Source of the DNA: Verrucomicrobiota bacterium
GTDB lineage: Bacteria > Verrucomicrobiota > Verrucomicrobiia > Opitutales > Opitutaceae
Length of the DNA: 48,727 bases
NCBI GenBank assembly: GCA_030601755.1
Contig: JAUWBF010000018.1
Coordinates: forward strand, 1-48,727
Reading direction: 5' to 3'
In this document: piece after piece, positions 1 to 48,727 of the stretch
Numbering within the stretch: the stretch's first letter is position 1
Layout of the letters: every line of letters starts with the position of its first letter
The notes under the pieces: model-generated
What the model saw: only the letters and a program-made list of their open reading frames with translations
Told to the model about the DNA's origin: nothing
Databases searched by the model: none
Position numbers and translations under genes: made by a program

Positions 1-53
1 TCCACACGAAACAACTCACGCTGCGGCTCATGCTCGGTCTTCTTCGGCTTCAT
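1..53 (-). CDS. Possible transposase, N-terminal fragment cut by window edge
   Basis: An ATG at 53 on the minus strand opens a frame of 17 codons that runs off the window. The peptide begins MKPKKTEHEPQRELFRV. From memory this resembles the N-terminus of IS5/IS1182-type DDE transposases, which often start with a basic M-[KR]-P-K-K stretch followed by a D/E-L-F-R motif. No catalytic residue is visible and no terminal inverted repeat could be identified between 54 and 172, so this is a weak call. Its position at the edge of a low-GC island would suit an insertion sequence. The alternative is any short basic N-terminus. Confidence 0.35.
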   Translation of the reverse strand, partial: MKPKKTEHEPQRELFRV

Positions 54-137
54 CACGTTTTCCCAGTTTGCTTATGTTAAATCGACGGTTTCCGGGAAAA
101 TAACAGCACCTAAATTGCAATCAATATATTAATAGAG

Positions 138-155
138 AATAACTTGGGAGTTATT
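138..155 (-). terminator. Small AT-rich hairpin after the HEPN gene
   Basis: AATAACT and AGTTATT (7 bp, perfect) flank a 4-nt loop. The hairpin lies 18 nt past the HEPN gene stop on the minus strand and is followed by an AT-rich stretch (CTCTATTAATATATTG). It is a plausible weak intrinsic terminator for the SIR2-HEPN pair, although the T-run is interrupted. Confidence 0.4.
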
Positions 156-172
156 CAGGGCCGACTCATTAT

Positions 173-934
173 TTATTTCATAATAACTCCATTATTGCGG
201 GCAAACTCTATGGCCTGCTTTGCATATTCTCGGACGCATAAATCCGAGAAAAAAAGAATCTCCGTCAACACTCTCGGTGATAAATCGATCTTCTGTCCTT
301 TTGTGAAAGATAATTTCTGCATGTGAAACTTCAATCCAATGGTTCCGTTTTCTTCACTGCTGAATGGTTCATCATCAGGCAGATCAATAACACCTCCTGA
401 GTCAGCAGTAAAAACCAATTTCATCCGCAGGTAAGAGAAGTCTAACGTGCCAGTGTTCAAGATGTCTTTTTCGCCTACTACGCCAAGACGATGAATAAGA
501 CAATTGCGAAGGGGGTATAAGGAGCCGAGGGCATCGCCGTGAATATAACGTATTCCGAGTTGTGAATCTAGTAGTTTGATCTTTTCGTCCAGTCCCCCTC
601 GCTCGAATTTTTTCTTATCTTTTAGATTGTGGGTCTTCTGTATCAATTTCGATACATCATAAATTCGGTCGAGGAAAAGGCACAGGTGCTCGACAAGCTC
701 GCGGAATCCACCTGCAACCACCCAAGAACGGAACTCCAGCTTCCAATCGTTTAATATGTGGCCAGAAACTTCGTTCGGGAGTAGTTGAATTCGGGTTTCC
801 TTCACCAGTTGGTATTTATTCGCTTCAATATTGTCTGCCGCGTTCACGCCCAGCCCCATGAAAATAGCCGAGCGTCGGATTCCGGTTTGGGCACTGTTGA
901 TAATGCGGCCGTAGTCGATGTTGACGGTTTTCAT
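173..934 (-). CDS. HEPN-domain protein (candidate RNase partner of a SIR2-like protein)
   Basis: A 253-aa soluble protein from the ATG at 934; an in-frame TTG at 949 would add five residues. The helical middle ends in LRNCLIHRLGVVGE, which carries the R-x4-H signature of HEPN domains (R143, H148 from the ATG). HEPN proteins are commonly metal-independent RNases or nucleotide-handling partners in toxin and anti-phage systems. The gene follows the SIR2-like gene by 28 nt on the same strand, so the two are probably co-transcribed. Its base composition is clearly more AT-rich than the chromosome to the right, which suggests transfer. I do not recognise the family beyond the HEPN motif. The motif could also occur in a non-catalytic HEPN fold, so RNase activity is inference. 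Confidence 0.6.
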   Translation of the reverse strand: MKTVNIDYGRIINSAQTGIRRSAIFMGLGVNAADNIEANKYQLVKETRIQLLPNEVSGHILNDWKLEFRSWVVAGGFRELVEHLCLFLDRIYDVSKLIQKTHNLKDKKKFERGGLDEKIKLLDSQLGIRYIHGDALGSLYPLRNCLIHRLGVVGEKDILNTGTLDFSYLRMKLVFTADSGGVIDLPDDEPFSSEENGTIGLKFHMQKLSFTKGQKIDLSPRVLTEILFFSDLCVREYAKQAIEFARNNGVIMK

Positions 935-962
935 GTATTCATTGTTCAACGCTCAAGCAGAG

Positions 963-1925
963 TCAGGCTCCTTTCCAGTTATTGAACGATAGAATACTTT
1001 CGAGTTGGATTACCTGAATCTCACATCGCAGAGCGCGGCGCCAATATACCGATCTATCCTGCAGGCTACCATCGGCTCTCCGTTCTATAACTCTTATCTT
1101 TATGCCGCTTCTGCTGGCATATCTAGATACCTGGTCGTTCAGGTGATCATCAAGACCTCCGTATCCCAAAATGACAATATCGGAAACTTCCGAAAGGGCA
1201 AAGTCGAGGTAGCTCCAATACGTAGAAAGAATATCCGACGAGGAGATTACTTCTCTTTTATGCTTAATATGTGTCAGGACAATGTGCTCCGATACCTCTT
1301 CCCCAACGCGTGAATGCGCCAGCTTATTATTCCTAACGAAAAGAGGTGATCCATGCAGATGAAGATAATAGCCAAAATCATTACTATTTTTCCTCTTCAG
1401 ATTGTCTTCTGCAAAGCCGCCCTGCTTCACGAAGAATCCGTCAACCAATGTCGAAAACCCATTGAGAACACCCCGATCAATCAAAGGGATATACAGGAGG
1501 TCATCGTAGTTCAGCGTGGCTATGTGTGACCTGGTTTCTTGCAGATATGAAACGAGTGGATCAATGAATGAGTTCGGTAACTCTCTCCCCGTATTCTGAA
1601 ATGAAGCCGCTATATGGGTGATGAATTGCGCCGTCCGCTCAGGGAAATTTAGTCCACCGGGAGAGAGCCAGGGGTTCTTGTCTGGAGCGATGGTTCGCAG
1701 CACACCGCATGAGACTCGCGCACGGTGCAATAGATCAAGATCATCTTCTCCTTCGAATATATCAATGCCACGCGTAAGAGGAATGCATGACCGTATGGCA
1801 GATTTTGTGTCTGCATCGACGAGTGCGTCATCCTCCCATACGCGCTTAATAGCAGCGCTTAGGTTAAACCAGTCGTTGTCGATAGCTCTACCGAGTCCGT
1901 TTCCAGTGATGATAAGGGATTTCAT
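963..1925 (-). CDS. SIR2-like protein (candidate NADase effector or sensor)
   Basis: 320 aa from a clear ATG at 1925. The N-terminus IITGNGLGRAID resembles the nucleotide-binding start of SIR2-like folds. ATLNYDDLL (N139, D141) matches the SIR2 T-x-N-x-D motif. LHLHGSPL (H191, G192) matches the catalytic His-Gly region, and VILGYGGLDDHLND (251-264) matches the late G-x-S/G-x-x-D strand of SIR2_2-type domains. In bacterial conflict systems such proteins often deplete NAD+ after phage sensing. The classical GAGxS motif is divergent here, so catalysis is uncertain. It is the first gene of a two-gene unit with the HEPN protein and is preceded by a hairpin at 1949-1971. Confidence 0.6.
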   Translation of the reverse strand: MKSLIITGNGLGRAIDNDWFNLSAAIKRVWEDDALVDADTKSAIRSCIPLTRGIDIFEGEDDLDLLHRARVSCGVLRTIAPDKNPWLSPGGLNFPERTAQFITHIAASFQNTGRELPNSFIDPLVSYLQETRSHIATLNYDDLLYIPLIDRGVLNGFSTLVDGFFVKQGGFAEDNLKRKNSNDFGYYLHLHGSPLFVRNNKLAHSRVGEEVSEHIVLTHIKHKREVISSSDILSTYWSYLDFALSEVSDIVILGYGGLDDHLNDQVSRYASRSGIKIRVIERRADGSLQDRSVYWRRALRCEIQVIQLESILSFNNWKGA

Positions 1926-1948
1926 GATTTCTGCCTAATCCTGAAGAC

Positions 1949-1971
1949 TACCCAAGCAATCGGCTTGGGTA
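1949..1971 (-). repeat. 9-bp hairpin in the SIR2-HEPN leader
   Basis: TACCCAAGC and GCTTGGGTA pair perfectly around a 5-nt loop. The hairpin starts 23 nt upstream of the SIR2-like ATG and 22 nt after the stop of the preceding membrane-protein gene. No T-run follows, so it may be an operator or leader structure rather than a terminator. Confidence 0.5.
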
Positions 1972-1993
1972 TCCGCATTGTTGACCTCGTTTT

Positions 1994-2842
1994 TCATCGG
2001 TATACTCTGGACAAGCATATAGTGAGCTGCTCCGAGAATTCTTGTATGGTTCGATCATCTGAACCGATAGATCTAAGCAGTCGAATCGACTCGCCCTCTG
2101 TGTCTGCAAGGCTGCCGGCTATCCTAGCCTCTTCTAGCAGAAGTGCTGGATGGTTGTAGTCGGGCTCTTTTCCGTATCTCTTTTTAATTTCCGCTTTTGC
2201 TTTCTCGATTTCCGCGCGTGCGGTTTCGATTTTTTGAGTAAATGGCACATTAGGCTTACGAACGGGAGTGGGCATGCGCTCGCTGCGGCTAGCACCGATT
2301 ATCCGCTTAGGTGACACCACAAAAGATTCTGTCGCTAGGCCGTTCTTTCCACGTCGAATTGCGCAGACCGCAAATTGACCAAATCCCTCACGGAAGGCAC
2401 CCGTAAACCCAAACCAATCGAAGAGAAGCGTCAGCCACGGTTTGTGATATAAAAACAGATAATTCTGCATTTGGCGCTTAAAGGCAGGAACAACCCACGG
2501 TGATTCCTCTTCATTTCGGATGTTTTCACAGATAACGAACATGAAGCGAACCGATCCACGTGAGAACATAAACGACATATCGTTTTCCGGCCAGATTCCT
2601 TTGCGAAGGCGCTTCGAGAAGAGCGGGGGGAAGGCGCATACAATAAAGCTTTCTACTTCGGGCTTTCGCCATGCAAGAAAGCGCGCGGTCACATGGGATA
2701 CTCCGAGGAGTATGTAGCCTCGGAGTAATACGAAGGGCTTTACGAGCAATAAAAAGACCAGTGTTGGCGCTACAAACCAAAGCAGCGCATTTTCGATGGC
2801 AAAGATAAATGTGGTTATCACTTCGATGTGGCTTTCGCTCAA
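1994..2842 (-). CDS. Membrane-anchored protein of unknown function
   Basis: 282 aa if translation starts at the TTG at 2842, the first start codon of the frame; the next in-frame ATG is about 88 codons later and would remove the membrane segment. Residues 8-36 form a strongly hydrophobic helix (FIFAIENALLWFVAPTLVF and following). The middle is mixed and aromatic-rich. Residues about 210-235 form a charged coiled coil (TARAEIEKAKAEIKKRYG). I do not recognise the family. It lies between the two-helix beta-rich protein and the SIR2-HEPN pair, all on one strand in low-GC DNA, so it may belong to the same island cassette. No enzymatic motif was seen; in particular there is no CD-NTase G-S-D-x-D pattern. 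Confidence 0.55.
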   Translation of the reverse strand: MSESHIEVITTFIFAIENALLWFVAPTLVFLLLVKPFVLLRGYILLGVSHVTARFLAWRKPEVESFIVCAFPPLFSKRLRKGIWPENDMSFMFSRGSVRFMFVICENIRNEEESPWVVPAFKRQMQNYLFLYHKPWLTLLFDWFGFTGAFREGFGQFAVCAIRRGKNGLATESFVVSPKRIIGASRSERMPTPVRKPNVPFTQKIETARAEIEKAKAEIKKRYGKEPDYNHPALLLEEARIAGSLADTEGESIRLLRSIGSDDRTIQEFSEQLTICLSRVYR

Positions 2843-2867
2843 GACTACTAAGAGGATTGATTGGCGC

Positions 2868-2905
2868 GATCAGTGCCCGTGCACAGCACGGAAACAGCAC
2901 TGATC
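2868..2905 (-). repeat. Nested hairpin between two island membrane-protein genes
   Basis: GATCAGTGC (2868-2876) pairs with GCACTGATC (2897-2905), and inside it CCGTGC pairs with GCACGG around ACA. The structure sits in the 95-nt gap between the stop of the 221-aa protein gene and the TTG start of the next gene. It could attenuate transcription or act as an operator; no T-run follows. Confidence 0.5.
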
Positions 2906-2937
2906 GGCACAGGAAATCGGCTTCGGTAGTCGTTTTG

Positions 2938-3603
2938 TTAGGCTTTTTTTTCGGGCATTTCACCGAATTTCTGCTGGGCGAGTTTTAGTGCCTCGTCCCA
3001 CGGAAGGAGCTCATCTGATACTTTTACCTCTCGGACTTGAACGCGCACTTGGTCTCCTAGGTCTTGCGAATGACCAGCGATCATTGTCGCCGCATGGCGA
3101 TGCGACTTCCTTTCGAGCTGAGAGGAATTAATTCCGACAATGGTTCCTTGGCGCGAATGAAGCGTCAGAGTGTAGGAAAAAATTAATCTTCCTGTTCTGG
3201 CCTCAATGGAAACGGAGACGCTAGTCCAATCCGCATGTGGAACTAAATCCACTGTGTATGACTGTCCATTGATAACGACGCCATCCAAGTCTTGGTCGAT
3301 ATGCTCAAATATATAGCGTTTGTCGCCTGCGCGACCAATGAAATACCCGACCCATGTTCCGTGAAGGTATGTTCCGCCAAAAATCCATCGACGCACCCGC
3401 GTGCAGTGTTGGATCAGGCACTCGGCTCCCTTTCCGATTAGTCGGTAGATGCCAACCGAGGTTAATATACCCGCTACCCAGCTGCCAATTGAGGGCCATA
3501 ATGCAATGGATTGTAGTAGGGGCAGAAGCCACGTGAGCAAAGCAAGCATTACGGCAACCGTGCCACTGGCGACTAGTGTATAGAATTTTGTAGCGGGATG
3601 CAT
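2938..3603 (-). CDS. Two-helix membrane protein with beta-rich domain (Cap15/S-2TMbeta-like layout)
   Basis: 221 aa from the ATG at 3603, preceded by AAGAGAAA as a possible ribosome site; a TTG 54 nt upstream is less likely. Residues about 7-30 and 36-54 are two hydrophobic helices. The rest is predicted beta-strand: GTWVGYF, DGVVINGQSYTVDL, TSVSVSIEA, GRLIFSYTL and GTIVGINSS. That order, two N-terminal helices then a lipocalin-like beta-rich domain starting with G-x-W-x-G, is the layout of SMODS-associated 2TM-beta effectors such as Cap15 of CBASS, which damage membranes when activated. The resemblance is architectural and from memory. No cyclase gene is present in the window, so the function is inference. 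Confidence 0.45.
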   Translation of the reverse strand: MHPATKFYTLVASGTVAVMLALLTWLLPLLQSIALWPSIGSWVAGILTSVGIYRLIGKGAECLIQHCTRVRRWIFGGTYLHGTWVGYFIGRAGDKRYIFEHIDQDLDGVVINGQSYTVDLVPHADWTSVSVSIEARTGRLIFSYTLTLHSRQGTIVGINSSQLERKSHRHAATMIAGHSQDLGDQVRVQVREVKVSDELLPWDEALKLAQQKFGEMPEKKA

Positions 3604-3743
3604 GGCGTTTCTCTTAACGTTGTATAGTCGTAGTTGAGGTGGGTTTGGTGGGCACAATCCCCGGGTCTGACTAGCATAAAGGCGGCTTTCGGTTCAACGA
3701 TCCCTGTGCGCTGCTCTGCATGTATAGAGACAAAGTGAACAAA

Positions 3744-3758
3744 GTGGGCCATGCCCAC
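3744..3758. repeat. Short palindrome in the integrase-side gap
   Basis: GTGGGC-CAT-GCCCAC. It is the only structure I see in the 258-nt stretch 3604-3861 between the two-helix protein gene and the truncated integrase; no gene is apparent there. Confidence 0.3.
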
Positions 3759-3861
3759 GCAGTATGGGCTTGATCTCGCGTCTTTTGGCGGAATGCCAAT
3801 GCTTGGCCGGGGTTGGGCGCATAACCCTGAGCATTATGTGACGGAGGAGTAATGCGAGCCT

Positions 3862-4485
3862 TTACCAAGCCTTTACGTGAAGAAAATCCCCTTCCTCCAT
3901 ATTGCCGGCTGTCGTGGAGCGCGGACGGCTAGAAGTCCAATCGGAAGCGCCTCCGTGGTTGATTGGTTGGTGATTGCTCGGGTTACCGAGGTTGAAAAAA
4001 ACAATCAGTCGCTCCGTCGTGAGTTCAGCCACGGTCACCTTGGGGAAATGGCGTAGGAGGCGCTTGAAGGAGCGTTTCAGGAATACGAGATGGGATTCTG
4101 AAATGTGGTCTTGTTCGAGCTCGTGATCCTTTGTGGCAAGGTAGGCTGCGACCGCGTCCTTGAGCGGTTTCTGGCTCTCCGGCTCCTGGTAGTTTGCGAG
4201 GGTGTAATCGACGCAGAAGGAGAGGGTGCGCGAACTGTCCTTGAGACGGCTGAAAGCCGTCTCGGCCTCGCGCACCTGGTCCTCGGTGAGGAACGTGGGC
4301 ACCGATCTCATGCCCGAGTCGAGTTGCAGGGCTTTGAGGTCGAGCGTCGCCTTTTCAGCGGCGGCTTCCTCTTGGGTTTTGAAGTTGCGGCGAATGCGCA
4401 GGCCGTTGAGGCGGCCATCGACCCGCCATGAGATAGCGCCGTTGCGGTTTTCAAACCGGCTGACGGCGAACACTGGGTGACTCAT
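3862..4485 (-). pseudogene. Truncated tyrosine-recombinase (integrase) remnant
   Basis: 207 aa beginning MSHPVFAVSRFENRNG. Residues 1-50 look like an arm-type DNA-binding or AP2-like integrase domain (ISWRVDGRLNGLRIRRNFKTQEEA). Residues about 95-170 look like the SAM-like core-binding domain (LKDAVAAYLATKDHELEQDHISESHLVFLKRSFKRLL, shown in parts at LKDAVAAYLATK and LVFLKRSFKRLL). The catalytic domain with its R..H-x-x-R..Y residues is missing; after about residue 170 the sequence becomes low-complexity and stops. The gene lies 74 nt from the 3' end of tRNA-Ser, the standard place for an island integrase. I read it as the decayed integrase that brought in the left-hand island; a lone regulatory fragment is the less likely alternative. 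Confidence 0.6.
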
Positions 4486-4490
4486 GTTTT

Positions 4491-4516
4491 AGGTTGCCCG
4501 GTCAACTGGGCAACCT
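4491..4516 (-). repeat. Perfect 9-bp palindrome upstream of the integrase remnant
   Basis: AGGTTGCCC and GGGCAACCT flank an 8-nt loop. It ends 5 nt before the remnant's ATG and lies between that gene and tRNA-Ser. It may be an operator or excisionase site, or part of the original attachment region. Confidence 0.5.
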
Positions 4517-4536
4517 AGCTTTGACCGGCAACTAAC

Positions 4537-4554
4537 CTCCTTATTGCTAAGGAG
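4537..4554 (-). terminator. 7-bp hairpin just past the tRNA-Ser 3' end
   Basis: CTCCTTA and TAAGGAG pair perfectly around a 4-nt loop, 5 nt past the tRNA CCA end on the minus strand. No T-run follows, so termination is plausible but not secure. Confidence 0.35.
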
Positions 4555-4559
4555 TAAAG

Positions 4560-4647
<88 letters not shown>

Positions 4648-4877
4648 TTGGGTTGCATCGGCGACGGCCGCAGGGCCGCCTCCGGTGGGCGAAGGGCAGA
4701 GGAAGAGTGTTTGGGCGGCATGGGTCAATGGCTAAAATCCGCGTTTTTGGCGCGAAATCCGCCAGCGGTTTGCGCTCGCGTCAGGAGGGATGCGCTTTGC
4801 CGAAAAGCGTCTTGCGCGAGGGAGGGCCGTTGCTACAGGTTCCCCTGTTTTACGCACGCTCAACCCAGCCTCTTGCC

Positions 4878-5384
4878 ATGGTTTCCGCCAACACCGAACT
4901 CGCCTACAACAGTAAGATCGAAGGAGAAGTCATCGTCTCCCGGGCGGATGCCGTGATCAACTGGATCCGCAGCAACTCGGTCTGGCCGATGCCCATGGGC
5001 CTCGCCTGCTGCGGCATCGAGCTGATGGCCTCGGGCAACTCCCGCTTCGACATCGGCCGCTTCGGCTCCGAGGTCATGCGCTTCTCCCCCCGTCAGTGCG
5101 ACTGCATGATCGTGGCCGGCACCGTCACCTACAAGATGGCCCCGCACGTCCGCCGCATCTACGACCAGATGGCGGAGCCCAAGTGGGTCATCGCCATGGG
5201 GGCCTGCGCCTCGTCCGGCGGCATGTATCGCAGCTACGCCACCCTGCAGGGCGTCGACCGCATCATCCCCGTCGACGTCTATGTCAGCGGCTGCCCCCCG
5301 CGCCCCGAGGCCCTCCTCGACGCTCTCATGAAGATGCAGTCGAAGATCCGCACGGAGCCCGCCGCGAAGCAGCTCCTCGGTTGA
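4878..5384 (+). CDS. nuoB: NADH-quinone oxidoreductase subunit B
   Basis: 168-aa peripheral-arm subunit carrying the N2 [4Fe-4S] cluster that passes electrons to quinone. The cluster cysteines are visible: LACCGIE (C44, C45), MGACASSGG (C110) and VSGCPPRPE (C139). The ATG at 4878 was chosen because the family starts shortly before the [18 protein letters not shown] segment; longer in-frame starts would add non-conserved sequence across the gap next to the tRNA. This is the first gene of the operon. A nuoA gene, normally directly upstream, is absent from the 230-nt gap to tRNA-Ser. There is no Shine-Dalgarno sequence; the leader reads CAGCCTCTTGCC. Confidence 0.95.
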
Positions 5385-5445
5385 TCCGACCAACGCCGAG
5401 AGCCTGCCGCACCGCCCGACCCGACCACGACCTTCTCCCATTTCA

Positions 5446-6075
5446 ATGACCGCGACCGCCGACGTCACCGCCGCCCTTCAGGGCAAGTTCCCGCAAGTCA
5501 CCGCCCGTGCCAGCGGGGATCATCCCGCGATCAATGCGCCCCTCGCCGACGCCAAGGCCCTGCTCGCCGTCCTGCGCGATGAGTTCGGCTACGATTTTCT
5601 GGTCGACGTGACCGCCGCCGACTGGGGCGTCGAGGTCTCCCCGCGCTTCAGCGTTTTCTGGCACCTGTATTCCACCAAGGACGGCGCTTACCTCCGCGTC
5701 GCCGCCGACTGCGTCAACGACGTCGAGCCCGCCGCCCCCACCGTGTCCGACCTCTGGCCCGCCGCCGACTGGCACGAGCGCGAGACCTACGACCTGCTCG
5801 GCGTCACCTTCAACGGCCACCCCGACCTGCGCCGCATCCTCATGTGGGATGGCTATCCGTATCACCCGCTCCGCAAGGACTTCCCCCTGGCCGGCATCGA
5901 CACCCCGCTCCCTGACGAGGAAGTCGGCGCGATCACCGGCGCCACCGCCAAGCCCGTGCCCATGGCCGGCGGCCCCTTCGTCGCCAAGTGCGGCAAGATG
6001 AACCTCTCCGAGGCCGAGCCCCGCGCCAAGGACGAGAGCTGGAACGAGGCCCGCGAAAAGCCCGCCTCCGAGTAA
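5446..6075 (+). CDS. nuoC: NADH-quinone oxidoreductase subunit C
   Basis: 209 aa, the 30-kDa hydrophilic subunit of the complex I peripheral arm. The family signature ERETYDLLGVTFNGHPDLRR lies at about residues 110-130, followed by RILMWDGYPYHPLRKDFPL. Lengths of 150-220 aa are normal for a stand-alone NuoC, so it is not fused to NuoD as in some proteobacteria. It starts 61 nt after nuoB at an ATG preceded by CTTCTCCCATTTCA, with no Shine-Dalgarno sequence. The C-terminal 40 residues after the signature are low-complexity and variable in the family. Confidence 0.95.
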   Translation: MTATADVTAALQGKFPQVTARASGDHPAINAPLADAKALLAVLRDEFGYDFLVDVTAADWGVEVSPRFSVFWHLYSTKDGAYLRVAADCVNDVEPAAPTVSDLWPAADWHERETYDLLGVTFNGHPDLRRILMWDGYPYHPLRKDFPLAGIDTPLPDEEVGAITGATAKPVPMAGGPFVAKCGKMNLSEAEPRAKDESWNEAREKPASE

Positions 6076-6143
6076 CCGCCGCACCGCCGCCCACCGCCCG
6101 CGCCGCCGCAGCCGACACCGCAAGCACCCAACCCGATTTTTCG

Positions 6144-7376
6144 ATGGCCACCGAATACGCCTTTCCCGACAACGCCGCCAAGACCGCGGACGCCTCCCAG
6201 GAATTCCAGACCGAGAAGATGTCGGTCGCCATGGGCCCCTCCCACCCGTCCACCCACGGCGTGCTCCGGCTCAACCTCGACCTCGACGGCGAGATCGTCA
6301 CCAAGTGCGACCCCGTCCTCGGCTACCTGCATCGCGGCGACGAGAAGATCGCCGAGAACATGACCTACAACCAGTTCGTGCCCTACACGGACCGGTTGGA
6401 TTACCTCGCCCCGCTGGCCAACAACGTTGCCTACGCCATCGCTGTTGAAAAACTCGCCAACCTCGAGGTGCCCGCCCGCTGCCAGGCCATCCGCGTCATC
6501 TGCTGCGAGCTTGCCCGCATCTCGTCCCACCTGCTCGGCCTCGGCGCCTTCGCCATGGATGTCGGCGCGTGGACGGTGTTCATGTATCAGTTCACCGAGC
6601 GCGAGAAGCTCTACAAGCTCTTCGAGGAGCTCACCGGCGCCCGCTTTACCACCAGCTATACCCGCATCGGCGGCGTCTCCCGCGACATGCCCGAGGGCTG
6701 GACCGACCGCGTCCTCGCCTTCTGCGACCAGTTCCTCCCCATCCTCGACGAGATGCTGGAGATGCTGACCCGCAACAAGATCTTCACCGACCGCACCGTC
6801 GACGTCGGCATCATCACCAAGGCCGAGGCCATCGCCTACGGCCTCACCGGCCCCAACGCCCGCGGCTCCGGCGTCACCGTCGACCTCCGCAAGGACCGTC
6901 CCTATTCCGGCTACGAGCAATACGAGTTCGACGTCCCCGTCGGCACCAAGGGCGACTGCTACGACCGCTACCTCTGCCGCGGCGAGGAGATGAAGCAGTC
7001 CGTGCGCATCGTCCGCCAGGCCATCAAGAACATGCCCGCCGGGGACTACTACGCCAAGGATGCCGTGCGCATCTTCGCGCCGCCCAAGGCCAAGGTCCTC
7101 ACCTCGATGGAGGAGCTCATCAACAACTTCATGATCGTCACCGAAGGCCCTCTGATGCCCGCCGGCGAGGTCTACTTCGAGGCCGAGAATCCGAAGGGCG
7201 CGCTCGGCTTCTTCGTCATCAGCAAGGGCGGCGGCGTGCCGTGGCGCATGAAGATCCGCTCCCCCTCGTTCTGCAACCTCTCGATCCTGCCCAAGGTCTG
7301 CCAGAACAACCTCCTCTCCGACGTCGTCGCCATCCTCGGCTCGCTCGATTTCGTGATGGGCGAGTGCGACCGCTGA
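6144..7376 (+). CDS. nuoD: NADH-quinone oxidoreductase subunit D
   Basis: 410 aa, the 49-kDa subunit that forms the quinone pocket together with NuoB. Visible family blocks are MGPSHPSTHGVLRL (quinone-site His region), YLHRGDEKIAE, LTGARFTTSYTRIGGV, and the C-terminal PSFCNLSILPKV followed by SLDFVMGECDR. The ATG at 6144 gives the usual length; upstream in-frame codons overlap nuoC and are not conserved. Spacing from nuoC is 68 nt. The stop is followed 20 nt later by the first large inverted repeat of the operon. Confidence 0.97.
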   Translation: MATEYAFPDNAAKTADASQEFQTEKMSVAMGPSHPSTHGVLRLNLDLDGEIVTKCDPVLGYLHRGDEKIAENMTYNQFVPYTDRLDYLAPLANNVAYAIAVEKLANLEVPARCQAIRVICCELARISSHLLGLGAFAMDVGAWTVFMYQFTEREKLYKLFEELTGARFTTSYTRIGGVSRDMPEGWTDRVLAFCDQFLPILDEMLEMLTRNKIFTDRTVDVGIITKAEAIAYGLTGPNARGSGVTVDLRKDRPYSGYEQYEFDVPVGTKGDCYDRYLCRGEEMKQSVRIVRQAIKNMPAGDYYAKDAVRIFAPPKAKVLTSMEELINNFMIVTEGPLMPAGEVYFEAENPKGALGFFVISKGGGVPWRMKIRSPSFCNLSILPKVCQNNLLSDVVAILGSLDFVMGECDR

Positions 7377-7396
7377 TATCCGAACCCTGAGTTTAA

Positions 7397-7488
7397 GCCC
7401 ACGAAACACACGAACTGACACGAAGCAAAATCCGCCCAGGCCAAGCCGCCGATCCGACCTTTCGTGTCGTTTCGTGTGTTTCGTGGGC
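7397..7488. repeat. Periodic-arm inverted repeat A1 (nuoD/nuoE junction)
   Basis: Left arm 7397-7424 and right arm 7461-7488, 28 nt each with two mismatches, around a 36-nt loop. Each arm contains several ACGAA units at 9-10 nt spacing (GCCCACGAAACACACGAA at the left start). The element begins 20 nt after the nuoD stop and ends 24 nt before the nuoE start, so it nearly fills the gap. It is the same type as 9418-9504, with which it shares arm and loop sequence (AATCCGCCCA). Confidence 0.9.
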
Positions 7489-7512
7489 AACCCTCCTCCT
7501 CTTTCCGTCTCG

Positions 7513-8001
7513 ATGAATCTCAAGCCCGAAACCACCGCGCGTATCGACGAAGTCATTACGCACTATCCGGTCAAGCGCAGCGCCACCCTGCCGCTCCTCC
7601 ACCTCATCCAGGAGGACGTCGGCCACATCTCCGACGAGGCCATCACCTGGATCGCCCAAAAACTCGAGCTGCAGCCCATCAACGTGCTCGAGGTCGTGAC
7701 CTTCTACCCGATGTTCCGCCGCCACCCCATCGGCCGGCGTCACATCAAGGTCTGCCGCACCCTCTCCTGCGCCTTGCGCGGCGGCTACAAGACCTGCGAC
7801 ACCTTTAAGTCCGAGTTCGGCGTCGAGCTCGGCGCGGTCTCCGCCGACGGCGAGGCCACCGTCGAGTTCGTCGAGTGCCTCGCCTCCTGCGGCACTGCCC
7901 CCGTCGTCATGATCGACGAGGTCCTTCATGAAAACGTCGACTGCGCGAAGGCCAAGGCCCTCGCCGACCAGATCAAGTCCGAGGCCGCCGCCCGCAAGTA
8001 A
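7513..8001 (+). CDS. nuoE: NADH-quinone oxidoreductase subunit E
   Basis: 162-aa thioredoxin-like 24-kDa subunit with the N1a [2Fe-2S] cluster. The ligands appear as CRTLSC (Cx4C) and CLASC (Cx3C), the family pattern. The N-terminal helical part (ITHYPVKRSATLPLLHLIQE and VLEVVTFYPMFRR) is typical. The ATG at 7513 was chosen because the 13 codons upstream fall inside the right arm of the inverted repeat. The leader CCTCTTTCCGTCTCG is pyrimidine-rich with no Shine-Dalgarno. Electrons pass from NuoF through this subunit's off-path cluster. Confidence 0.96.
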   Translation: MNLKPETTARIDEVITHYPVKRSATLPLLHLIQEDVGHISDEAITWIAQKLELQPINVLEVVTFYPMFRRHPIGRRHIKVCRTLSCALRGGYKTCDTFKSEFGVELGAVSADGEATVEFVECLASCGTAPVVMIDEVLHENVDCAKAKALADQIKSEAAARK

Positions 8002-8012
8002 GGCCCGTTGGG

Positions 8013-8048
8013 AAACCCTGAATCCTAATTCTCAAATCCTAAATTTCC
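8013..8048 (+). repeat. Degenerate tandem (one-armed repeat) before nuoF
   Basis: The nuoE/nuoF gap holds AATCCTAATTCTCAAATCCT and neighbouring copies of a 7-9 nt unit resembling AATCCTAA. It looks like a single arm of the periodic-arm repeat type; no complementary arm is present. Confidence 0.4.
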
Positions 8049-8049
8049 G

Positions 8050-9408
8050 ATGTCCGCACCCGCCCAGACCCGCATCATCTTCAAGCACATCGACGAGACC
8101 GGCTACACCAACGACATCGAGTGCTACCTCCGCAACGGCGGCTACGAGGTCCTCAAGAAAGCCGTCGGCATGAAGCCCGAGGACCTGCGCGAGGAGGTCA
8201 AGAAGGCCGGACTGCGCGGCCGCGGCGGCGCCGGTTTCCCCTGCGGCTTCAAGTGGTCGCTCGTCGACCGCAAGAGCGGCAAGCCCATCTACCTCATCGT
8301 CAACGCCGACGAATCCGAGCCCGGCACATTTAAAGATCGCTACATCATCCATCAGGACCCGCACCAGCTCATCGAGGGCATCATGATCTCCTGCTTCGCC
8401 AACGACGTGAAGCAGGCCTACATCTACATCCGCGGCGAGATGCCCGAGGGCGCCCGCATCCTCGAAAAGGCCATCGCCGAGGCCAAGGCCAAGAACTTCG
8501 TCGGCCCCAACATCCTTGGCACCGGCTACAGCTGCGAGATCTACGTCCACCGCGGCGCCGGCGCCTACATCTGCGGCGAGGAAACCGGCCTCATCGAGTC
8601 CCTCGAGGGCAAGCGCGCCAACCCCCGCATCAAGCCTCCCTACTTCCCCGCGGTGCTCGGCCTCTACCAGTGCCCCACCATCGTCAACAACGTCGAGACC
8701 CTCTGCCACGTTAAGCACATCGTCGACATGACCGGCGAGGCCTACGCCAAGATCGGCACGCCCAACAACACCGGCACCCGCATCTTCTGCGTCTCCGGCC
8801 ACGTGCAGCGCCCCGGCTACTACGAGTTCCCCGCCGGCACCATCACCATGGGCCAGCTCCTCAACGACGTCTGCGGCGGCCCGCTCCCCGGCCGCACCTT
8901 CAAGGCCGTCATCCCCGGCGGTTCCTCCGCCAAGGTCCTGCGCTTCGGCGAACGCTACAAGGGCAAGCGCAAGGTCGGCGCCGAGATGGTCGAGTATGAC
9001 TGGGGCGTCGAGGACGTGCCCATGGACTTCGACTCGCTCGCCATGATCGGCTCCATGGGCGGCTCTGGCGGCGTCATCGTCATGGACGACTCGGTCAACA
9101 TGGTCGAGGCCCTCGCCAACATCAACGCCTTCTACCAGCACGAGTCCTGCGGCCAGTGCACGCCCTGCCGCGAAGGCTCCCTGTGGATGAAGAAGATCAC
9201 CACCCGCATGGTGCACGGCGACGCCCGCCCGCAGGACGGCGCCCTGCTCAAGTCCGTCGCCGACCAGATCCCCGGCCGCACCATCTGCGCCTTCGGCGAA
9301 GCCTGCTCGTGGCCCACCCAGAGTTTTTATCTCAAGTTCAAGGACGAGTTCGACGGCTACTCGGAGCAGAAAAAGACGCTCCCCGCCGACCGCCTGACCA
9401 TCGTCTGA
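8050..9408 (+). CDS. nuoF: NADH-quinone oxidoreductase subunit F
   Basis: 452 aa, the 51-kDa subunit that binds NADH and FMN and carries cluster N3. The NADH/FMN sites are GLRGRGGAGFPCGFKWS (about residues 54-70), VNADESEPGTFKDR and GAGAYICGEETGLIESLEG. The [4Fe-4S] ligands are ESCGQCTPCREG plus the later cysteine in TICAFGEACSWP. Length is normal. The ATG at 8050 follows CCTAAATTTCCG, again without a Shine-Dalgarno. The gene is 48 nt from nuoE, and its stop is followed after 9 nt by inverted repeat A2. Confidence 0.97.
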   Translation: MSAPAQTRIIFKHIDETGYTNDIECYLRNGGYEVLKKAVGMKPEDLREEVKKAGLRGRGGAGFPCGFKWSLVDRKSGKPIYLIVNADESEPGTFKDRYIIHQDPHQLIEGIMISCFANDVKQAYIYIRGEMPEGARILEKAIAEAKAKNFVGPNILGTGYSCEIYVHRGAGAYICGEETGLIESLEGKRANPRIKPPYFPAVLGLYQCPTIVNNVETLCHVKHIVDMTGEAYAKIGTPNNTGTRIFCVSGHVQRPGYYEFPAGTITMGQLLNDVCGGPLPGRTFKAVIPGGSSAKVLRFGERYKGKRKVGAEMVEYDWGVEDVPMDFDSLAMIGSMGGSGGVIVMDDSVNMVEALANINAFYQHESCGQCTPCREGSLWMKKITTRMVHGDARPQDGALLKSVADQIPGRTICAFGEACSWPTQSFYLKFKDEFDGYSEQKKTLPADRLTIV

Positions 9409-9417
9409 TCAGATATA

Positions 9418-9504
9418 GCCCACGAAACACACGAAAGAGCACGAAACTGAAATCCGCCCAACCCGCCGAACTGACTTTCGTGTCTTTTCGTGTGTTTCGT
9501 GGGC
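9418..9504. repeat. Periodic-arm inverted repeat A2 (nuoF/nuoG junction)
   Basis: Left arm 9418-9446 and right arm 9476-9504, 29 nt with three mismatches, around a 29-nt loop. The outer 18 nt of the left arm are identical to A1. The element starts 9 nt after the nuoF stop and ends 24 nt before the nuoG ATG. Confidence 0.9.
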
Positions 9505-9528
9505 CAAACAAATTCTCACTCTCCCGCA

Positions 9529-11205
9529 ATGATCCAGCCCGCCAAACCTGACCTCGTCACCGTCAACATCGACGGCAAGGAGATCGCCGTGCCCAAGGGC
9601 ACCAACGTCATCGAGGCCGCCCGCCAGCTCAACGTCGACGTCCCCCACTACTGCTACCACCCGAAGCTCGCGGTCGTCGGCAACTGCCGCATGTGCCTTG
9701 TCGAGATGGGCATGCCCGCCGTCGATCCCGCCACCAAGGCCCCGATCATGGACGAGGCCACCGGCAAGCAGAAGATCAACTGGATCCCCCGTCCCCAGAT
9801 CGGCTGCGGCACCAACGTCGCCCCGGGCATGCACATCAAGACCACCAGCCCGATGGTCAAGGACGCCCGCGAAGGCGTCATGGAGTTCCTCCTTATCAAC
9901 CACCCGCTCGACTGCCCGATCTGCGACCAGGCCGGCGAGTGCAAGCTCCAGGAGCAGGCCACCGCCTACGGCCGCGGCTACTCCCGCTTCATCGAGCAGA
10001 AAAACGTGAAGCCCAAGCGCACCCAGCTCGGCCCGCGCGTCACCCTCGACGACGAGCGCTGCGTGCTCTGTTCGCGCTGCATCCGTTTCTCCCGCGACGT
10101 CGCCGGCGAGGACGTCCTCGGCTTTGTCGACCGCGGCAGCTACTCCACGCTCACCTGCCACCCCGACAAGAAGCTCGAGCACAACTACTCGCTCAACACC
10201 GTCGACATCTGCCCGGTCGGCGCGCTCACCTCGACCGATTTCCGCTTCAAGATGCGCGTCTGGTTCCTCAAGCAGACCAAGGCCATCTGCACCGAGTCCT
10301 CCGTCGGCGCCAACACCGTCGTCTGGTCCCGCGAAGGCGTCATCTACCGCATCACCCCTCGCCGCAACGACGAGGTCAACGACACCTGGATGACCGACTC
10401 CGGCCGCCTGCTCTACAAGGCCGTCGCCGCCGAGAACCGCCTCAAGACCGCCGGCTCCCTCGACGCGCTCGTGGCCGAGGCCGCCAAGCTCCTCAAGGCC
10501 GGCTCCGTCGCCATCGTCGGCTCCGGCCGCGCCACCGTCGAGGAGCAGTTCGCGCTCAAGAAACTTGCCGCCGCCACCGGCGCCTCCGTCGCGTTGGTCA
10601 GTCGGGTGGGGGAGGGCGACAAGCTCCTGCTCTCCGCCGACCGCAATCCCAACGTCCGCGGCGCGCTCGTCACCGGGCTCATCACCCAGTTGCCCTCGGC
10701 GCAACTCACCGCGCTCGCCGCCGACATCGACGCGGGCAAGGTGAAGACGATCCTCACCCACGGCGAGGACCTCGTCGCCGCCGGCCTCACCGCCGCGCAG
10801 CTCGCCAAGGTCAACGTCGTCGCGCTCGCCACCCACGCCGACGCGACCACCGCCGCGGCCAAGGTCGTCATCCCGACGCTCACCGCCTTCGAGAAGAGCG
10901 GCACCTTCGTCAACCAGCAGTTCCGTATCCAGAAGTTCGCGACGGCCGTCCCCGGCCCGGCGGGCGCGACCGACGACCTCGCGGTCCTTGCCAAGCTCAC
11001 CGCCGCCCTCGGCGCGCAGACCCCCGGCGCCACCGTCGGCGCGATCTGGAACACCCTCGCCGCCGAGGTGCCCGCGCTGGCGACGATCACCTACGCCAAC
11101 CTCCCCGAGACCGGCCTGCTCCTCGACGCCACCCCGTGGCAGGGCCTGCCCTTCGTCGAGGGCGAGACGCTCCACCACAAACCCGCCGCCGCGGCCTCCG
11201 CCTGA
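9529..11205 (+). CDS. nuoG: NADH-quinone oxidoreductase subunit G (short form)
   Basis: 558 aa, the 75-kDa iron-sulfur subunit. The N-terminal [2Fe-2S] ligands are HYCYHPKLAVVGNCRMCLVE. Next come the His/Cys cluster region and DCPICDQAGECKLQE, then DERCVLCSRCIRF and DICPVGALT for the [4Fe-4S] clusters. The molybdopterin-oxidoreductase-like C-terminal part is much shorter and more divergent than in the roughly 900-residue E. coli protein, ending in an Ala/Thr-rich stretch (residues about 300-558). The ATG at 9529 excludes 13 codons lying in the repeat arm. The leader is pyrimidine-rich (ATTCTCACTCTCCCGCA). Confidence 0.95.
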   Translation: MIQPAKPDLVTVNIDGKEIAVPKGTNVIEAARQLNVDVPHYCYHPKLAVVGNCRMCLVEMGMPAVDPATKAPIMDEATGKQKINWIPRPQIGCGTNVAPGMHIKTTSPMVKDAREGVMEFLLINHPLDCPICDQAGECKLQEQATAYGRGYSRFIEQKNVKPKRTQLGPRVTLDDERCVLCSRCIRFSRDVAGEDVLGFVDRGSYSTLTCHPDKKLEHNYSLNTVDICPVGALTSTDFRFKMRVWFLKQTKAICTESSVGANTVVWSREGVIYRITPRRNDEVNDTWMTDSGRLLYKAVAAENRLKTAGSLDALVAEAAKLLKAGSVAIVGSGRATVEEQFALKKLAAATGASVALVSRVGEGDKLLLSADRNPNVRGALVTGLITQLPSAQLTALAADIDAGKVKTILTHGEDLVAAGLTAAQLAKVNVVALATHADATTAAAKVVIPTLTAFEKSGTFVNQQFRIQKFATAVPGPAGATDDLAVLAKLTAALGAQTPGATVGAIWNTLAAEVPALATITYANLPETGLLLDATPWQGLPFVEGETLHHKPAAAASA

Positions 11206-11211
11206 TTTTTA

Positions 11212-11336
11212 GCCACAGAGGACACGGAGCTCCGACACAGAGAACACAGAGTTTCAAACCGACCGATCACTTAACTTTTAGCGCCTCATCTCCGACCTCC
11301 GTGACCTCTGTGTCCGAGCTCTGTGATCTCTGTGGC
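11212..11336. repeat. Periodic-arm inverted repeat B1 (nuoG/nuoH junction)
   Basis: Left arm 11212-11251 and right arm 11297-11336, 40 nt each with about seven mismatches, around a 45-nt loop. Arms are built of 9-nt-spaced CACRGAG units (GCCACAGAGGACACGGAG at the left start). The element begins 6 nt after the nuoG stop and ends 35 nt before the nuoH ATG. Its left arm nearly matches that of B2. Confidence 0.9.
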
Positions 11337-11371
11337 CAAACTCCGATTCCTCCCTTTCCCGTTTTCCGCAA

Positions 11372-12538
11372 ATGTTCGACTTCTACTTCGACCTCCCGCT
11401 CTGGATCCGCCTTTTTGTGCAAGGCCTGGCCGTGATGCTGGTCATGTTCCCCATCGGCGCCGCCTGCTCGATGGCCGAGCGCAAGATCGCCGCCTGGGTG
11501 CAGGACCGCCCGGGCCCCAACCGCACCATTGCGCCCATCCTGGCGTGGATTCCCGGCATCGGCTTCCTGCGCAAGCTCGGCCTGTTCCAGCTCGCGGCCG
11601 ACGGCGGCAAGTTCGTCTTCAAAGAGGACGCCGTGCCCGGACACGTGAACAAGTTCTACTTCATCGCCGCGCCGATCATCGCGGTGATCCCCGCGCTCAC
11701 CACCGTCGCCGTGGTGCCGTTTGGCGCCTATCTTGATGCCGCCGGTCAGGTCATTCCGATCATGCTGGCCAACGTCGACATCGGTCTGCTGGCGGTCTTC
11801 GCGATCTCCTCGCTGAGCGTCTACGCCATCATTCTCGCCGGCTGGGCCTCCAACTCGAAGTATCCCTTCCTCGGCTCGGTCCGCGCCTCGGCCCAGCTCG
11901 TGTCCTATGAGCTCTCGATGACCCTCTCGGTGCTGCCGGTTTTCCTCTGGACCAACGGCCCGCTGCGCGGCGAGACGGCCGACAGCCTGCTCGGTTCGCT
12001 CAGCCTCGCCCGCGTGGTCGAGTTTCAGAGCCAGTCCGGATTCTGGGGCGGCCTGTGGTTCGGTTTCCTGATGCCGCTCTCGGCCTTCATTTTCCTCGTC
12101 TCGCTCTTCGCCGAGACCAACCGCCAGCCGTTCGACACCGTCGAGTCCGAGGCCGACCTCGTGAACAGCTTCGGTTCCGAATACGGCGCGTTCAAGTGGT
12201 CGCTTTTCTACGTCGCCGAATACTGCCACATGCTCGTCGGCTCGGCGGTGTTCATGCTGCTCTTCGGCGGCGGCTGGAACCCGTTGCCCTGGGTCACGCT
12301 CGCGGACTTCGCGAACCTGCTCGGCTTCGCGCACCTGCCGCTCGTCACCGGCATCGTCGGCATCGGCATCTTCCTCGGCAAGGTGCTCGCGATGATCTTC
12401 TTCTTCATGTGGGTGCGCTGGACGCTCCCGCGTTTCCGCTACGACCAGGTCATGGCCATCGGCTGGCGCAGATTGCTGCCGCTCTCGATCGCCAACCTGA
12501 TCGCCTACGTCATCGGCATCGCCCTGTTGACCAAGTAA
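11372..12538 (+). CDS. nuoH: NADH-quinone oxidoreductase subunit H
   Basis: 388-aa polytopic membrane subunit that links the quinone cavity to the proton-pumping arm. AERKIAAWVQDRPGPNR near residue 40 is the family signature, and ETNRQPFDTVESEADLVNSF (about 248-267) is the conserved acidic loop at the quinone site. Eight or nine hydrophobic helices are evident. It is somewhat longer than the usual 320-350 aa, mainly because of the insertion around residues 60-90 (IPGIGFLRKLGLFQLAADGG). The ATG at 11372 follows GTTTTCCGCAA with no Shine-Dalgarno. Confidence 0.97.
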   Translation: MFDFYFDLPLWIRLFVQGLAVMLVMFPIGAACSMAERKIAAWVQDRPGPNRTIAPILAWIPGIGFLRKLGLFQLAADGGKFVFKEDAVPGHVNKFYFIAAPIIAVIPALTTVAVVPFGAYLDAAGQVIPIMLANVDIGLLAVFAISSLSVYAIILAGWASNSKYPFLGSVRASAQLVSYELSMTLSVLPVFLWTNGPLRGETADSLLGSLSLARVVEFQSQSGFWGGLWFGFLMPLSAFIFLVSLFAETNRQPFDTVESEADLVNSFGSEYGAFKWSLFYVAEYCHMLVGSAVFMLLFGGGWNPLPWVTLADFANLLGFAHLPLVTGIVGIGIFLGKVLAMIFFFMWVRWTLPRFRYDQVMAIGWRRLLPLSIANLIAYVIGIALLTK

Positions 12539-12562
12539 CCGACCACCGACCTTTACCGCGCC

Positions 12563-13105
12563 ATGGCCGTCATCCCTGTCGAACGCAAGCCGCTCACCTT
12601 CGCGGAGCGCACCTACATCCCGCAGATCATCAGCGGGCTGAAGACCACCCTCAAGCACATGGTGCGCAAGCCCATCACGCTGGAGTATCCGGAGCAGCGT
12701 CCCGAGATTCCCGCCGGCTACCGCGGCGTGCCGACGCTCGTCTACGATCCCAACGGTCGCGAGAAGTGCGTGTCCTGCCAGCTGTGCGAGTTTGTCTGCC
12801 CGCCCAAGGCCATCCGCATCACGCCCGGCGAGATCCCCTCCGACGATCCCACCGCGCACGTCGAGAAGCGCCCCGAGGAGTTCAAGATCGACATGCTGCG
12901 CTGCATTTATTGCGGCCTGTGCCAGGAGGTCTGCCCCGAGGAGGCCATCTGGCTGCAGAACCAGTTCTCCATGTCCGGCTACACCCGCGAGGAGATGGTC
13001 AACGACAAGAAACGTCTCTACGAGCTCGGCGGCACGCTGCCCGACGCGCACTTCAAGTGGGACAAAAAGAAGGCCGCCGAGGAGGCGGGCAACGGTCACC
13101 ACTGA
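12563..13105 (+). CDS. nuoI: NADH-quinone oxidoreductase subunit I
   Basis: 180-aa ferredoxin-like 23-kDa subunit with clusters N6a and N6b. Two Cx2Cx2CxxxCP motifs are clear: CVSCQLCEFVCPPKA (about residue 70) and CIYCGLCQEVCPEEA (about 115). The N-terminal amphipathic part (ISGLKTTLKHMVRKPITLEYPE) docks on the membrane arm. It lies 24 nt after nuoH, with no repeat in between, and is followed 6 nt after its stop by inverted repeat B2. Length is normal. Confidence 0.97.
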   Translation: MAVIPVERKPLTFAERTYIPQIISGLKTTLKHMVRKPITLEYPEQRPEIPAGYRGVPTLVYDPNGREKCVSCQLCEFVCPPKAIRITPGEIPSDDPTAHVEKRPEEFKIDMLRCIYCGLCQEVCPEEAIWLQNQFSMSGYTREEMVNDKKRLYELGGTLPDAHFKWDKKKAAEEAGNGHH

Positions 13106-13111
13106 TTTTTT

Positions 13112-13248
13112 GCCACAGAGAACACCGAGCTCCGACACAGAGAACACGGAGTTTCCGATCCACAGACCTTATTTACCAACGCCATTTCATAGCCCTGTCT
13201 TCTCCGGTCTCCGTGACCTCTGTGTCCGGGCTCCGTGAACTCCGTGGC
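13112..13248. repeat. Periodic-arm inverted repeat B2 (nuoI/nuoJ junction)
   Basis: Left arm 13112-13151 and right arm 13209-13248, 40 nt each with about eight mismatches, around a 57-nt loop. The arms resemble those of B1 closely, but the loop differs. It begins 6 nt after the nuoI stop and ends 20 nt before the nuoJ ATG. Confidence 0.9.
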
Positions 13249-13268
13249 CCATTCCGAAATTTCCGTCC

Positions 13269-13787
13269 ATGTCCGCCATCCTCTTCAACCTCTTCGCCAT
13301 CTTCACCGTGGCGTGCGCCCTCGGCGTGGTGTTCAACCGCAACACCATCGCGTCCGCGCTCTGCCTCCTGCTGGCCCTGGTCGGCGTCGCCGGCATCTTC
13401 GCGCTGCTGGAGGCCTTCCTCCTCGCCGTGCTCATGGTGCTGGTCTATGCCGGCGCGGTCGTCGCGCTGTTCCTGTTCATCGTCATGCTGCTTGATGTCA
13501 GCGGCGGCGAGCGCAAGCCCTTCGGCAAGGCCACCGTCTTCTCCGGCATCATCTCGGCCGGCCTGCTGGTCGTCGGCCTGATCAGCTTCACCAAGCACGG
13601 CGCGCAGACCACCGCCGAGCTGCCGGCCGGCGCGGCCGCCTCGGGCTCGGTGCTCAAGGCCTACGGCGAGCAGCTCTTCACCACCTACCTGCTGCCGGTG
13701 CAGATCGTCGGCTTCCTGCTGCTCATCGCCATGCTCGGCGTGATCGTGCTCAGCAAAAAATTCCAAGGCCTGGAGGACATCAAATGA
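13269..13787 (+). CDS. nuoJ: NADH-quinone oxidoreductase subunit J
   Basis: 172-aa membrane subunit with five predicted helices. The third helix contains the conserved [19 protein letters not shown] stretch that undergoes the pi-bulge transition in complex I. It starts at an ATG preceded by AATTTCCGTCC, directly after inverted repeat B2, and overlaps nuoK by 4 nt (ATGA), which implies translational coupling. Length is normal for the family. Confidence 0.95.
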
Positions 13788-14089
13788 CCGTCGGACTCAA
13801 CGAATACCTTTACCTCAGCGCCGTGCTGTTCGCCATCGGCTTCCTCGGCGTGCTGGTGCGCAAGAACACGCTGATCATCTACATGTGCCTCGAGCTCATG
13901 CTGGTCGCCTCGACCGTGGCGCTGGTGGCCTTCTCGCGCTTCAACGGCACCATGGACGGCAACGTCTTCGTGTTCTTCATCCTGACCGTCGCCGCCGCCG
14001 AGGTGGCCGTCGGCCTGGCCATCATCGTCGCCCTGTTCCGCCGCCGCCAGACTATCGAGGTCGGCGAGCTCAACGCGCTGAAGAACTGA
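13784..14089 (+). CDS. nuoK: NADH-quinone oxidoreductase subunit K
   Basis: 101-aa three-helix membrane subunit. Two membrane-buried glutamates typical of the family are visible, in [10 protein letters not shown] (helix 2) and in [18 protein letters not shown] (helix 3). It overlaps nuoJ by four bases and is the last gene before the ORF6N insertion. The gap after it starts with a perfect palindrome instead of the next nuo gene. Confidence 0.96.
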
Positions 14090-14098
14090 ATCCATTCC

Positions 14099-14127
14099 GG
14101 AACCGGTCACGATTTGTGACCGGTTCC
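14099..14127. promoter_or_regulatory. Perfect 12-bp palindrome before the ORF6N gene
   Basis: GGAACCGGTCAC and GTGACCGGTTCC flank a 5-nt loop. It lies 9 nt after the nuoK stop and ends 8 nt before the ATG of the ORF6N-domain gene. No T-run follows. It could be the operator of that DNA-binding protein, or a transcript hairpin ending the nuoB-K segment. Confidence 0.6.
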
Positions 14128-14135
14128 TCCGCCCA

Positions 14136-14711
14136 ATGTCCACCGCCGCCATCATCCCCCAAGAGCGCATCCAAAGCCGCATCATCGTGCTGCGTGGCCA
14201 GCGCGTGCTCTTGGACAGCGACTTGGCGGAAATCTACGGGGTGACAACCGGTCGTCTCATGGAGCAGGTCAAACGCAATCAGTCGAAGTTCCCTGAGGAC
14301 TTCATGTTTGAACTGACACGCGACGAGGCTTTGGCGGCAGGTCTCTTGCAGGCTCGGCGCGTTGATCAGGAAGGGGATGTGGACTTGAAATCGCAAAATG
14401 CGACATCAAGACATGGTGGCAGGAGGAAGATCCCTCACGCATTCACCGAGCATGGCGCCATCCAGGCCGCCAACATCTTGCGCTCCGAGGCCGCTGTGCA
14501 GATGAGCGTGCAAGTTGTCCGCGCCTTCGTCCGCCTGCGCGAGCTCGTGATCAACCACAAGGCCATCTCCTCCAAACTCGCCGAACTCGACGCCCGCATC
14601 GGCGAGCACGACGAGCAGCTTGCGGCGATCATCGAGGCCATTCGCCAACTTGCGGAACCCGTGCTCCCCGAAAACCGCCGCCGCATAGGTTTCAAACCTT
14701 CGTCCGACTAA
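14136..14711 (+). CDS. ORF6N-domain DNA-binding protein inserted in the nuo operon
   Basis: 191 aa. Residues about 8-95 match the ORF6N/KilA-N-associated domain (IVLRGQRVLLDSDLAEIYG, LMEQVKRNQSKFPEDFMFEL), and HAFTEHGAIQAANIL follows. The C-terminal third is helical and probably coiled-coil (ELDARIGEHDEQLAAIIEAI). These domains come from phages and mobile elements and bind DNA. Here the gene sits between nuoK and nuoL in the same orientation. The first half is less GC-rich than the flanking nuo genes, while the second half has local codon use. A perfect palindrome overlaps its leader, which suggests autoregulation. No phage neighbours remain, so its role in the operon is unknown. Confidence 0.85.
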   Translation: MSTAAIIPQERIQSRIIVLRGQRVLLDSDLAEIYGVTTGRLMEQVKRNQSKFPEDFMFELTRDEALAAGLLQARRVDQEGDVDLKSQNATSRHGGRRKIPHAFTEHGAIQAANILRSEAAVQMSVQVVRAFVRLRELVINHKAISSKLAELDARIGEHDEQLAAIIEAIRQLAEPVLPENRRRIGFKPSSD

Positions 14712-14753
14712 TCGCCGCCCGCCGCTTACCGCATACCGCCGAGCCTCCGCGAT

Positions 14754-14782
14754 CTTAGACTTTAGACCTTCCGACCTTCGAC
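14754..14782 (+). repeat. Solo repeat arm upstream of nuoL
   Basis: CTTAGACTTTAGACCTTCCG and the next nine bases form a 7-8 nt periodic GACCTT/GACTTT array very like the right arm of element C (16807-16838). It ends 13 nt before the nuoL ATG. No matching left arm is seen; the ORF6N gene occupies the place where it would be expected. Confidence 0.5.
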
Positions 14783-14795
14783 ACCCTTTTCCCAC

Positions 14796-16697
14796 ATGTC
14801 CGTCCAGTTCATCGCCCTCCTCACGCTTTTGACGCCGCTGGCCTCGGCCGCGATCATCGCGTTGTTCCTGCGCAAGCAGGGCACGCTCGCGTCGATCGTC
14901 TCCACGTTGGCCGCCGCCGTGGTCGCCGCCGGTTCGCTCACGCTGGCCTTCGGCGGCTCGCGCTTCGGCGCCGACCTCGGCGCGCCCGTCGCCATCGAGT
15001 GGCTCAAGCTCGGCGACCTCTCCATCTCGCTGGGCTTCCTCTACAACGACCTCGCGGCGCTCATGCTCTCGATCGTCGGCGTCGTCGGCCTGTGCGTGCA
15101 CGTCTTCTCGCTCGGCTACATGCACGACGACTCGGCCAAGGCCCGCTACTTCGGCGGCCTGTCGATCTTCATGTTCTCCATGATCGGCATCGTCCTCGCG
15201 GACAATCTGTTCATGATTTTCATCTTCTGGGAACTGGTCGGTCTCAGCTCCTACCTGCTGATCAACCACTACTGCCTCAAGCAGTCCGCGGCCGACGCCT
15301 CGAAGAAGGCCTTTATCACCAACCGCGTGGGCGACTTCGGTTTCCTGCTCGGCATCATCCTCTGCTACTACGCCTTCGGCACGGTCAACCTGGTCGAGAT
15401 CGGCCACGCCTCGACCGCCGGCACCGTGGTCGCCGCGGCCATCCCGCTGCTACTGTTTTGCGGTGCGGTAGGCAAGTCCGCCCAGCTCCCGTTGCACGTC
15501 TGGCTGCCGGACGCGATGGAAGGCCCCACGCCGGTCTCCGCGCTCATCCACGCCGCCACGATGGTCGCCGCCGGTATATTCATGCTGTGCCGCATCGAGC
15601 CGCTCTTCGCCGCCGCACCCGCGGTCGCGCTGCAGACGGTCATGTGGATCGGCGCGGGCACCGCGCTCTACGCCGCGCTCTGCGCGATCACCCAGAGCGA
15701 CATCAAGAAGGTCCTCGCCTACTCGACGCTCTCGCAGCTCGGCTACATGGTCGCGGCTTTCGGTCTCGGCTCCATCGAACACCTGCACGACGAGACCAAG
15801 ACGGTGGTTATCCTCTCGGCCGGCGTCGGCGCGGCGATGTTCCACCTGACCACGCACGCCTTCTTCAAGGCCCTCATGTTCCTCGGCTCCGGCTCCGTCA
15901 TCCACGGCTGCCACCATGAGCAGGACATCTTCAAGATGGGCGGCCTGTCCAAGAAGATGCCGCTCACCTTCATCACCTTCACCATCGGCGTGCTCGCGAT
16001 CATCGGCATGCCCGGTCTGGCCGGCTTCTTCTCCAAGGACGCGATTCTCTACCTCGCCATGGAGAACAACACCCCGGTGTTCGTCATCCTCACCGTCACC
16101 GCCGTGCTCACCGCGTTCTACATGGTGCGCATGTGGAAGCTGGTCTTTCTCGGCGGCACCCGCTCGGAGGACGCCGACCACGCCCACGAGGGTGGCGCCA
16201 GCATGACGCTGCCGCTGCTCGTTCTCGGTCTGCTGTCCGTCGCGGGCGGCTACGAGGCCATCTACGGCGGCCACTTCGACGGCGTGCTCAAGCAGGTCGC
16301 GCACCCGCATGGCGCGGCCCACGTCACGATCCTGATCGTTTCGCTGGCCGTCATGATCGTCGGCGCGGCGGGCGCGCTGCTGTTCTACAAGTCCGGCCCG
16401 GCCGACTCGCTTCAGCAAAAGGTGCCCGGCGCCTTCGCCGGCCTCAACGTTTTGAAGGCCTCCTTCGACTCCGCCTACGGCTACTACGTCGCCAAGGTCC
16501 AGCAGCGTTTCGCCCTGTTGCTCAACTTCCTCGACCAGATCCTGATCGCCGGTCTGATCGTCCGCGGCCTTTCCGGCGTCGTCGGACTGTTCGGTCTGGC
16601 GGCCCGCGCGCTGCACACCGGCAACCTGCACGTCTACGTCTATTGGTTCCTCGCGGGAGCCGTCATCCTCTGGGCCCTCGCGGCCGGCACGCTTTAA
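14796..16697 (+). CDS. nuoL: NADH-quinone oxidoreductase subunit L
   Basis: 633-aa antiporter-like proton-pumping subunit. FWELVGLSSYLLINHYC (about 143-159), the buried Lys region in LPDAMEGPTPVSALIHAATM (about 235-254), and SDIKKVLAYSTLSQLGYMVA are the family landmarks. The C-terminal lateral helix region runs from about residue 540. Length is typical (600-650). It starts at an ATG preceded by CACCCTTTTCCCAC with no Shine-Dalgarno. Separation from nuoK by the ORF6N gene is unusual for this operon. Confidence 0.97.
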   Translation: MSVQFIALLTLLTPLASAAIIALFLRKQGTLASIVSTLAAAVVAAGSLTLAFGGSRFGADLGAPVAIEWLKLGDLSISLGFLYNDLAALMLSIVGVVGLCVHVFSLGYMHDDSAKARYFGGLSIFMFSMIGIVLADNLFMIFIFWELVGLSSYLLINHYCLKQSAADASKKAFITNRVGDFGFLLGIILCYYAFGTVNLVEIGHASTAGTVVAAAIPLLLFCGAVGKSAQLPLHVWLPDAMEGPTPVSALIHAATMVAAGIFMLCRIEPLFAAAPAVALQTVMWIGAGTALYAALCAITQSDIKKVLAYSTLSQLGYMVAAFGLGSIEHLHDETKTVVILSAGVGAAMFHLTTHAFFKALMFLGSGSVIHGCHHEQDIFKMGGLSKKMPLTFITFTIGVLAIIGMPGLAGFFSKDAILYLAMENNTPVFVILTVTAVLTAFYMVRMWKLVFLGGTRSEDADHAHEGGASMTLPLLVLGLLSVAGGYEAIYGGHFDGVLKQVAHPHGAAHVTILIVSLAVMIVGAAGALLFYKSGPADSLQQKVPGAFAGLNVLKASFDSAYGYYVAKVQQRFALLLNFLDQILIAGLIVRGLSGVVGLFGLAARALHTGNLHVYVYWFLAGAVILWALAAGTL

Positions 16698-16710
16698 CAC
16701 CTTTCAATCC

Positions 16711-16838
16711 GTCCAACGTCAAAAGTCTCAACGTCCAACGTCACCACCACTCGCTTCGCTCATCACCAAATCGACAGGTTGATCGGCCGCTCCGCGGCCC
16801 GCTAGCGACCTTCGACTTTGGACCTTAAGACCTTCGAC
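16711..16838. repeat. Periodic-arm inverted repeat C (nuoL/nuoM junction)
   Basis: Left arm 16711-16742 and right arm 16807-16838, 32 nt each, 22 matching, around a 64-nt loop. Each arm is a 7-8 nt tandem: left GTCCAAC-GTCAAAA-GTCTCAAC, right GACCTTC-GACTTTG-GACC. The element starts 13 nt after the nuoL stop and ends 12 nt before the nuoM ATG. Several mismatches fall at the same positions in every unit (C versus G). Confidence 0.8.
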
Positions 16839-16850
16839 CTCTTTTCAGCC

Positions 16851-18386
16851 ATGAACCCTCTTCCCTTCGACCCGCTTCTGGTCTCCATCGTCGCTCCGCT
16901 GCTCGCGGCCGGCCTGCTTGCGATCGGGCTGCCCGCCAAGCTCGGCAAGGCCGTCGCCGCCGTCGGCTTCGTGCTGCCGGCCCTGCTGGCGCTGCACTGC
17001 TGGTTCTATTTCGACGCCACCGGCGCGGACTACGCTTACCTCACCGGCTACGACACCGGCCTCGGCTACTTCGGCATCAACCTCATGCTCGGCCTCAACG
17101 GCATCTCCATGCCGCTCTATCTGATGGCCGGCATCGTCGGCCTCGCCGCCGGTCTTTACGCGCTGCAATCCAAGGCCGAGCGCCAGCCGCTCTACCTCGG
17201 GCTCCTCTTGGTCATGCAGGCCGGTTTGATGGGCGTGTTTTCCAGCGTGGACGTGTTCTTCTTCTACTTCTTCCACGAACTGGCCCTCATCCCGACCTTC
17301 ATCATGGTCGGCATCTGGGGCGGACGTGACCGCGGCTACGCGGCGATGAAAATGACCATCTACCTCACGGTTGGCGCGATGCTCTCGCTGCTCGGCCTGA
17401 TCGCCCTCTACTTCAAGAGCGGCGCGGACAACTTCACCATCATCGAGCTCCAGCGCGCGGTGCTCGCGAACGGCCTCTCCGAGACCGTCCAGTCCAACAT
17501 TTTCGCCCTCCTGCTCTTCGGCTTCGGCATCCTCGTCTCGCTCTGGCCGTTCCACACCTGGGCGCCGCTCGGCTACTCCGAGGCTCCCAGCTCGGCCGCG
17601 ATGCTGCACTCCGGCGTGCTGAAAAAGTTCGGTCTCTACGGACTGATCCAGATCGCCCTGCCGCTGCTGCCCGAAGGTTTTGCCAAGTGGGTTTGCCTCT
17701 TCGCCGCGCTCGCCGTGTTCGGCAACCTGATCGTCATCGGCCTCGTCACCATCGCGCAGAGCGACCTGAAGAAGATGGTCGGTTACAGCTCGGTCATGCA
17801 CATGGGCTACGCGTTCCTCGGTCTCGCCTGCTACTCGGCGGTCGGCATCGGCGGCGTCGTCATGATGATGGTCGCCCACGGTCTGTCCGCGGCGCTGCTT
17901 TTCCTGCTCTCGACCAGCATCCACCACCGCACCAAGACCTTTGAGATGTCCGACATGGGCGGCCTCGTGAAACACGCGCCCGTGCTCGCGGCCTTCTTCG
18001 TCGCGGCGACCTTCGCCTCGATCGGCCTGCCCGGCTTGGCCAACTTCTGGGGTGAACTCGCGATCTTCGTCGCCGCCTGGGACTTCTCGCCCGCGCTGAC
18101 GGTTGTGTCCGTCTCCGGCGTGGTCATCTCCGCGATCTACGGCCTGCGCTCCGCGGCCAAGGTTTTCTTCGGCTCCGAGAGCGAGGCCTTCGCCAAGGTC
18201 GCCGCCGAACAAAAACCCGCCGATCTCACCTGCTGCGAGAAGCTGCCGGCGCTCATCCTTCTGGTCGCGCTGCTGGCCATCGGCCTCTGGCCCAAGACCA
18301 TCTCCGGTCCCGTGACCGCCGCCGCCGAGGCCACCTTCGCCAACGCTCCCGCCGCCGCGGTCGACACCGCCGCCCTCTCCCGCTGA
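16851..18386 (+). CDS. nuoM: NADH-quinone oxidoreductase subunit M
   Basis: 511-aa antiporter-like subunit with about 14 helices. The conserved FFFYFFHELALIPTFIMVGIWGG region carries the buried glutamate (HELALIP), and LWPFHTWAPLGYSEAPSSAA and SDLKKMVGYSSVMHMGYAF mark the proton-channel lysines. The ATG at 16851 leaves out 11 codons that fall in the repeat arm. The leader CTCTTTTCAGCC is pyrimidine-rich. It is followed 22 nt later by nuoN. Confidence 0.97.
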   Translation: MNPLPFDPLLVSIVAPLLAAGLLAIGLPAKLGKAVAAVGFVLPALLALHCWFYFDATGADYAYLTGYDTGLGYFGINLMLGLNGISMPLYLMAGIVGLAAGLYALQSKAERQPLYLGLLLVMQAGLMGVFSSVDVFFFYFFHELALIPTFIMVGIWGGRDRGYAAMKMTIYLTVGAMLSLLGLIALYFKSGADNFTIIELQRAVLANGLSETVQSNIFALLLFGFGILVSLWPFHTWAPLGYSEAPSSAAMLHSGVLKKFGLYGLIQIALPLLPEGFAKWVCLFAALAVFGNLIVIGLVTIAQSDLKKMVGYSSVMHMGYAFLGLACYSAVGIGGVVMMMVAHGLSAALLFLLSTSIHHRTKTFEMSDMGGLVKHAPVLAAFFVAATFASIGLPGLANFWGELAIFVAAWDFSPALTVVSVSGVVISAIYGLRSAAKVFFGSESEAFAKVAAEQKPADLTCCEKLPALILLVALLAIGLWPKTISGPVTAAAEATFANAPAAAVDTAALSR

Positions 18387-18408
18387 AACCAACGACTTTT
18401 CTGACGCG

Positions 18409-19956
18409 ATGAATCCCGAACTTATCCAGGCCGCCGCCGACAATCCGTGGATGGCGATCGCTCCCGAGATCGCCCTTGCCGGCCTCGCCCTGCTCCTGCT
18501 CGTGGCGGAGATTTTCCTGCCCAAGTCCAAGCACGGTCTCGTGCCCTCCATCTCGGTGGCGGGTCAGCTTGGCATCCTGGTCGGACTGCTCGTCAACTGG
18601 AACGGCGCCTCCGTCGGCCAGCCGCTCTTCAACGGGCTGCTCATGCCCGGCGCGCACACCCAGTTCCTGCGCGCGTTCTTCGTCGCCTCGTCGCTGCTGG
18701 TCAGCGTGCTCGGCGTCGTCGCCCTCGCGAAGCAGAAGATGCCCAAGGTCGAGTTCTTCGTCATCGTGCAGGTGGTCTCCGCCGCGATGATGCTCCTCTC
18801 GCAGGCCAATCACTTCGTGCTGATGTTCGTGGCGCTCGAGACGGTCACCGTCGGCTTCTACATCCTCGTCAGCTACGTGCGCACCAACCCGCTCACGCTC
18901 GAGGCCGGCCTCAAATACCTCATCACCGGCGCGCTCAGCTCCGGCCTGTTGCTCTTCGGCATCGTGCTCCTCTACGGCGTGGCTGGCAATCCGACGCTCC
19001 CCGGCTCCAGCGCGGACTCGATGAACTTCGACGCGCTCTACGGCTTCCTTCAGGCCAACCCGGGCAACTTCCTCGCCTCGCTCGGCATCGTGCTCGTTCT
19101 CTCCGGCGTGGCGTTCAAGATCGGCGCCGTTCCGTTCCAGATCTGGATCCCCGATGTTTATCAGGGTGCGCCGACTCCCGTGACCGCGTTCCTCGCCGTT
19201 TCTTCCAAGGCCGCCGGTTTCGCGATCCTGCTGACGCTCGTCAACGTGTTCTCACCCTATGCCGGTCTGGTCGCCACGGTCATCGCGATCATGGCCGCCG
19301 CCACCATTCTCTTCGGCAACCTCGCCGCGCTGACCCAGCACAACGTCAAGCGTCTGCTCGGCCTCTCCGGCGTGTCGCACGCGGGCTACCTGTTGATCGG
19401 CGTGCTTGCCTCGCTGACCGTGCCGGTCGCCGCCAGCGCCATCTACTTCTACCTGTTCGCCTACCTGCTGGCCTCCTTCGCGGTCTTCGGCGTGATGACC
19501 CACGTCGCCGGCGAGAACGACGCCGATCAGGAACTCGACCACTACACCGACCTCGCCAAGACCAACCCGTTCCTTGGTGGCATCCTCGCCATCGGTCTCG
19601 GCTCGCTCGCGGGCATCCCGCCGCTGGCCGGTTTCATGGGCAAGCTGCTCGTGTTCATGACCGTCTTCGCCGCCGCCGGCGCGCCGGTCGGTCCGCTCAC
19701 CGCCGGTTGCTACTACGGTCTGCTCGGCGTCGCCATCGTCGGCGTGGTGATCTCGATTTATTACTACTTCGGCTGGATCAAGGCCGCCTACTTCGACACC
19801 TGGCGCGCGCCGCTGCTCGAGGGCGAGACCGATCCGACCCCCGCCCGCACGCCGGTCGCCTGCTGGATGCGCCTGACCCTCGGTTTGCTCGCACTGGCCT
19901 CGGTGGTGCTCGGCCTTTATCAGGGCCCGGTCGCTGGTTGGCTGTTGCTGCGCTGA
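18409..19956 (+). CDS. nuoN: NADH-quinone oxidoreductase subunit N
   Basis: 515-aa antiporter-like subunit that ends the operon. Landmarks are FVALETVTVGFYILVSYVR with the buried Glu, the KIGAVPFQIWIPDVYQGAPT motif at about residues 240-260, and NVKRLLGLSGVSHAGYLLIG. Length is slightly above the usual 480-500. It starts 22 nt after nuoM at an ATG preceded by ACTTTTCTGACGCG. A strong GC hairpin follows the stop. Confidence 0.97.
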   Translation: MNPELIQAAADNPWMAIAPEIALAGLALLLLVAEIFLPKSKHGLVPSISVAGQLGILVGLLVNWNGASVGQPLFNGLLMPGAHTQFLRAFFVASSLLVSVLGVVALAKQKMPKVEFFVIVQVVSAAMMLLSQANHFVLMFVALETVTVGFYILVSYVRTNPLTLEAGLKYLITGALSSGLLLFGIVLLYGVAGNPTLPGSSADSMNFDALYGFLQANPGNFLASLGIVLVLSGVAFKIGAVPFQIWIPDVYQGAPTPVTAFLAVSSKAAGFAILLTLVNVFSPYAGLVATVIAIMAAATILFGNLAALTQHNVKRLLGLSGVSHAGYLLIGVLASLTVPVAASAIYFYLFAYLLASFAVFGVMTHVAGENDADQELDHYTDLAKTNPFLGGILAIGLGSLAGIPPLAGFMGKLLVFMTVFAAAGAPVGPLTAGCYYGLLGVAIVGVVISIYYYFGWIKAAYFDTWRAPLLEGETDPTPARTPVACWMRLTLGLLALASVVLGLYQGPVAGWLLLR

Positions 19957-19973
19957 GCCGGGTTTCTGTCCGT

Positions 19974-20005
19974 CCGTCCGGCCTGCTTCGCAGCGGGCCG
20001 GACGG
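19974..20005 (+). terminator. Strong hairpin ending the nuo operon
   Basis: CCGTCCGGCC pairs with GGCCGGACGG, with a further CTGC/GCAG pairing inside. It begins 17 nt after the nuoN stop. There is no T-run, so it may work with Rho or as an mRNA 3' stabiliser. Confidence 0.6.
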
Positions 20006-20072
20006 CGCTGAAGCGGGCTTGTAACATCTTCGGCGCTTGCGGTGCGGCGGCCGCATGCATTGAGGTCTGGGC

Positions 20073-22118
20073 ATGTCCGCATTGCCGCTGAGGTTCGTCT
20101 GGAAACCGCAAAAGCTGACCAACGCCAAGTGGCGTCTGGGCCTGTTCGCATTGCAGCGCACCCGCAAGGGCAGCGAGGTCGTCGTCAACCGGCAGACCGA
20201 CGGACTGCGTCGCCAGCTCAAGATCTCGGCGGTCTTCCTCAGCGTGCGCGGGTTGGTCGTGTGGTCGGTGTCGCTCGCGGTGGTAGGTTATCTGTCGGCC
20301 GCCGTCCTGCTCTACTCGACGCAAAGCCGGCAGCCGCACAACCAGGTCGCGTTCACCGACATCGTCTTTCCCTGGCGCTGGTCCGAGCTGCATCGTCTGC
20401 GCGGCGCCACGTTTCTCGCCCAGGCCGACGACAAGCTCGCCGCCGGCGACATCGGCGGCGCGCTGCCGCTGTTGCGCATCGGCGTGGCCAAGCTGCCCTC
20501 CGACTGGGAGCACCGCCACATCCTCGCGCAACTCTACACGCTGATGCGCGCGCCGGCCGCCGCGCACAAGCTCGTGTTCGAGGGCTTTGCCCACGGTTAT
20601 CCCGACCTCGAGCGCCTGCGCGCCTTGCAACGCATCATGGCCGACAGCGACAGTCCCGAGTTGCAGGAACGGTTTCTCACGCTCGCCCGCGAGGCTCATG
20701 CCCGTGCGGACGGTCCGGCGGCCGACCTGCGACAGATCCACATCTGGCGCGTGCAACTGCTGCTCTCGCAAGACCGGCCCGACGAGGCCGTCGCGCTCGC
20801 CCGCGAGGCGTTCTCGCCCGATGACGCCAACCTGCGCATGTCGCTCATCCGCGCCGCCCTCAAGCGCGACGACCGTGCCGAGGCCGTGCGTCTCTGCGCC
20901 GAGTGGGCCGCGGCCGCGCCCGACGATCCGGTGATGCTTTTCTACGTGGCCGCGATTCACGCCGAGACCGGCGACCGCGCCGGGCTGCACGCCAACGTGC
21001 GCCGTCTGCGCGAGCTCAATCCGCTGGACCGCCGCGTCATCGGACAAGGCGTGCAACTCTACCTGCAGGCCGGCATGGAGGAGCGCGCCAAGGAACTGCT
21101 TGAGGAGGGATTTCTGTGGTTTAGCTCGGAACGCAAGGCGCTGGAAAGCTGGCTGCCGCTCATCGCCGCGCGCGAGAACGAGGCGCTGCTCCTGCGTATC
21201 GAGGAAGTCATGACGGACCACGGTTTCGACACCACCGACGCATTGCTCTGGCGCCTGCACGTGCGGATCCTGCGCCGCGAGTGGGCGCGTGCGGCCGATC
21301 TGGCGGGCTTGCTCGCCGGGCGGGTCGACAAGCTGGAGCCCACCCAGAAGAGCGTCTTCGAGTTGTCCGAGGCGTTGGTCAACGCCTGCGTCGACGGCGG
21401 CGGCGGCACGCAGCAACAACTGGTCACGCTGTTCCGCTCGCCCCGCTACCGCATGAGCTCGCTGCGTTTGGTGATCGAGGGGCTGCTGGCCGCCGGCCGC
21501 GCCGAGACCGCCCGCGAGATCGCCACGCTCGGCCGCGGTCATTTCCCCGAGAGCACCGAACTTGCCGAACTCACCGCGCGCATCGACCAACGACTGGCCG
21601 AGGCCGCCGCCGCGCGGCCGGCCGCGCCGGCCCCCGCGGAGACCGTTCCGACCTATGACGACGCCGGCGCGTTGCTCGCCGAGGTCGACCGGTTGGTCGC
21701 CGCAAAGCAGGGAGCCGAGGCGTTGCGTCTGATCGCGACGACCCGTCGCCAGGCGCCGTCGTGGTGGCCCGCCGCCCAGGAGCCGGTGGCGCGCCGCGAG
21801 CTGACGTTGCTCGCCGAGACCGGCGACCTCTCGATGTTGCAGTTGCGCGTGCGCGAATACCTGCGCGGCGAGCCGGCCCGGCGCGCGACGTTGCTCGAAC
21901 TCGCCGCTCGGTGGCACGCGGCGGATCAACCCAAGGCGGCCCTGCTCGCCGTGCGCGAGGTCCTGAAGCTGGCCCCCGACGACACCGCGGCCCTCAATCT
22001 GCAAAAAACCTGGGACCCGGCTCCGACGCCCGCGCCAACCCCCGCGCCGGCGACAAAACCCGCCGAAGCCGGTGCGGCCACCGAGACGCCGCCCGCCGTG
22101 GTCGCGCCGACGTCCTGA
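20073..22118 (+). CDS. Membrane-anchored TPR-like repeat protein
   Basis: 681 aa. About 50 basic N-terminal residues are followed by one hydrophobic helix (LVVWSVSLAVVGYLSAAVLL, about 53-73). A long Ala/Arg/Leu-rich region of TPR-type helical hairpins then runs from about 100 to 640 (for example DKLAAGDIGGALPLLRIGVA and LLSQDRPDEAVALAREAFSP). The tail is Pro/Thr/Ala-rich with PAPTPAPT repeats. The layout suggests an inner-membrane protein with a large scaffold domain outside the cytoplasmic membrane. It begins 116 nt after nuoN beyond a hairpin, so it is probably a separate transcript. I do not recognise a named family; no catalytic motif is visible. Confidence 0.7.
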   Translation: MSALPLRFVWKPQKLTNAKWRLGLFALQRTRKGSEVVVNRQTDGLRRQLKISAVFLSVRGLVVWSVSLAVVGYLSAAVLLYSTQSRQPHNQVAFTDIVFPWRWSELHRLRGATFLAQADDKLAAGDIGGALPLLRIGVAKLPSDWEHRHILAQLYTLMRAPAAAHKLVFEGFAHGYPDLERLRALQRIMADSDSPELQERFLTLAREAHARADGPAADLRQIHIWRVQLLLSQDRPDEAVALAREAFSPDDANLRMSLIRAALKRDDRAEAVRLCAEWAAAAPDDPVMLFYVAAIHAETGDRAGLHANVRRLRELNPLDRRVIGQGVQLYLQAGMEERAKELLEEGFLWFSSERKALESWLPLIAARENEALLLRIEEVMTDHGFDTTDALLWRLHVRILRREWARAADLAGLLAGRVDKLEPTQKSVFELSEALVNACVDGGGGTQQQLVTLFRSPRYRMSSLRLVIEGLLAAGRAETAREIATLGRGHFPESTELAELTARIDQRLAEAAAARPAAPAPAETVPTYDDAGALLAEVDRLVAAKQGAEALRLIATTRRQAPSWWPAAQEPVARRELTLLAETGDLSMLQLRVREYLRGEPARRATLLELAARWHAADQPKAALLAVREVLKLAPDDTAALNLQKTWDPAPTPAPTPAPATKPAEAGAATETPPAVVAPTS

Positions 22119-22129
22119 GCCGCGAACAC

Positions 22130-22150
22130 TTGGCGATCGCCAGTCGCCAA
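22130..22150. terminator. Hairpin between convergent genes
   Basis: TTGGCGA and TCGCCAA flank a 7-nt loop in the 36-nt gap between the convergent TPR and MscS genes. It could serve both strands; no clear T-run is present. Confidence 0.4.
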
Positions 22151-22154
22151 AGAC

Positions 22155-22865
22155 TCAGCGGGAACGCGCGGGATTGAGCGTCGCGGGGTCGGGGATGGCC
22201 TTCATGGCGGCGTCCTCCGAGGCGGGCTTGGGGGATTTCTCCTCGTCGTCCTTCGGCTTGGCTCCGGTGGGGTGGGGGAAGGGCGGCAGCTTGGCCGGAT
22301 AATTGGCGCTGAGCTGCTGCGCGAGCGAGTGGTGGTAGGGACCGCTCACGCGGCGGATGACCTTTTGAAAAAACAGGTTGTTGGGCACCTGGAAGACCGT
22401 GTGCTCGTCGACCTGCAGCGTGGTGAAGAAGAAGTTGAGGTCGACGATGCGGCCTTGCACGTCCTCGGACTTCAGCTCGATCCAGTCGCCGATGTGAAAG
22501 GGGCGGGTGAACAACAGCAGGACCGTCGCCGACGTGTGGCTGATCAAGCTCCACACCGCCACGAAGCCGATCGCGACCATGGCGAGCACGGTCGACATAA
22601 AGCCCCACACGCCGCCGAGCTCGAAGCCGAATACACCCGCGACCAGCAGGATCGTGATGAGCGTGATCAGCCAGCGCGCCAGACGGCGCACCGGCTGGAC
22701 GTCCAGTTCGGTGAGGTTGGTGCGGCGTGCGATCAGCAGCAGCGCGCGACCGGTGATGAAGTTGAGCACGATGCCGCCGAGCACGACCGCGGCCGCGACC
22801 GGCAGGGCCGAGATCACGGCGGGGAAGTGCTGGTTAAAATAGGCGATGAGATCGTCGAGTGTCAT
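22155..22865 (-). CDS. Small MscS-family mechanosensitive channel
   Basis: 236 aa. Three hydrophobic segments lie at about 15-45, 60-82 and 88-115; the last is followed by the MscS beta-domain signature (PFHIGDWIELKSEDVQGRIVD, then FTTLQVDEHTVFQVPNNLFF). The pore helix and beta-domain are present, but the C-terminal alpha/beta vestibule is short. It is replaced by a charged, Pro-rich tail from about residue 185. Such channels open under membrane tension to release solutes in hypo-osmotic shock. The ATG at 22865 is the only good start. It is convergent with the TPR gene, so it is transcribed alone. Confidence 0.85.
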   Translation of the reverse strand: MTLDDLIAYFNQHFPAVISALPVAAAVVLGGIVLNFITGRALLLIARRTNLTELDVQPVRRLARWLITLITILLVAGVFGFELGGVWGFMSTVLAMVAIGFVAVWSLISHTSATVLLLFTRPFHIGDWIELKSEDVQGRIVDLNFFFTTLQVDEHTVFQVPNNLFFQKVIRRVSGPYHHSLAQQLSANYPAKLPPFPHPTGAKPKDDEEKSPKPASEDAAMKAIPDPATLNPARSR

Positions 22866-22974
22866 GATGATGCGATGGGTGGTTGTTTATGCGGATGAGG
22901 GAATGACAACGAATGCCGTCGACACAGTGCAGCAGGGCATGTGCCCCGCAAGTCAACGGGTGTTTTGATGGCTG

Positions 22975-22992
22975 TGTTACGACGGCATTACG
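22975..22992 (+). promoter_or_regulatory. Possible PhoB/PhoP-type direct repeat
   Basis: TGTTACG-ACGG-CATTACG forms two related 7-mers at an 11-bp period, followed further down by TTTACA (23006-23011). The 11-bp spacing is that of Pho boxes, but the sequence match is loose. It lies about 80 nt upstream of the choice-of-anchor I gene. Confidence 0.2.
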
Positions 22993-23071
22993 GCGTCACC
23001 GAAGCTTTACAGTGCCGCGCTGGCGCTCCGTTCGTGCGACCGCTTCTCATGGCCGCCGTCCATCGCTTCCC

Positions 23072-24784
23072 ATGAAAACCAACTCCAAGGCACTGCTCGC
23101 CGGCGCGTCCTGCGCCCTGCTCGGTCTCGGCTCGCTGCACGCCGACATCTCCTTCCTGTCCGGCCTCGACATCACCCACGGCGGCGAGATCGTCGCCTTC
23201 GACAAATACAGCGGCTCGCTGCTCGTCACCGATTCGTTCGACGGCGCCGGCCTTGAGAACCACGCCATCCGCGTCTACGGCGTGTCCGCCGGCGGCGCGC
23301 TTTCTTTGACCCGCACCATCGACCTCAACGCCACCTTCGGCGCGGTCGCCAACACCTACTCGGTCTCCAGCGTCGCCGTCGATCCGCTCGGCCGCGACTT
23401 CGGCGTCGCCACCATCATCCCGGTCGGCAGCAACGTCACCTCGGGGCGCATCGCGCTCTTCCAGCTCTCCACCGGCACGGTGCTGAACACCCTCGATGTC
23501 GGTTATCACCCCGATGCCGTCACCTTCTCGCGCAACGGGCAGAACATTCTCATCGCCAACGAGGGCGAGTATGTTTCCTCCGGCCCGCAGTCCGCCGGCT
23601 CCGTCAGCATCGTCAACGTCTCCGGCGTGGGCGCCGGCGCCGCGGGTGTCGCCGCGCTCACCTCGGGCAACGTCACCGACGTCAACTTCACCACCGGCCT
23701 CGCCGCCGGCGTCACCATCGACGGCCTGCGTAACGCCCGTTTGGATACGCTCACCGTCAAGACCGCCGACGCCCTCGACATCGAGCCCGAATACATCACC
23801 ACCGACAACACCAAGGCCTACGTCTCCCTGCAGGAGAACAACGCCCTCGCCGTCATCGACCTCGAGGGCGCCAACGCCGGCAAGATCACCGCGATCCACG
23901 ATCTCGGCACCCGCACGATCACCACCGACGCCTCCGACCGCGGTGAGACCGCGCTCAACGACACCGTCAAGGGTCTGCCCATGCCCGACACCATCACCGC
24001 CTTCACCCGCGGTGGTAAGACCTACATCGCCACCGCCAACGAGGGTGACGCCCGGCCTGACGACGACGACATGGCCCGCGTCAGCTCCTCGCCCATCGAC
24101 ACGGTCGACAACGGCAACGGTGATGTGGTGGCCAACGTCCAGACCGGTAATGACGGCATCAGCCGCCTGCGCATCATCCAGGACCTGGGCGACGTCGACG
24201 GCGACGGCCAGATCGAGGACCCGGTCATGTTTGGCAGCCGCAGCTTCAGCATCATCGACCCCGAGACCGGCCTGGTCGTCTTCGACAGCGGCAACATGAT
24301 CGAGCAATACGTGCTCGAAAACGACGCCCTCACCTTCAACATCAACAAGTCGCTCACGCCGCTGCAGGATCGCTCCGACGACAAGGGGCCGGAGCCCGAG
24401 GCCATCGCCTTCGGCAGCCTGGGCGGCCACGATTACATCTTTGTCGGCGCCGAGCGTCAGAACGGCATTTTCCAGTTCGACATCACGGACCTCGAGAACG
24501 TCTTCATCGCGGGTTATTACAACGCCTTTACCGACAGTGAGGACGACGGTTTCGGCACGTTTGTCTCGCCCGAGTCGATCCAGTTCGTCTCCGCCGAGGA
24601 CAGCCCGACCGGCGAGGCCTTCATCATCGTCGGCTACGAGGGCGAGACCGAGGACGGCATCTCCGGTTCGGTCGCGCTCTTCACGGTGACCGTGCCCTCG
24701 GCGATCCCCGAGCCCGCCTCCGCCGCCGCGCTGCTCGGTCTCGGCGCCCTCGGCTCCGCGGTCCTCCGCCGCCGTCGCCGCTGA
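23072..24784 (+). CDS. Choice-of-anchor I family PEP-CTERM protein
   Basis: 570 aa from the ATG at 23072, which directly precedes a signal peptide (MKTNSKALLAGASCALLGLG, cleavage near residue 24). Longer in-frame starts would bury it. The body is a beta-propeller-like chain of repeats (PDAVTFSRNGQNILIANEGE, DALDIEPEYITTDNTKAYVS, PEPEAIAFGSLGGHDYIFVG) typical of choice-of-anchor I proteins, some of which are annotated as phosphatase- or esterase-like. DVDGDGQIED is a probable calcium loop. The C-terminus IPEPASAAALLGLGALGSAV followed by arginines is a PEP-CTERM sorting signal, recognised by exosortase, so the protein is exported and envelope- or matrix-bound. A classical terminator follows. 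Confidence 0.85.
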   Translation: MKTNSKALLAGASCALLGLGSLHADISFLSGLDITHGGEIVAFDKYSGSLLVTDSFDGAGLENHAIRVYGVSAGGALSLTRTIDLNATFGAVANTYSVSSVAVDPLGRDFGVATIIPVGSNVTSGRIALFQLSTGTVLNTLDVGYHPDAVTFSRNGQNILIANEGEYVSSGPQSAGSVSIVNVSGVGAGAAGVAALTSGNVTDVNFTTGLAAGVTIDGLRNARLDTLTVKTADALDIEPEYITTDNTKAYVSLQENNALAVIDLEGANAGKITAIHDLGTRTITTDASDRGETALNDTVKGLPMPDTITAFTRGGKTYIATANEGDARPDDDDMARVSSSPIDTVDNGNGDVVANVQTGNDGISRLRIIQDLGDVDGDGQIEDPVMFGSRSFSIIDPETGLVVFDSGNMIEQYVLENDALTFNINKSLTPLQDRSDDKGPEPEAIAFGSLGGHDYIFVGAERQNGIFQFDITDLENVFIAGYYNAFTDSEDDGFGTFVSPESIQFVSAEDSPTGEAFIIVGYEGETEDGISGSVALFTVTVPSAIPEPASAAALLGLGALGSAVLRRRRR

Positions 24785-24813
24785 GCTTGGCGTCGTTCGC
24801 ACTCTGAAAACGC

Positions 24814-24843
24814 AAAGGCGCTCCGTGATGGAGCGCCTTTTTT
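24814..24843 (+). terminator. Rho-independent terminator
   Basis: AAAGGCGCTCC and GGAGCGCCTTT pair around GTGAT, followed by more T residues. It begins 29 nt after the PEP-CTERM gene stop and is a textbook intrinsic terminator for that gene. Confidence 0.9.
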
Positions 24844-24848
24844 GTATG

Positions 24849-24909
24849 AGTAGCGCAGGCTTCCAGCCTGCATTCTGAAAATGACGGCAGGCTGGAAGCC
24901 TGCGCTACT
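24849..24909. repeat. Perfect 23-bp inverted repeat (element E)
   Basis: Arms 24849-24871 and 24887-24909 are exact complements around a 15-nt loop. Each arm also contains a smaller palindrome, GCAGGCT-TCC-AGCCTGC. The right arm contains the stop codon (24905-24907) of the minus-strand sugar kinase gene. It looks like a REP/MITE-type element and may double as a bidirectional terminator. Confidence 0.9.
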
Positions 24910-25810
24910 TTTTCAGCGCCGTGAAGGGTGTCTCGTCGACGTAATCGGGGGTGGCGCCGCGCTGGGTGGCGACCCACTCGCCGAGGCGGCAGGCGCGGCG
25001 CAGGATTTCGGCGTCGGCGGGCTTTTCGGGAGACAGCAGGCCGGTCAGAAACGCGGCGAGAAAACTGTCGCCGGCGCCGACGGTGTCGGCGATCTCGACG
25101 TCGCGGCCGTTTTCCCAAGTCCACCGGCCGTCGCGCAGGAGGCCGGCGCCGCGGGCGCCGGCGGTGATGCAGACGACGGGGCAATTGGTCTGCGCGGCGA
25201 GGGCGCGGGCGTCGCGTTCCTCGCGGCCGGGTTGCTCGTCGCCGCCGTCGGCGAGGCGGGCGGCTTCGGCGGCGTTGAGCTTGAGCACGTCGGCGCGGCC
25301 GGCGAGCTCGCGCACGAGCGGGAGGTCGTCGTGGGGCGCGCGCAGGTTGACGTCGAACACGCGCAGGGCGTCGGCGGGCAGCACGGCGAGCAGGCGGTCG
25401 AGCGCGGTGCGGTTGAACTGCGAGCGTTGGGCGAGCGAGCCGAAGACGAGGGCCCGCGCGCCCATGGCGGCCTGCACGCTGTCCTGGGTGACGAAGATCT
25501 GGTCCCACGCGACGCTGAGCGTGATGTCGTAGTGCGCGTCGCCCTTTTCGCCGATGGCGGCGATGACGGTGCCCGTATTCAATCCGTGGTGACGCGTGAT
25601 CAGCTCGGTGCTGAGGCCCCAGGCGCGCAGGCGGCGGTCGAGTTCGTCGCCGAGGAAGTCGCGCCCGGTGGCGGAGACGATGCGCACGTCGGCCCCGTGG
25701 CGGTGCAGGTGGTAGCCGACGTTGAACGGCGCGCCGCCGGCGAAGAGGCCGGCAGGCAGGCAGTCCCAGAGGATTTCACCGAAGCAGAGGATGGTGGGGG
25801 CGGAAGACAT
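24905..25810 (-). CDS. PfkB-family sugar kinase, probably fructokinase
   Basis: 301 aa from the ATG at 25810; an upstream in-frame extension would translate the inverted repeat and was rejected. CFGEILWDCLPAG and GGAPFNVGYHLHRHGA (25-40) match the substrate-binding start of fructokinases. VFDVNLRAPH and LKLNAAEAARL are the middle PfkB blocks, and DTVGAGDSFLAAFL (242-255) holds the catalytic Asp248 and the anion hole. It would phosphorylate a free sugar, most likely fructose, using ATP. It lies 98 nt downstream of the sucrose-phosphatase/glycosidase fusion gene on the same strand, which supports fructose released from sucrose as substrate. The stop codon is inside a palindromic element. Confidence 0.85.
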   Translation of the reverse strand: MSSAPTILCFGEILWDCLPAGLFAGGAPFNVGYHLHRHGADVRIVSATGRDFLGDELDRRLRAWGLSTELITRHHGLNTGTVIAAIGEKGDAHYDITLSVAWDQIFVTQDSVQAAMGARALVFGSLAQRSQFNRTALDRLLAVLPADALRVFDVNLRAPHDDLPLVRELAGRADVLKLNAAEAARLADGGDEQPGREERDARALAAQTNCPVVCITAGARGAGLLRDGRWTWENGRDVEIADTVGAGDSFLAAFLTGLLSPEKPADAEILRRACRLGEWVATQRGATPDYVDETPFTALKK

Positions 25811-25813
25811 GGA

Positions 25814-25894
25814 TGATGGGAGATGGAAGATGGCTGATGGGGTGGGCGTGCCTGCGGTTGAGGATCGGGTCTGACCATCGCCCATCTCCCATCA
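25814..25894. repeat. Periodic-arm inverted repeat D (sugar-kinase junction)
   Basis: Left arm 25814-25833 (TGATGGGAGATGGAAGATGG) and right arm 25875-25894 pair over 20 nt with two mismatches, around a 41-nt loop. The arm is a 7-nt tandem of NNGATGG. It fills the gap between the fusion-gene stop (25909) and the kinase start (25810), both on the minus strand. Confidence 0.85.
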
Positions 25895-25908
25895 TACATC
25901 TACATGAT

Positions 25909-28008
25909 TCAGTCGTTGTTGAGATGCGCGGGGTCGACCTCGACCTCCTGGCAGGCGCGCAGGAAGGTGGCGGCGGACCAGGCCTGGAAGGCCTTGCCCA
26001 TGGGACGGCCGGTCTGGCCGTGGGCCCATTCGTTGAACTCCCATTCCTGGTCGCGGCCGAGCTGGTTGAGCTTGGCGAGGCGGACGAGCTCGCGGCAGGC
26101 GACGTCGTGGAAGCCGAGGCGGTGGATGAAGCGCACCCACATGCCGCCGACGAGGGGCCAGAGGCCGCCGTTGTGGTAGTGGTGCGGGAGGTTGAGGAGG
26201 TTGACGGTGTAGTAGGCCTTCCAGTCGGGGTCGCCGGCCTGCACGACGGGGTAGAGGTTGGCGACGGGGTGGGGTTCGTTGACGCCGACGCCCCACATGA
26301 AGCGGAAGGCGGTGCGGGCTCGGTCGACATCCAGGAGGTTCATGAGGTAGGCGAGCACGTTGCCATAGACGTCGCAGCGCCAGTTGAAGGCGAAGGGGGT
26401 GACCTCGGCGATGAGGTATTGGGTGTCGCCCATGCTGAACTGGCGGTTGGCGAAGTGGGCGTGGCCGCGCGGGGTGGAGGGCTCGGCGGTGTTGGGCCAG
26501 AAGACGTCGAGCACGCGGGCGCGCACGCGCTGGGACCAGCGCAGGTAGTCGGCGGCCTTGGTGTGCTCGCCGAGCATCTCGCAGAGGTGGCCGAAGCAGA
26601 CGTTGGTGCGATACCAGAGGACCTCGTCGTAGAGCACGTTGTAGCTGCGGCCGAAGAGGTCGGTCCAGTCGCCGGCCTCGGGGATCTCGAGCAGGCCGTC
26701 GTTGTTGCTGTCGTGCGCGGAGAGCCAGTTCATCGCGGCCTGGAGGCGGTCGGCGTGGTGGCGGAGGAAGTCGTGGTCGTTGGTCTTGGAGACGTAGTTG
26801 TAGAAGGCGATGATGACCCACATGCCGCTGTCGATGGAGCAGATGTTGCCGACGCCGGCGTAGTCGGGCACGCCGTCGTCGATGCGCACGTTGGCGGGGA
26901 TCTGGCCGTTGGGCGCGGCGGCCTGCAGGAGGGTGTCGAGGGTGCGGCGCTGGGCGCGGCGGATGTCGGGCTCGTCGAGGTCGATGGTGTTGATGATGGT
27001 GACGCCACCGTCGCGGGCCCACACGGAGCGGTAGTTGGCGTCGGTGCCGGTGACGGTGTTGTCGTCGAGCGAGCAGGCGGAGAAGCCGAGCGGGGTGATG
27101 TTCTTGCGCAGGGCGGCGAGGGCCTTGTCGTAGGCGGTGAGCAGGAACTTTTTCTCGGTGTCGGTGAGGGTGCCGAGCTTGGTGCCGGTGAAGAGCTGGC
27201 GGAACTCGGGGTCCATCTGGTGCGCGGGCATGGCGGCCTGGCCGGACGGGGGGATCGCGCAGACGATGCCGTGGTGGCAGAGGCCGTCGAGCACGCCGTC
27301 GGCCATGATCTTGCGCGAGGCGTAGGTGGGGAGCTCGACGGTGGCCTCGAAGAGCTCGGGCTGGGCGTTTTCGACGATGAGGCCGCGCACGCCGGGGAGG
27401 TTGAACATGCCGGCGTCGTTGCCGGTGTCGCCGGCGACGAGCACGTGCTCGAGCGGGATGGCGAGGCGCTGGCAGAGCCAGGAGAGGGCGCCGCCCTTGT
27501 TGGCGTTGGCGGGAAGGATGTCGAGGTCGCGGTTGCTGGAGTAGACGAGGCTGATGCGCAGGCCGGCCTTGCGCAGGCTCTGGCGGATGTTTTCGAGGAC
27601 CTCGGGGGTGGCGTTCTCGAGGAACCAGCTGGACTTGAATTCGTTTTGGAACTCGGGGGGCTGGGGGCGGATGCCGGGGACGTTGAGCAGGCGGTTCTCG
27701 ACGACGGCGCGGTCCCAGCCGTCGCGCAGGTGGTTGGCGTGGTCGGCGAGGGGCGTGGAGCTGTGGCCTTCCTGGATTTGGGTGCCGACGCCGCCGATGT
27801 AGTAGTCGGGCACGGGGAGCAGGCCCTTGGCGACGAGGTTGTCGCGCATGTCGGGCACGAGGCGGCCGCTGTTGTAGACGAGGAGGGGGCGGGCGGCGGG
27901 GTCGAGCGACTCCCAGACGTGCTTGAAGCGGTGGGTCGACTCGGGGTTGCCGAGGAGGGTGCCGTCGAGGTCGGTGCTGAAGAGGCGGATGGGCGCTGGA
28001 GTGCTCAC
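25909..28008 (-). CDS. Sucrose-6-phosphate phosphatase fused to a six-hairpin glycosidase
   Basis: 699 aa if it starts at the GTG at 28008 (VSTPAPIRLFSTDLDGT); a TTG 54 nt upstream is possible but adds a Pro-rich non-conserved leader. Residues 8-245 are a HAD-IIB phosphatase with nucleophile motif D13-L-D15-G-T and late VAGDTGNDAGMF, most like sucrose-phosphate phosphatases. Residues about 300-690 are an alpha/alpha toroid glycosidase (YRSVWARDGGVTIINTID, then PEAGDWTDLFGRSYNVLYDE) resembling GH100 neutral invertases and glycogen-debranching C-domains. One protein may therefore dephosphorylate sucrose-6-phosphate and split the sugar. The adjacent fructokinase-like gene fits. The exact glycosidase specificity is inference. 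Confidence 0.8.
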   Translation of the reverse strand: MSTPAPIRLFSTDLDGTLLGNPESTHRFKHVWESLDPAARPLLVYNSGRLVPDMRDNLVAKGLLPVPDYYIGGVGTQIQEGHSSTPLADHANHLRDGWDRAVVENRLLNVPGIRPQPPEFQNEFKSSWFLENATPEVLENIRQSLRKAGLRISLVYSSNRDLDILPANANKGGALSWLCQRLAIPLEHVLVAGDTGNDAGMFNLPGVRGLIVENAQPELFEATVELPTYASRKIMADGVLDGLCHHGIVCAIPPSGQAAMPAHQMDPEFRQLFTGTKLGTLTDTEKKFLLTAYDKALAALRKNITPLGFSACSLDDNTVTGTDANYRSVWARDGGVTIINTIDLDEPDIRRAQRRTLDTLLQAAAPNGQIPANVRIDDGVPDYAGVGNICSIDSGMWVIIAFYNYVSKTNDHDFLRHHADRLQAAMNWLSAHDSNNDGLLEIPEAGDWTDLFGRSYNVLYDEVLWYRTNVCFGHLCEMLGEHTKAADYLRWSQRVRARVLDVFWPNTAEPSTPRGHAHFANRQFSMGDTQYLIAEVTPFAFNWRCDVYGNVLAYLMNLLDVDRARTAFRFMWGVGVNEPHPVANLYPVVQAGDPDWKAYYTVNLLNLPHHYHNGGLWPLVGGMWVRFIHRLGFHDVACRELVRLAKLNQLGRDQEWEFNEWAHGQTGRPMGKAFQAWSAATFLRACQEVEVDPAHLNND

Positions 28009-28172
28009 GTGTAGTGCTTTTGGTAGGACGGATGGTGCCGGCGGTTCCGGCGGGCGGTGCAACCGTAGTTATGGGGACGCCGCCGGGTCAAGGCACGGGG
28101 GCTGTTTTTGAGGCGATGGCAAGGGCTTGCGACGGGTGGGCGCGGGTTGACAGCCGTGTTACGGTGCCGGAC

Positions 28173-29894
28173 ATGCTCCATTCCCTCGATGTGGCCGTGG
28201 TCGTGTCTTATCTGGTGGCGCTGGTGATCGCCGGCGTCTGGCTCGCGAAGCGCGCGGGCGAGAGCTCGGAGCACTACTTCCTCGGCGGGCGCAAGCTGCC
28301 GTGGTGGGCGCTGGGCGCCTCGGGCATGTCGAGCAATCTGGACGTGGCGGGCACGATGACGATCGTGACGCTGCTGACGGTGTTCGGCGTGCAGGGTTTT
28401 TTCATCGAGATGCGCGGCGGCGTGGTGCTGCCGATCGCGGTGTTCCTGGCGTTCATGGGCAAGTGGCACCAGCGCTCGCGGGTAATGACGACCGCGGAGT
28501 GGATGACGCTGCGCTTCGGCGGGGGCGCGGGCGGACGCGCGGCGCGGGCGACGGCGGCGCTGACCTACGTGGTGCTGACGGTGGCGATGATCGTGTTTTT
28601 CCTGTCGGCGGGCGGGAAGTTTCTGGCGGAGTTTCTGCCGTTCACGCCGACGCAGTGCGCGGTGGGCATGGCGTCGTTGGCGTTTGGATACACGCTGGTG
28701 GGCGGGTTGTATGGCGTGATCTGGACGGACGTGTTCCAAGCGTTCCTGATCGGCGGCGCGGCGGTCTATGTGTCGGTGGTGGCGGCGGGGCAGGTCTCGC
28801 CGGAGCTGCTGGCCGCGTGGCCGGGGGCGGAGTTAAACAACTTTTTCCCGATGATCGGGGGGCACGAGGGCTTGTCGGCGTATGAGCCGTTTTGGTTTTT
28901 TCTGCTGATCTGGGCGTTCAAGGGCGTGCTGGAGGGACTGGGCGGCAGCGGCGGCTCGGCCTACATGGCGCAGCGTTTCTACGCGGCGGGTGGCGAGCGC
29001 GACTGCCGCAAGATCGCGATGTTGTGGACGGTGTTGTTCGCGGCGCGCTGGCCGATGGTGCTGGGGTTCGCGATCCTGGCGATCAAGCTGGGGCTCGACG
29101 TGAGTTCGCTGGAGGAGGCCGAGGCGGTGTTGCCGGCGGTGCTGGGCTCGGAGTTTTTCCCGGCGGGGCTGCGCGGGCTGGTGCTGGCGGCGATGCTGGC
29201 GGCGGCGATGAGCACGTTCGACAGCACGATCAACGCGGGCGCGTCCTACGTGGTGAAGGATTTGTATGAGGTGTGGCGTCCGGCGGCGACCGACCGGCAG
29301 CGGGTCTGGGCGGGTTATATCGCGTCGACGCTGCTGGTGGTTGCCGGCCTGTTGATCTCGCTGGCTCTGGGCGGCTCGGTGCTGGGGGTGTGGGTCGGTA
29401 TCGTGATGCTGTTGTTTCCGGCGTTCTTGGTGCCGTTTGCGCTGCGCTGGTTCTGGGCGCGGTTCAACGGCGCAGGTTTCGCCATCGGCACGGCGGGTGG
29501 CTTCGCGGGCGCGGTGTTTTTCGCCTTCGTGGATCCGGCGGGTTGGAACGAGGTGACGCGTTTCCTAGGGATCGCCGGCGTGTCGCTCGCGGCGTCGCTG
29601 GCCGGCGCGTTGGCCACGCGGCCGGTGGCGCGGGAGACGTTGGAGAACTTTTACCGGCAGATCCGACCGCTGGGCTGGTGGCCGCGGGAGTGGCGAGCGG
29701 CTGATGTGGCCGAGCATCGCCGCGACGTGACGACGTTGATCGGCGCGCTAGTGTGGCAGGTCGTGACCTTTCTGCTGCCGATGGCCGCGGTGCTGGGTCG
29801 CTGGACGGAGGTCGCGGTGCTGACGCCGCTGTGGGTCGCGCTGGCGGTGTGGCTGTGGCGGGAGCGGGCGCCGACGGAAAGCCGGATTGGCTGA
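28173..29894 (+). CDS. Sodium/solute symporter (SSS family), probably for a sugar
   Basis: 573 aa from the ATG at 28173 (MLHSLDVAVVVSYLVALVIA); in-frame sequence upstream has no membrane character and lies in the divergent promoter gap. About 13 helices are evident. SSEHYFLGGRKLPWWALGASGMSSNLD is the SSS family start and contains the sodium-site region. ALTYVVLTVAMIVFFLSAGG and AAMSTFDSTINAGASYVVKD are further landmarks. It is divergent from the sucrose-phosphatase/glycosidase gene with 164 nt between them, so import of a sugar or glycoside for that pathway is likely but unproven. The last 70 residues hold two more helices. Confidence 0.85.
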   Translation: MLHSLDVAVVVSYLVALVIAGVWLAKRAGESSEHYFLGGRKLPWWALGASGMSSNLDVAGTMTIVTLLTVFGVQGFFIEMRGGVVLPIAVFLAFMGKWHQRSRVMTTAEWMTLRFGGGAGGRAARATAALTYVVLTVAMIVFFLSAGGKFLAEFLPFTPTQCAVGMASLAFGYTLVGGLYGVIWTDVFQAFLIGGAAVYVSVVAAGQVSPELLAAWPGAELNNFFPMIGGHEGLSAYEPFWFFLLIWAFKGVLEGLGGSGGSAYMAQRFYAAGGERDCRKIAMLWTVLFAARWPMVLGFAILAIKLGLDVSSLEEAEAVLPAVLGSEFFPAGLRGLVLAAMLAAAMSTFDSTINAGASYVVKDLYEVWRPAATDRQRVWAGYIASTLLVVAGLLISLALGGSVLGVWVGIVMLLFPAFLVPFALRWFWARFNGAGFAIGTAGGFAGAVFFAFVDPAGWNEVTRFLGIAGVSLAASLAGALATRPVARETLENFYRQIRPLGWWPREWRAADVAEHRRDVTTLIGALVWQVVTFLLPMAAVLGRWTEVAVLTPLWVALAVWLWRERAPTESRIG

Positions 29895-29925
29895 TGGAGG
29901 CGTGGCTGGTGTTCGTGCGGCTGCC

Positions 29926-29947
29926 GCACAGGCAGGAATGCCTGTGC
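29926..29947 (+). terminator. 9-bp hairpin after the symporter gene
   Basis: GCACAGGCA and TGCCTGTGC pair around a 4-nt loop, 31 nt after the symporter stop. It resembles a REP-like unit and could end transcription, although no T-run follows. Confidence 0.45.
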
Positions 29948-30011
29948 CACGTTTCAGCATCGGGCGGATAATGGGTTGTCCGACTTCGTGGTGGCCTGCT
30001 AGCCGTTGCTC

Positions 30012-31373
30012 ATGGCTTGGCGCATCGACGAGACCTTGATCCGAGGGGAAGTGGACAACCGCGTGCGCGGGCGCGTGACCGGGCGGCTGTGGTTCACCGG
30101 GCGCGACGAGCCGGTGACGCTCGATCTGGCTGGCAACGCCTGGCGCGACGTCGCGGGACACGTGCTGTGCTTCACCAACCCCGCCCCGCGCGCCCCCCGC
30201 CCCGATGAGCTGAAGGGACTGGCCGACCTGCAACACGGCGTGGTCGGCGACATCACCGCCTCGCGCAAGGTCAAAGTGCCGGAGTGCTCGATGGACGAGC
30301 TGATGGAGTATTACGAGGCGAAGAAGCCCTTCCCCTGGCACTGGGGCAACAGCCTCCACCTCGAATGGCACAGCGCGCCCAACGGCCGCGTGGTCATCGA
30401 GAGCGCGACGTATCAACTGGAACTCGACCCCGAGGCCGCGTGGACGATGTCCGAGTCGGAAGAGACGGAGCAACGACGCGCCAACGACCGCGCGATGATC
30501 GACTTCATGAACCGCCTGCTCGCCGGACTCGAGGCGGCCGAGGCGCGCGACGCCGTCACCGAGTCGTTTGACGACGATGGTGAGGACGCCTGCGTGGACG
30601 ACGATGCGGACGACGACACGCCCACCACCGAGGCCGAGGCGGAGGCCGACGCGGAGCAGGCGCGCATGGATTTGTTGTTGGACCGCGTGAACGCGCGCAT
30701 GGAGCGCGAAGGCTTGCAGCCGGAGGATCTGGAACGCGTGCTCGACGAGGAGCGCGCCCGCCTGCGCCGCGAGCGCGGCGAGCCCGAGCCCGCGCCGCGC
30801 ACGCCGAAAGAGGAGGCCGAGCAAGCCGCTTGGATCGACGAAATGAACGCCGCGGCCGAGGAGGCGCTGGCCGAGCTCAACGCCGAGAAATGGAAACACG
30901 CCGACGGCGAGCCCGAGGATGAGCGCTGGCATCCGCTGGTCGAGCGGGGCAACGCGGTCACGGACACGATCCGCCACGCGTGCAAGGAGCACGGCTGGTT
31001 GACCGACGACGACGCGCGCGAGCATCCGTTGCGCGAGCTGGCAAACGGCGTGATGATCGCCACCGCCAAGCTGGCCGGGGCGCTCGGCTCGGAGGACGAT
31101 GACGAGGACTGGCCGCCGGAGCCGTTGTTCGCGGGCGGCGTGTTGGTGCGGCTCAAGAAGGTCCGCGCCCACCTGCGCGACGCGCTGGCCGGCCTCGACG
31201 CCGCCGACGAACAATCCTTGGCCGAGCCCGCGTGGCGCGCCGAGATGCGCCAGGCGGTCGACGCGATGCTCGTCGACGTGGAGGTGCTGATCAACGACGT
31301 GCGCACCGTGCTCGAAGACGACGAGGCCGGCGAGGGCGACTACGGAGGCGATCCCGACCACGAGCCTTTTTGA
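30012..31373 (+). CDS. Acidic protein of unknown function
   Basis: 453 aa from the ATG at 30012; a TTG two codons earlier is possible. The first 150 residues look folded and partly beta-rich (MAWRIDETLIRGEVDNRVRG, LWFTGRDEPVTLDLAGNAWR, FPWHWGNSLHLEWHSAP). The middle (about 180-290) is very acidic, with Asp runs and helical Glu/Arg-rich segments likely to be coiled coil. The C-terminal 150 residues are again helical (VERGNAVTDTIRHACKEHGW, VRLKKVRAHLRDALAGLDAA). There is no signal peptide or membrane helix, so it is probably cytoplasmic. I do not recognise the family. It stands alone between the symporter and a convergent pseudogene. Confidence 0.7.
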   Translation: MAWRIDETLIRGEVDNRVRGRVTGRLWFTGRDEPVTLDLAGNAWRDVAGHVLCFTNPAPRAPRPDELKGLADLQHGVVGDITASRKVKVPECSMDELMEYYEAKKPFPWHWGNSLHLEWHSAPNGRVVIESATYQLELDPEAAWTMSESEETEQRRANDRAMIDFMNRLLAGLEAAEARDAVTESFDDDGEDACVDDDADDDTPTTEAEAEADAEQARMDLLLDRVNARMEREGLQPEDLERVLDEERARLRRERGEPEPAPRTPKEEAEQAAWIDEMNAAAEEALAELNAEKWKHADGEPEDERWHPLVERGNAVTDTIRHACKEHGWLTDDDAREHPLRELANGVMIATAKLAGALGSEDDDEDWPPEPLFAGGVLVRLKKVRAHLRDALAGLDAADEQSLAEPAWRAEMRQAVDAMLVDVEVLINDVRTVLEDDEAGEGDYGGDPDHEPF

Positions 31374-31379
31374 GCGCGG

Positions 31380-32197
31380 TCAGTAGGGCGCGGCGATGGC
31401 CTCGAAGGTCATGTCGTTGAAGTCGTGCAGGCAGCGCGCATCCTTCAGGCCGTCCTTGTTCAAATAGGCGGCGTGCAGGCAGCCCTTGGCGGCCCACGCG
31501 AGGCGGGCGCGATCAACATCCGCCCACTCGGCGTCGGGCAACTCCAACCTCACGTCGGAATCGGTCCGGACCAATGCGTGGCGGTCAAAGTAGATGCTTT
31601 GGCCGAGTTCGCTGCCGATGCCGCAGTCTTTGCGAAGCATCCAGCCGGTATTGACCGGCTTCACGAAGGACCAGTTGGCGCAATCATCTGAGCTGTCATC
31701 CACCACGGTCCAGCCGTCGCGTTGCAGCCGGTTGTAGTAAACGTGCGGGCATTCACCGCCGTAGCTGTTGCGGGGGTGCCAGTCCTCGATGCGGGCGATG
31801 CGGGACGAGGTCAGCAGTGGCTCATGCCCGCGGCCGTCGTTGAGCCAGTAACGCTGGGCGTTGCGAAACAAACCACCGCCGTGCCAGCAGTCGCCCTTGG
31901 CCCAGAGTGCGATGGCCTTGAGGTAGGGGGCTCGCGACACGGCGGTCCACGAGCCGCGCGTCTTGGTGTCCCAGCGACCGTTCATTGCGAAATAGATCAG
32001 GTGCTTGCCGTCGGGCGACAGGTCCGAGCGCTTCGGGTAAATGCGGGCGCGCATCCACTGCCCGGTAGTGAAGGTGTCCTTGCGCAGATCCCAACCGATG
32101 GTGCAGCTGGGTCTTGTGAGGACCGCGACGGATCACCACGGCGCTTCTGCGCACCGGTGGCCATGAGCACGTGGAGTCTGGGGTGGAAGGAGGCCAT
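31380..32197 (-). pseudogene. Conserved hypothetical gene disrupted by two frameshifts
   Basis: The intact part (31380-32054 and a little upstream) encodes MRARIYPKRSDLSPDGKHLI, followed by FAMNGRWDTKTRGSWTAVSR and YLKAIALWAKGDCWHGGG. This resembles a conserved family that I remember with an N-terminus like M-x-S-F-H-P-R-L-H-x-L-M. That N-terminus is present from an ATG at 32197 (MASFHPRLHVLMATGAQ) but in a different frame. The linking part RSAVVIRRGPHKTQ lies in a third frame, and CTIGWDLRKDTFTTGQWMRA returns to the main frame. Two shifts, near 32145 and 32110, are therefore needed. Either the gene is decaying or the assembly has errors there. Its function is unknown. Confidence 0.65.
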
Positions 32198-32240
32198 GGG
32201 GAGATGGCACACGATGGCGGGCGCCTGTATGGGCACAATA

Positions 32241-32271
32241 AAAAGCCCGCCGTGTTCTGCGGCGGGCTTTT
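32241..32271 (-). terminator. Bidirectional intrinsic terminator
   Basis: AAAAGCCCGCCG and CGGCGGGCTTTT pair perfectly over 12 bp around a 7-nt loop, giving a T-run on both strands. It lies 27 nt past the glycyl-tRNA synthetase stop and before the pseudogene start. Confidence 0.9.
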
Positions 32272-32298
32272 GAGTTTCAGGGGTTGGCGGCGGTCGGC

Positions 32299-33819
32299 TC
32301 AGTAAACCTGCTCGTCGAGCAGGGCGAGGAGTTCGGCCTCGGTGACGCGGCGCTGCTCCATGGAGTCGCGTTCGCGCAGGGTGAAGGTGCCGTCCTTCTC
32401 GATGGTGTCGAAGTCGATGGTGACGCACCACGGGGTGCCGATCTCGTCCTGGCGGCGGTAGCGGCGGCCGATGGCGCCGGCCTCGTCGTAGAACACGGCG
32501 TAGCGGCGCTGGAGCTTCTTGTAGAGCTCCTTGGCGCGCTCGGTGAGAGCCTCCTTGTTCTTGAGCAGCGGGAGCACGGCGACCTTGACCGGCGCGATGC
32601 GCGGGCTGAGGCGCAGCACGGTGCGGGTCTCGGCCTTGCCCTTCTCATCGGTGACCTGCTCCTCGGCGTAGGCGCCGCAGAGGACGGCGAGGAAGATGCG
32701 GTCGAGGCCGACGGCGGGCTCGATGACGTGCGGGATGAACTTCTTCTTGGTGGTCTCGTCGAAGATCGCCTGCGGCACGCCGCTGGCCTTCTCGTGCTGG
32801 CCGAGGTCGTAGTTGCCGCGGGCGGCGATGCCCCAGAGCTCCTGCACGCCGAAGGGGAACTTGAACATGATGTCCGTGGTGCCCTTGGAGTAGAACGCGA
32901 GTTTCTCCTTGAGGTGGTCGTATTCGGAAAGGTGTGACGCGGGCAGGCCGATGGAGAGCAGCCAGTCCTTGCACCAGTCGATCCAGTGGCGGTGCCACTT
33001 GGCCCAGTCGTCGTCCTCGTGGATGAAGAACTCCATCTCCATCTGCTCGAACTCGCGGGAGCGGAAGACGAAGTTGCGCGGGGTGATCTCGTTGCGAAAC
33101 GACTTGCCGGTCTGGGCGATGCCGAAGGGCAGCTTCACGCGGCCGGTGTCGACGACGTTCTTGAAGTCGACGAACATGCCCTGGGCGGTCTCGGGGCGGA
33201 GGTAGGCGACGGAGGCGGAGTCGCGCAGCGGGCCGACGTGCGTCTCGAACATCATGTTGAAGGCGCGGGGCGGGGTGAGGCTGCCGGGTTCGCCGGTGGC
33301 GGGAGAGGGGATGAGTGGGATCTGCGCCTCGGTGGCCTCGGTGAACTCGACGGCGACGACGGGGGCGAGGGTGCCCTGGATGGCCTTCTTGCGCTTGAAG
33401 GACTCGGCGGCGGCCTGGAGGGCGCCCACGGTGTCCTCGGACTCGAGGGCGGAGACGTAGCCCTTGACCTCGCCGTCGACGGTGACGGCCGCGAAGAAGA
33501 GCTGGTCGGCGCGGTAGCGTTGCTTGCTGACCTTGCAGTCGACGAGCGGGTCGGTGAAGCCGTCTACGTGGCCCGAGGCCTGCCAGACCTTGGGGTGCAT
33601 GATGATGGAGGTCTCAATGCCGACGATGTCGTCGCGACGGCGGACCATGTCGTTCCACCAGCAGTCGCGGATGTTCTTCTTGAGCTCCACGCCGAGCGGG
33701 CCGTAGTCGAAGAAGCCGTTGAGGCCGCCGTAGATTTCGGAGGACTGGAAGACGAAGCCGCGGCGCTTGGCGAGCGAGACGACGGCTTCCATGAGGTTGG
33801 GGGTGGATTCGGCGGACAT
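32299..33819 (-). CDS. glyQS: Glycyl-tRNA synthetase, single-chain (alpha2) class II type
   Basis: 506 aa. It charges tRNA-Gly with glycine in the cytoplasm. Class II landmarks are [20 protein letters not shown] near residue 25, [16 protein letters not shown] and [20 protein letters not shown] (motif 2). The C-terminal anticodon-binding domain begins at about residue 405 ([20 protein letters not shown]). This is the alpha2 form found in archaea, eukaryotes and some bacteria, not the alpha2beta2 GlyQ/GlyS pair. The ATG at 33819 ([14 protein letters not shown]) gives the family N-terminus; 32 upstream in-frame codons are not conserved. A strong terminator follows the stop. Confidence 0.95.
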
Positions 33820-34098
33820 GACTGCGATGTGGTGTGTTGGTTTGCTTCGTTGGGCGGGACGAAGACGCCCGTCGTGCCCACCAACCGACGCCGGAGTGCG
33901 TGGCAGCGGGCACAAGAGGGGTGAGCCAACCGGATGGCCGGCGCGCGGTCAAGGTCGCCCGCGGGCGCGGCCGGCGACGATCGCGTGGCGACGGCGGGCG
34001 GGATTTGGCCGCCTGATCGGGGAGGGGAGCGGACATGAGTTCGCAAAATAGTGGAGGAATACTTTGCGGTTGGCCGGCCGTATGCTTAACTCCACGGC

Positions 34099-34554
34099 AT
34101 GGCTACCACAGACAATGTGTTGGTCTCGCTCAGCGGGTTGACGCTGCCGTCGGATCTGCCGTGGCGAGTGAACTTTGTTCAGATGGTCGACGGGTATTTG
34201 GAGCGGCTGCATGCCGACCAATCGTTCCGACCGCCGCGGTTTTTCGGCTATTATTTCAAGGGCGACGACGCCATCGCCATCACCGGTTGCTGGACGGTCA
34301 TGCTCGATGCCTGCGAGGAGCTGACCACGCTGCGCGAATCGGTCGAGGCGATGAGCATGGGCCAGTTCAGCATCGCCGGTCCCGAGGACGGCGAGCCGGA
34401 CTTCATCCTCATCCACGACCGCTACGACGGCTCGTGCTGGCTGTGGCGGTTCGGCTACGGACAGCGCTTCGTCTCCGCCACCGAGGCCCAGGAGGGCGAG
34501 CAGGCCGGCGACGACGAGGAGCAGGCCGGCACCGGCGAATCCGAGGAGGATTGA
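34099..34554 (+). CDS. Small acidic-tailed protein of unknown function
   Basis: 151 aa starting MATTDNVLVSLSGLTLPSDL. The body is mixed alpha/beta with many aromatic residues (PRFFGYYFKGDDAIAITGCW, DGSCWLWRFGYGQRF). The last 30 residues are almost entirely Glu, Asp, Gly and Ala, a disordered acidic tail. There is no signal or membrane segment. It is divergent from glyQS across a 279-nt gap with no other gene, and it is followed by a palindrome. I do not recognise it. Confidence 0.65.
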   Translation: MATTDNVLVSLSGLTLPSDLPWRVNFVQMVDGYLERLHADQSFRPPRFFGYYFKGDDAIAITGCWTVMLDACEELTTLRESVEAMSMGQFSIAGPEDGEPDFILIHDRYDGSCWLWRFGYGQRFVSATEAQEGEQAGDDEEQAGTGESEED

Positions 34555-34651
34555 CGCGGTTTTCGCCCGCGCGCGCCGGAGCGTCCGGCTCGCGCGGGTT
34601 TGCCGTCGGCGGGGGGCGGTGGCTTTCGGTGGCGCGGCAGCGGGGGTTTGG

Positions 34652-34781
34652 AAGGAGGGCGGGCACTCTTGCCCGCTGATCGGGTGGTGGTTGAAACAGC
34701 GTGGGGCGATGTATTCGCGGGGGCGGGCGTTTTTTTTGAAGGGGACGTCGCTCGGGGTGGGCAGGAGTGCCCCCCCTCCTT
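34652..34781. repeat. Long-arm inverted repeat G
   Basis: Left arm 34652-34676 and right arm 34757-34781 pair over 25 nt with three mismatches, around an 80-nt loop. The left arm also folds on itself (GCGGGCA-CTCT-TGCCCGC). It occupies much of the 264-nt gap between the acidic-tailed protein gene and the nucleotidyltransferase; no gene is seen in that gap. Confidence 0.8.
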
Positions 34782-34818
34782 GGTTGCGTCGGGCGCAGGT
34801 AACTGTTTTCGGAGAGCG

Positions 34819-35712
34819 ATGTCGTCTTCGCTTTCACTGGTGGTTTTGGCCGCGGGCATGGGCTCGCGTTATGGCGGGCTCAAGCAGCTCGACCCGGTTG
34901 GTCCGTCGGGCGAGACCATCCTGGACTATGCGGTGTTCGACGCGATTCGCGCGGGGTTTGACCGCGTGGTGTTCGTGATCCGGCGCGATTTCGAGGCCGA
35001 GTTCAAGGCGCAGGTCGGTGCGCGCTACGCGGGCAGGATCGCGGTGGACTACGTTTTTCAATCGCTGGACCGCCTCCCGGCCGGCTTCGCGGTGCCGGCG
35101 GGGCGCGAGAAACCCTGGGGCACGGGCCACGCGGTCTGGTGCGCGCGCGGGGTGGTCGAGGGACCGTTCGCGGTGATCGGCGCGGATGACTTTTTCGGTC
35201 GCGACGCGTTTGCGCGATTGGCCGGGTTTCTGCGGCCCTCGGTGGTCAACGACGAGGCGCCGCCCGCCTTCGCGATGGTCGGCTACCGGCTGGCCAACAC
35301 GCTTTCGGAAAACGGCGCGGTGTCGCGCGGTGTGTGCGCGGTGGACGCGCGGGGATTTTTGATCGAGGTCGTCGAGCACACCGGCATTCGCCCGGAGGAG
35401 GTCGGCGCGGGCAACAAATACACCGGCGAGGAGGTGGTCTCGATGAATTGCTGGGCGTTCACGCCGGCGCTCTTCACGGCGCTCGACGAACAGTTCACGG
35501 CGTTCCTCGAGGCGCGGGGCGGCGAGCCGAAGTCGGAGTTTTATCTGCCGGCGGCGGTTTCGGAGCAGGTCGCGGCCGGACTGGTGACGGTCGAGGTGCG
35601 GCCGACGACGGCGAGCTGGTTTGGCGTGACCTACCGCGAGGACCGTCCGCGGGTGCAGGCGGCGCTGGCGGCGTTGGTCGACGCCGGCGAGTATCCGGCG
35701 CGTTTGTTTTAA
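34819..35712 (+). CDS. Nucleotidyltransferase (NTP-transferase family)
   Basis: 297 aa from the ATG at 34819, which has a good ribosome site (GGAGAGCG), one of the few in this window. The N-terminal SLSLVVLAAGMGSRYGGLKQ is the nucleotide-binding G-x-G-x-R motif of sugar-phosphate nucleotidyltransferases. PVGPSGETILDYAVFDA and WGTGHAVWCARGVVEGPFAV support the fold, and VIGADDFFGRDAF supplies the metal-binding Asp. The later ENGAVSRGVCAVDARGFLIE and MNCWAFTPALFTALDEQFTA are as in unclassified bacterial members. It would activate a sugar- or small-molecule-phosphate with an NTP; the substrate is not clear. It is followed 18 nt later by a histidine kinase gene. Confidence 0.8.
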   Translation: MSSSLSLVVLAAGMGSRYGGLKQLDPVGPSGETILDYAVFDAIRAGFDRVVFVIRRDFEAEFKAQVGARYAGRIAVDYVFQSLDRLPAGFAVPAGREKPWGTGHAVWCARGVVEGPFAVIGADDFFGRDAFARLAGFLRPSVVNDEAPPAFAMVGYRLANTLSENGAVSRGVCAVDARGFLIEVVEHTGIRPEEVGAGNKYTGEEVVSMNCWAFTPALFTALDEQFTAFLEARGGEPKSEFYLPAAVSEQVAAGLVTVEVRPTTASWFGVTYREDRPRVQAALAALVDAGEYPARLF

Positions 35713-35730
35713 TTTTCCGCTCACACCGCC

Positions 35731-36717
35731 ATGCCTCCGCTGACACGACCATTGCGAAAGACCGCGTTGCTCGTGGCGGTAGTCTACCTCGCGCTGGGCA
35801 CGGTATGGGTGGTGGCGACCAACGCCGCCGTGACGAGCCTCACCGAGCAGGTGCCGGTGGCGCGCATGTCGCTGCACAACTACAAGGAGGCGTTCTTCGT
35901 GGTGCTGACGGCGGTCGGGCTCTACTTCGCGCTCGCCTGGTTGCTCGAGCGGCAGCAGCGCCTCGAGCAGGAGAAGCGGCGCATCGAGGAAATGTTGCAA
36001 GTGGCCCAGCGGCTGGAGGCGCTCGGCACGTTGTCGGCGGTGGTCGTTCACGATTTCAACAACGTGCTCGCGATCATCAAGGGCGTGACCGCGCTGGCCG
36101 ACCTGCAAAAGCTCAACCCGGAGAAAGTCGCCGCGCGCCTGCAGGAGATCGAGGCCGCCACGGTGCGCGCCACCGGCATCGTGCAGGAGCTGGCGATGTT
36201 CATGCGCGACGCCTCGCCGCAGCGCGAGCCGCTGGACCTGGGCGGGCTGGTGCGCGAGTTCGAGCCGATGGCCCGGCGGGTGCTCGGCAAGGGCGTCGCG
36301 TGGCAACTCGACATCGAGGAAAACCTGCCGCCGGTGGTCGCGTGCCGTTCACAGGTCGACCAGGTGTTGCTCAACCTCGTGATCAACGCTCGCGACGCCA
36401 TGGCGGGGCGCGCGGACCGGCGCCTGCGCGTGGAGGTGGCCGAGCGCCGCCTGCGCCGCCATCGTTCGCTGCTGCACCGCGAGCCGGTCACGGGCCGGTT
36501 CGTCGCGGTGTCGGTCCGCGACAACGGCCACGGCATCGCCGAGGGCGATCTGGTGCGCATCTTCGACGCCTTCTACACGACCAAGCCGCCCGGCCAGGGC
36601 ACGGGCCTCGGGCTGGCATCGGTGTTCCGCGTCATGCAGCAACACGGCGGGTGGGTCGAGGTCGACTCCAAGCCGGGGCGCGGCTCGACGTTCCGCCTGT
36701 ATTTCCCCGCCGCCTAG
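35731..36717 (+). CDS. Membrane sensor histidine kinase (no receiver domain)
   Basis: 328 aa. Two helices (about 9-32 and 52-74) enclose a short external loop, then a linker coil (QQRLEQEKRRIEEMLQVAQR). The phosphoacceptor is in LSAVVVHDFNNVLAIIKGVT (H107), of the HisKA/NtrB-like type with the DFNN pattern. The ATPase domain shows the N box NLVINARDAM, the G1 box VRDNGHGIAEG and the G2 region PPGQGTGLGLASVF. It lies 18 nt after the nucleotidyltransferase, so it is probably co-transcribed. No response regulator is adjacent; a small HPt-like protein is encoded convergently downstream. Confidence 0.9.
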   Translation: MPPLTRPLRKTALLVAVVYLALGTVWVVATNAAVTSLTEQVPVARMSLHNYKEAFFVVLTAVGLYFALAWLLERQQRLEQEKRRIEEMLQVAQRLEALGTLSAVVVHDFNNVLAIIKGVTALADLQKLNPEKVAARLQEIEAATVRATGIVQELAMFMRDASPQREPLDLGGLVREFEPMARRVLGKGVAWQLDIEENLPPVVACRSQVDQVLLNLVINARDAMAGRADRRLRVEVAERRLRRHRSLLHREPVTGRFVAVSVRDNGHGIAEGDLVRIFDAFYTTKPPGQGTGLGLASVFRVMQQHGGWVEVDSKPGRGSTFRLYFPAA

Positions 36718-36757
36718 CGTCCCGTCACGGCAGTGCTTTGCATAAACGGCTCCACCG

Positions 36758-36834
36758 GTAGGCCGCCCGCTTGCAGGCGCGAGGGACGTGATGCGACGGA
36801 CAATGACAAACGCGCCTGCACGCAGGCTGCCTAC
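36758..36834. repeat. Long-arm inverted repeat H between convergent genes
   Basis: Left arm 36758-36780 and right arm 36812-36834 pair over 23 nt with three mismatches, around a 31-nt loop. It lies between the histidine kinase and the convergent HPt gene and probably acts as a shared terminator. Confidence 0.8.
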
Positions 36835-36853
36835 AACTTTCAAGACCTCCTTG

Positions 36854-37231
36854 CTAGGCCAGCCACGGGTAGGCGGCGCGCAGCGAATCGGCCGCGTGTC
36901 CGATGGAGACGCGCGCGTCGGCGATGGTCGCCGCGCGGGCGTCCGGCGAGTGCTCCGGCCAATGGTCTTCCAAACCGCGCAGGAGCAGGCCGGCGCGCTC
37001 GAGGCCGAGGCTGCGCAACGAGCCCTGCAACGCGTGGCACGTGCGGCGCCCCTCGGTCTCGTCCATCGTGCCCTGCCGCACGGCGAACGCGTCGAGCTGG
37101 CGCGCGTAGTCGGCGAGGGCCTCGTCGAGGAAAGCCTTGAGGTCGGCCTGCTCGGCCGCGCCGTCGGCGACGCCGAAGATCAGTTCGGCCTGCTCGGCGC
37201 TGAGGTCGGGGGCGGGTTGGTCGGGCTGCAT
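36854..37231 (-). CDS. HPt-domain phosphotransfer protein
   Basis: 125 aa from the ATG at 37231 (MQPDQPAPDLSAEQAELIFG); a longer frame exists but its extra 62 residues are low-complexity. The core is a four-helix bundle with EGRRTCHALQGSLRSLGLER, which matches the HPt H-x-[LK]-x-G-x-x-x-x-x-G signature with the acceptor His in CHALQGS (Gln replaces the usual Lys). It could pass phosphate between the adjacent orphan histidine kinase and a distant receiver. It is convergent with the kinase gene, so the two are on separate transcripts. Confidence 0.6.
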   Translation of the reverse strand: MQPDQPAPDLSAEQAELIFGVADGAAEQADLKAFLDEALADYARQLDAFAVRQGTMDETEGRRTCHALQGSLRSLGLERAGLLLRGLEDHWPEHSPDARAATIADARVSIGHAADSLRAAYPWLA

Positions 37232-37333
37232 GGAGACGAGCGTGGGCCGAACCGCCGGTCGGGGAAAGCCGCAATCGCGGCCGGCGGCGCGAGCCGGCTT
37301 GCAGTCGCCGCGGCGCGCGGCGAGATTTTCGGA

Positions 37334-38143
37334 GTGAACACCGTCCCGTCGCCCTCCGTCTCGCTGCCGGTCGATTCGGTCAACCTGCCCTTTATCGGGG
37401 CGCGCACCGACACGCATTCACTTTTTCAATACGTGCTCACCGGGGTGTCAGGCGACGAGGCCTCGTTCGCGGTGCCGGGCTGGGTGGCGCTGCGCGAGCA
37501 CCTGGAGGTCGGCGCGGGCGTGAGTTTTCATCTGCCGTTCGCCACGCGCGCGGATTTTTTCGACGAGGGCGAGGTGATCGCGGCCCGCGCCGACGCCGAG
37601 CAGGGCGGCCAGGTGGCCGTGGCGCGGCTCTTGGGGCGGTCGCCGTTGCAATATCCGCTGCGCGCGGCGGTGGCCGAGGGGCGCATCCGCTTCGGCGACG
37701 AGGGCGACGGTCCGGCCGAGCGACTGACGCTGGTGCAGGCGTTGCTGCGCGACTGCGCGCTGACCAAGCAGGGCGTGCGCGTCTACTTCAAGCACCTGGT
37801 GCCGCTGTTCTCGCGCATCACGCTGTTCCCGACCGAGGAATACGCCCAGTTGCGCACGGTCCTGCTGGAGGAGATCCGCGGCAAGATCCTCGCCAACGTG
37901 GAGACCCTCGAAAAATGGACCGCCGAGGCGCAGACGTTCGGTCCCGGCGACATCGTCAGCCGGCTCGACATGGAGGCGCTGCGCGCGGTGATCGAGCCGG
38001 AGATCAACAACGAGCTCTTCGGCACGGTGTTCGACCTCTCGGCGATCAAGCAATACCTCGACGCGATCCGCCTGTTGGAGCGCAAGCTGTGCCTGAACTA
38101 CAACACGCTGGTCCTGCTCTACGCCGCCGAGCTACAGGGCTGA
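37334..38143 (+). CDS. Unknown protein, possible PilZ-like N-terminus
   Basis: 269 aa from a GTG at 37334 (VNTVPSPSVSLPVDSVNLPF); longer frames antisense to the HPt gene were rejected. Residues about 15-100 are beta-rich with a pattern like PilZ domains (FQYVLTGVSGDEASFAVPGW, then GVSFHLPFATRADFFDEGEV), but the RxxxR and DxSxxG cyclic-di-GMP residues are not convincing. The C-terminal 150 residues are helical (ILANVETLEKWTAEAQTFGP, LDAIRLLERKLCLNYNTL). It is divergent from the HPt gene by 102 nt. Function is not assignable. Confidence 0.6.
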   Translation: MNTVPSPSVSLPVDSVNLPFIGARTDTHSLFQYVLTGVSGDEASFAVPGWVALREHLEVGAGVSFHLPFATRADFFDEGEVIAARADAEQGGQVAVARLLGRSPLQYPLRAAVAEGRIRFGDEGDGPAERLTLVQALLRDCALTKQGVRVYFKHLVPLFSRITLFPTEEYAQLRTVLLEEIRGKILANVETLEKWTAEAQTFGPGDIVSRLDMEALRAVIEPEINNELFGTVFDLSAIKQYLDAIRLLERKLCLNYNTLVLLYAAELQG

Positions 38144-38240
38144 CGGTTGAGCGAGTTGGATGAACCACCAAGTTGACGAAGGGGTAAAAGCCGTCTGGTG
38201 GTCAGCCTATGCGACGGGTGTTATGGACGCGTGGTTTTTA

Positions 38241-38313
38241 ACCACGGATAACTCGGATAAACACGGATTTTGATCCGTTCGAAACATCCGTGGAGATCTG
38301 TGGAATCCGTGGT
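38241..38313. repeat. Periodic-arm inverted repeat I
   Basis: Left arm 38241-38268 and right arm 38286-38313, 28 nt each, 21 matching, around a 17-nt loop. Arms are 9-nt-spaced CACGGAT/CTCGGAT units. It lies in the 199-nt gap between the convergent 269-aa gene and the DUF4202 gene; nothing else is seen there. Confidence 0.8.
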
Positions 38314-38342
38314 CAATCTCCGGATCGAATAATGGCTGCGGC

Positions 38343-38921
38343 TCAGGCCAGCGCCTCGCGCACGAGGTCGGCGATGGCCGGCGGCAGGTCGAGCCCGAGG
38401 GCGGCCTGCTGGGCGCCGGGGCTGAGCTTGCGCCAAGTCTTGCGCAGGATGTCCACGAACTTCTCGCGCGGGTAGTCGGCGTGCTGGGCGGCGAAGCCGG
38501 CGATCTCGTTTTCCAAAAACACAAGCACGGCTGCGTCCTCGAGGGCCTGCGTGCCGGGGTTGGTCTTGAGGCCGGTCTTGGAAACCCAGGTGCGGACCTC
38601 GTCGGCCTCGGCGGCGGACACGCCGGCTTCCAGGAGGAGTTCCTTGGCGCGGTCGGCCTGCTTGACGTAGAGCGAGCGGCGCCAGTTGAGGTAGCCGACC
38701 TTGCCGTCGGGGAAGGTGGCGCGCGGGGTCATCCAACGCTCGAGGTGCTGGCAGCGCGCGGCGAGCAGCAGCGCGGGCGAGGCGTCGGGCACGAGGCGGG
38801 CGACCCAGGCCTCCACGCGGTCGGCGTAGACGAGCTCGGCGGGACGGCCGTTGTCGGCCAGGGTCGGGTCGGCGGAGTGGGCGGTGTCAATGAGCCAGCG
38901 GGCTTGGTCGTGGGCGGACAT
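38343..38921 (-). CDS. DUF4202-domain protein
   Basis: 192 aa from the ATG at 38921 (MSAHDQARWLIDTAHSADPT). The features I remember for DUF4202 are present: AELVYADRVEAWVARLVPDA, LLLAARCQHLERWMTPRATF, GKVGYLNWRRSLYVKQADRA, then ALEDAAVLVFLENEIAGFAA and REKFVDILRKTWRKLS. The conserved His, Arg and Glu residues suggest an HD-like helical enzyme, but its role is not known to me. It follows the GH26 gene by 22 nt on the same strand, so it is the last gene of the exopolysaccharide operon or merely rides along. Confidence 0.75.
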   Translation of the reverse strand: MSAHDQARWLIDTAHSADPTLADNGRPAELVYADRVEAWVARLVPDASPALLLAARCQHLERWMTPRATFPDGKVGYLNWRRSLYVKQADRAKELLLEAGVSAAEADEVRTWVSKTGLKTNPGTQALEDAAVLVFLENEIAGFAAQHADYPREKFVDILRKTWRKLSPGAQQAALGLDLPPAIADLVREALA

Positions 38922-38943
38922 GAGCCGCACCCTACGCGCCCGA

Positions 38944-39915
38944 TCACGGACGGTCCAGCCCGGTGCTCATTCGCCAGTCGATTTCCTTGTCGGCCTCAAA
39001 CCAGACGATGGCGGCGATGTTCCACTCGCGGGCGGCGGCGAAGGCGCCGTCGATCCAGGCGCGCTTGTCGCCGCCGGTCGCGGCCGAGGCGGTCTCGAAG
39101 ACGATCAGGGGCTTGTCCGCCGAGAGGGCGCGCAGCTCGCGCACCGCGGGGCCGAAGATGTCGCGGAAGGAACGCCACTGGCTTTGCCAGCCGTGCTTGG
39201 CGGGGGTTTGGGTGTCGCCCCAGTTGTAACCGTCGACGCCGAGCACGTCGACCCACGCGTCGCCGGGCCAGTAGGCGGCGATGGCATTCCAAGGGTGGCT
39301 GCGCGTGGTGAAGGGGCCGGGCACGGACTCGACGTTGGGGCAAAAGGCGAAGCCGATGTCGTCGCGTTCGGCGGGCAGGGCGGCGCGCGCGCGGCCGACG
39401 ACATGGCGCCAGAGGTCGCGGTAGATTGCGGGCGCGTCGGCGTTGTAGTTTTCTTTGGACACGCCCCAGTGGTAGCGGCCGAGGTTCATCTCGTGCATGA
39501 GGCGCACGATCACGGGGCCGTCGTGCGCGGCGAGCGTGGCGGCGAAGGCGTCGAGGTAGGCGTCGTAGTCGCCGCCGAGGATGCGCGCGGAGGGAATGAT
39601 GACCTCGACGCCCTGCGCGGTGTAATACATCGGCTCCCAGGTGATGACGGGAATGGCGCCGGCGGACTTGGCGGCGGCGAGCGTCGTCGCGATTTTCGGC
39701 AGGTCGTCGCGCTTGGCTGGGTCCTCGGGCCATTGCAGAAAGCAGACGACGTAGCCGATGTTCCGGTCGGCGCCGGTGGCCTCGTCGGCCGCGGCGATCT
39801 GTTCGCGGGTGATCGGGTGGCCCTCGAGCGCGACGCCGAAGGCGGGCGTGGTGACGTTGGCGCAGGCGCACTGCGCGAGGACCACAGTCAACAGGACGTA
39901 GAGCTGACGTTTCAT
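38944..39915 (-). CDS. Secreted GH26-family glycoside hydrolase
   Basis: 323 aa from the ATG at 39915. Residues 1-19 are a signal peptide (MKRQLYVLLTVVLAQCACA). The barrel shows IPVITWEPMYYT, then VIVRLMHEMNLGRYHWG with the acid/base Glu142 after His141, as in GH26 beta-mannanases. DVLGVDGYNWG and PLIVFETASA with the probable nucleophile Glu274 follow. GH26 enzymes cut beta-mannan or related beta-glycans. Its place just downstream of a GT2 synthase parallels BcsZ cellulase next to cellulose synthase, so it probably trims the polymer made by that synthase in the periplasm. Residue assignments are by pattern only. Confidence 0.75.
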   Translation of the reverse strand: MKRQLYVLLTVVLAQCACANVTTPAFGVALEGHPITREQIAAADEATGADRNIGYVVCFLQWPEDPAKRDDLPKIATTLAAAKSAGAIPVITWEPMYYTAQGVEVIIPSARILGGDYDAYLDAFAATLAAHDGPVIVRLMHEMNLGRYHWGVSKENYNADAPAIYRDLWRHVVGRARAALPAERDDIGFAFCPNVESVPGPFTTRSHPWNAIAAYWPGDAWVDVLGVDGYNWGDTQTPAKHGWQSQWRSFRDIFGPAVRELRALSADKPLIVFETASAATGGDKRAWIDGAFAAAREWNIAAIVWFEADKEIDWRMSTGLDRP

Positions 39916-39943
39916 ATCCGCTGCCATTTGAAAGTTGGATTTT

Positions 39944-40063
39944 TTAACGCAAAGGCGCAAAGCCGCAAAGTTTCGGACGCTGGGTTTGGGGCAGGGGGCT
40001 TTAAGCGAGTGCGATGGGATTGATGTCAGCCAAGACCTTCGCGCCTTTGCGTCTTTGCGTTAA
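39944..40063. repeat. Periodic-arm inverted repeat J (GT2/GH26 junction)
   Basis: Left arm 39944-39970 and right arm 40037-40063 pair over 27 nt with three mismatches, around a 66-nt loop. Arms are 8-9 nt tandems of CGCAAAG (TTAACGCAAAGGCGCAAAG at the left start). It fills the 163-nt gap between the GT2 stop and the GH26 start on the minus strand. Confidence 0.9.
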
Positions 40064-40078
40064 AACAAATCGCCTTGC

Positions 40079-41752
40079 TTATGAATCCAGCGGCGCGTCC
40101 TCGATCTCGACCTCGGGCCAGTTGAAGTAGAGCACGGTGGCGAGGATGAGCAGGTGGTAGGCGCACCAGAAGGTGTTGACCGCGATGGCGGCGACCGGCT
40201 CGCGCACGTAGTAGAGCAGGTTGAGTCCCCAGACGAGCGCGACGAACGACAGCGTGGCGAGGCCGAGCTGCGGCCAGAAGGTCTTGAGCGGCATCGACGC
40301 GCTCTGGCCCTTGGGCGTGATGCCGAAGGTGCCGCGCACGCCGAGCACCCCGAGCAGCGACGCCTTCATGTAGACGGGGAAGCTGATGTTGTTCAGCAGA
40401 AGCGCCATGAAGATCTCATGGCCGCTGTAGCGGCGGCGCTTGAGGCTGAAGATGAACATGCCCAGCGAGAGCGCGATGTAGGGGGCGAAGACCATCACGA
40501 AGATCTCGGGCCGCGCGAAGAACGTGGGCAGGCCGGTGAAGATGTAGACGATGGGGCAGAGCACCAACACGAAGAACGTCCAGCCGACGAAGTAGTGCGT
40601 GCCGGAGAGAAAGTATTCCCACCACTTGACCGCGGGCATGGCGCGCGGGTTTTTGATGAAGGCGAGGAAGATGGTGCGGAAGAGGCCGACGGTGCCGAGG
40701 GCCCAGCGGAATTGTTGTTTGAAGTAACCGGCGAGATCCTCGGGGCCGAGGCCGAAGGCGCACACGCGGTTGAGGAACGCGGAGCTCCAGCCGCCCATGT
40801 GGAACTTGAGCGAGGTGGCGAAGTCCTCGGTGATCGAGGTGTGGTCGAAGCCGCCGACCGACATGAGCGCCTCGCGGCGGAACATGACGTTGGTGCCGCA
40901 GCAGAACATCGCGTCCTGACTGCTCTTGCCCTCGCAGATGTATTCGTAGAACACGGCCTGCTGGAGGCCGGCGGCGCGGGCGACGCGGTTAACGTCGAAG
41001 TTGGTGTAGTATTGCGGGGTCTGGACGAAGGCCAGTTTCGGGTTGGCCTCCATGGTCTGCACGAGCGTCTCCACGAAGTCGGGGAAGGCGTTCATGTCGG
41101 CGTCGAACACGACGACGTATTTCTCCTTCTCGGGGCGGGGCTTGTTTTGATACGGGCGGAAACGGAAGCCCTCGCGGTATTGGCCGTCGGCGAACTCGAG
41201 CCAGTCGTTGATCATGCCGGCCTTGGCGCCGTGCCACTTGCGGCGGAAGCAGTTCACGTCGATGCGCTGGCAGAGGGCGTCGACGTCGGCGCGATACTTG
41301 GCCATCTTGGCCGCGTCCTGGTTGGGCAGGTCGTAACGGGTGTCGTCGAGGAAGTAGAGATACTTGTTGGGGTAGGTGAGGTTGTAGAAACAGGTGAGCG
41401 TGTCCTCGATGACGGAGAGCGGCTCCTTGTAGCTGGAGACGATGATGGCGACGGGCGGGTAGGACTCGAGGCGGGGCAGGCCGACGGCGTTGGCCTTGGC
41501 GGGCTCGACCTTGCGCACGACGTGCAGGATGTTGACGAAGTAGCCGAGGCTGTGGACGAGGATGAAGCCCTCGGCGCAGAGCAGGATGCCGGCGACGATG
41601 CGGTCGTGCCACGGATAGCCGTCGGAGAAAAACAGCACCGTGCGCGTGAGCAGATAAACGAACACCGCGACGAGCGTGCAGACGAGCCCGAGCGACAGGA
41701 ACAGCGAGGCCTTGGTGGCGGGAGCGGGAGCTTTGTCGGGCGCGATGCTCAT
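40079..41752 (-). CDS. GT2 processive polysaccharide synthase (CesA/CslA-like)
   Basis: 557-aa inner-membrane synthase. Two N-terminal helices (about 15-37 and 48-72) and at least five C-terminal helices surround a cytoplasmic GT2 domain. The catalytic series is visible: YLYFLDDTR (first Asp), VVVFDADMNAFPD (D-x-D), TSITEDFATSL (T-E-D base) and GYFKQQFRWALGT (Q-x-x-R-W). FEYICEGKSSQDAMFCCGTN-type gating residues are present (YEYICEGKSSQDAMF). It would polymerise a sugar nucleotide into a beta-glycan and extrude it. No PilZ domain follows the membrane region, unlike cyclic-di-GMP-controlled BcsA. It starts 1 nt after the exporter gene stop. The sugar is unknown; the GH26 neighbour hints at mannose. 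Confidence 0.88.
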   Translation of the reverse strand: MSIAPDKAPAPATKASLFLSLGLVCTLVAVFVYLLTRTVLFFSDGYPWHDRIVAGILLCAEGFILVHSLGYFVNILHVVRKVEPAKANAVGLPRLESYPPVAIIVSSYKEPLSVIEDTLTCFYNLTYPNKYLYFLDDTRYDLPNQDAAKMAKYRADVDALCQRIDVNCFRRKWHGAKAGMINDWLEFADGQYREGFRFRPYQNKPRPEKEKYVVVFDADMNAFPDFVETLVQTMEANPKLAFVQTPQYYTNFDVNRVARAAGLQQAVFYEYICEGKSSQDAMFCCGTNVMFRREALMSVGGFDHTSITEDFATSLKFHMGGWSSAFLNRVCAFGLGPEDLAGYFKQQFRWALGTVGLFRTIFLAFIKNPRAMPAVKWWEYFLSGTHYFVGWTFFVLVLCPIVYIFTGLPTFFARPEIFVMVFAPYIALSLGMFIFSLKRRRYSGHEIFMALLLNNISFPVYMKASLLGVLGVRGTFGITPKGQSASMPLKTFWPQLGLATLSFVALVWGLNLLYYVREPVAAIAVNTFWCAYHLLILATVLYFNWPEVEIEDAPLDS

Positions 41753-41753
41753 G

Positions 41754-44558
41754 TCAGAAACGGTAGGTCAGGCTTAGGCGGGCGCGCAGGGCGTCCCAGT
41801 CCTTGGACTCGGTGAGGTCGACGCCGGCGCGCAGCAACCAGCGGTCGATCCACTCCCGGGCGTAGTCGGCGGCGAGGCTGACGCCGGCGTTGTCGTCGTT
41901 GCCGATTCCGAAGCTCACGCGGATGTCATACCAGTGCTCGGGCGCGCCAATGAAGAACTCGCGGGCGAGGTCGTGGCGCCACTCAAGGATGAGCGCGGCG
42001 CCGAAGTAGTTTTGCGGCGTCCAGTAGGGATGGACGATGTCGGTCAACACCGGCCCGGTGAAGACGTAGACGTTGTCGCGGTCGGTGTCGCGCCAGTCGA
42101 GGCTGAGAGTGGTCTTGAAGGTGCGCGGGTGGTCGTTCCAGACGTAGGCGGGCGAGAGATTGAAGTGCCAGCCGTCGTTGTTGTCCGAATACGCGATGGA
42201 GTCGTAGCGCGCCTCGACGGAGGCGCGGCGGGTGGCGTCCCAGCGGGCGCCGATCCAGCGATGATCGGAGGTGGTGCCCTCGTTGAGCGCCCACTCGTTG
42301 GCCAGCTCCTCGCGGCGCTCGAAGCCGAGGCCGATGCGCGTGCCCGTGCCGGTCGCGAGCCAGCCCTGGGCGAAGCCGGTGTCGGTCACGCGGGTGGGCA
42401 GGGCGTTGCTGTCGTAATCCTTGTGGGTGTATTCAAAACTCCCCGACAGGCGTTCGTTGAACACGCCGTCGCCGCCAAGCGCGAAGCCGTCGGCATAATA
42501 ATTTTTGCGGCGCGTGTCCGGGTCCTCGAGCCAGCGAATGAGCGAGGCGTGGAAACGGAAGCGGTCGTCGATGGTGACCTCGCCGGTGAGCGAGCCGCGC
42601 CAGCGGCGGATGCTGGAGAGGTCGCCGCGGCCCTTTTCGCGAAAGTGGTCGCCGGCGGCGGTGAGCGTGGGCTCGGAGCGGCGGTCGCGGCGGAAGAGGG
42701 CGCGGCCGGCGAGGCGGTTGTTGGCGTCGAGCGCGAGCAGGTTGCCGAGCGTGTCGCGCTCGCGGTGGCCGAGGCCCTGCGCGGCCTGCACCTGCGAGAG
42801 GTCGAAGAGCGCCTCCTGGTTGGCCGGGGTGACGGCGAGCAGGCGGTCGTAGGTTTTTTCGGACTCGAGGAAGCGGGCGTCCCACGCGAGCTGCTTGGCG
42901 CGGTTTTCAAGCCAGAAGGCGCGTTGCAGGTAGAGGTCGGTGCGCAGGTCGAAGGCGAGGTCGGCGAGCGAGGCGTCGCCGGAGTCGACGGCCTCCTGCA
43001 TGAAGGCCTCGGTGGCGAGGTAGGGCTCGGAGGAGTCGGGGGCGCCGGGTTCGACGTCGAGGTCTTCCAGCAGCTCGCGGGTGGCGGGCAGCGGGTGGGT
43101 CTCCTTGGGGAAGCGGGCGAGGGCCTCCGCGAGGCGCAGGTCGACGGGCTCGGTCCAAGCCTCGGCGTAGAGGTTGGCGGAGCGGTCGCGTTGCTTGGAC
43201 CAGGTGGCGACGCGGGCTTGCTCGAGCAGGGTGGCGCGGTCGGCGGAGTTGAGTTCGCGCAGGGCGGCGTAGGCGTCGAGCGAGTCCTCGTAGCGGCGGT
43301 CCCAGCCGAGGGCTCGGGCTTGTTTGAGCAGGACTTGGCGGCTTTCGGGGAAGTCGGCGGCGAGGGCGGCGAACTCGCGGTGGGCTTCTTCGTATTGGCC
43401 GTTGATTGCGAGGAACTCGGCGAGGTCGAGGCGCGCGGGGAAGTAATCGGGATCGGCGACGCGCGCGGCGCGCAGGCAGCGCACGGCGATGGCAAAGTCG
43501 CCCTGGCCGGCGTAGCGTCCGGCGAATTGTTGCAGCTCGGCGGCGGTGCGGGGAATGACGAGCCCGGCGGGCGGGGTTTCGCCGCGGGCCTGGTAGGCGT
43601 CGGCCCCGCCGGTGAGCGCGAGCACGGCCTCGTCGGTGCGGGGCAGGACCTCGGGGTGGGGCGGAACGCCGGCGGCGAGCGGGTCCTTCTTGGCGCGCAC
43701 GTTGGCGAGCACCTCGGCGGCCTGCGCGGAGTCGGGCGAGTCGTGCAGCCAGCGGAGCGCGGCGGTTTCGGCGCGGTCGAGCCGGTCCATCGAGATGAGC
43801 AGGTTGATGAGCTCGGTCAGCAGGCCGGGGTCGCTGGGGCGTTCCGCGAGGGCGCGGCGAAAGCCGGCCTCGGCGCCGTAGAAGTCGCCCCAGCCGATGC
43901 GGGCGCGGGTGTGGCGGAGGTCGAAGCCGGTGACGGAGCGGCCTTCGTCGATGGCGAGGATGCGAGCGTAAAGCGAACGTGTGGCGGCGGCGTGGCCGCG
44001 GGCGGCCTCGAGGTCGGCGAGCTCGATGAGCGCCGAGGTGGAGTCGGGATTTTTTTCGACGCGCTGGCGGGCGAGCTCAAGGGCGCGGCCGAGGTTGTCG
44101 GTGGTGGGCACGAGCGAGGTGAGCGCGGTGCTGATGTCGGCGTCGTCGGGGAGTTCGCCGGCGAGTTGTTGAAGCAGGGGGAGGGCCTCGTCCTTTTGTC
44201 CGGTCCAGGCGAGCGTGAGGGCGAGTCCGCGGCGGGCCTCGCGGTCGGACGGATCGAGCGCGAGCGCGCGCCGGTAAAGGGGCAGGGCGTCGGCGGGGCG
44301 GCCGTTGTAAACACGGAGGTTGGCGGCGCCGACCAGCAGCTCGGCGGAGGGGGCGTCGGTGGCGGCGAGGATGCGGTCGTAGAGTTCGCGGGCGGCGGCG
44401 AAGTCGCCGAGGCGCACGTAGGTCTCGGCGAGCGCGACCTGCGCGGCGGCGTCGTTGATGACGGCGTCGGCGGGCACGATGTCGCCGGCGGCGGCCGTGG
44501 GCATGGCGGAGCCGAGGGTGGCGGCGAGGCCGAGGGCGAGGCGGCGGGAACGCGTCAT
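41754..44558 (-). CDS. BcsC-like TPR and outer-membrane beta-barrel exporter
   Basis: 934 aa from the ATG at 44558 (MTRSRRLALGLAATLGSAMP), a signal peptide; longer frames are antisense-like Arg-rich sequence over the upstream TPR gene. Residues about 30-640 are TPR helical hairpins (DFAAARELYDRILAATDAPS, GRPADALPLYRRALALDPSD). The last 300 residues are alternating beta-strands (GSLTGEVTIDDRFRFHASLI, RIGLGFERREEL) ending in LSLTYRF, whose terminal Phe is typical of outer-membrane barrels. The layout is that of BcsC, AlgK/E and PgaA: a periplasmic scaffold leading polymer to a pore. It overlaps the upstream TPR gene by 4 nt and abuts the synthase gene. Confidence 0.85.
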   Translation of the reverse strand: MTRSRRLALGLAATLGSAMPTAAAGDIVPADAVINDAAAQVALAETYVRLGDFAAARELYDRILAATDAPSAELLVGAANLRVYNGRPADALPLYRRALALDPSDREARRGLALTLAWTGQKDEALPLLQQLAGELPDDADISTALTSLVPTTDNLGRALELARQRVEKNPDSTSALIELADLEAARGHAAATRSLYARILAIDEGRSVTGFDLRHTRARIGWGDFYGAEAGFRRALAERPSDPGLLTELINLLISMDRLDRAETAALRWLHDSPDSAQAAEVLANVRAKKDPLAAGVPPHPEVLPRTDEAVLALTGGADAYQARGETPPAGLVIPRTAAELQQFAGRYAGQGDFAIAVRCLRAARVADPDYFPARLDLAEFLAINGQYEEAHREFAALAADFPESRQVLLKQARALGWDRRYEDSLDAYAALRELNSADRATLLEQARVATWSKQRDRSANLYAEAWTEPVDLRLAEALARFPKETHPLPATRELLEDLDVEPGAPDSSEPYLATEAFMQEAVDSGDASLADLAFDLRTDLYLQRAFWLENRAKQLAWDARFLESEKTYDRLLAVTPANQEALFDLSQVQAAQGLGHRERDTLGNLLALDANNRLAGRALFRRDRRSEPTLTAAGDHFREKGRGDLSSIRRWRGSLTGEVTIDDRFRFHASLIRWLEDPDTRRKNYYADGFALGGDGVFNERLSGSFEYTHKDYDSNALPTRVTDTGFAQGWLATGTGTRIGLGFERREELANEWALNEGTTSDHRWIGARWDATRRASVEARYDSIAYSDNNDGWHFNLSPAYVWNDHPRTFKTTLSLDWRDTDRDNVYVFTGPVLTDIVHPYWTPQNYFGAALILEWRHDLAREFFIGAPEHWYDIRVSFGIGNDDNAGVSLAADYAREWIDRWLLRAGVDLTESKDWDALRARLSLTYRF

Positions 44559-45178
44559 GGGGCGAGCGAGCGACGCCACTCCTTGGCGGCGTCTTCGTTG
44601 CGTCCGGCCCAGCCGAGGACCTGCGCGTGATGGCGGCGGATCTGGATGTCGTCGGGGTGGCTCTTCAGGAGGGTCTCGAACTCGGCGAGCGCCTCGGGGT
44701 AGCGTTTTTGCCAGGAGAGTGCGCGGGCGAGCTTGAAGCGGGTGGGGGCGTCGTCGGGGGTGGCTTGGAGCGCGGCCTGGTAGAGCTTGGTAGACTCGGC
44801 GAATTTTTGCTGCCCGAGCAGGAGGTCGGCGAGCAGCACGGCGGCCTCGGGCGGGAGGGCGTCGGCGGGCAGCGCGGAGAGTTCGCGCACGGCGTCCTCG
44901 TTGCGACCGGTCCAGCCGAGAACCTGCCCGTATTCGGCGCGGGCTTCGGCGAGATCGGGCTTGGCGGCGAGCACGCGACGGTATTCGGCGACGGCCTCGT
45001 CGTAGTTGCCGGAGTAGGACAGGATGCGCGCGAGTTCCCAGCGGGCCTGCCACTCGGGGATGGGCTCGCCGACGATCGGCGGGACGGGGAGCTTTGGCGG
45101 CGGAGGCGGCGGCGAGGCGTGGGCGGTGACGGTGGCCGCGAGCGCGATGCCGAGGATGATGCGGGGGATGGTGTTCAT
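44555..45178 (-). CDS. Periplasmic TPR protein of the exopolysaccharide operon
   Basis: 207 aa from the ATG at 45178, giving a signal peptide (MNTIPRIILGIALAATVTAH). A proline-rich spacer (SPPPPPPKLPVPPIVGEP) follows, then four or five TPR units (WELARILSYSGNYDEAVAEY, FKLARALSWQKRYPEALAEF, HAQVLGWAGRNEDAAKEWRR). It overlaps both neighbours by 4 nt (ATGA), so expression is coupled to them. It probably extends the periplasmic TPR scaffold of the exporter. No enzymatic motif is seen. Confidence 0.8.
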   Translation of the reverse strand: MNTIPRIILGIALAATVTAHASPPPPPPKLPVPPIVGEPIPEWQARWELARILSYSGNYDEAVAEYRRVLAAKPDLAEARAEYGQVLGWTGRNEDAVRELSALPADALPPEAAVLLADLLLGQQKFAESTKLYQAALQATPDDAPTRFKLARALSWQKRYPEALAEFETLLKSHPDDIQIRRHHAQVLGWAGRNEDAAKEWRRSLAP

Positions 45179-45888
45179 TCTCCGAGATAGGTTCGGTAGG
45201 CGGCGATGGCGTCGGCGAGGCGACCTTCCCACGAGAGCACGCGCGCGAGGTAGATACGTGCGGTGGGGTGGGCCGGATTCAGGCGGAGGGCGGCTTGCAA
45301 CTCGGGCAGGGCCTCGTCGCGGCGGCCGGCCCAGGCGAGGACCTGGCCGAGCGCGGTGTGCAGGTCGGCGGAGCCGGGGGCGGCGGCAAGGGCGCGGCGG
45401 TAGCAGTCGATGGCGTCGTCGAGGCGGCCGGCCTGCTGGTGGATGTCGGCGAGGCGCACGAGTTCGGCGGGCGAGAGTTCGCGGGCGGAGCCGAGGCGCG
45501 CGTAGTAGTCGCGGGCGCGTTCGGGCTGGCCGAGGCCTTGGGCGATGCCGGCGGCGGCCTCGACGGCGCGCAGGTCGGGCGGGTCTTTCGCGATGAGTTC
45601 CTCGAGCAGGGGAAGCGCCTCGGCTTGGCGGTCGGACTCCATGAGGGCGGCGGCGTATCGCCAGGGCAAGTCGCGGTCGCGCAGGCCGAGGTCGTAGGCG
45701 CGGGCGTATTGGGCGGCGGCGGTTTCGTAGTCGCCGCGTGAATACGCGATTTCGCCGCGGCGCCAGGCGATGTCGTCGCGGCGAAGAGCGTGAAAGGCGA
45801 GGGTGGTGCCGAGGGCGAGGGCGGCCATGAAGACGCCTATGCCGAGCGCCTGGCGGCGTTTGGCCAATGTCACCTCGGTGTCCGGCAT
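45175..45888 (-). CDS. Membrane-anchored TPR protein of the exopolysaccharide operon
   Basis: 237 aa from the ATG at 45888. A basic start (MPDTEVTLAKRRQ) precedes one membrane helix (ALGIGVFMAALALGTTLAF), then about five TPR units (RGEIAYSRGDYETAAAQYAR, ADIHQQAGRLDDAIDCYRRA, LGQVLAWAGRRDEALPELQA). It probably sits in the inner membrane with the TPR part in the periplasm, which could bridge synthase and exporter. It lies 13 nt after the STAS gene and overlaps the next TPR gene by 4 nt. Confidence 0.8.
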   Translation of the reverse strand: MPDTEVTLAKRRQALGIGVFMAALALGTTLAFHALRRDDIAWRRGEIAYSRGDYETAAAQYARAYDLGLRDRDLPWRYAAALMESDRQAEALPLLEELIAKDPPDLRAVEAAAGIAQGLGQPERARDYYARLGSARELSPAELVRLADIHQQAGRLDDAIDCYRRALAAAPGSADLHTALGQVLAWAGRRDEALPELQAALRLNPAHPTARIYLARVLSWEGRLADAIAAYRTYLGE

Positions 45889-45901
45889 GGCGGTCGTCGG
45901 A

Positions 45902-46252
45902 TCAGCCGGAGCCGAGCAGCGCGGCGGCGGTGTCGGCGTCGGACGCGATGGTGAGCACGCGGTCGAGCCGGGTGAGCTTGAGAATGGGCATGACCTTCGC
46001 GGAGACGTCGCAGAGCACGAGGCGGCCGCCGGCGGTCTGGAGCGTCTTGTGCAGGGCGATGAGCGTGCCGAGGCCGCTGCTGTCGACGTGCTGGAGCTGC
46101 GAGGCGCTGACGACGACGCGGGTGTTGCCTTGGTTGGCGAGGTCGATGACGGCGTTCTTGAGAGCGGGGGCGGAGGCGGCGTCGAGGCGGGGTCCGGCGG
46201 GGCGGACGAGCACTCCTTGGGCGAGGCTGATTATGTCGGTTTCGGGCGGCAT
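45902..46252 (-). CDS. STAS-domain anti-anti-sigma-factor-like protein
   Basis: 116 aa from the ATG at 46252; a GTG directly before it is also possible. It is a single STAS domain: GVLVRPAGPRLDAASAPALK, then RVVVSASQLQHVDSSGLGTL, where D57-S58-S59-G60 is the usual phosphorylation site of SpoIIAA/RsbV proteins. Such proteins switch partners according to phosphorylation by an RsbW-type kinase and dephosphorylation by a PP2C phosphatase. Both activities are suggested in the divergent gene 46345-48114. As the first gene of the exopolysaccharide operon, it probably conveys a stress or surface signal to that machinery, or to a sigma factor elsewhere. Confidence 0.88.
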   Translation of the reverse strand: MPPETDIISLAQGVLVRPAGPRLDAASAPALKNAVIDLANQGNTRVVVSASQLQHVDSSGLGTLIALHKTLQTAGGRLVLCDVSAKVMPILKLTRLDRVLTIASDADTAAALLGSG

Positions 46253-46344
46253 CACATTCAGGCTGGAAAAACCAAGATGAGGGTGTGTCCTTAATGCGAG
46301 CAGAAGTTGTCATCTCCTGCTGAACAAATACTTGAGTAGGCCCG

Positions 46345-48114
46345 TTGTTACCTGATGTGACTGCTGAAACACCCTATTTTGACGGCGCGCGTTTTCGCCA
46401 ATGGGCGGAATTGGTCGTGGATGCGCGGCTTGACGCGGTGGGGCCGGCGGCCGAGGGGCTGGTCGCCTGGTTGCGCGCGCACGGCGTCAGCGAGGGGCCG
46501 GAGCTCGACGGGGTGGGGCTGGCGGTGAGCGAGGCACTGTCCAACGCGATCCGGCACGGCGGTCCCGCGACGATGGTGCGCCTCGGGTGGTGCTGGGACG
46601 GGGCGGACCTTGAGGTCGAGGTGTCCGAGCCGGGCCAGTTTTGCCCGCCGTCCGATTGGGCGGAGTTGCCGGGGGACGATCTGGCCGAGGGTGGCCGGGG
46701 CGGGTTCTTGATCACGCAGCTCATGGACGCGGTGGAGCATCGCAACCGCGACGGCCGCCATCGGTTGCTGCTGCGCAAGCGGCTGCAGGGCGCGGCGACC
46801 AAGGCGGCGGACGCGCCGGCCCCGGACGAACTCGACGCGATCATGGGCGCGATGACCGAGGAGCTGGGCAACGCCTACGAGACGATCGCGGCGCTGGTGC
46901 AGATGTCGGAGGCGCTGGCGACGGCGACCGACGTGGAGGATTTCGCCGGTCGCACGGTCGCGCGGCTCGCACACCTGACGGGGGCGGACGTGGTGCAGGC
47001 GCGGTTGTTCTCGGCGGACGGCGGCGGCTTGGCGCGGGTCGCGGGCGGGCTGGGCGTGGTGGGGCCGGAGGTGTTGCCGTTGAACGGCGCGGGCTGCGAG
47101 GCGGCCTCGGCGCGGGACGGCCAGGAGCGCACGCTGGCGGCGCGCGCGGAGCTGGCTGCGGACGATCCGCTGGCGGCACCGACGGGGTGCGCGTTCGTGT
47201 GTCCGTTTTCCTTCGAGGACCGTCGGCGCGGCGTGTTGGTGGTGGCGCGGGATCGGAGCGAGTTTTTCACGGCCGGCCAACTGGGCCTCGTGCGCACGCT
47301 GGCGGATTTTTTGGGCATCGCCTGCGCCAACGCCGACCTGATCGCCCAGCGGCAGGCGCGGCAGCGGGAGCTGCGGGAGTTGGAAATCGCGGCGACCATT
47401 CAGCGCGGCCTCCTGCCTGAGCGCATCGCGCCGCACCGGGCCTGGGCGGTGCACGGCGAGTGCGTGCAGGCCTCGGAGGTGGGCGGGGATTTTTTCGACG
47501 TGATCGACCTGCCGACGGGAGGACGTTTGGTGGTGATCGCCGACGTGATGGGCAAGGGTGTGCCGGCGGCGTTGATGGCGGCGACGCTGCGCACGGCGGT
47601 GCGGGCGCACGCGGTGTCGGCGCTCGATCCGGCGGCGCTGTTAACTAAGGTCAACCGTCAGCTCGGCCCCGACCTGCAACGCCTGGAGATGTTCATGACG
47701 GCCCAGGTGCTGCACCTCGACGCGGCGGGCGGCATGGTGAGCTACGCGAGCGCGGGACATTGTCCCATTTTCGTCTTGAACGCCGCCGGCGCGGTCGAGT
47801 GGTGGGACACCAACGGGCTGCCGCTCGGCGTGGACGACGCGGAGGTTTACGAAGGGGCCTTGGTGCGCGTGCAGGGCGGACGACGTCTCCTGTTGATGAC
47901 CGACGGCGCGGTGGAGAACGAGGACGCGCAGGGCCGCCAACTGCCGCCCGGCGAACTGGCGGCGATCATTCGCGGGGCTTGGACGGACGGCGCGGGCCGC
48001 GTCTGCGCGCGGGTGCTGGAAGCCTTGCGCGCGCGGTCGGTAGGCGGTCTCTCGCGCGACGATTGCACGCTGGTGGCCATCGAGGCGCTGGTCGCCGGAA
48101 AGGATGTGACATGA
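46345..48114 (+). CDS. HATPase-GAF-PP2C partner-switch protein (RsbW/RsbU-like fusion)
   Basis: 589 aa from a TTG at 46345, 4 nt after AGTAGG; an in-frame GTG at 46357 is an alternative. Residues about 15-150 are an RsbW-type HATPase with N box GLAVSEALSNAIRHGG and GGRGGFLITQLMDAVEHRNR. Residues about 170-335 are a GAF-type sensor. Residues about 345-585 are a SpoIIE/RsbU PP2C phosphatase: ASEVGGDFFDVIDL, VVIADVMGKGVPAALMAATL, YASAGHCPIFVLNAAG and LLLMTDGAVENED with DDCTLVAI at the end. Kinase and opposing phosphatase on one chain could set the phosphorylation of the divergent STAS protein. The last codon overlaps the response-regulator start. Confidence 0.88.
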   Translation: MLPDVTAETPYFDGARFRQWAELVVDARLDAVGPAAEGLVAWLRAHGVSEGPELDGVGLAVSEALSNAIRHGGPATMVRLGWCWDGADLEVEVSEPGQFCPPSDWAELPGDDLAEGGRGGFLITQLMDAVEHRNRDGRHRLLLRKRLQGAATKAADAPAPDELDAIMGAMTEELGNAYETIAALVQMSEALATATDVEDFAGRTVARLAHLTGADVVQARLFSADGGGLARVAGGLGVVGPEVLPLNGAGCEAASARDGQERTLAARAELAADDPLAAPTGCAFVCPFSFEDRRRGVLVVARDRSEFFTAGQLGLVRTLADFLGIACANADLIAQRQARQRELRELEIAATIQRGLLPERIAPHRAWAVHGECVQASEVGGDFFDVIDLPTGGRLVVIADVMGKGVPAALMAATLRTAVRAHAVSALDPAALLTKVNRQLGPDLQRLEMFMTAQVLHLDAAGGMVSYASAGHCPIFVLNAAGAVEWWDTNGLPLGVDDAEVYEGALVRVQGGRRLLLMTDGAVENEDAQGRQLPPGELAAIIRGAWTDGAGRVCARVLEALRARSVGGLSRDDCTLVAIEALVAGKDVT

Positions 48115-48485
48115 AGACGATATTGATCGCGGACGACGAACCGCACATGCGGCAACTGCTCAAGTTTTGCCTCACCCGCACGGGTGCGCGGCTCTTGCTG
48201 GCGGCCGGGGGCGAGGAGGCGCTGGCCTTGGCGCGCGCGCAGCCGGTCGACCTGTTGGTGATCGACGTTAGCATGCCCGGCATGGATGGCTTCGCGACGG
48301 TGCGGGCCCTGCGCGCGATGGAGGGCGGCGCGGCGCTGCCGGTCATCATGTTGACCGCGCGCGGCCTGGCCGATGTGAAGGCGCAGGCCGACGAGATCGG
48401 GGTGGCGGCGTTTTTTAACAAGCCCTTCAGCCCGACCGAGCTCGCCGCGGAGGCGACGCGCCTGCTGGCCGCCGGCGGCGGTTGA
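48111..48485 (+). CDS. Single-domain response regulator
   Basis: 124 aa. The receiver landmarks are all present: acidic pair D8-D9 in LIADDEPHM, phosphoacceptor D52 in LLVIDVSMPGMDGF, T82 in VIMLTARG and K104 in FFNKPFSP. There is no output domain, so it acts by protein contact, CheY-like. It overlaps the partner-switch gene by 4 nt (ATGA), implying that it controls that protein's kinase or phosphatase activity, or relays an upstream histidine kinase signal to it. Confidence 0.93.
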   Translation: MKTILIADDEPHMRQLLKFCLTRTGARLLLAAGGEEALALARAQPVDLLVIDVSMPGMDGFATVRALRAMEGGAALPVIMLTARGLADVKAQADEIGVAAFFNKPFSPTELAAEATRLLAAGGG

Positions 48486-48517
48486 AGTCCGGCCTTGCGC
48501 GGGCGGGTGGCGAGGGC

Positions 48518-48727
48518 ATGCACTGGTTGGTCATGAAAGTCACCTTCACGCCCAAGGAATACGCCAAGCTGCTCGAACTGGTCTGGATGGGCATGCAGAT
48601 CGCCATGGGCCGGCAGGGACCGGACAAACCCTCGGCCAAGCGCTACGCCGAGCTGGAGCAGATGCTGTTCGACCTGGCCACGCCGCTGGGCTGCGCGGAT
48701 TTCGTGACGGTGGGGGCGGACGGCCGG
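48518..48727 (+). CDS. Unknown small protein, cut by window end
   Basis: An ATG at 48518 (preceded by GCGAGGGC) or at 48533 opens a frame that runs off the window. The readable sequence includes MKVTFTPKEYAKLLELVWMG and later KPSAKRYAELEQMLFDLATP. It is helical and soluble, with codon use like its neighbours. It resembles nothing I can name. It follows the response regulator by 32-47 nt and could share its transcript. Confidence 0.6.
   Translation, partial: MHWLVMKVTFTPKEYAKLLELVWMGMQIAMGRQGPDKPSAKRYAELEQMLFDLATPLGCADFVTVGADGR

Follow-up and report, generated by a model that had tools for sequence, protein, structure and literature searches.

The window analysed here is a 48,727-nt stretch of contig from a Verrucomicrobiota bacterium of the Opitutaceae, and it holds eight ORF-less elements between protein genes, five of which lie within a single co-directional run of complex I genes (Table 1).

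Table 1. Periodic hairpin elements of the window, with their arms and flanking genes
Position	Strand	Element	Arms	Arm complementarity	Flanking genes
7397..7488	.	ORF-less hairpin, CACGAA flavour	7397-7424 / 7461-7488	93%	complex I 49-kDa subunit; thioredoxin-like 2Fe-2S subunit
9418..9504	.	ORF-less hairpin, CACGAA flavour	9418-9446 / 9476-9504		51-kDa; NuoG-type
11208..11340	.	ORF-less hairpin, CACAGAG flavour	11208-11251 / 11297-11340		NuoG-type; NuoH-type
13112..13248	.	ORF-less hairpin, CACAGAG flavour	13112-13151 / 13209-13248		NuoI-type; NuoJ-type
16710..16840	.	degenerate ORF-less hairpin, heptamer flavour GTCCAAC / GTCGAAG	7-nt arrays, pairing by eye		two proton-antiporter subunits
25809..25899	.	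ORF-less hairpin, heptamer flavour GATGGGA	25809-25833 / 25875-25899
38238..38316	.	ORF-less hairpin, CACGGAT flavour	38238-38271 / 38283-38316	74%
39942..40065	.	ORF-less hairpin, CGCAAAG flavour	39942-39970 / 40037-40065	90%

Periodic hairpins in the gaps between genes

A sequence-only reading of the window had described eight elements of one architecture. Seven of them are clear inverted repeats that rank within the 25 longest of the window, with arms of 25-44 nt and a complementarity of 74-93%, whereas 16711-16838 is degenerate: it consists of two opposite-strand 7-nt tandem arrays (16710-16742 and 16806-16840) whose arms, judged by eye, pair poorly, and it lies outside the 25 longest listed. 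The arms are indeed built of short periodic units, as had been claimed, and these tandem units are 7-10 nt long. When the hairpin loops of the window were inspected by eye for an ORF remnant, none was clear. The element at 13112..13248 is 77% identical to 11212-11336, and 11208..11340 has 35 BLAST matches in the genome, a count that includes single arms and the element itself.

New gene calls confirmed that the elements are placed between genes, all of them flanked by protein genes. Six elements take up approximately 68-84% of their gap and the one at 38241 approximately 37%; the element at 16711 overruns a TTG start call that was probably placed too early. In a survey of 401,704 bp of this genome, made up of the window and 20 further stretches, an ungapped inverted repeat with a score of at least 14 was found in 46 of the 208 intergenic gaps of 40-600 nt, a density that cannot serve as a genome average because the 20 stretches lie on contigs picked for containing matches. 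The same score was reached in none of 624 dinucleotide-shuffled gaps and in no coding control. A chance origin was rejected by the shuffled gaps, by the coding controls and by the shifted windows described below. The 46 strong repeats comprised 19 with CRCNNA units, 1 heptamer hairpin, 11 GTAG-tagged REP-like pairs, 5 copies of another palindrome and 10 others, 3 of which were counted as periodic by eye; approximately half of the 46 are of the periodic kind.

A dependence on gap orientation was also found, with a strong repeat in 0 of 36 divergent gaps vs. 46 of the remaining 172 (Fisher 8.5e-5). Among the 17 co-directional gaps with CRCNNA-unit hairpins, the arm started 2-22 nt past the upstream stop in 16. 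In addition, orthologous gaps were empty in several relatives. For example, when the gap of 9418..9504 was inspected by eye in 11 relatives, 3 were empty, 1 contained the same flavour, 5 contained other flavours and 2 contained elements with a four-helix ORF.

Two gene families enclosed by periodic arms

All five matches to the GxxExxY protein (PF13366, PDDEXK_3) in this genome lie inside periodic inverted repeats, and three of these loci carry flavours of the window: L010 is flanked by the same CACAGAG arms as 11208..11340, L012 is surrounded by CACGAA arms near-identical to those of 7397..7488, and L013 is flanked by the CGCAAAG flavour, as in 39942..40065. The CACGGAT flavour had no ORF-bearing twin in this genome, the nearest being the CACGGAA arms of L011. 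For the four-helix-bundle protein (PF05635), the arms scored in three of the four matches in this genome. The arms of L015, at 8.5, failed to score.

Across genomes, 131 of 172 GxxExxY genes lay between inverted arms scoring above the 99th percentile of 722 shifted windows (5/5 in this genome, 26/30 and 49/60 in the phylum sets and 51/77 in named genomes), and the remaining 41 loci showed no inverted repeat above the threshold. Three of 175 elements with flanks that were too short were dropped from this test, and 2 of 80 rows were dropped from another shifted-window run. Arrays of CRCNNA units were present on both sides in 49 of the 77 named loci vs. 1 of 502 shifted windows; for this genome and the phylum, the corresponding counts were 49 of 95 loci vs. 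2 of 212 shifted windows. The four-helix genes exceeded the null at 26 of 29 loci, a count that is one too low, as L226 scores 16.0 when given its right coordinates. The named loci alone span 15 phyla and one archaeon, and among 194 genomes drawn from the phylum, GxxExxY (TIGR04256/PF13366) was present in 104 and PF05635 in 140. One query at E 1e-5 found no GxxExxY in 50,697 phage records, and the CACAGAG hairpin had no match at E 1e-3 when plasmids were searched directly.

The arm period was 8-10 nt in 105 of 122 GxxExxY elements and 7 nt in 25 of 27 four-helix elements and thus distinguishes the two families. By their 7-nt period only, the elements 16710..16840 and 25809..25899 are provisionally assigned to the four-helix family. 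On the GxxExxY protein tree, flavour required 17 changes vs. 48.4 in shuffles, none of 200 of which was that low; no unit class could be assigned to 14 of the 131 arms. A null of mismatched pairs was uninformative because flavours are common to different genomes, whose arms pair across genomes. The earlier idea that one design common to many flavours reflects a shared mechanism was right, and the same kind of arms flank genes elsewhere; however, what had been taken as one class comprises two families, each with its own gene, and flavour tracks the GxxExxY protein clade.

The predicted structure of GxxExxY (pLDDT 93.1) had its best match in Cas4 SSO0001 (Z 9.9 over 99 residues, 3.7 A), and by this predicted fold it is a minimal Cas4-like PDDEXK nuclease. 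The PDDEXK residues D...ExK...QxxxY were found: D and K are invariant in alignments A1 and A3, E and Q are nearly invariant in A1 and invariant in A3, and Y is invariant in A1 and nearly invariant in A3. In this genome, one catalytic-site E is replaced by D in L013, and L012 contains an in-frame stop. Sequence searches of the PDB returned no GxxExxY relative; in the accessible portion of the open-licence literature, the name PDDEXK_3 was absent and the name GxxExxY scarcely occurred, once in a Cas4-like context.

Insertion of the 7-nt family into empty sites and the competing explanations

The 7-nt family, with and without its gene, has inserted into sites that are empty in relatives. In a Trichormus variabilis plasmid, element L312 comprises 423 nt plus a 5-bp target duplication, GTAAT; its site was empty in all four plasmids read (six empty ones were found), and a second filled copy, L322, agreed with it. 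Nostoc plasmids contain ORF-less copies with like arms, also with empty sites for comparison. The overlap at the three sites of this family was 5 bp (L312), 5 or 7 bp and 3 bp (the two ORF-less copies). Clean target duplications were found at these three sites only, all of them in cyanobacterial plasmids.

GxxExxY elements are found as related copies at dispersed places, and in some of these copies much of the gene is missing. In genome G077, there are three related copies, two with ORF deletions, and no duplication is claimed for their ends, which are not clean because a second repeat adjoins. In G050 and G088, the element is retained while the ORF is lost or broken. One GxxExxY element was present vs. 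absent in a far relative only (70.8% identical), a third relative having a different gene there. At L313, the ribonucleotide-reductase site differed too much from its empty relative for a duplication to be read. The case that the sequence-only reading had set against itself, a MITE with a cognate transposase and terminal duplications, was thus largely found, but without a known transposase and with duplications in the 7-nt family only; overall, that interpretation is partly supported. We consider it likely that the periodic hairpins are gene-less, non-autonomous copies of two mobile-element families whose arms surround one small gene.

Functional mRNA hairpins (3' stabilisers, processing sites or RNase III sites) that are maintained because of the structure of the RNA, with the enclosed genes as passengers, are an unlikely alternative to this. 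Such a role agrees with the siting past stop codons, with the lack of strong repeats in divergent gaps and with the five elements in the co-directional complex I gene run, and the available part of a Coxiella study describes RNA of an intervening sequence that is excised by RNase III (PMC4990558). However, in a mismatch test, from which alignments of at least 70 nt were left out, G-U was no more frequent than A-C on the transcribed strand: the counts were 124 vs. 143 in 125 GxxExxY elements (p 0.27), 22 vs. 30 in 27 four-helix elements (p 0.33) and 16 vs. 31 in 20 hairpins of this genome (p 0.04, in the contrary direction). This test gave the RNA role suggested earlier no support. In addition, the empty orthologous gaps in several relatives argue against it, and the genes between the arms, the link of flavour to clade and the target duplications would be left unaccounted for. 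The position of five elements inside the complex I gene run also speaks against intrinsic terminators.

A retroelement origin, in which a reverse transcriptase acting in trans copies the hairpin RNA with the assistance of an Avd-like four-helix protein, seems to us quite improbable. PF05635 is similar to Avd of diversity-generating retroelements, as far as the accessible text of PMC10053308 describes it, and the overlap differs between filled sites (3-7 bp). Against this, PF00078, the sole reverse transcriptase model searched, had no match in this genome, which is 96% complete, and was present in only 68 of the 194 phylum genomes; it was absent from G144, a single contig with 11 GxxExxY and 6 four-helix matches, and from the element-rich G177, G100 and G003.

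We find it very hard to accept that the arms are non-mobile and lengthen or change in situ by slippage and template switching inside a palindrome. By eye, L284 has more units in both arms than L285, which occupies the same site, and one gap can contain different flavours across genera; slippage may act on the arms after insertion. However, the precise filled and empty sites with duplications disfavour an immobile origin for the 7-nt family, and the similar arms at unrelated loci and in many phyla, together with the ORF enclosed by them, also argue against it.

Paired sites for a global regulator such as IHF or HU were predicted for the paired tandem repeats of Geobacter metallireducens (class 2 TCTCCGTS and class 3 MTYCTGA; available portion of PMC2700814), but such sites are highly improbable here, as divergent gaps, where promoters lie, contained none of the strong repeats and the genes inside the arms are not accounted for. 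Finally, mobilisation as REP sequences by RAYT (Y1) transposases is scarcely credible even though PF01797 has three matches in this genome, as the GTAG-tagged REP-like pairs form a separate class (11/46) and the eight periodic hairpins lack the GTAG tag and have arms that flank other genes.

Proposed mechanism and relation to known systems

Under the preferred reading of two mobile-element families, the common architecture would be a pair of terminal arms in inverted orientation, each an array of short tandem units, with one gene of approximately 120 codons between them. Family A would have units of 8-10 nt (CACAGAG, CACGAA, CGCAAAG, CACGGAT and kin) and encode the GxxExxY protein, while family B would have 7-nt units and encode the four-helix-bundle protein that is familiar from the intervening sequences of 23S rRNA. 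We infer that the encoded protein moves the elements: it would bind its own unit array, with the arms probably extruded as a hairpin or cruciform, and make or guide a break, upon which the element would be copied to a new site, and copies without the gene would move in trans. Insertion just past stop codons may be tolerated or preferred, and the arms would stay matched because a copy is mobile only while the protein reads both.

The chances appear about even for a broader proposal, namely an unnamed class of transposable elements whose mover is either a minimal Cas4-like nuclease or a four-helix protein resembling Avd; this protein would recognise arrays of its own 7-10 nt unit in the hairpin arms, and protein clade and unit would co-evolve in a lock-and-key manner. 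The intervening sequences of rRNA would count among its members or relics, as would the heptanucleotide arrays seen in cyanobacteria, Xanthomonas and Geobacter and the CACRGAG repeats, which are widespread. Under the reading of two mobile-element families, gene-less copies would explain hairpin repeats that have been noticed but not understood in many bacteria. Repeats reported in several phyla under various names, with no accepted explanation, would gain a gene, a boundary and a test, and a likely role would fall to GxxExxY and the PF05635 four-helix bundle, both of them common protein families without a known function. In addition, the old idea of mobile rRNA intervening sequences becomes testable outside rRNA, and the natural unit-protein pairs of many clades would form a ready set for learning how so small a nuclease chooses its DNA.

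Among known systems, REP/RAYT also combines many small intergenic palindromes with few copies of a small gene, but the present arms are periodic, the eight elements have no GTAG/CGTC-type end tag, and a PDDEXK or four-helix protein replaces Y1, with its gene within the palindrome. Avd of diversity-generating retroelements is a relative of the family B protein (accessible text of PMC10053308), but this genome has no PF00078 reverse transcriptase. The paired repeats of Geobacter metallireducens (PMC2700814) and the inverted GGGAATC heptamer pairs of Xanthomonas (PMC4692102) likewise have 7-9 nt units facing each other between genes, and Geobacter class 2, TCTCCGTS, is the CACGGAG unit on the opposite strand; in the available portions of both papers, however, the function proposed is regulation or G-quadruplexes, and no enclosed gene is named. 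MITEs and insertion sequences are similar in having gene-bearing and gene-less copies with common inverted ends and, for family B, a short target duplication at filled vs. empty sites; here, by contrast, the ends are arrays of 7-10 nt units with a flavour tied to protein clade, without a known transposase.

Intervening sequences (IVS) of 23S rRNA exist in ORF-less forms. In Coxiella, as described in the accessible part of one report (PMC4990558), the terminal inverted arms of the IVS form a stem, with GACAGAT heptamers on the 5' side, around one four-helix-bundle (S23) ORF that shows decay. The elements of the window differ in lying between protein genes, none in a 23S rRNA helix; present elements also occur in plasmids, in many heptamer flavours and as gene-less copies, and family A differs in both its protein and its unit length. 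Outside the window, however, family B likewise has an inverted stem whose heptamer repeats enclose an S23 ORF (26/29 loci; period 7 in 25/27). The best reading of the periodic hairpins is that they are mobile hairpin elements akin to the intervening sequences of 23S rRNA.

Inverted repeats in intergenic gaps

The sequence-only reading had described eight inverted repeats in the window with arms made of tandem units. Arm units of 7-10 nt were found in all eight, and seven, with arms of 25-44 nt, are in the window's top 25 inverted repeats by length; the exception, 16711-16838, consists of two facing 7-nt arrays that pair poorly. Five of the hairpins separate co-directional genes for NADH dehydrogenase (complex I) subunits, which were identified by Pfam and whose Nuo letters are our own naming.

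Genes were called with a simple codon model, and each gap of 40-600 nt in a total of 401,704 bp was scanned. Ungapped inverted repeats scoring at least 14 were present in 46 of 208 gaps and in none of the 624 shuffled gaps or the coding controls, an excess over expectation that bears out the earlier reading. These strong repeats occurred in 0 of 36 divergent gaps vs. 46 of the remaining 172, the divergent gaps being no shorter (median 183 vs. 138 nt). By arm sequence, 19 of the 46 have CRCNNA units, 11 are GTAG-tagged and REP-like, 5 belong to another palindrome, 1 has heptamers and 10 are others, among which the 7397 element and two of locus L155 were assigned to the periodic kind by eye.

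The GTAG-tagged class, assigned by rule, comprises intergenic pairs of small hairpins; the genome contains three matches to the Y1 transposase (PF01797). The third palindrome family, GGAGAACGGACATTCCTGTCCGTTC and its kin, has five members in the 402 kb that were scanned.

Location of palindrome classes and of genes flanked by periodic arms (L-numbers are loci)
Feature	Location	Arms
GTAG-tagged class	window 36758-36834, 24849-24909 (latter by eye); L147, L150, L151, L152, L155, L157	
GGAGAACGGACATTCCTGTCCGTTC family	L143 12470, L144 7140, L151 18300, L156 12950, L157 12621	
GxxExxY gene	L010	CACAGAG
GxxExxY gene	L011	CACGGAA
GxxExxY gene, one in-frame stop	L012	CACGAA
GxxExxY gene	L013	CGCAAAG
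GxxExxY gene	L014	ACAGAG
GxxExxY gene, plasmid	Bacteroides finegoldii, Bernardetia	
Four-helix gene, plasmid	Trichormus, Nostoc (2), Calothrix (2, near-identical), Riemerella	

Genes between the arms

A BLAST search of the genome with one hairpin returned whole hairpins as well as single arms some hundred bases apart. GxxExxY genes (PF13366) and four-helix-bundle genes (PF05635) are often annotated close to such repeats, and both were searched for. All five PF13366 matches in the genome were flanked by periodic arms, and three of their five flavours (arm-unit sequences) are those of five window elements; the CACGGAT flavour of the 38241 element had no exact twin among these five arm pairs. There were four PF05635 matches, of which L018 falls below the family cut-off. 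Three of the four had arms above the null; the arms of L015 were not above it (8.5), yet heptamers are visible by eye.

Among 194 genomes drawn from the phylum, PF13366 was present in 104 and PF05635 in 140. Flanks were sufficient for 172 of 175 GxxExxY elements, and the arms of 131 exceeded the 99th percentile of 722 same-geometry windows shifted along the same loci (own genome 5/5; phylum 26/30 and 49/60; named genomes 51/77). Of the 77 named elements, 49 had a CRCNNA-unit array on each side and 69 had one on one or both sides, vs. 1 and 58 of 502 shifted windows; for the own and phylum sets together, the values were 49 of 95 vs. 2 of 212, and 69 vs. 25. The named set consists of the 80 top matches to a single GxxExxY protein clade and samples the family unevenly; within it, 15 of 20 phyla had at least one positive locus, including one of the two archaea tested, and the negatives included the two Thermodesulfobacteriota and 7 of the 12 Bacteroidota. 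Arms above the null also flanked 26 of 29 four-helix genes (27 with L226 correctly placed), and all eight named plasmid loci read, of 35 records matched, have periodic arms. The arms and the gene form one unit.

The two families differ in period: arms matched themselves best at a lag of 8, 9 or 10 for 105 of the 122 GxxExxY elements and at a lag of 7 for 25 of the 27 four-helix elements, and letter-shuffled arms had no such preference. A unit class could be assigned to 117 of 131 elements on the GxxExxY tree, which has 114 inner branches, 56 of them open, and in which near-copies (e.g., L188, L218) likewise cluster. On this tree, the four unit classes required 17 changes vs. a shuffled mean of 48.4, with none of 200 shuffles as low. 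This supports the conclusion that protein clade and unit go together, as expected if the GxxExxY protein reads the unit.

The confidently predicted GxxExxY fold (pLDDT 93.1) had as its top Foldseek match SSO0001 (E 7.9e-4), followed by alkaline and lambda exonucleases; VIA-align gave Z 9.9 for SSO0001, a Cas4 protein (rmsd 3.7, 99 aligned). Other nucleases, including archaeal Holliday-junction resolvases, scored Z 5.7-7.3 mixed with unrelated chains, and matches in this range may reflect no more than a common arrangement. In two protein alignments, site residues D and K are invariant; E and Q are nearly invariant in one (L013 has D for E) and invariant in the other, and Y is invariant in the first and nearly so in the second. 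The anatomy of the elements would fit a Cas4-like nuclease with branched or hairpin DNA as its substrate.

Insertion, gene loss and reuse of gaps

Trichormus variabilis ATCC 29413 has a conjugative plasmid with a four-helix element whose arms are TCAGAAT/TCAGGAG, and six close plasmids match only its flanks (97.4-98.1% identical). The filled site is 428 nt longer than the empty one, with the 5 bp GTAAT on both sides (four of the six plasmids read). A second filled copy, in Scytonema, agrees with this site (414 nt), and a Nostoc record carries a truncated copy (by eye). ORF-less hairpins with similar arms occur elsewhere in Nostoc plasmids (three read). One such site is occupied in three plasmids and unoccupied in two (~79-82% identity), with AAATC on both sides in all three filled plasmids and GTAAATC in L331; at another, the overlap is only AAA and the empty relative is 90-97% identical. 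From these filled and empty sites, with and without an ORF, we therefore conclude that both gene-bearing and gene-less copies of the four-helix family insert. In Nostoc edaphicum plasmid pNe_5, a four-helix element separates the two ribonucleotide reductase subunit genes, between which Calothrix NIES-4105 has none.

Direct insertion evidence is weaker for the GxxExxY family. The neighbours of the B. finegoldii element are radA and an FAD-protein gene; at the corresponding place Parabacteroides has a gap of 13 nt and Phocaeicola a different gene, and identity to the relative (70.8%) is too low for reading a duplication. Genome G077 has three copies of one GxxExxY element at separate places, 90-96% identical in their main pieces and 79% in a short piece. 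A further shared repeat (GCACTTCTTCTTAACCTTC...) adjoins each copy and is inverted around the full one, possibly as nested elements.

Copies lose their genes. Two of the G077 copies have a partly deleted ORF, one of them with both arms retained. In one genus, the content of a single gap varies with the species: a plain hairpin resembling a terminator, four-helix elements of two flavours, an ORF-less CACAGAT hairpin or an ORF-less heptamer hairpin; the four-helix ORF there is broken by an in-frame stop in G088 and no longer matches PF05635 in G050. The gap of the 9418 element, read by eye in 11 relatives, was empty in three, held the same flavour in one and other flavours in five, and in two was occupied by 453-473 nt that include a four-helix ORF. 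In relative G010, the gap matching window 9409-9528 has two tandem CACTAAT/CGCTAAT hairpins separated by a small ORF beginning MSNAHEVLAEVKAARVSE (by eye), which looks unlike either gene and is perhaps a third cargo gene. At three loci (L250, L251, L261), the downstream arm of a four-helix element is a long GAGAGTG heptamer run and the upstream arm is still short.

Proposed mechanism and comparison with known repeats

We infer that the encoded protein recognises the arms and starts copying, and that ORF-less copies would move in trans. A need for a PF00078 reverse transcriptase was not supported. Neither was the suggested role as RNA hairpins, since the mismatch test gave no support for selection on the RNA: on the transcribed strand of 20 co-directional hairpins of the window's genome, A-C mismatches outnumber G-U (31 vs. 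16, p 0.04), with the same direction, not significant, in two further sets. This excess is predicted by none of the explanations considered.

Paired tandem repeats of Geobacter metallireducens have been interpreted as IHF/HU sites (PMC2700814), inverted GGGAATC pairs have been described in Xanthomonas (PMC4692102), and the tandem heptamers TAACTGA of Beggiatoaceae (PMC4679880) may be related to these elements; the passages cited from this open-licence literature name no gene between the arms. The intervening sequences of 23S rRNA, as presented in PMC4990558, have an anatomy equal to that of our elements, including the heptamers, and their mobility was proposed long ago.
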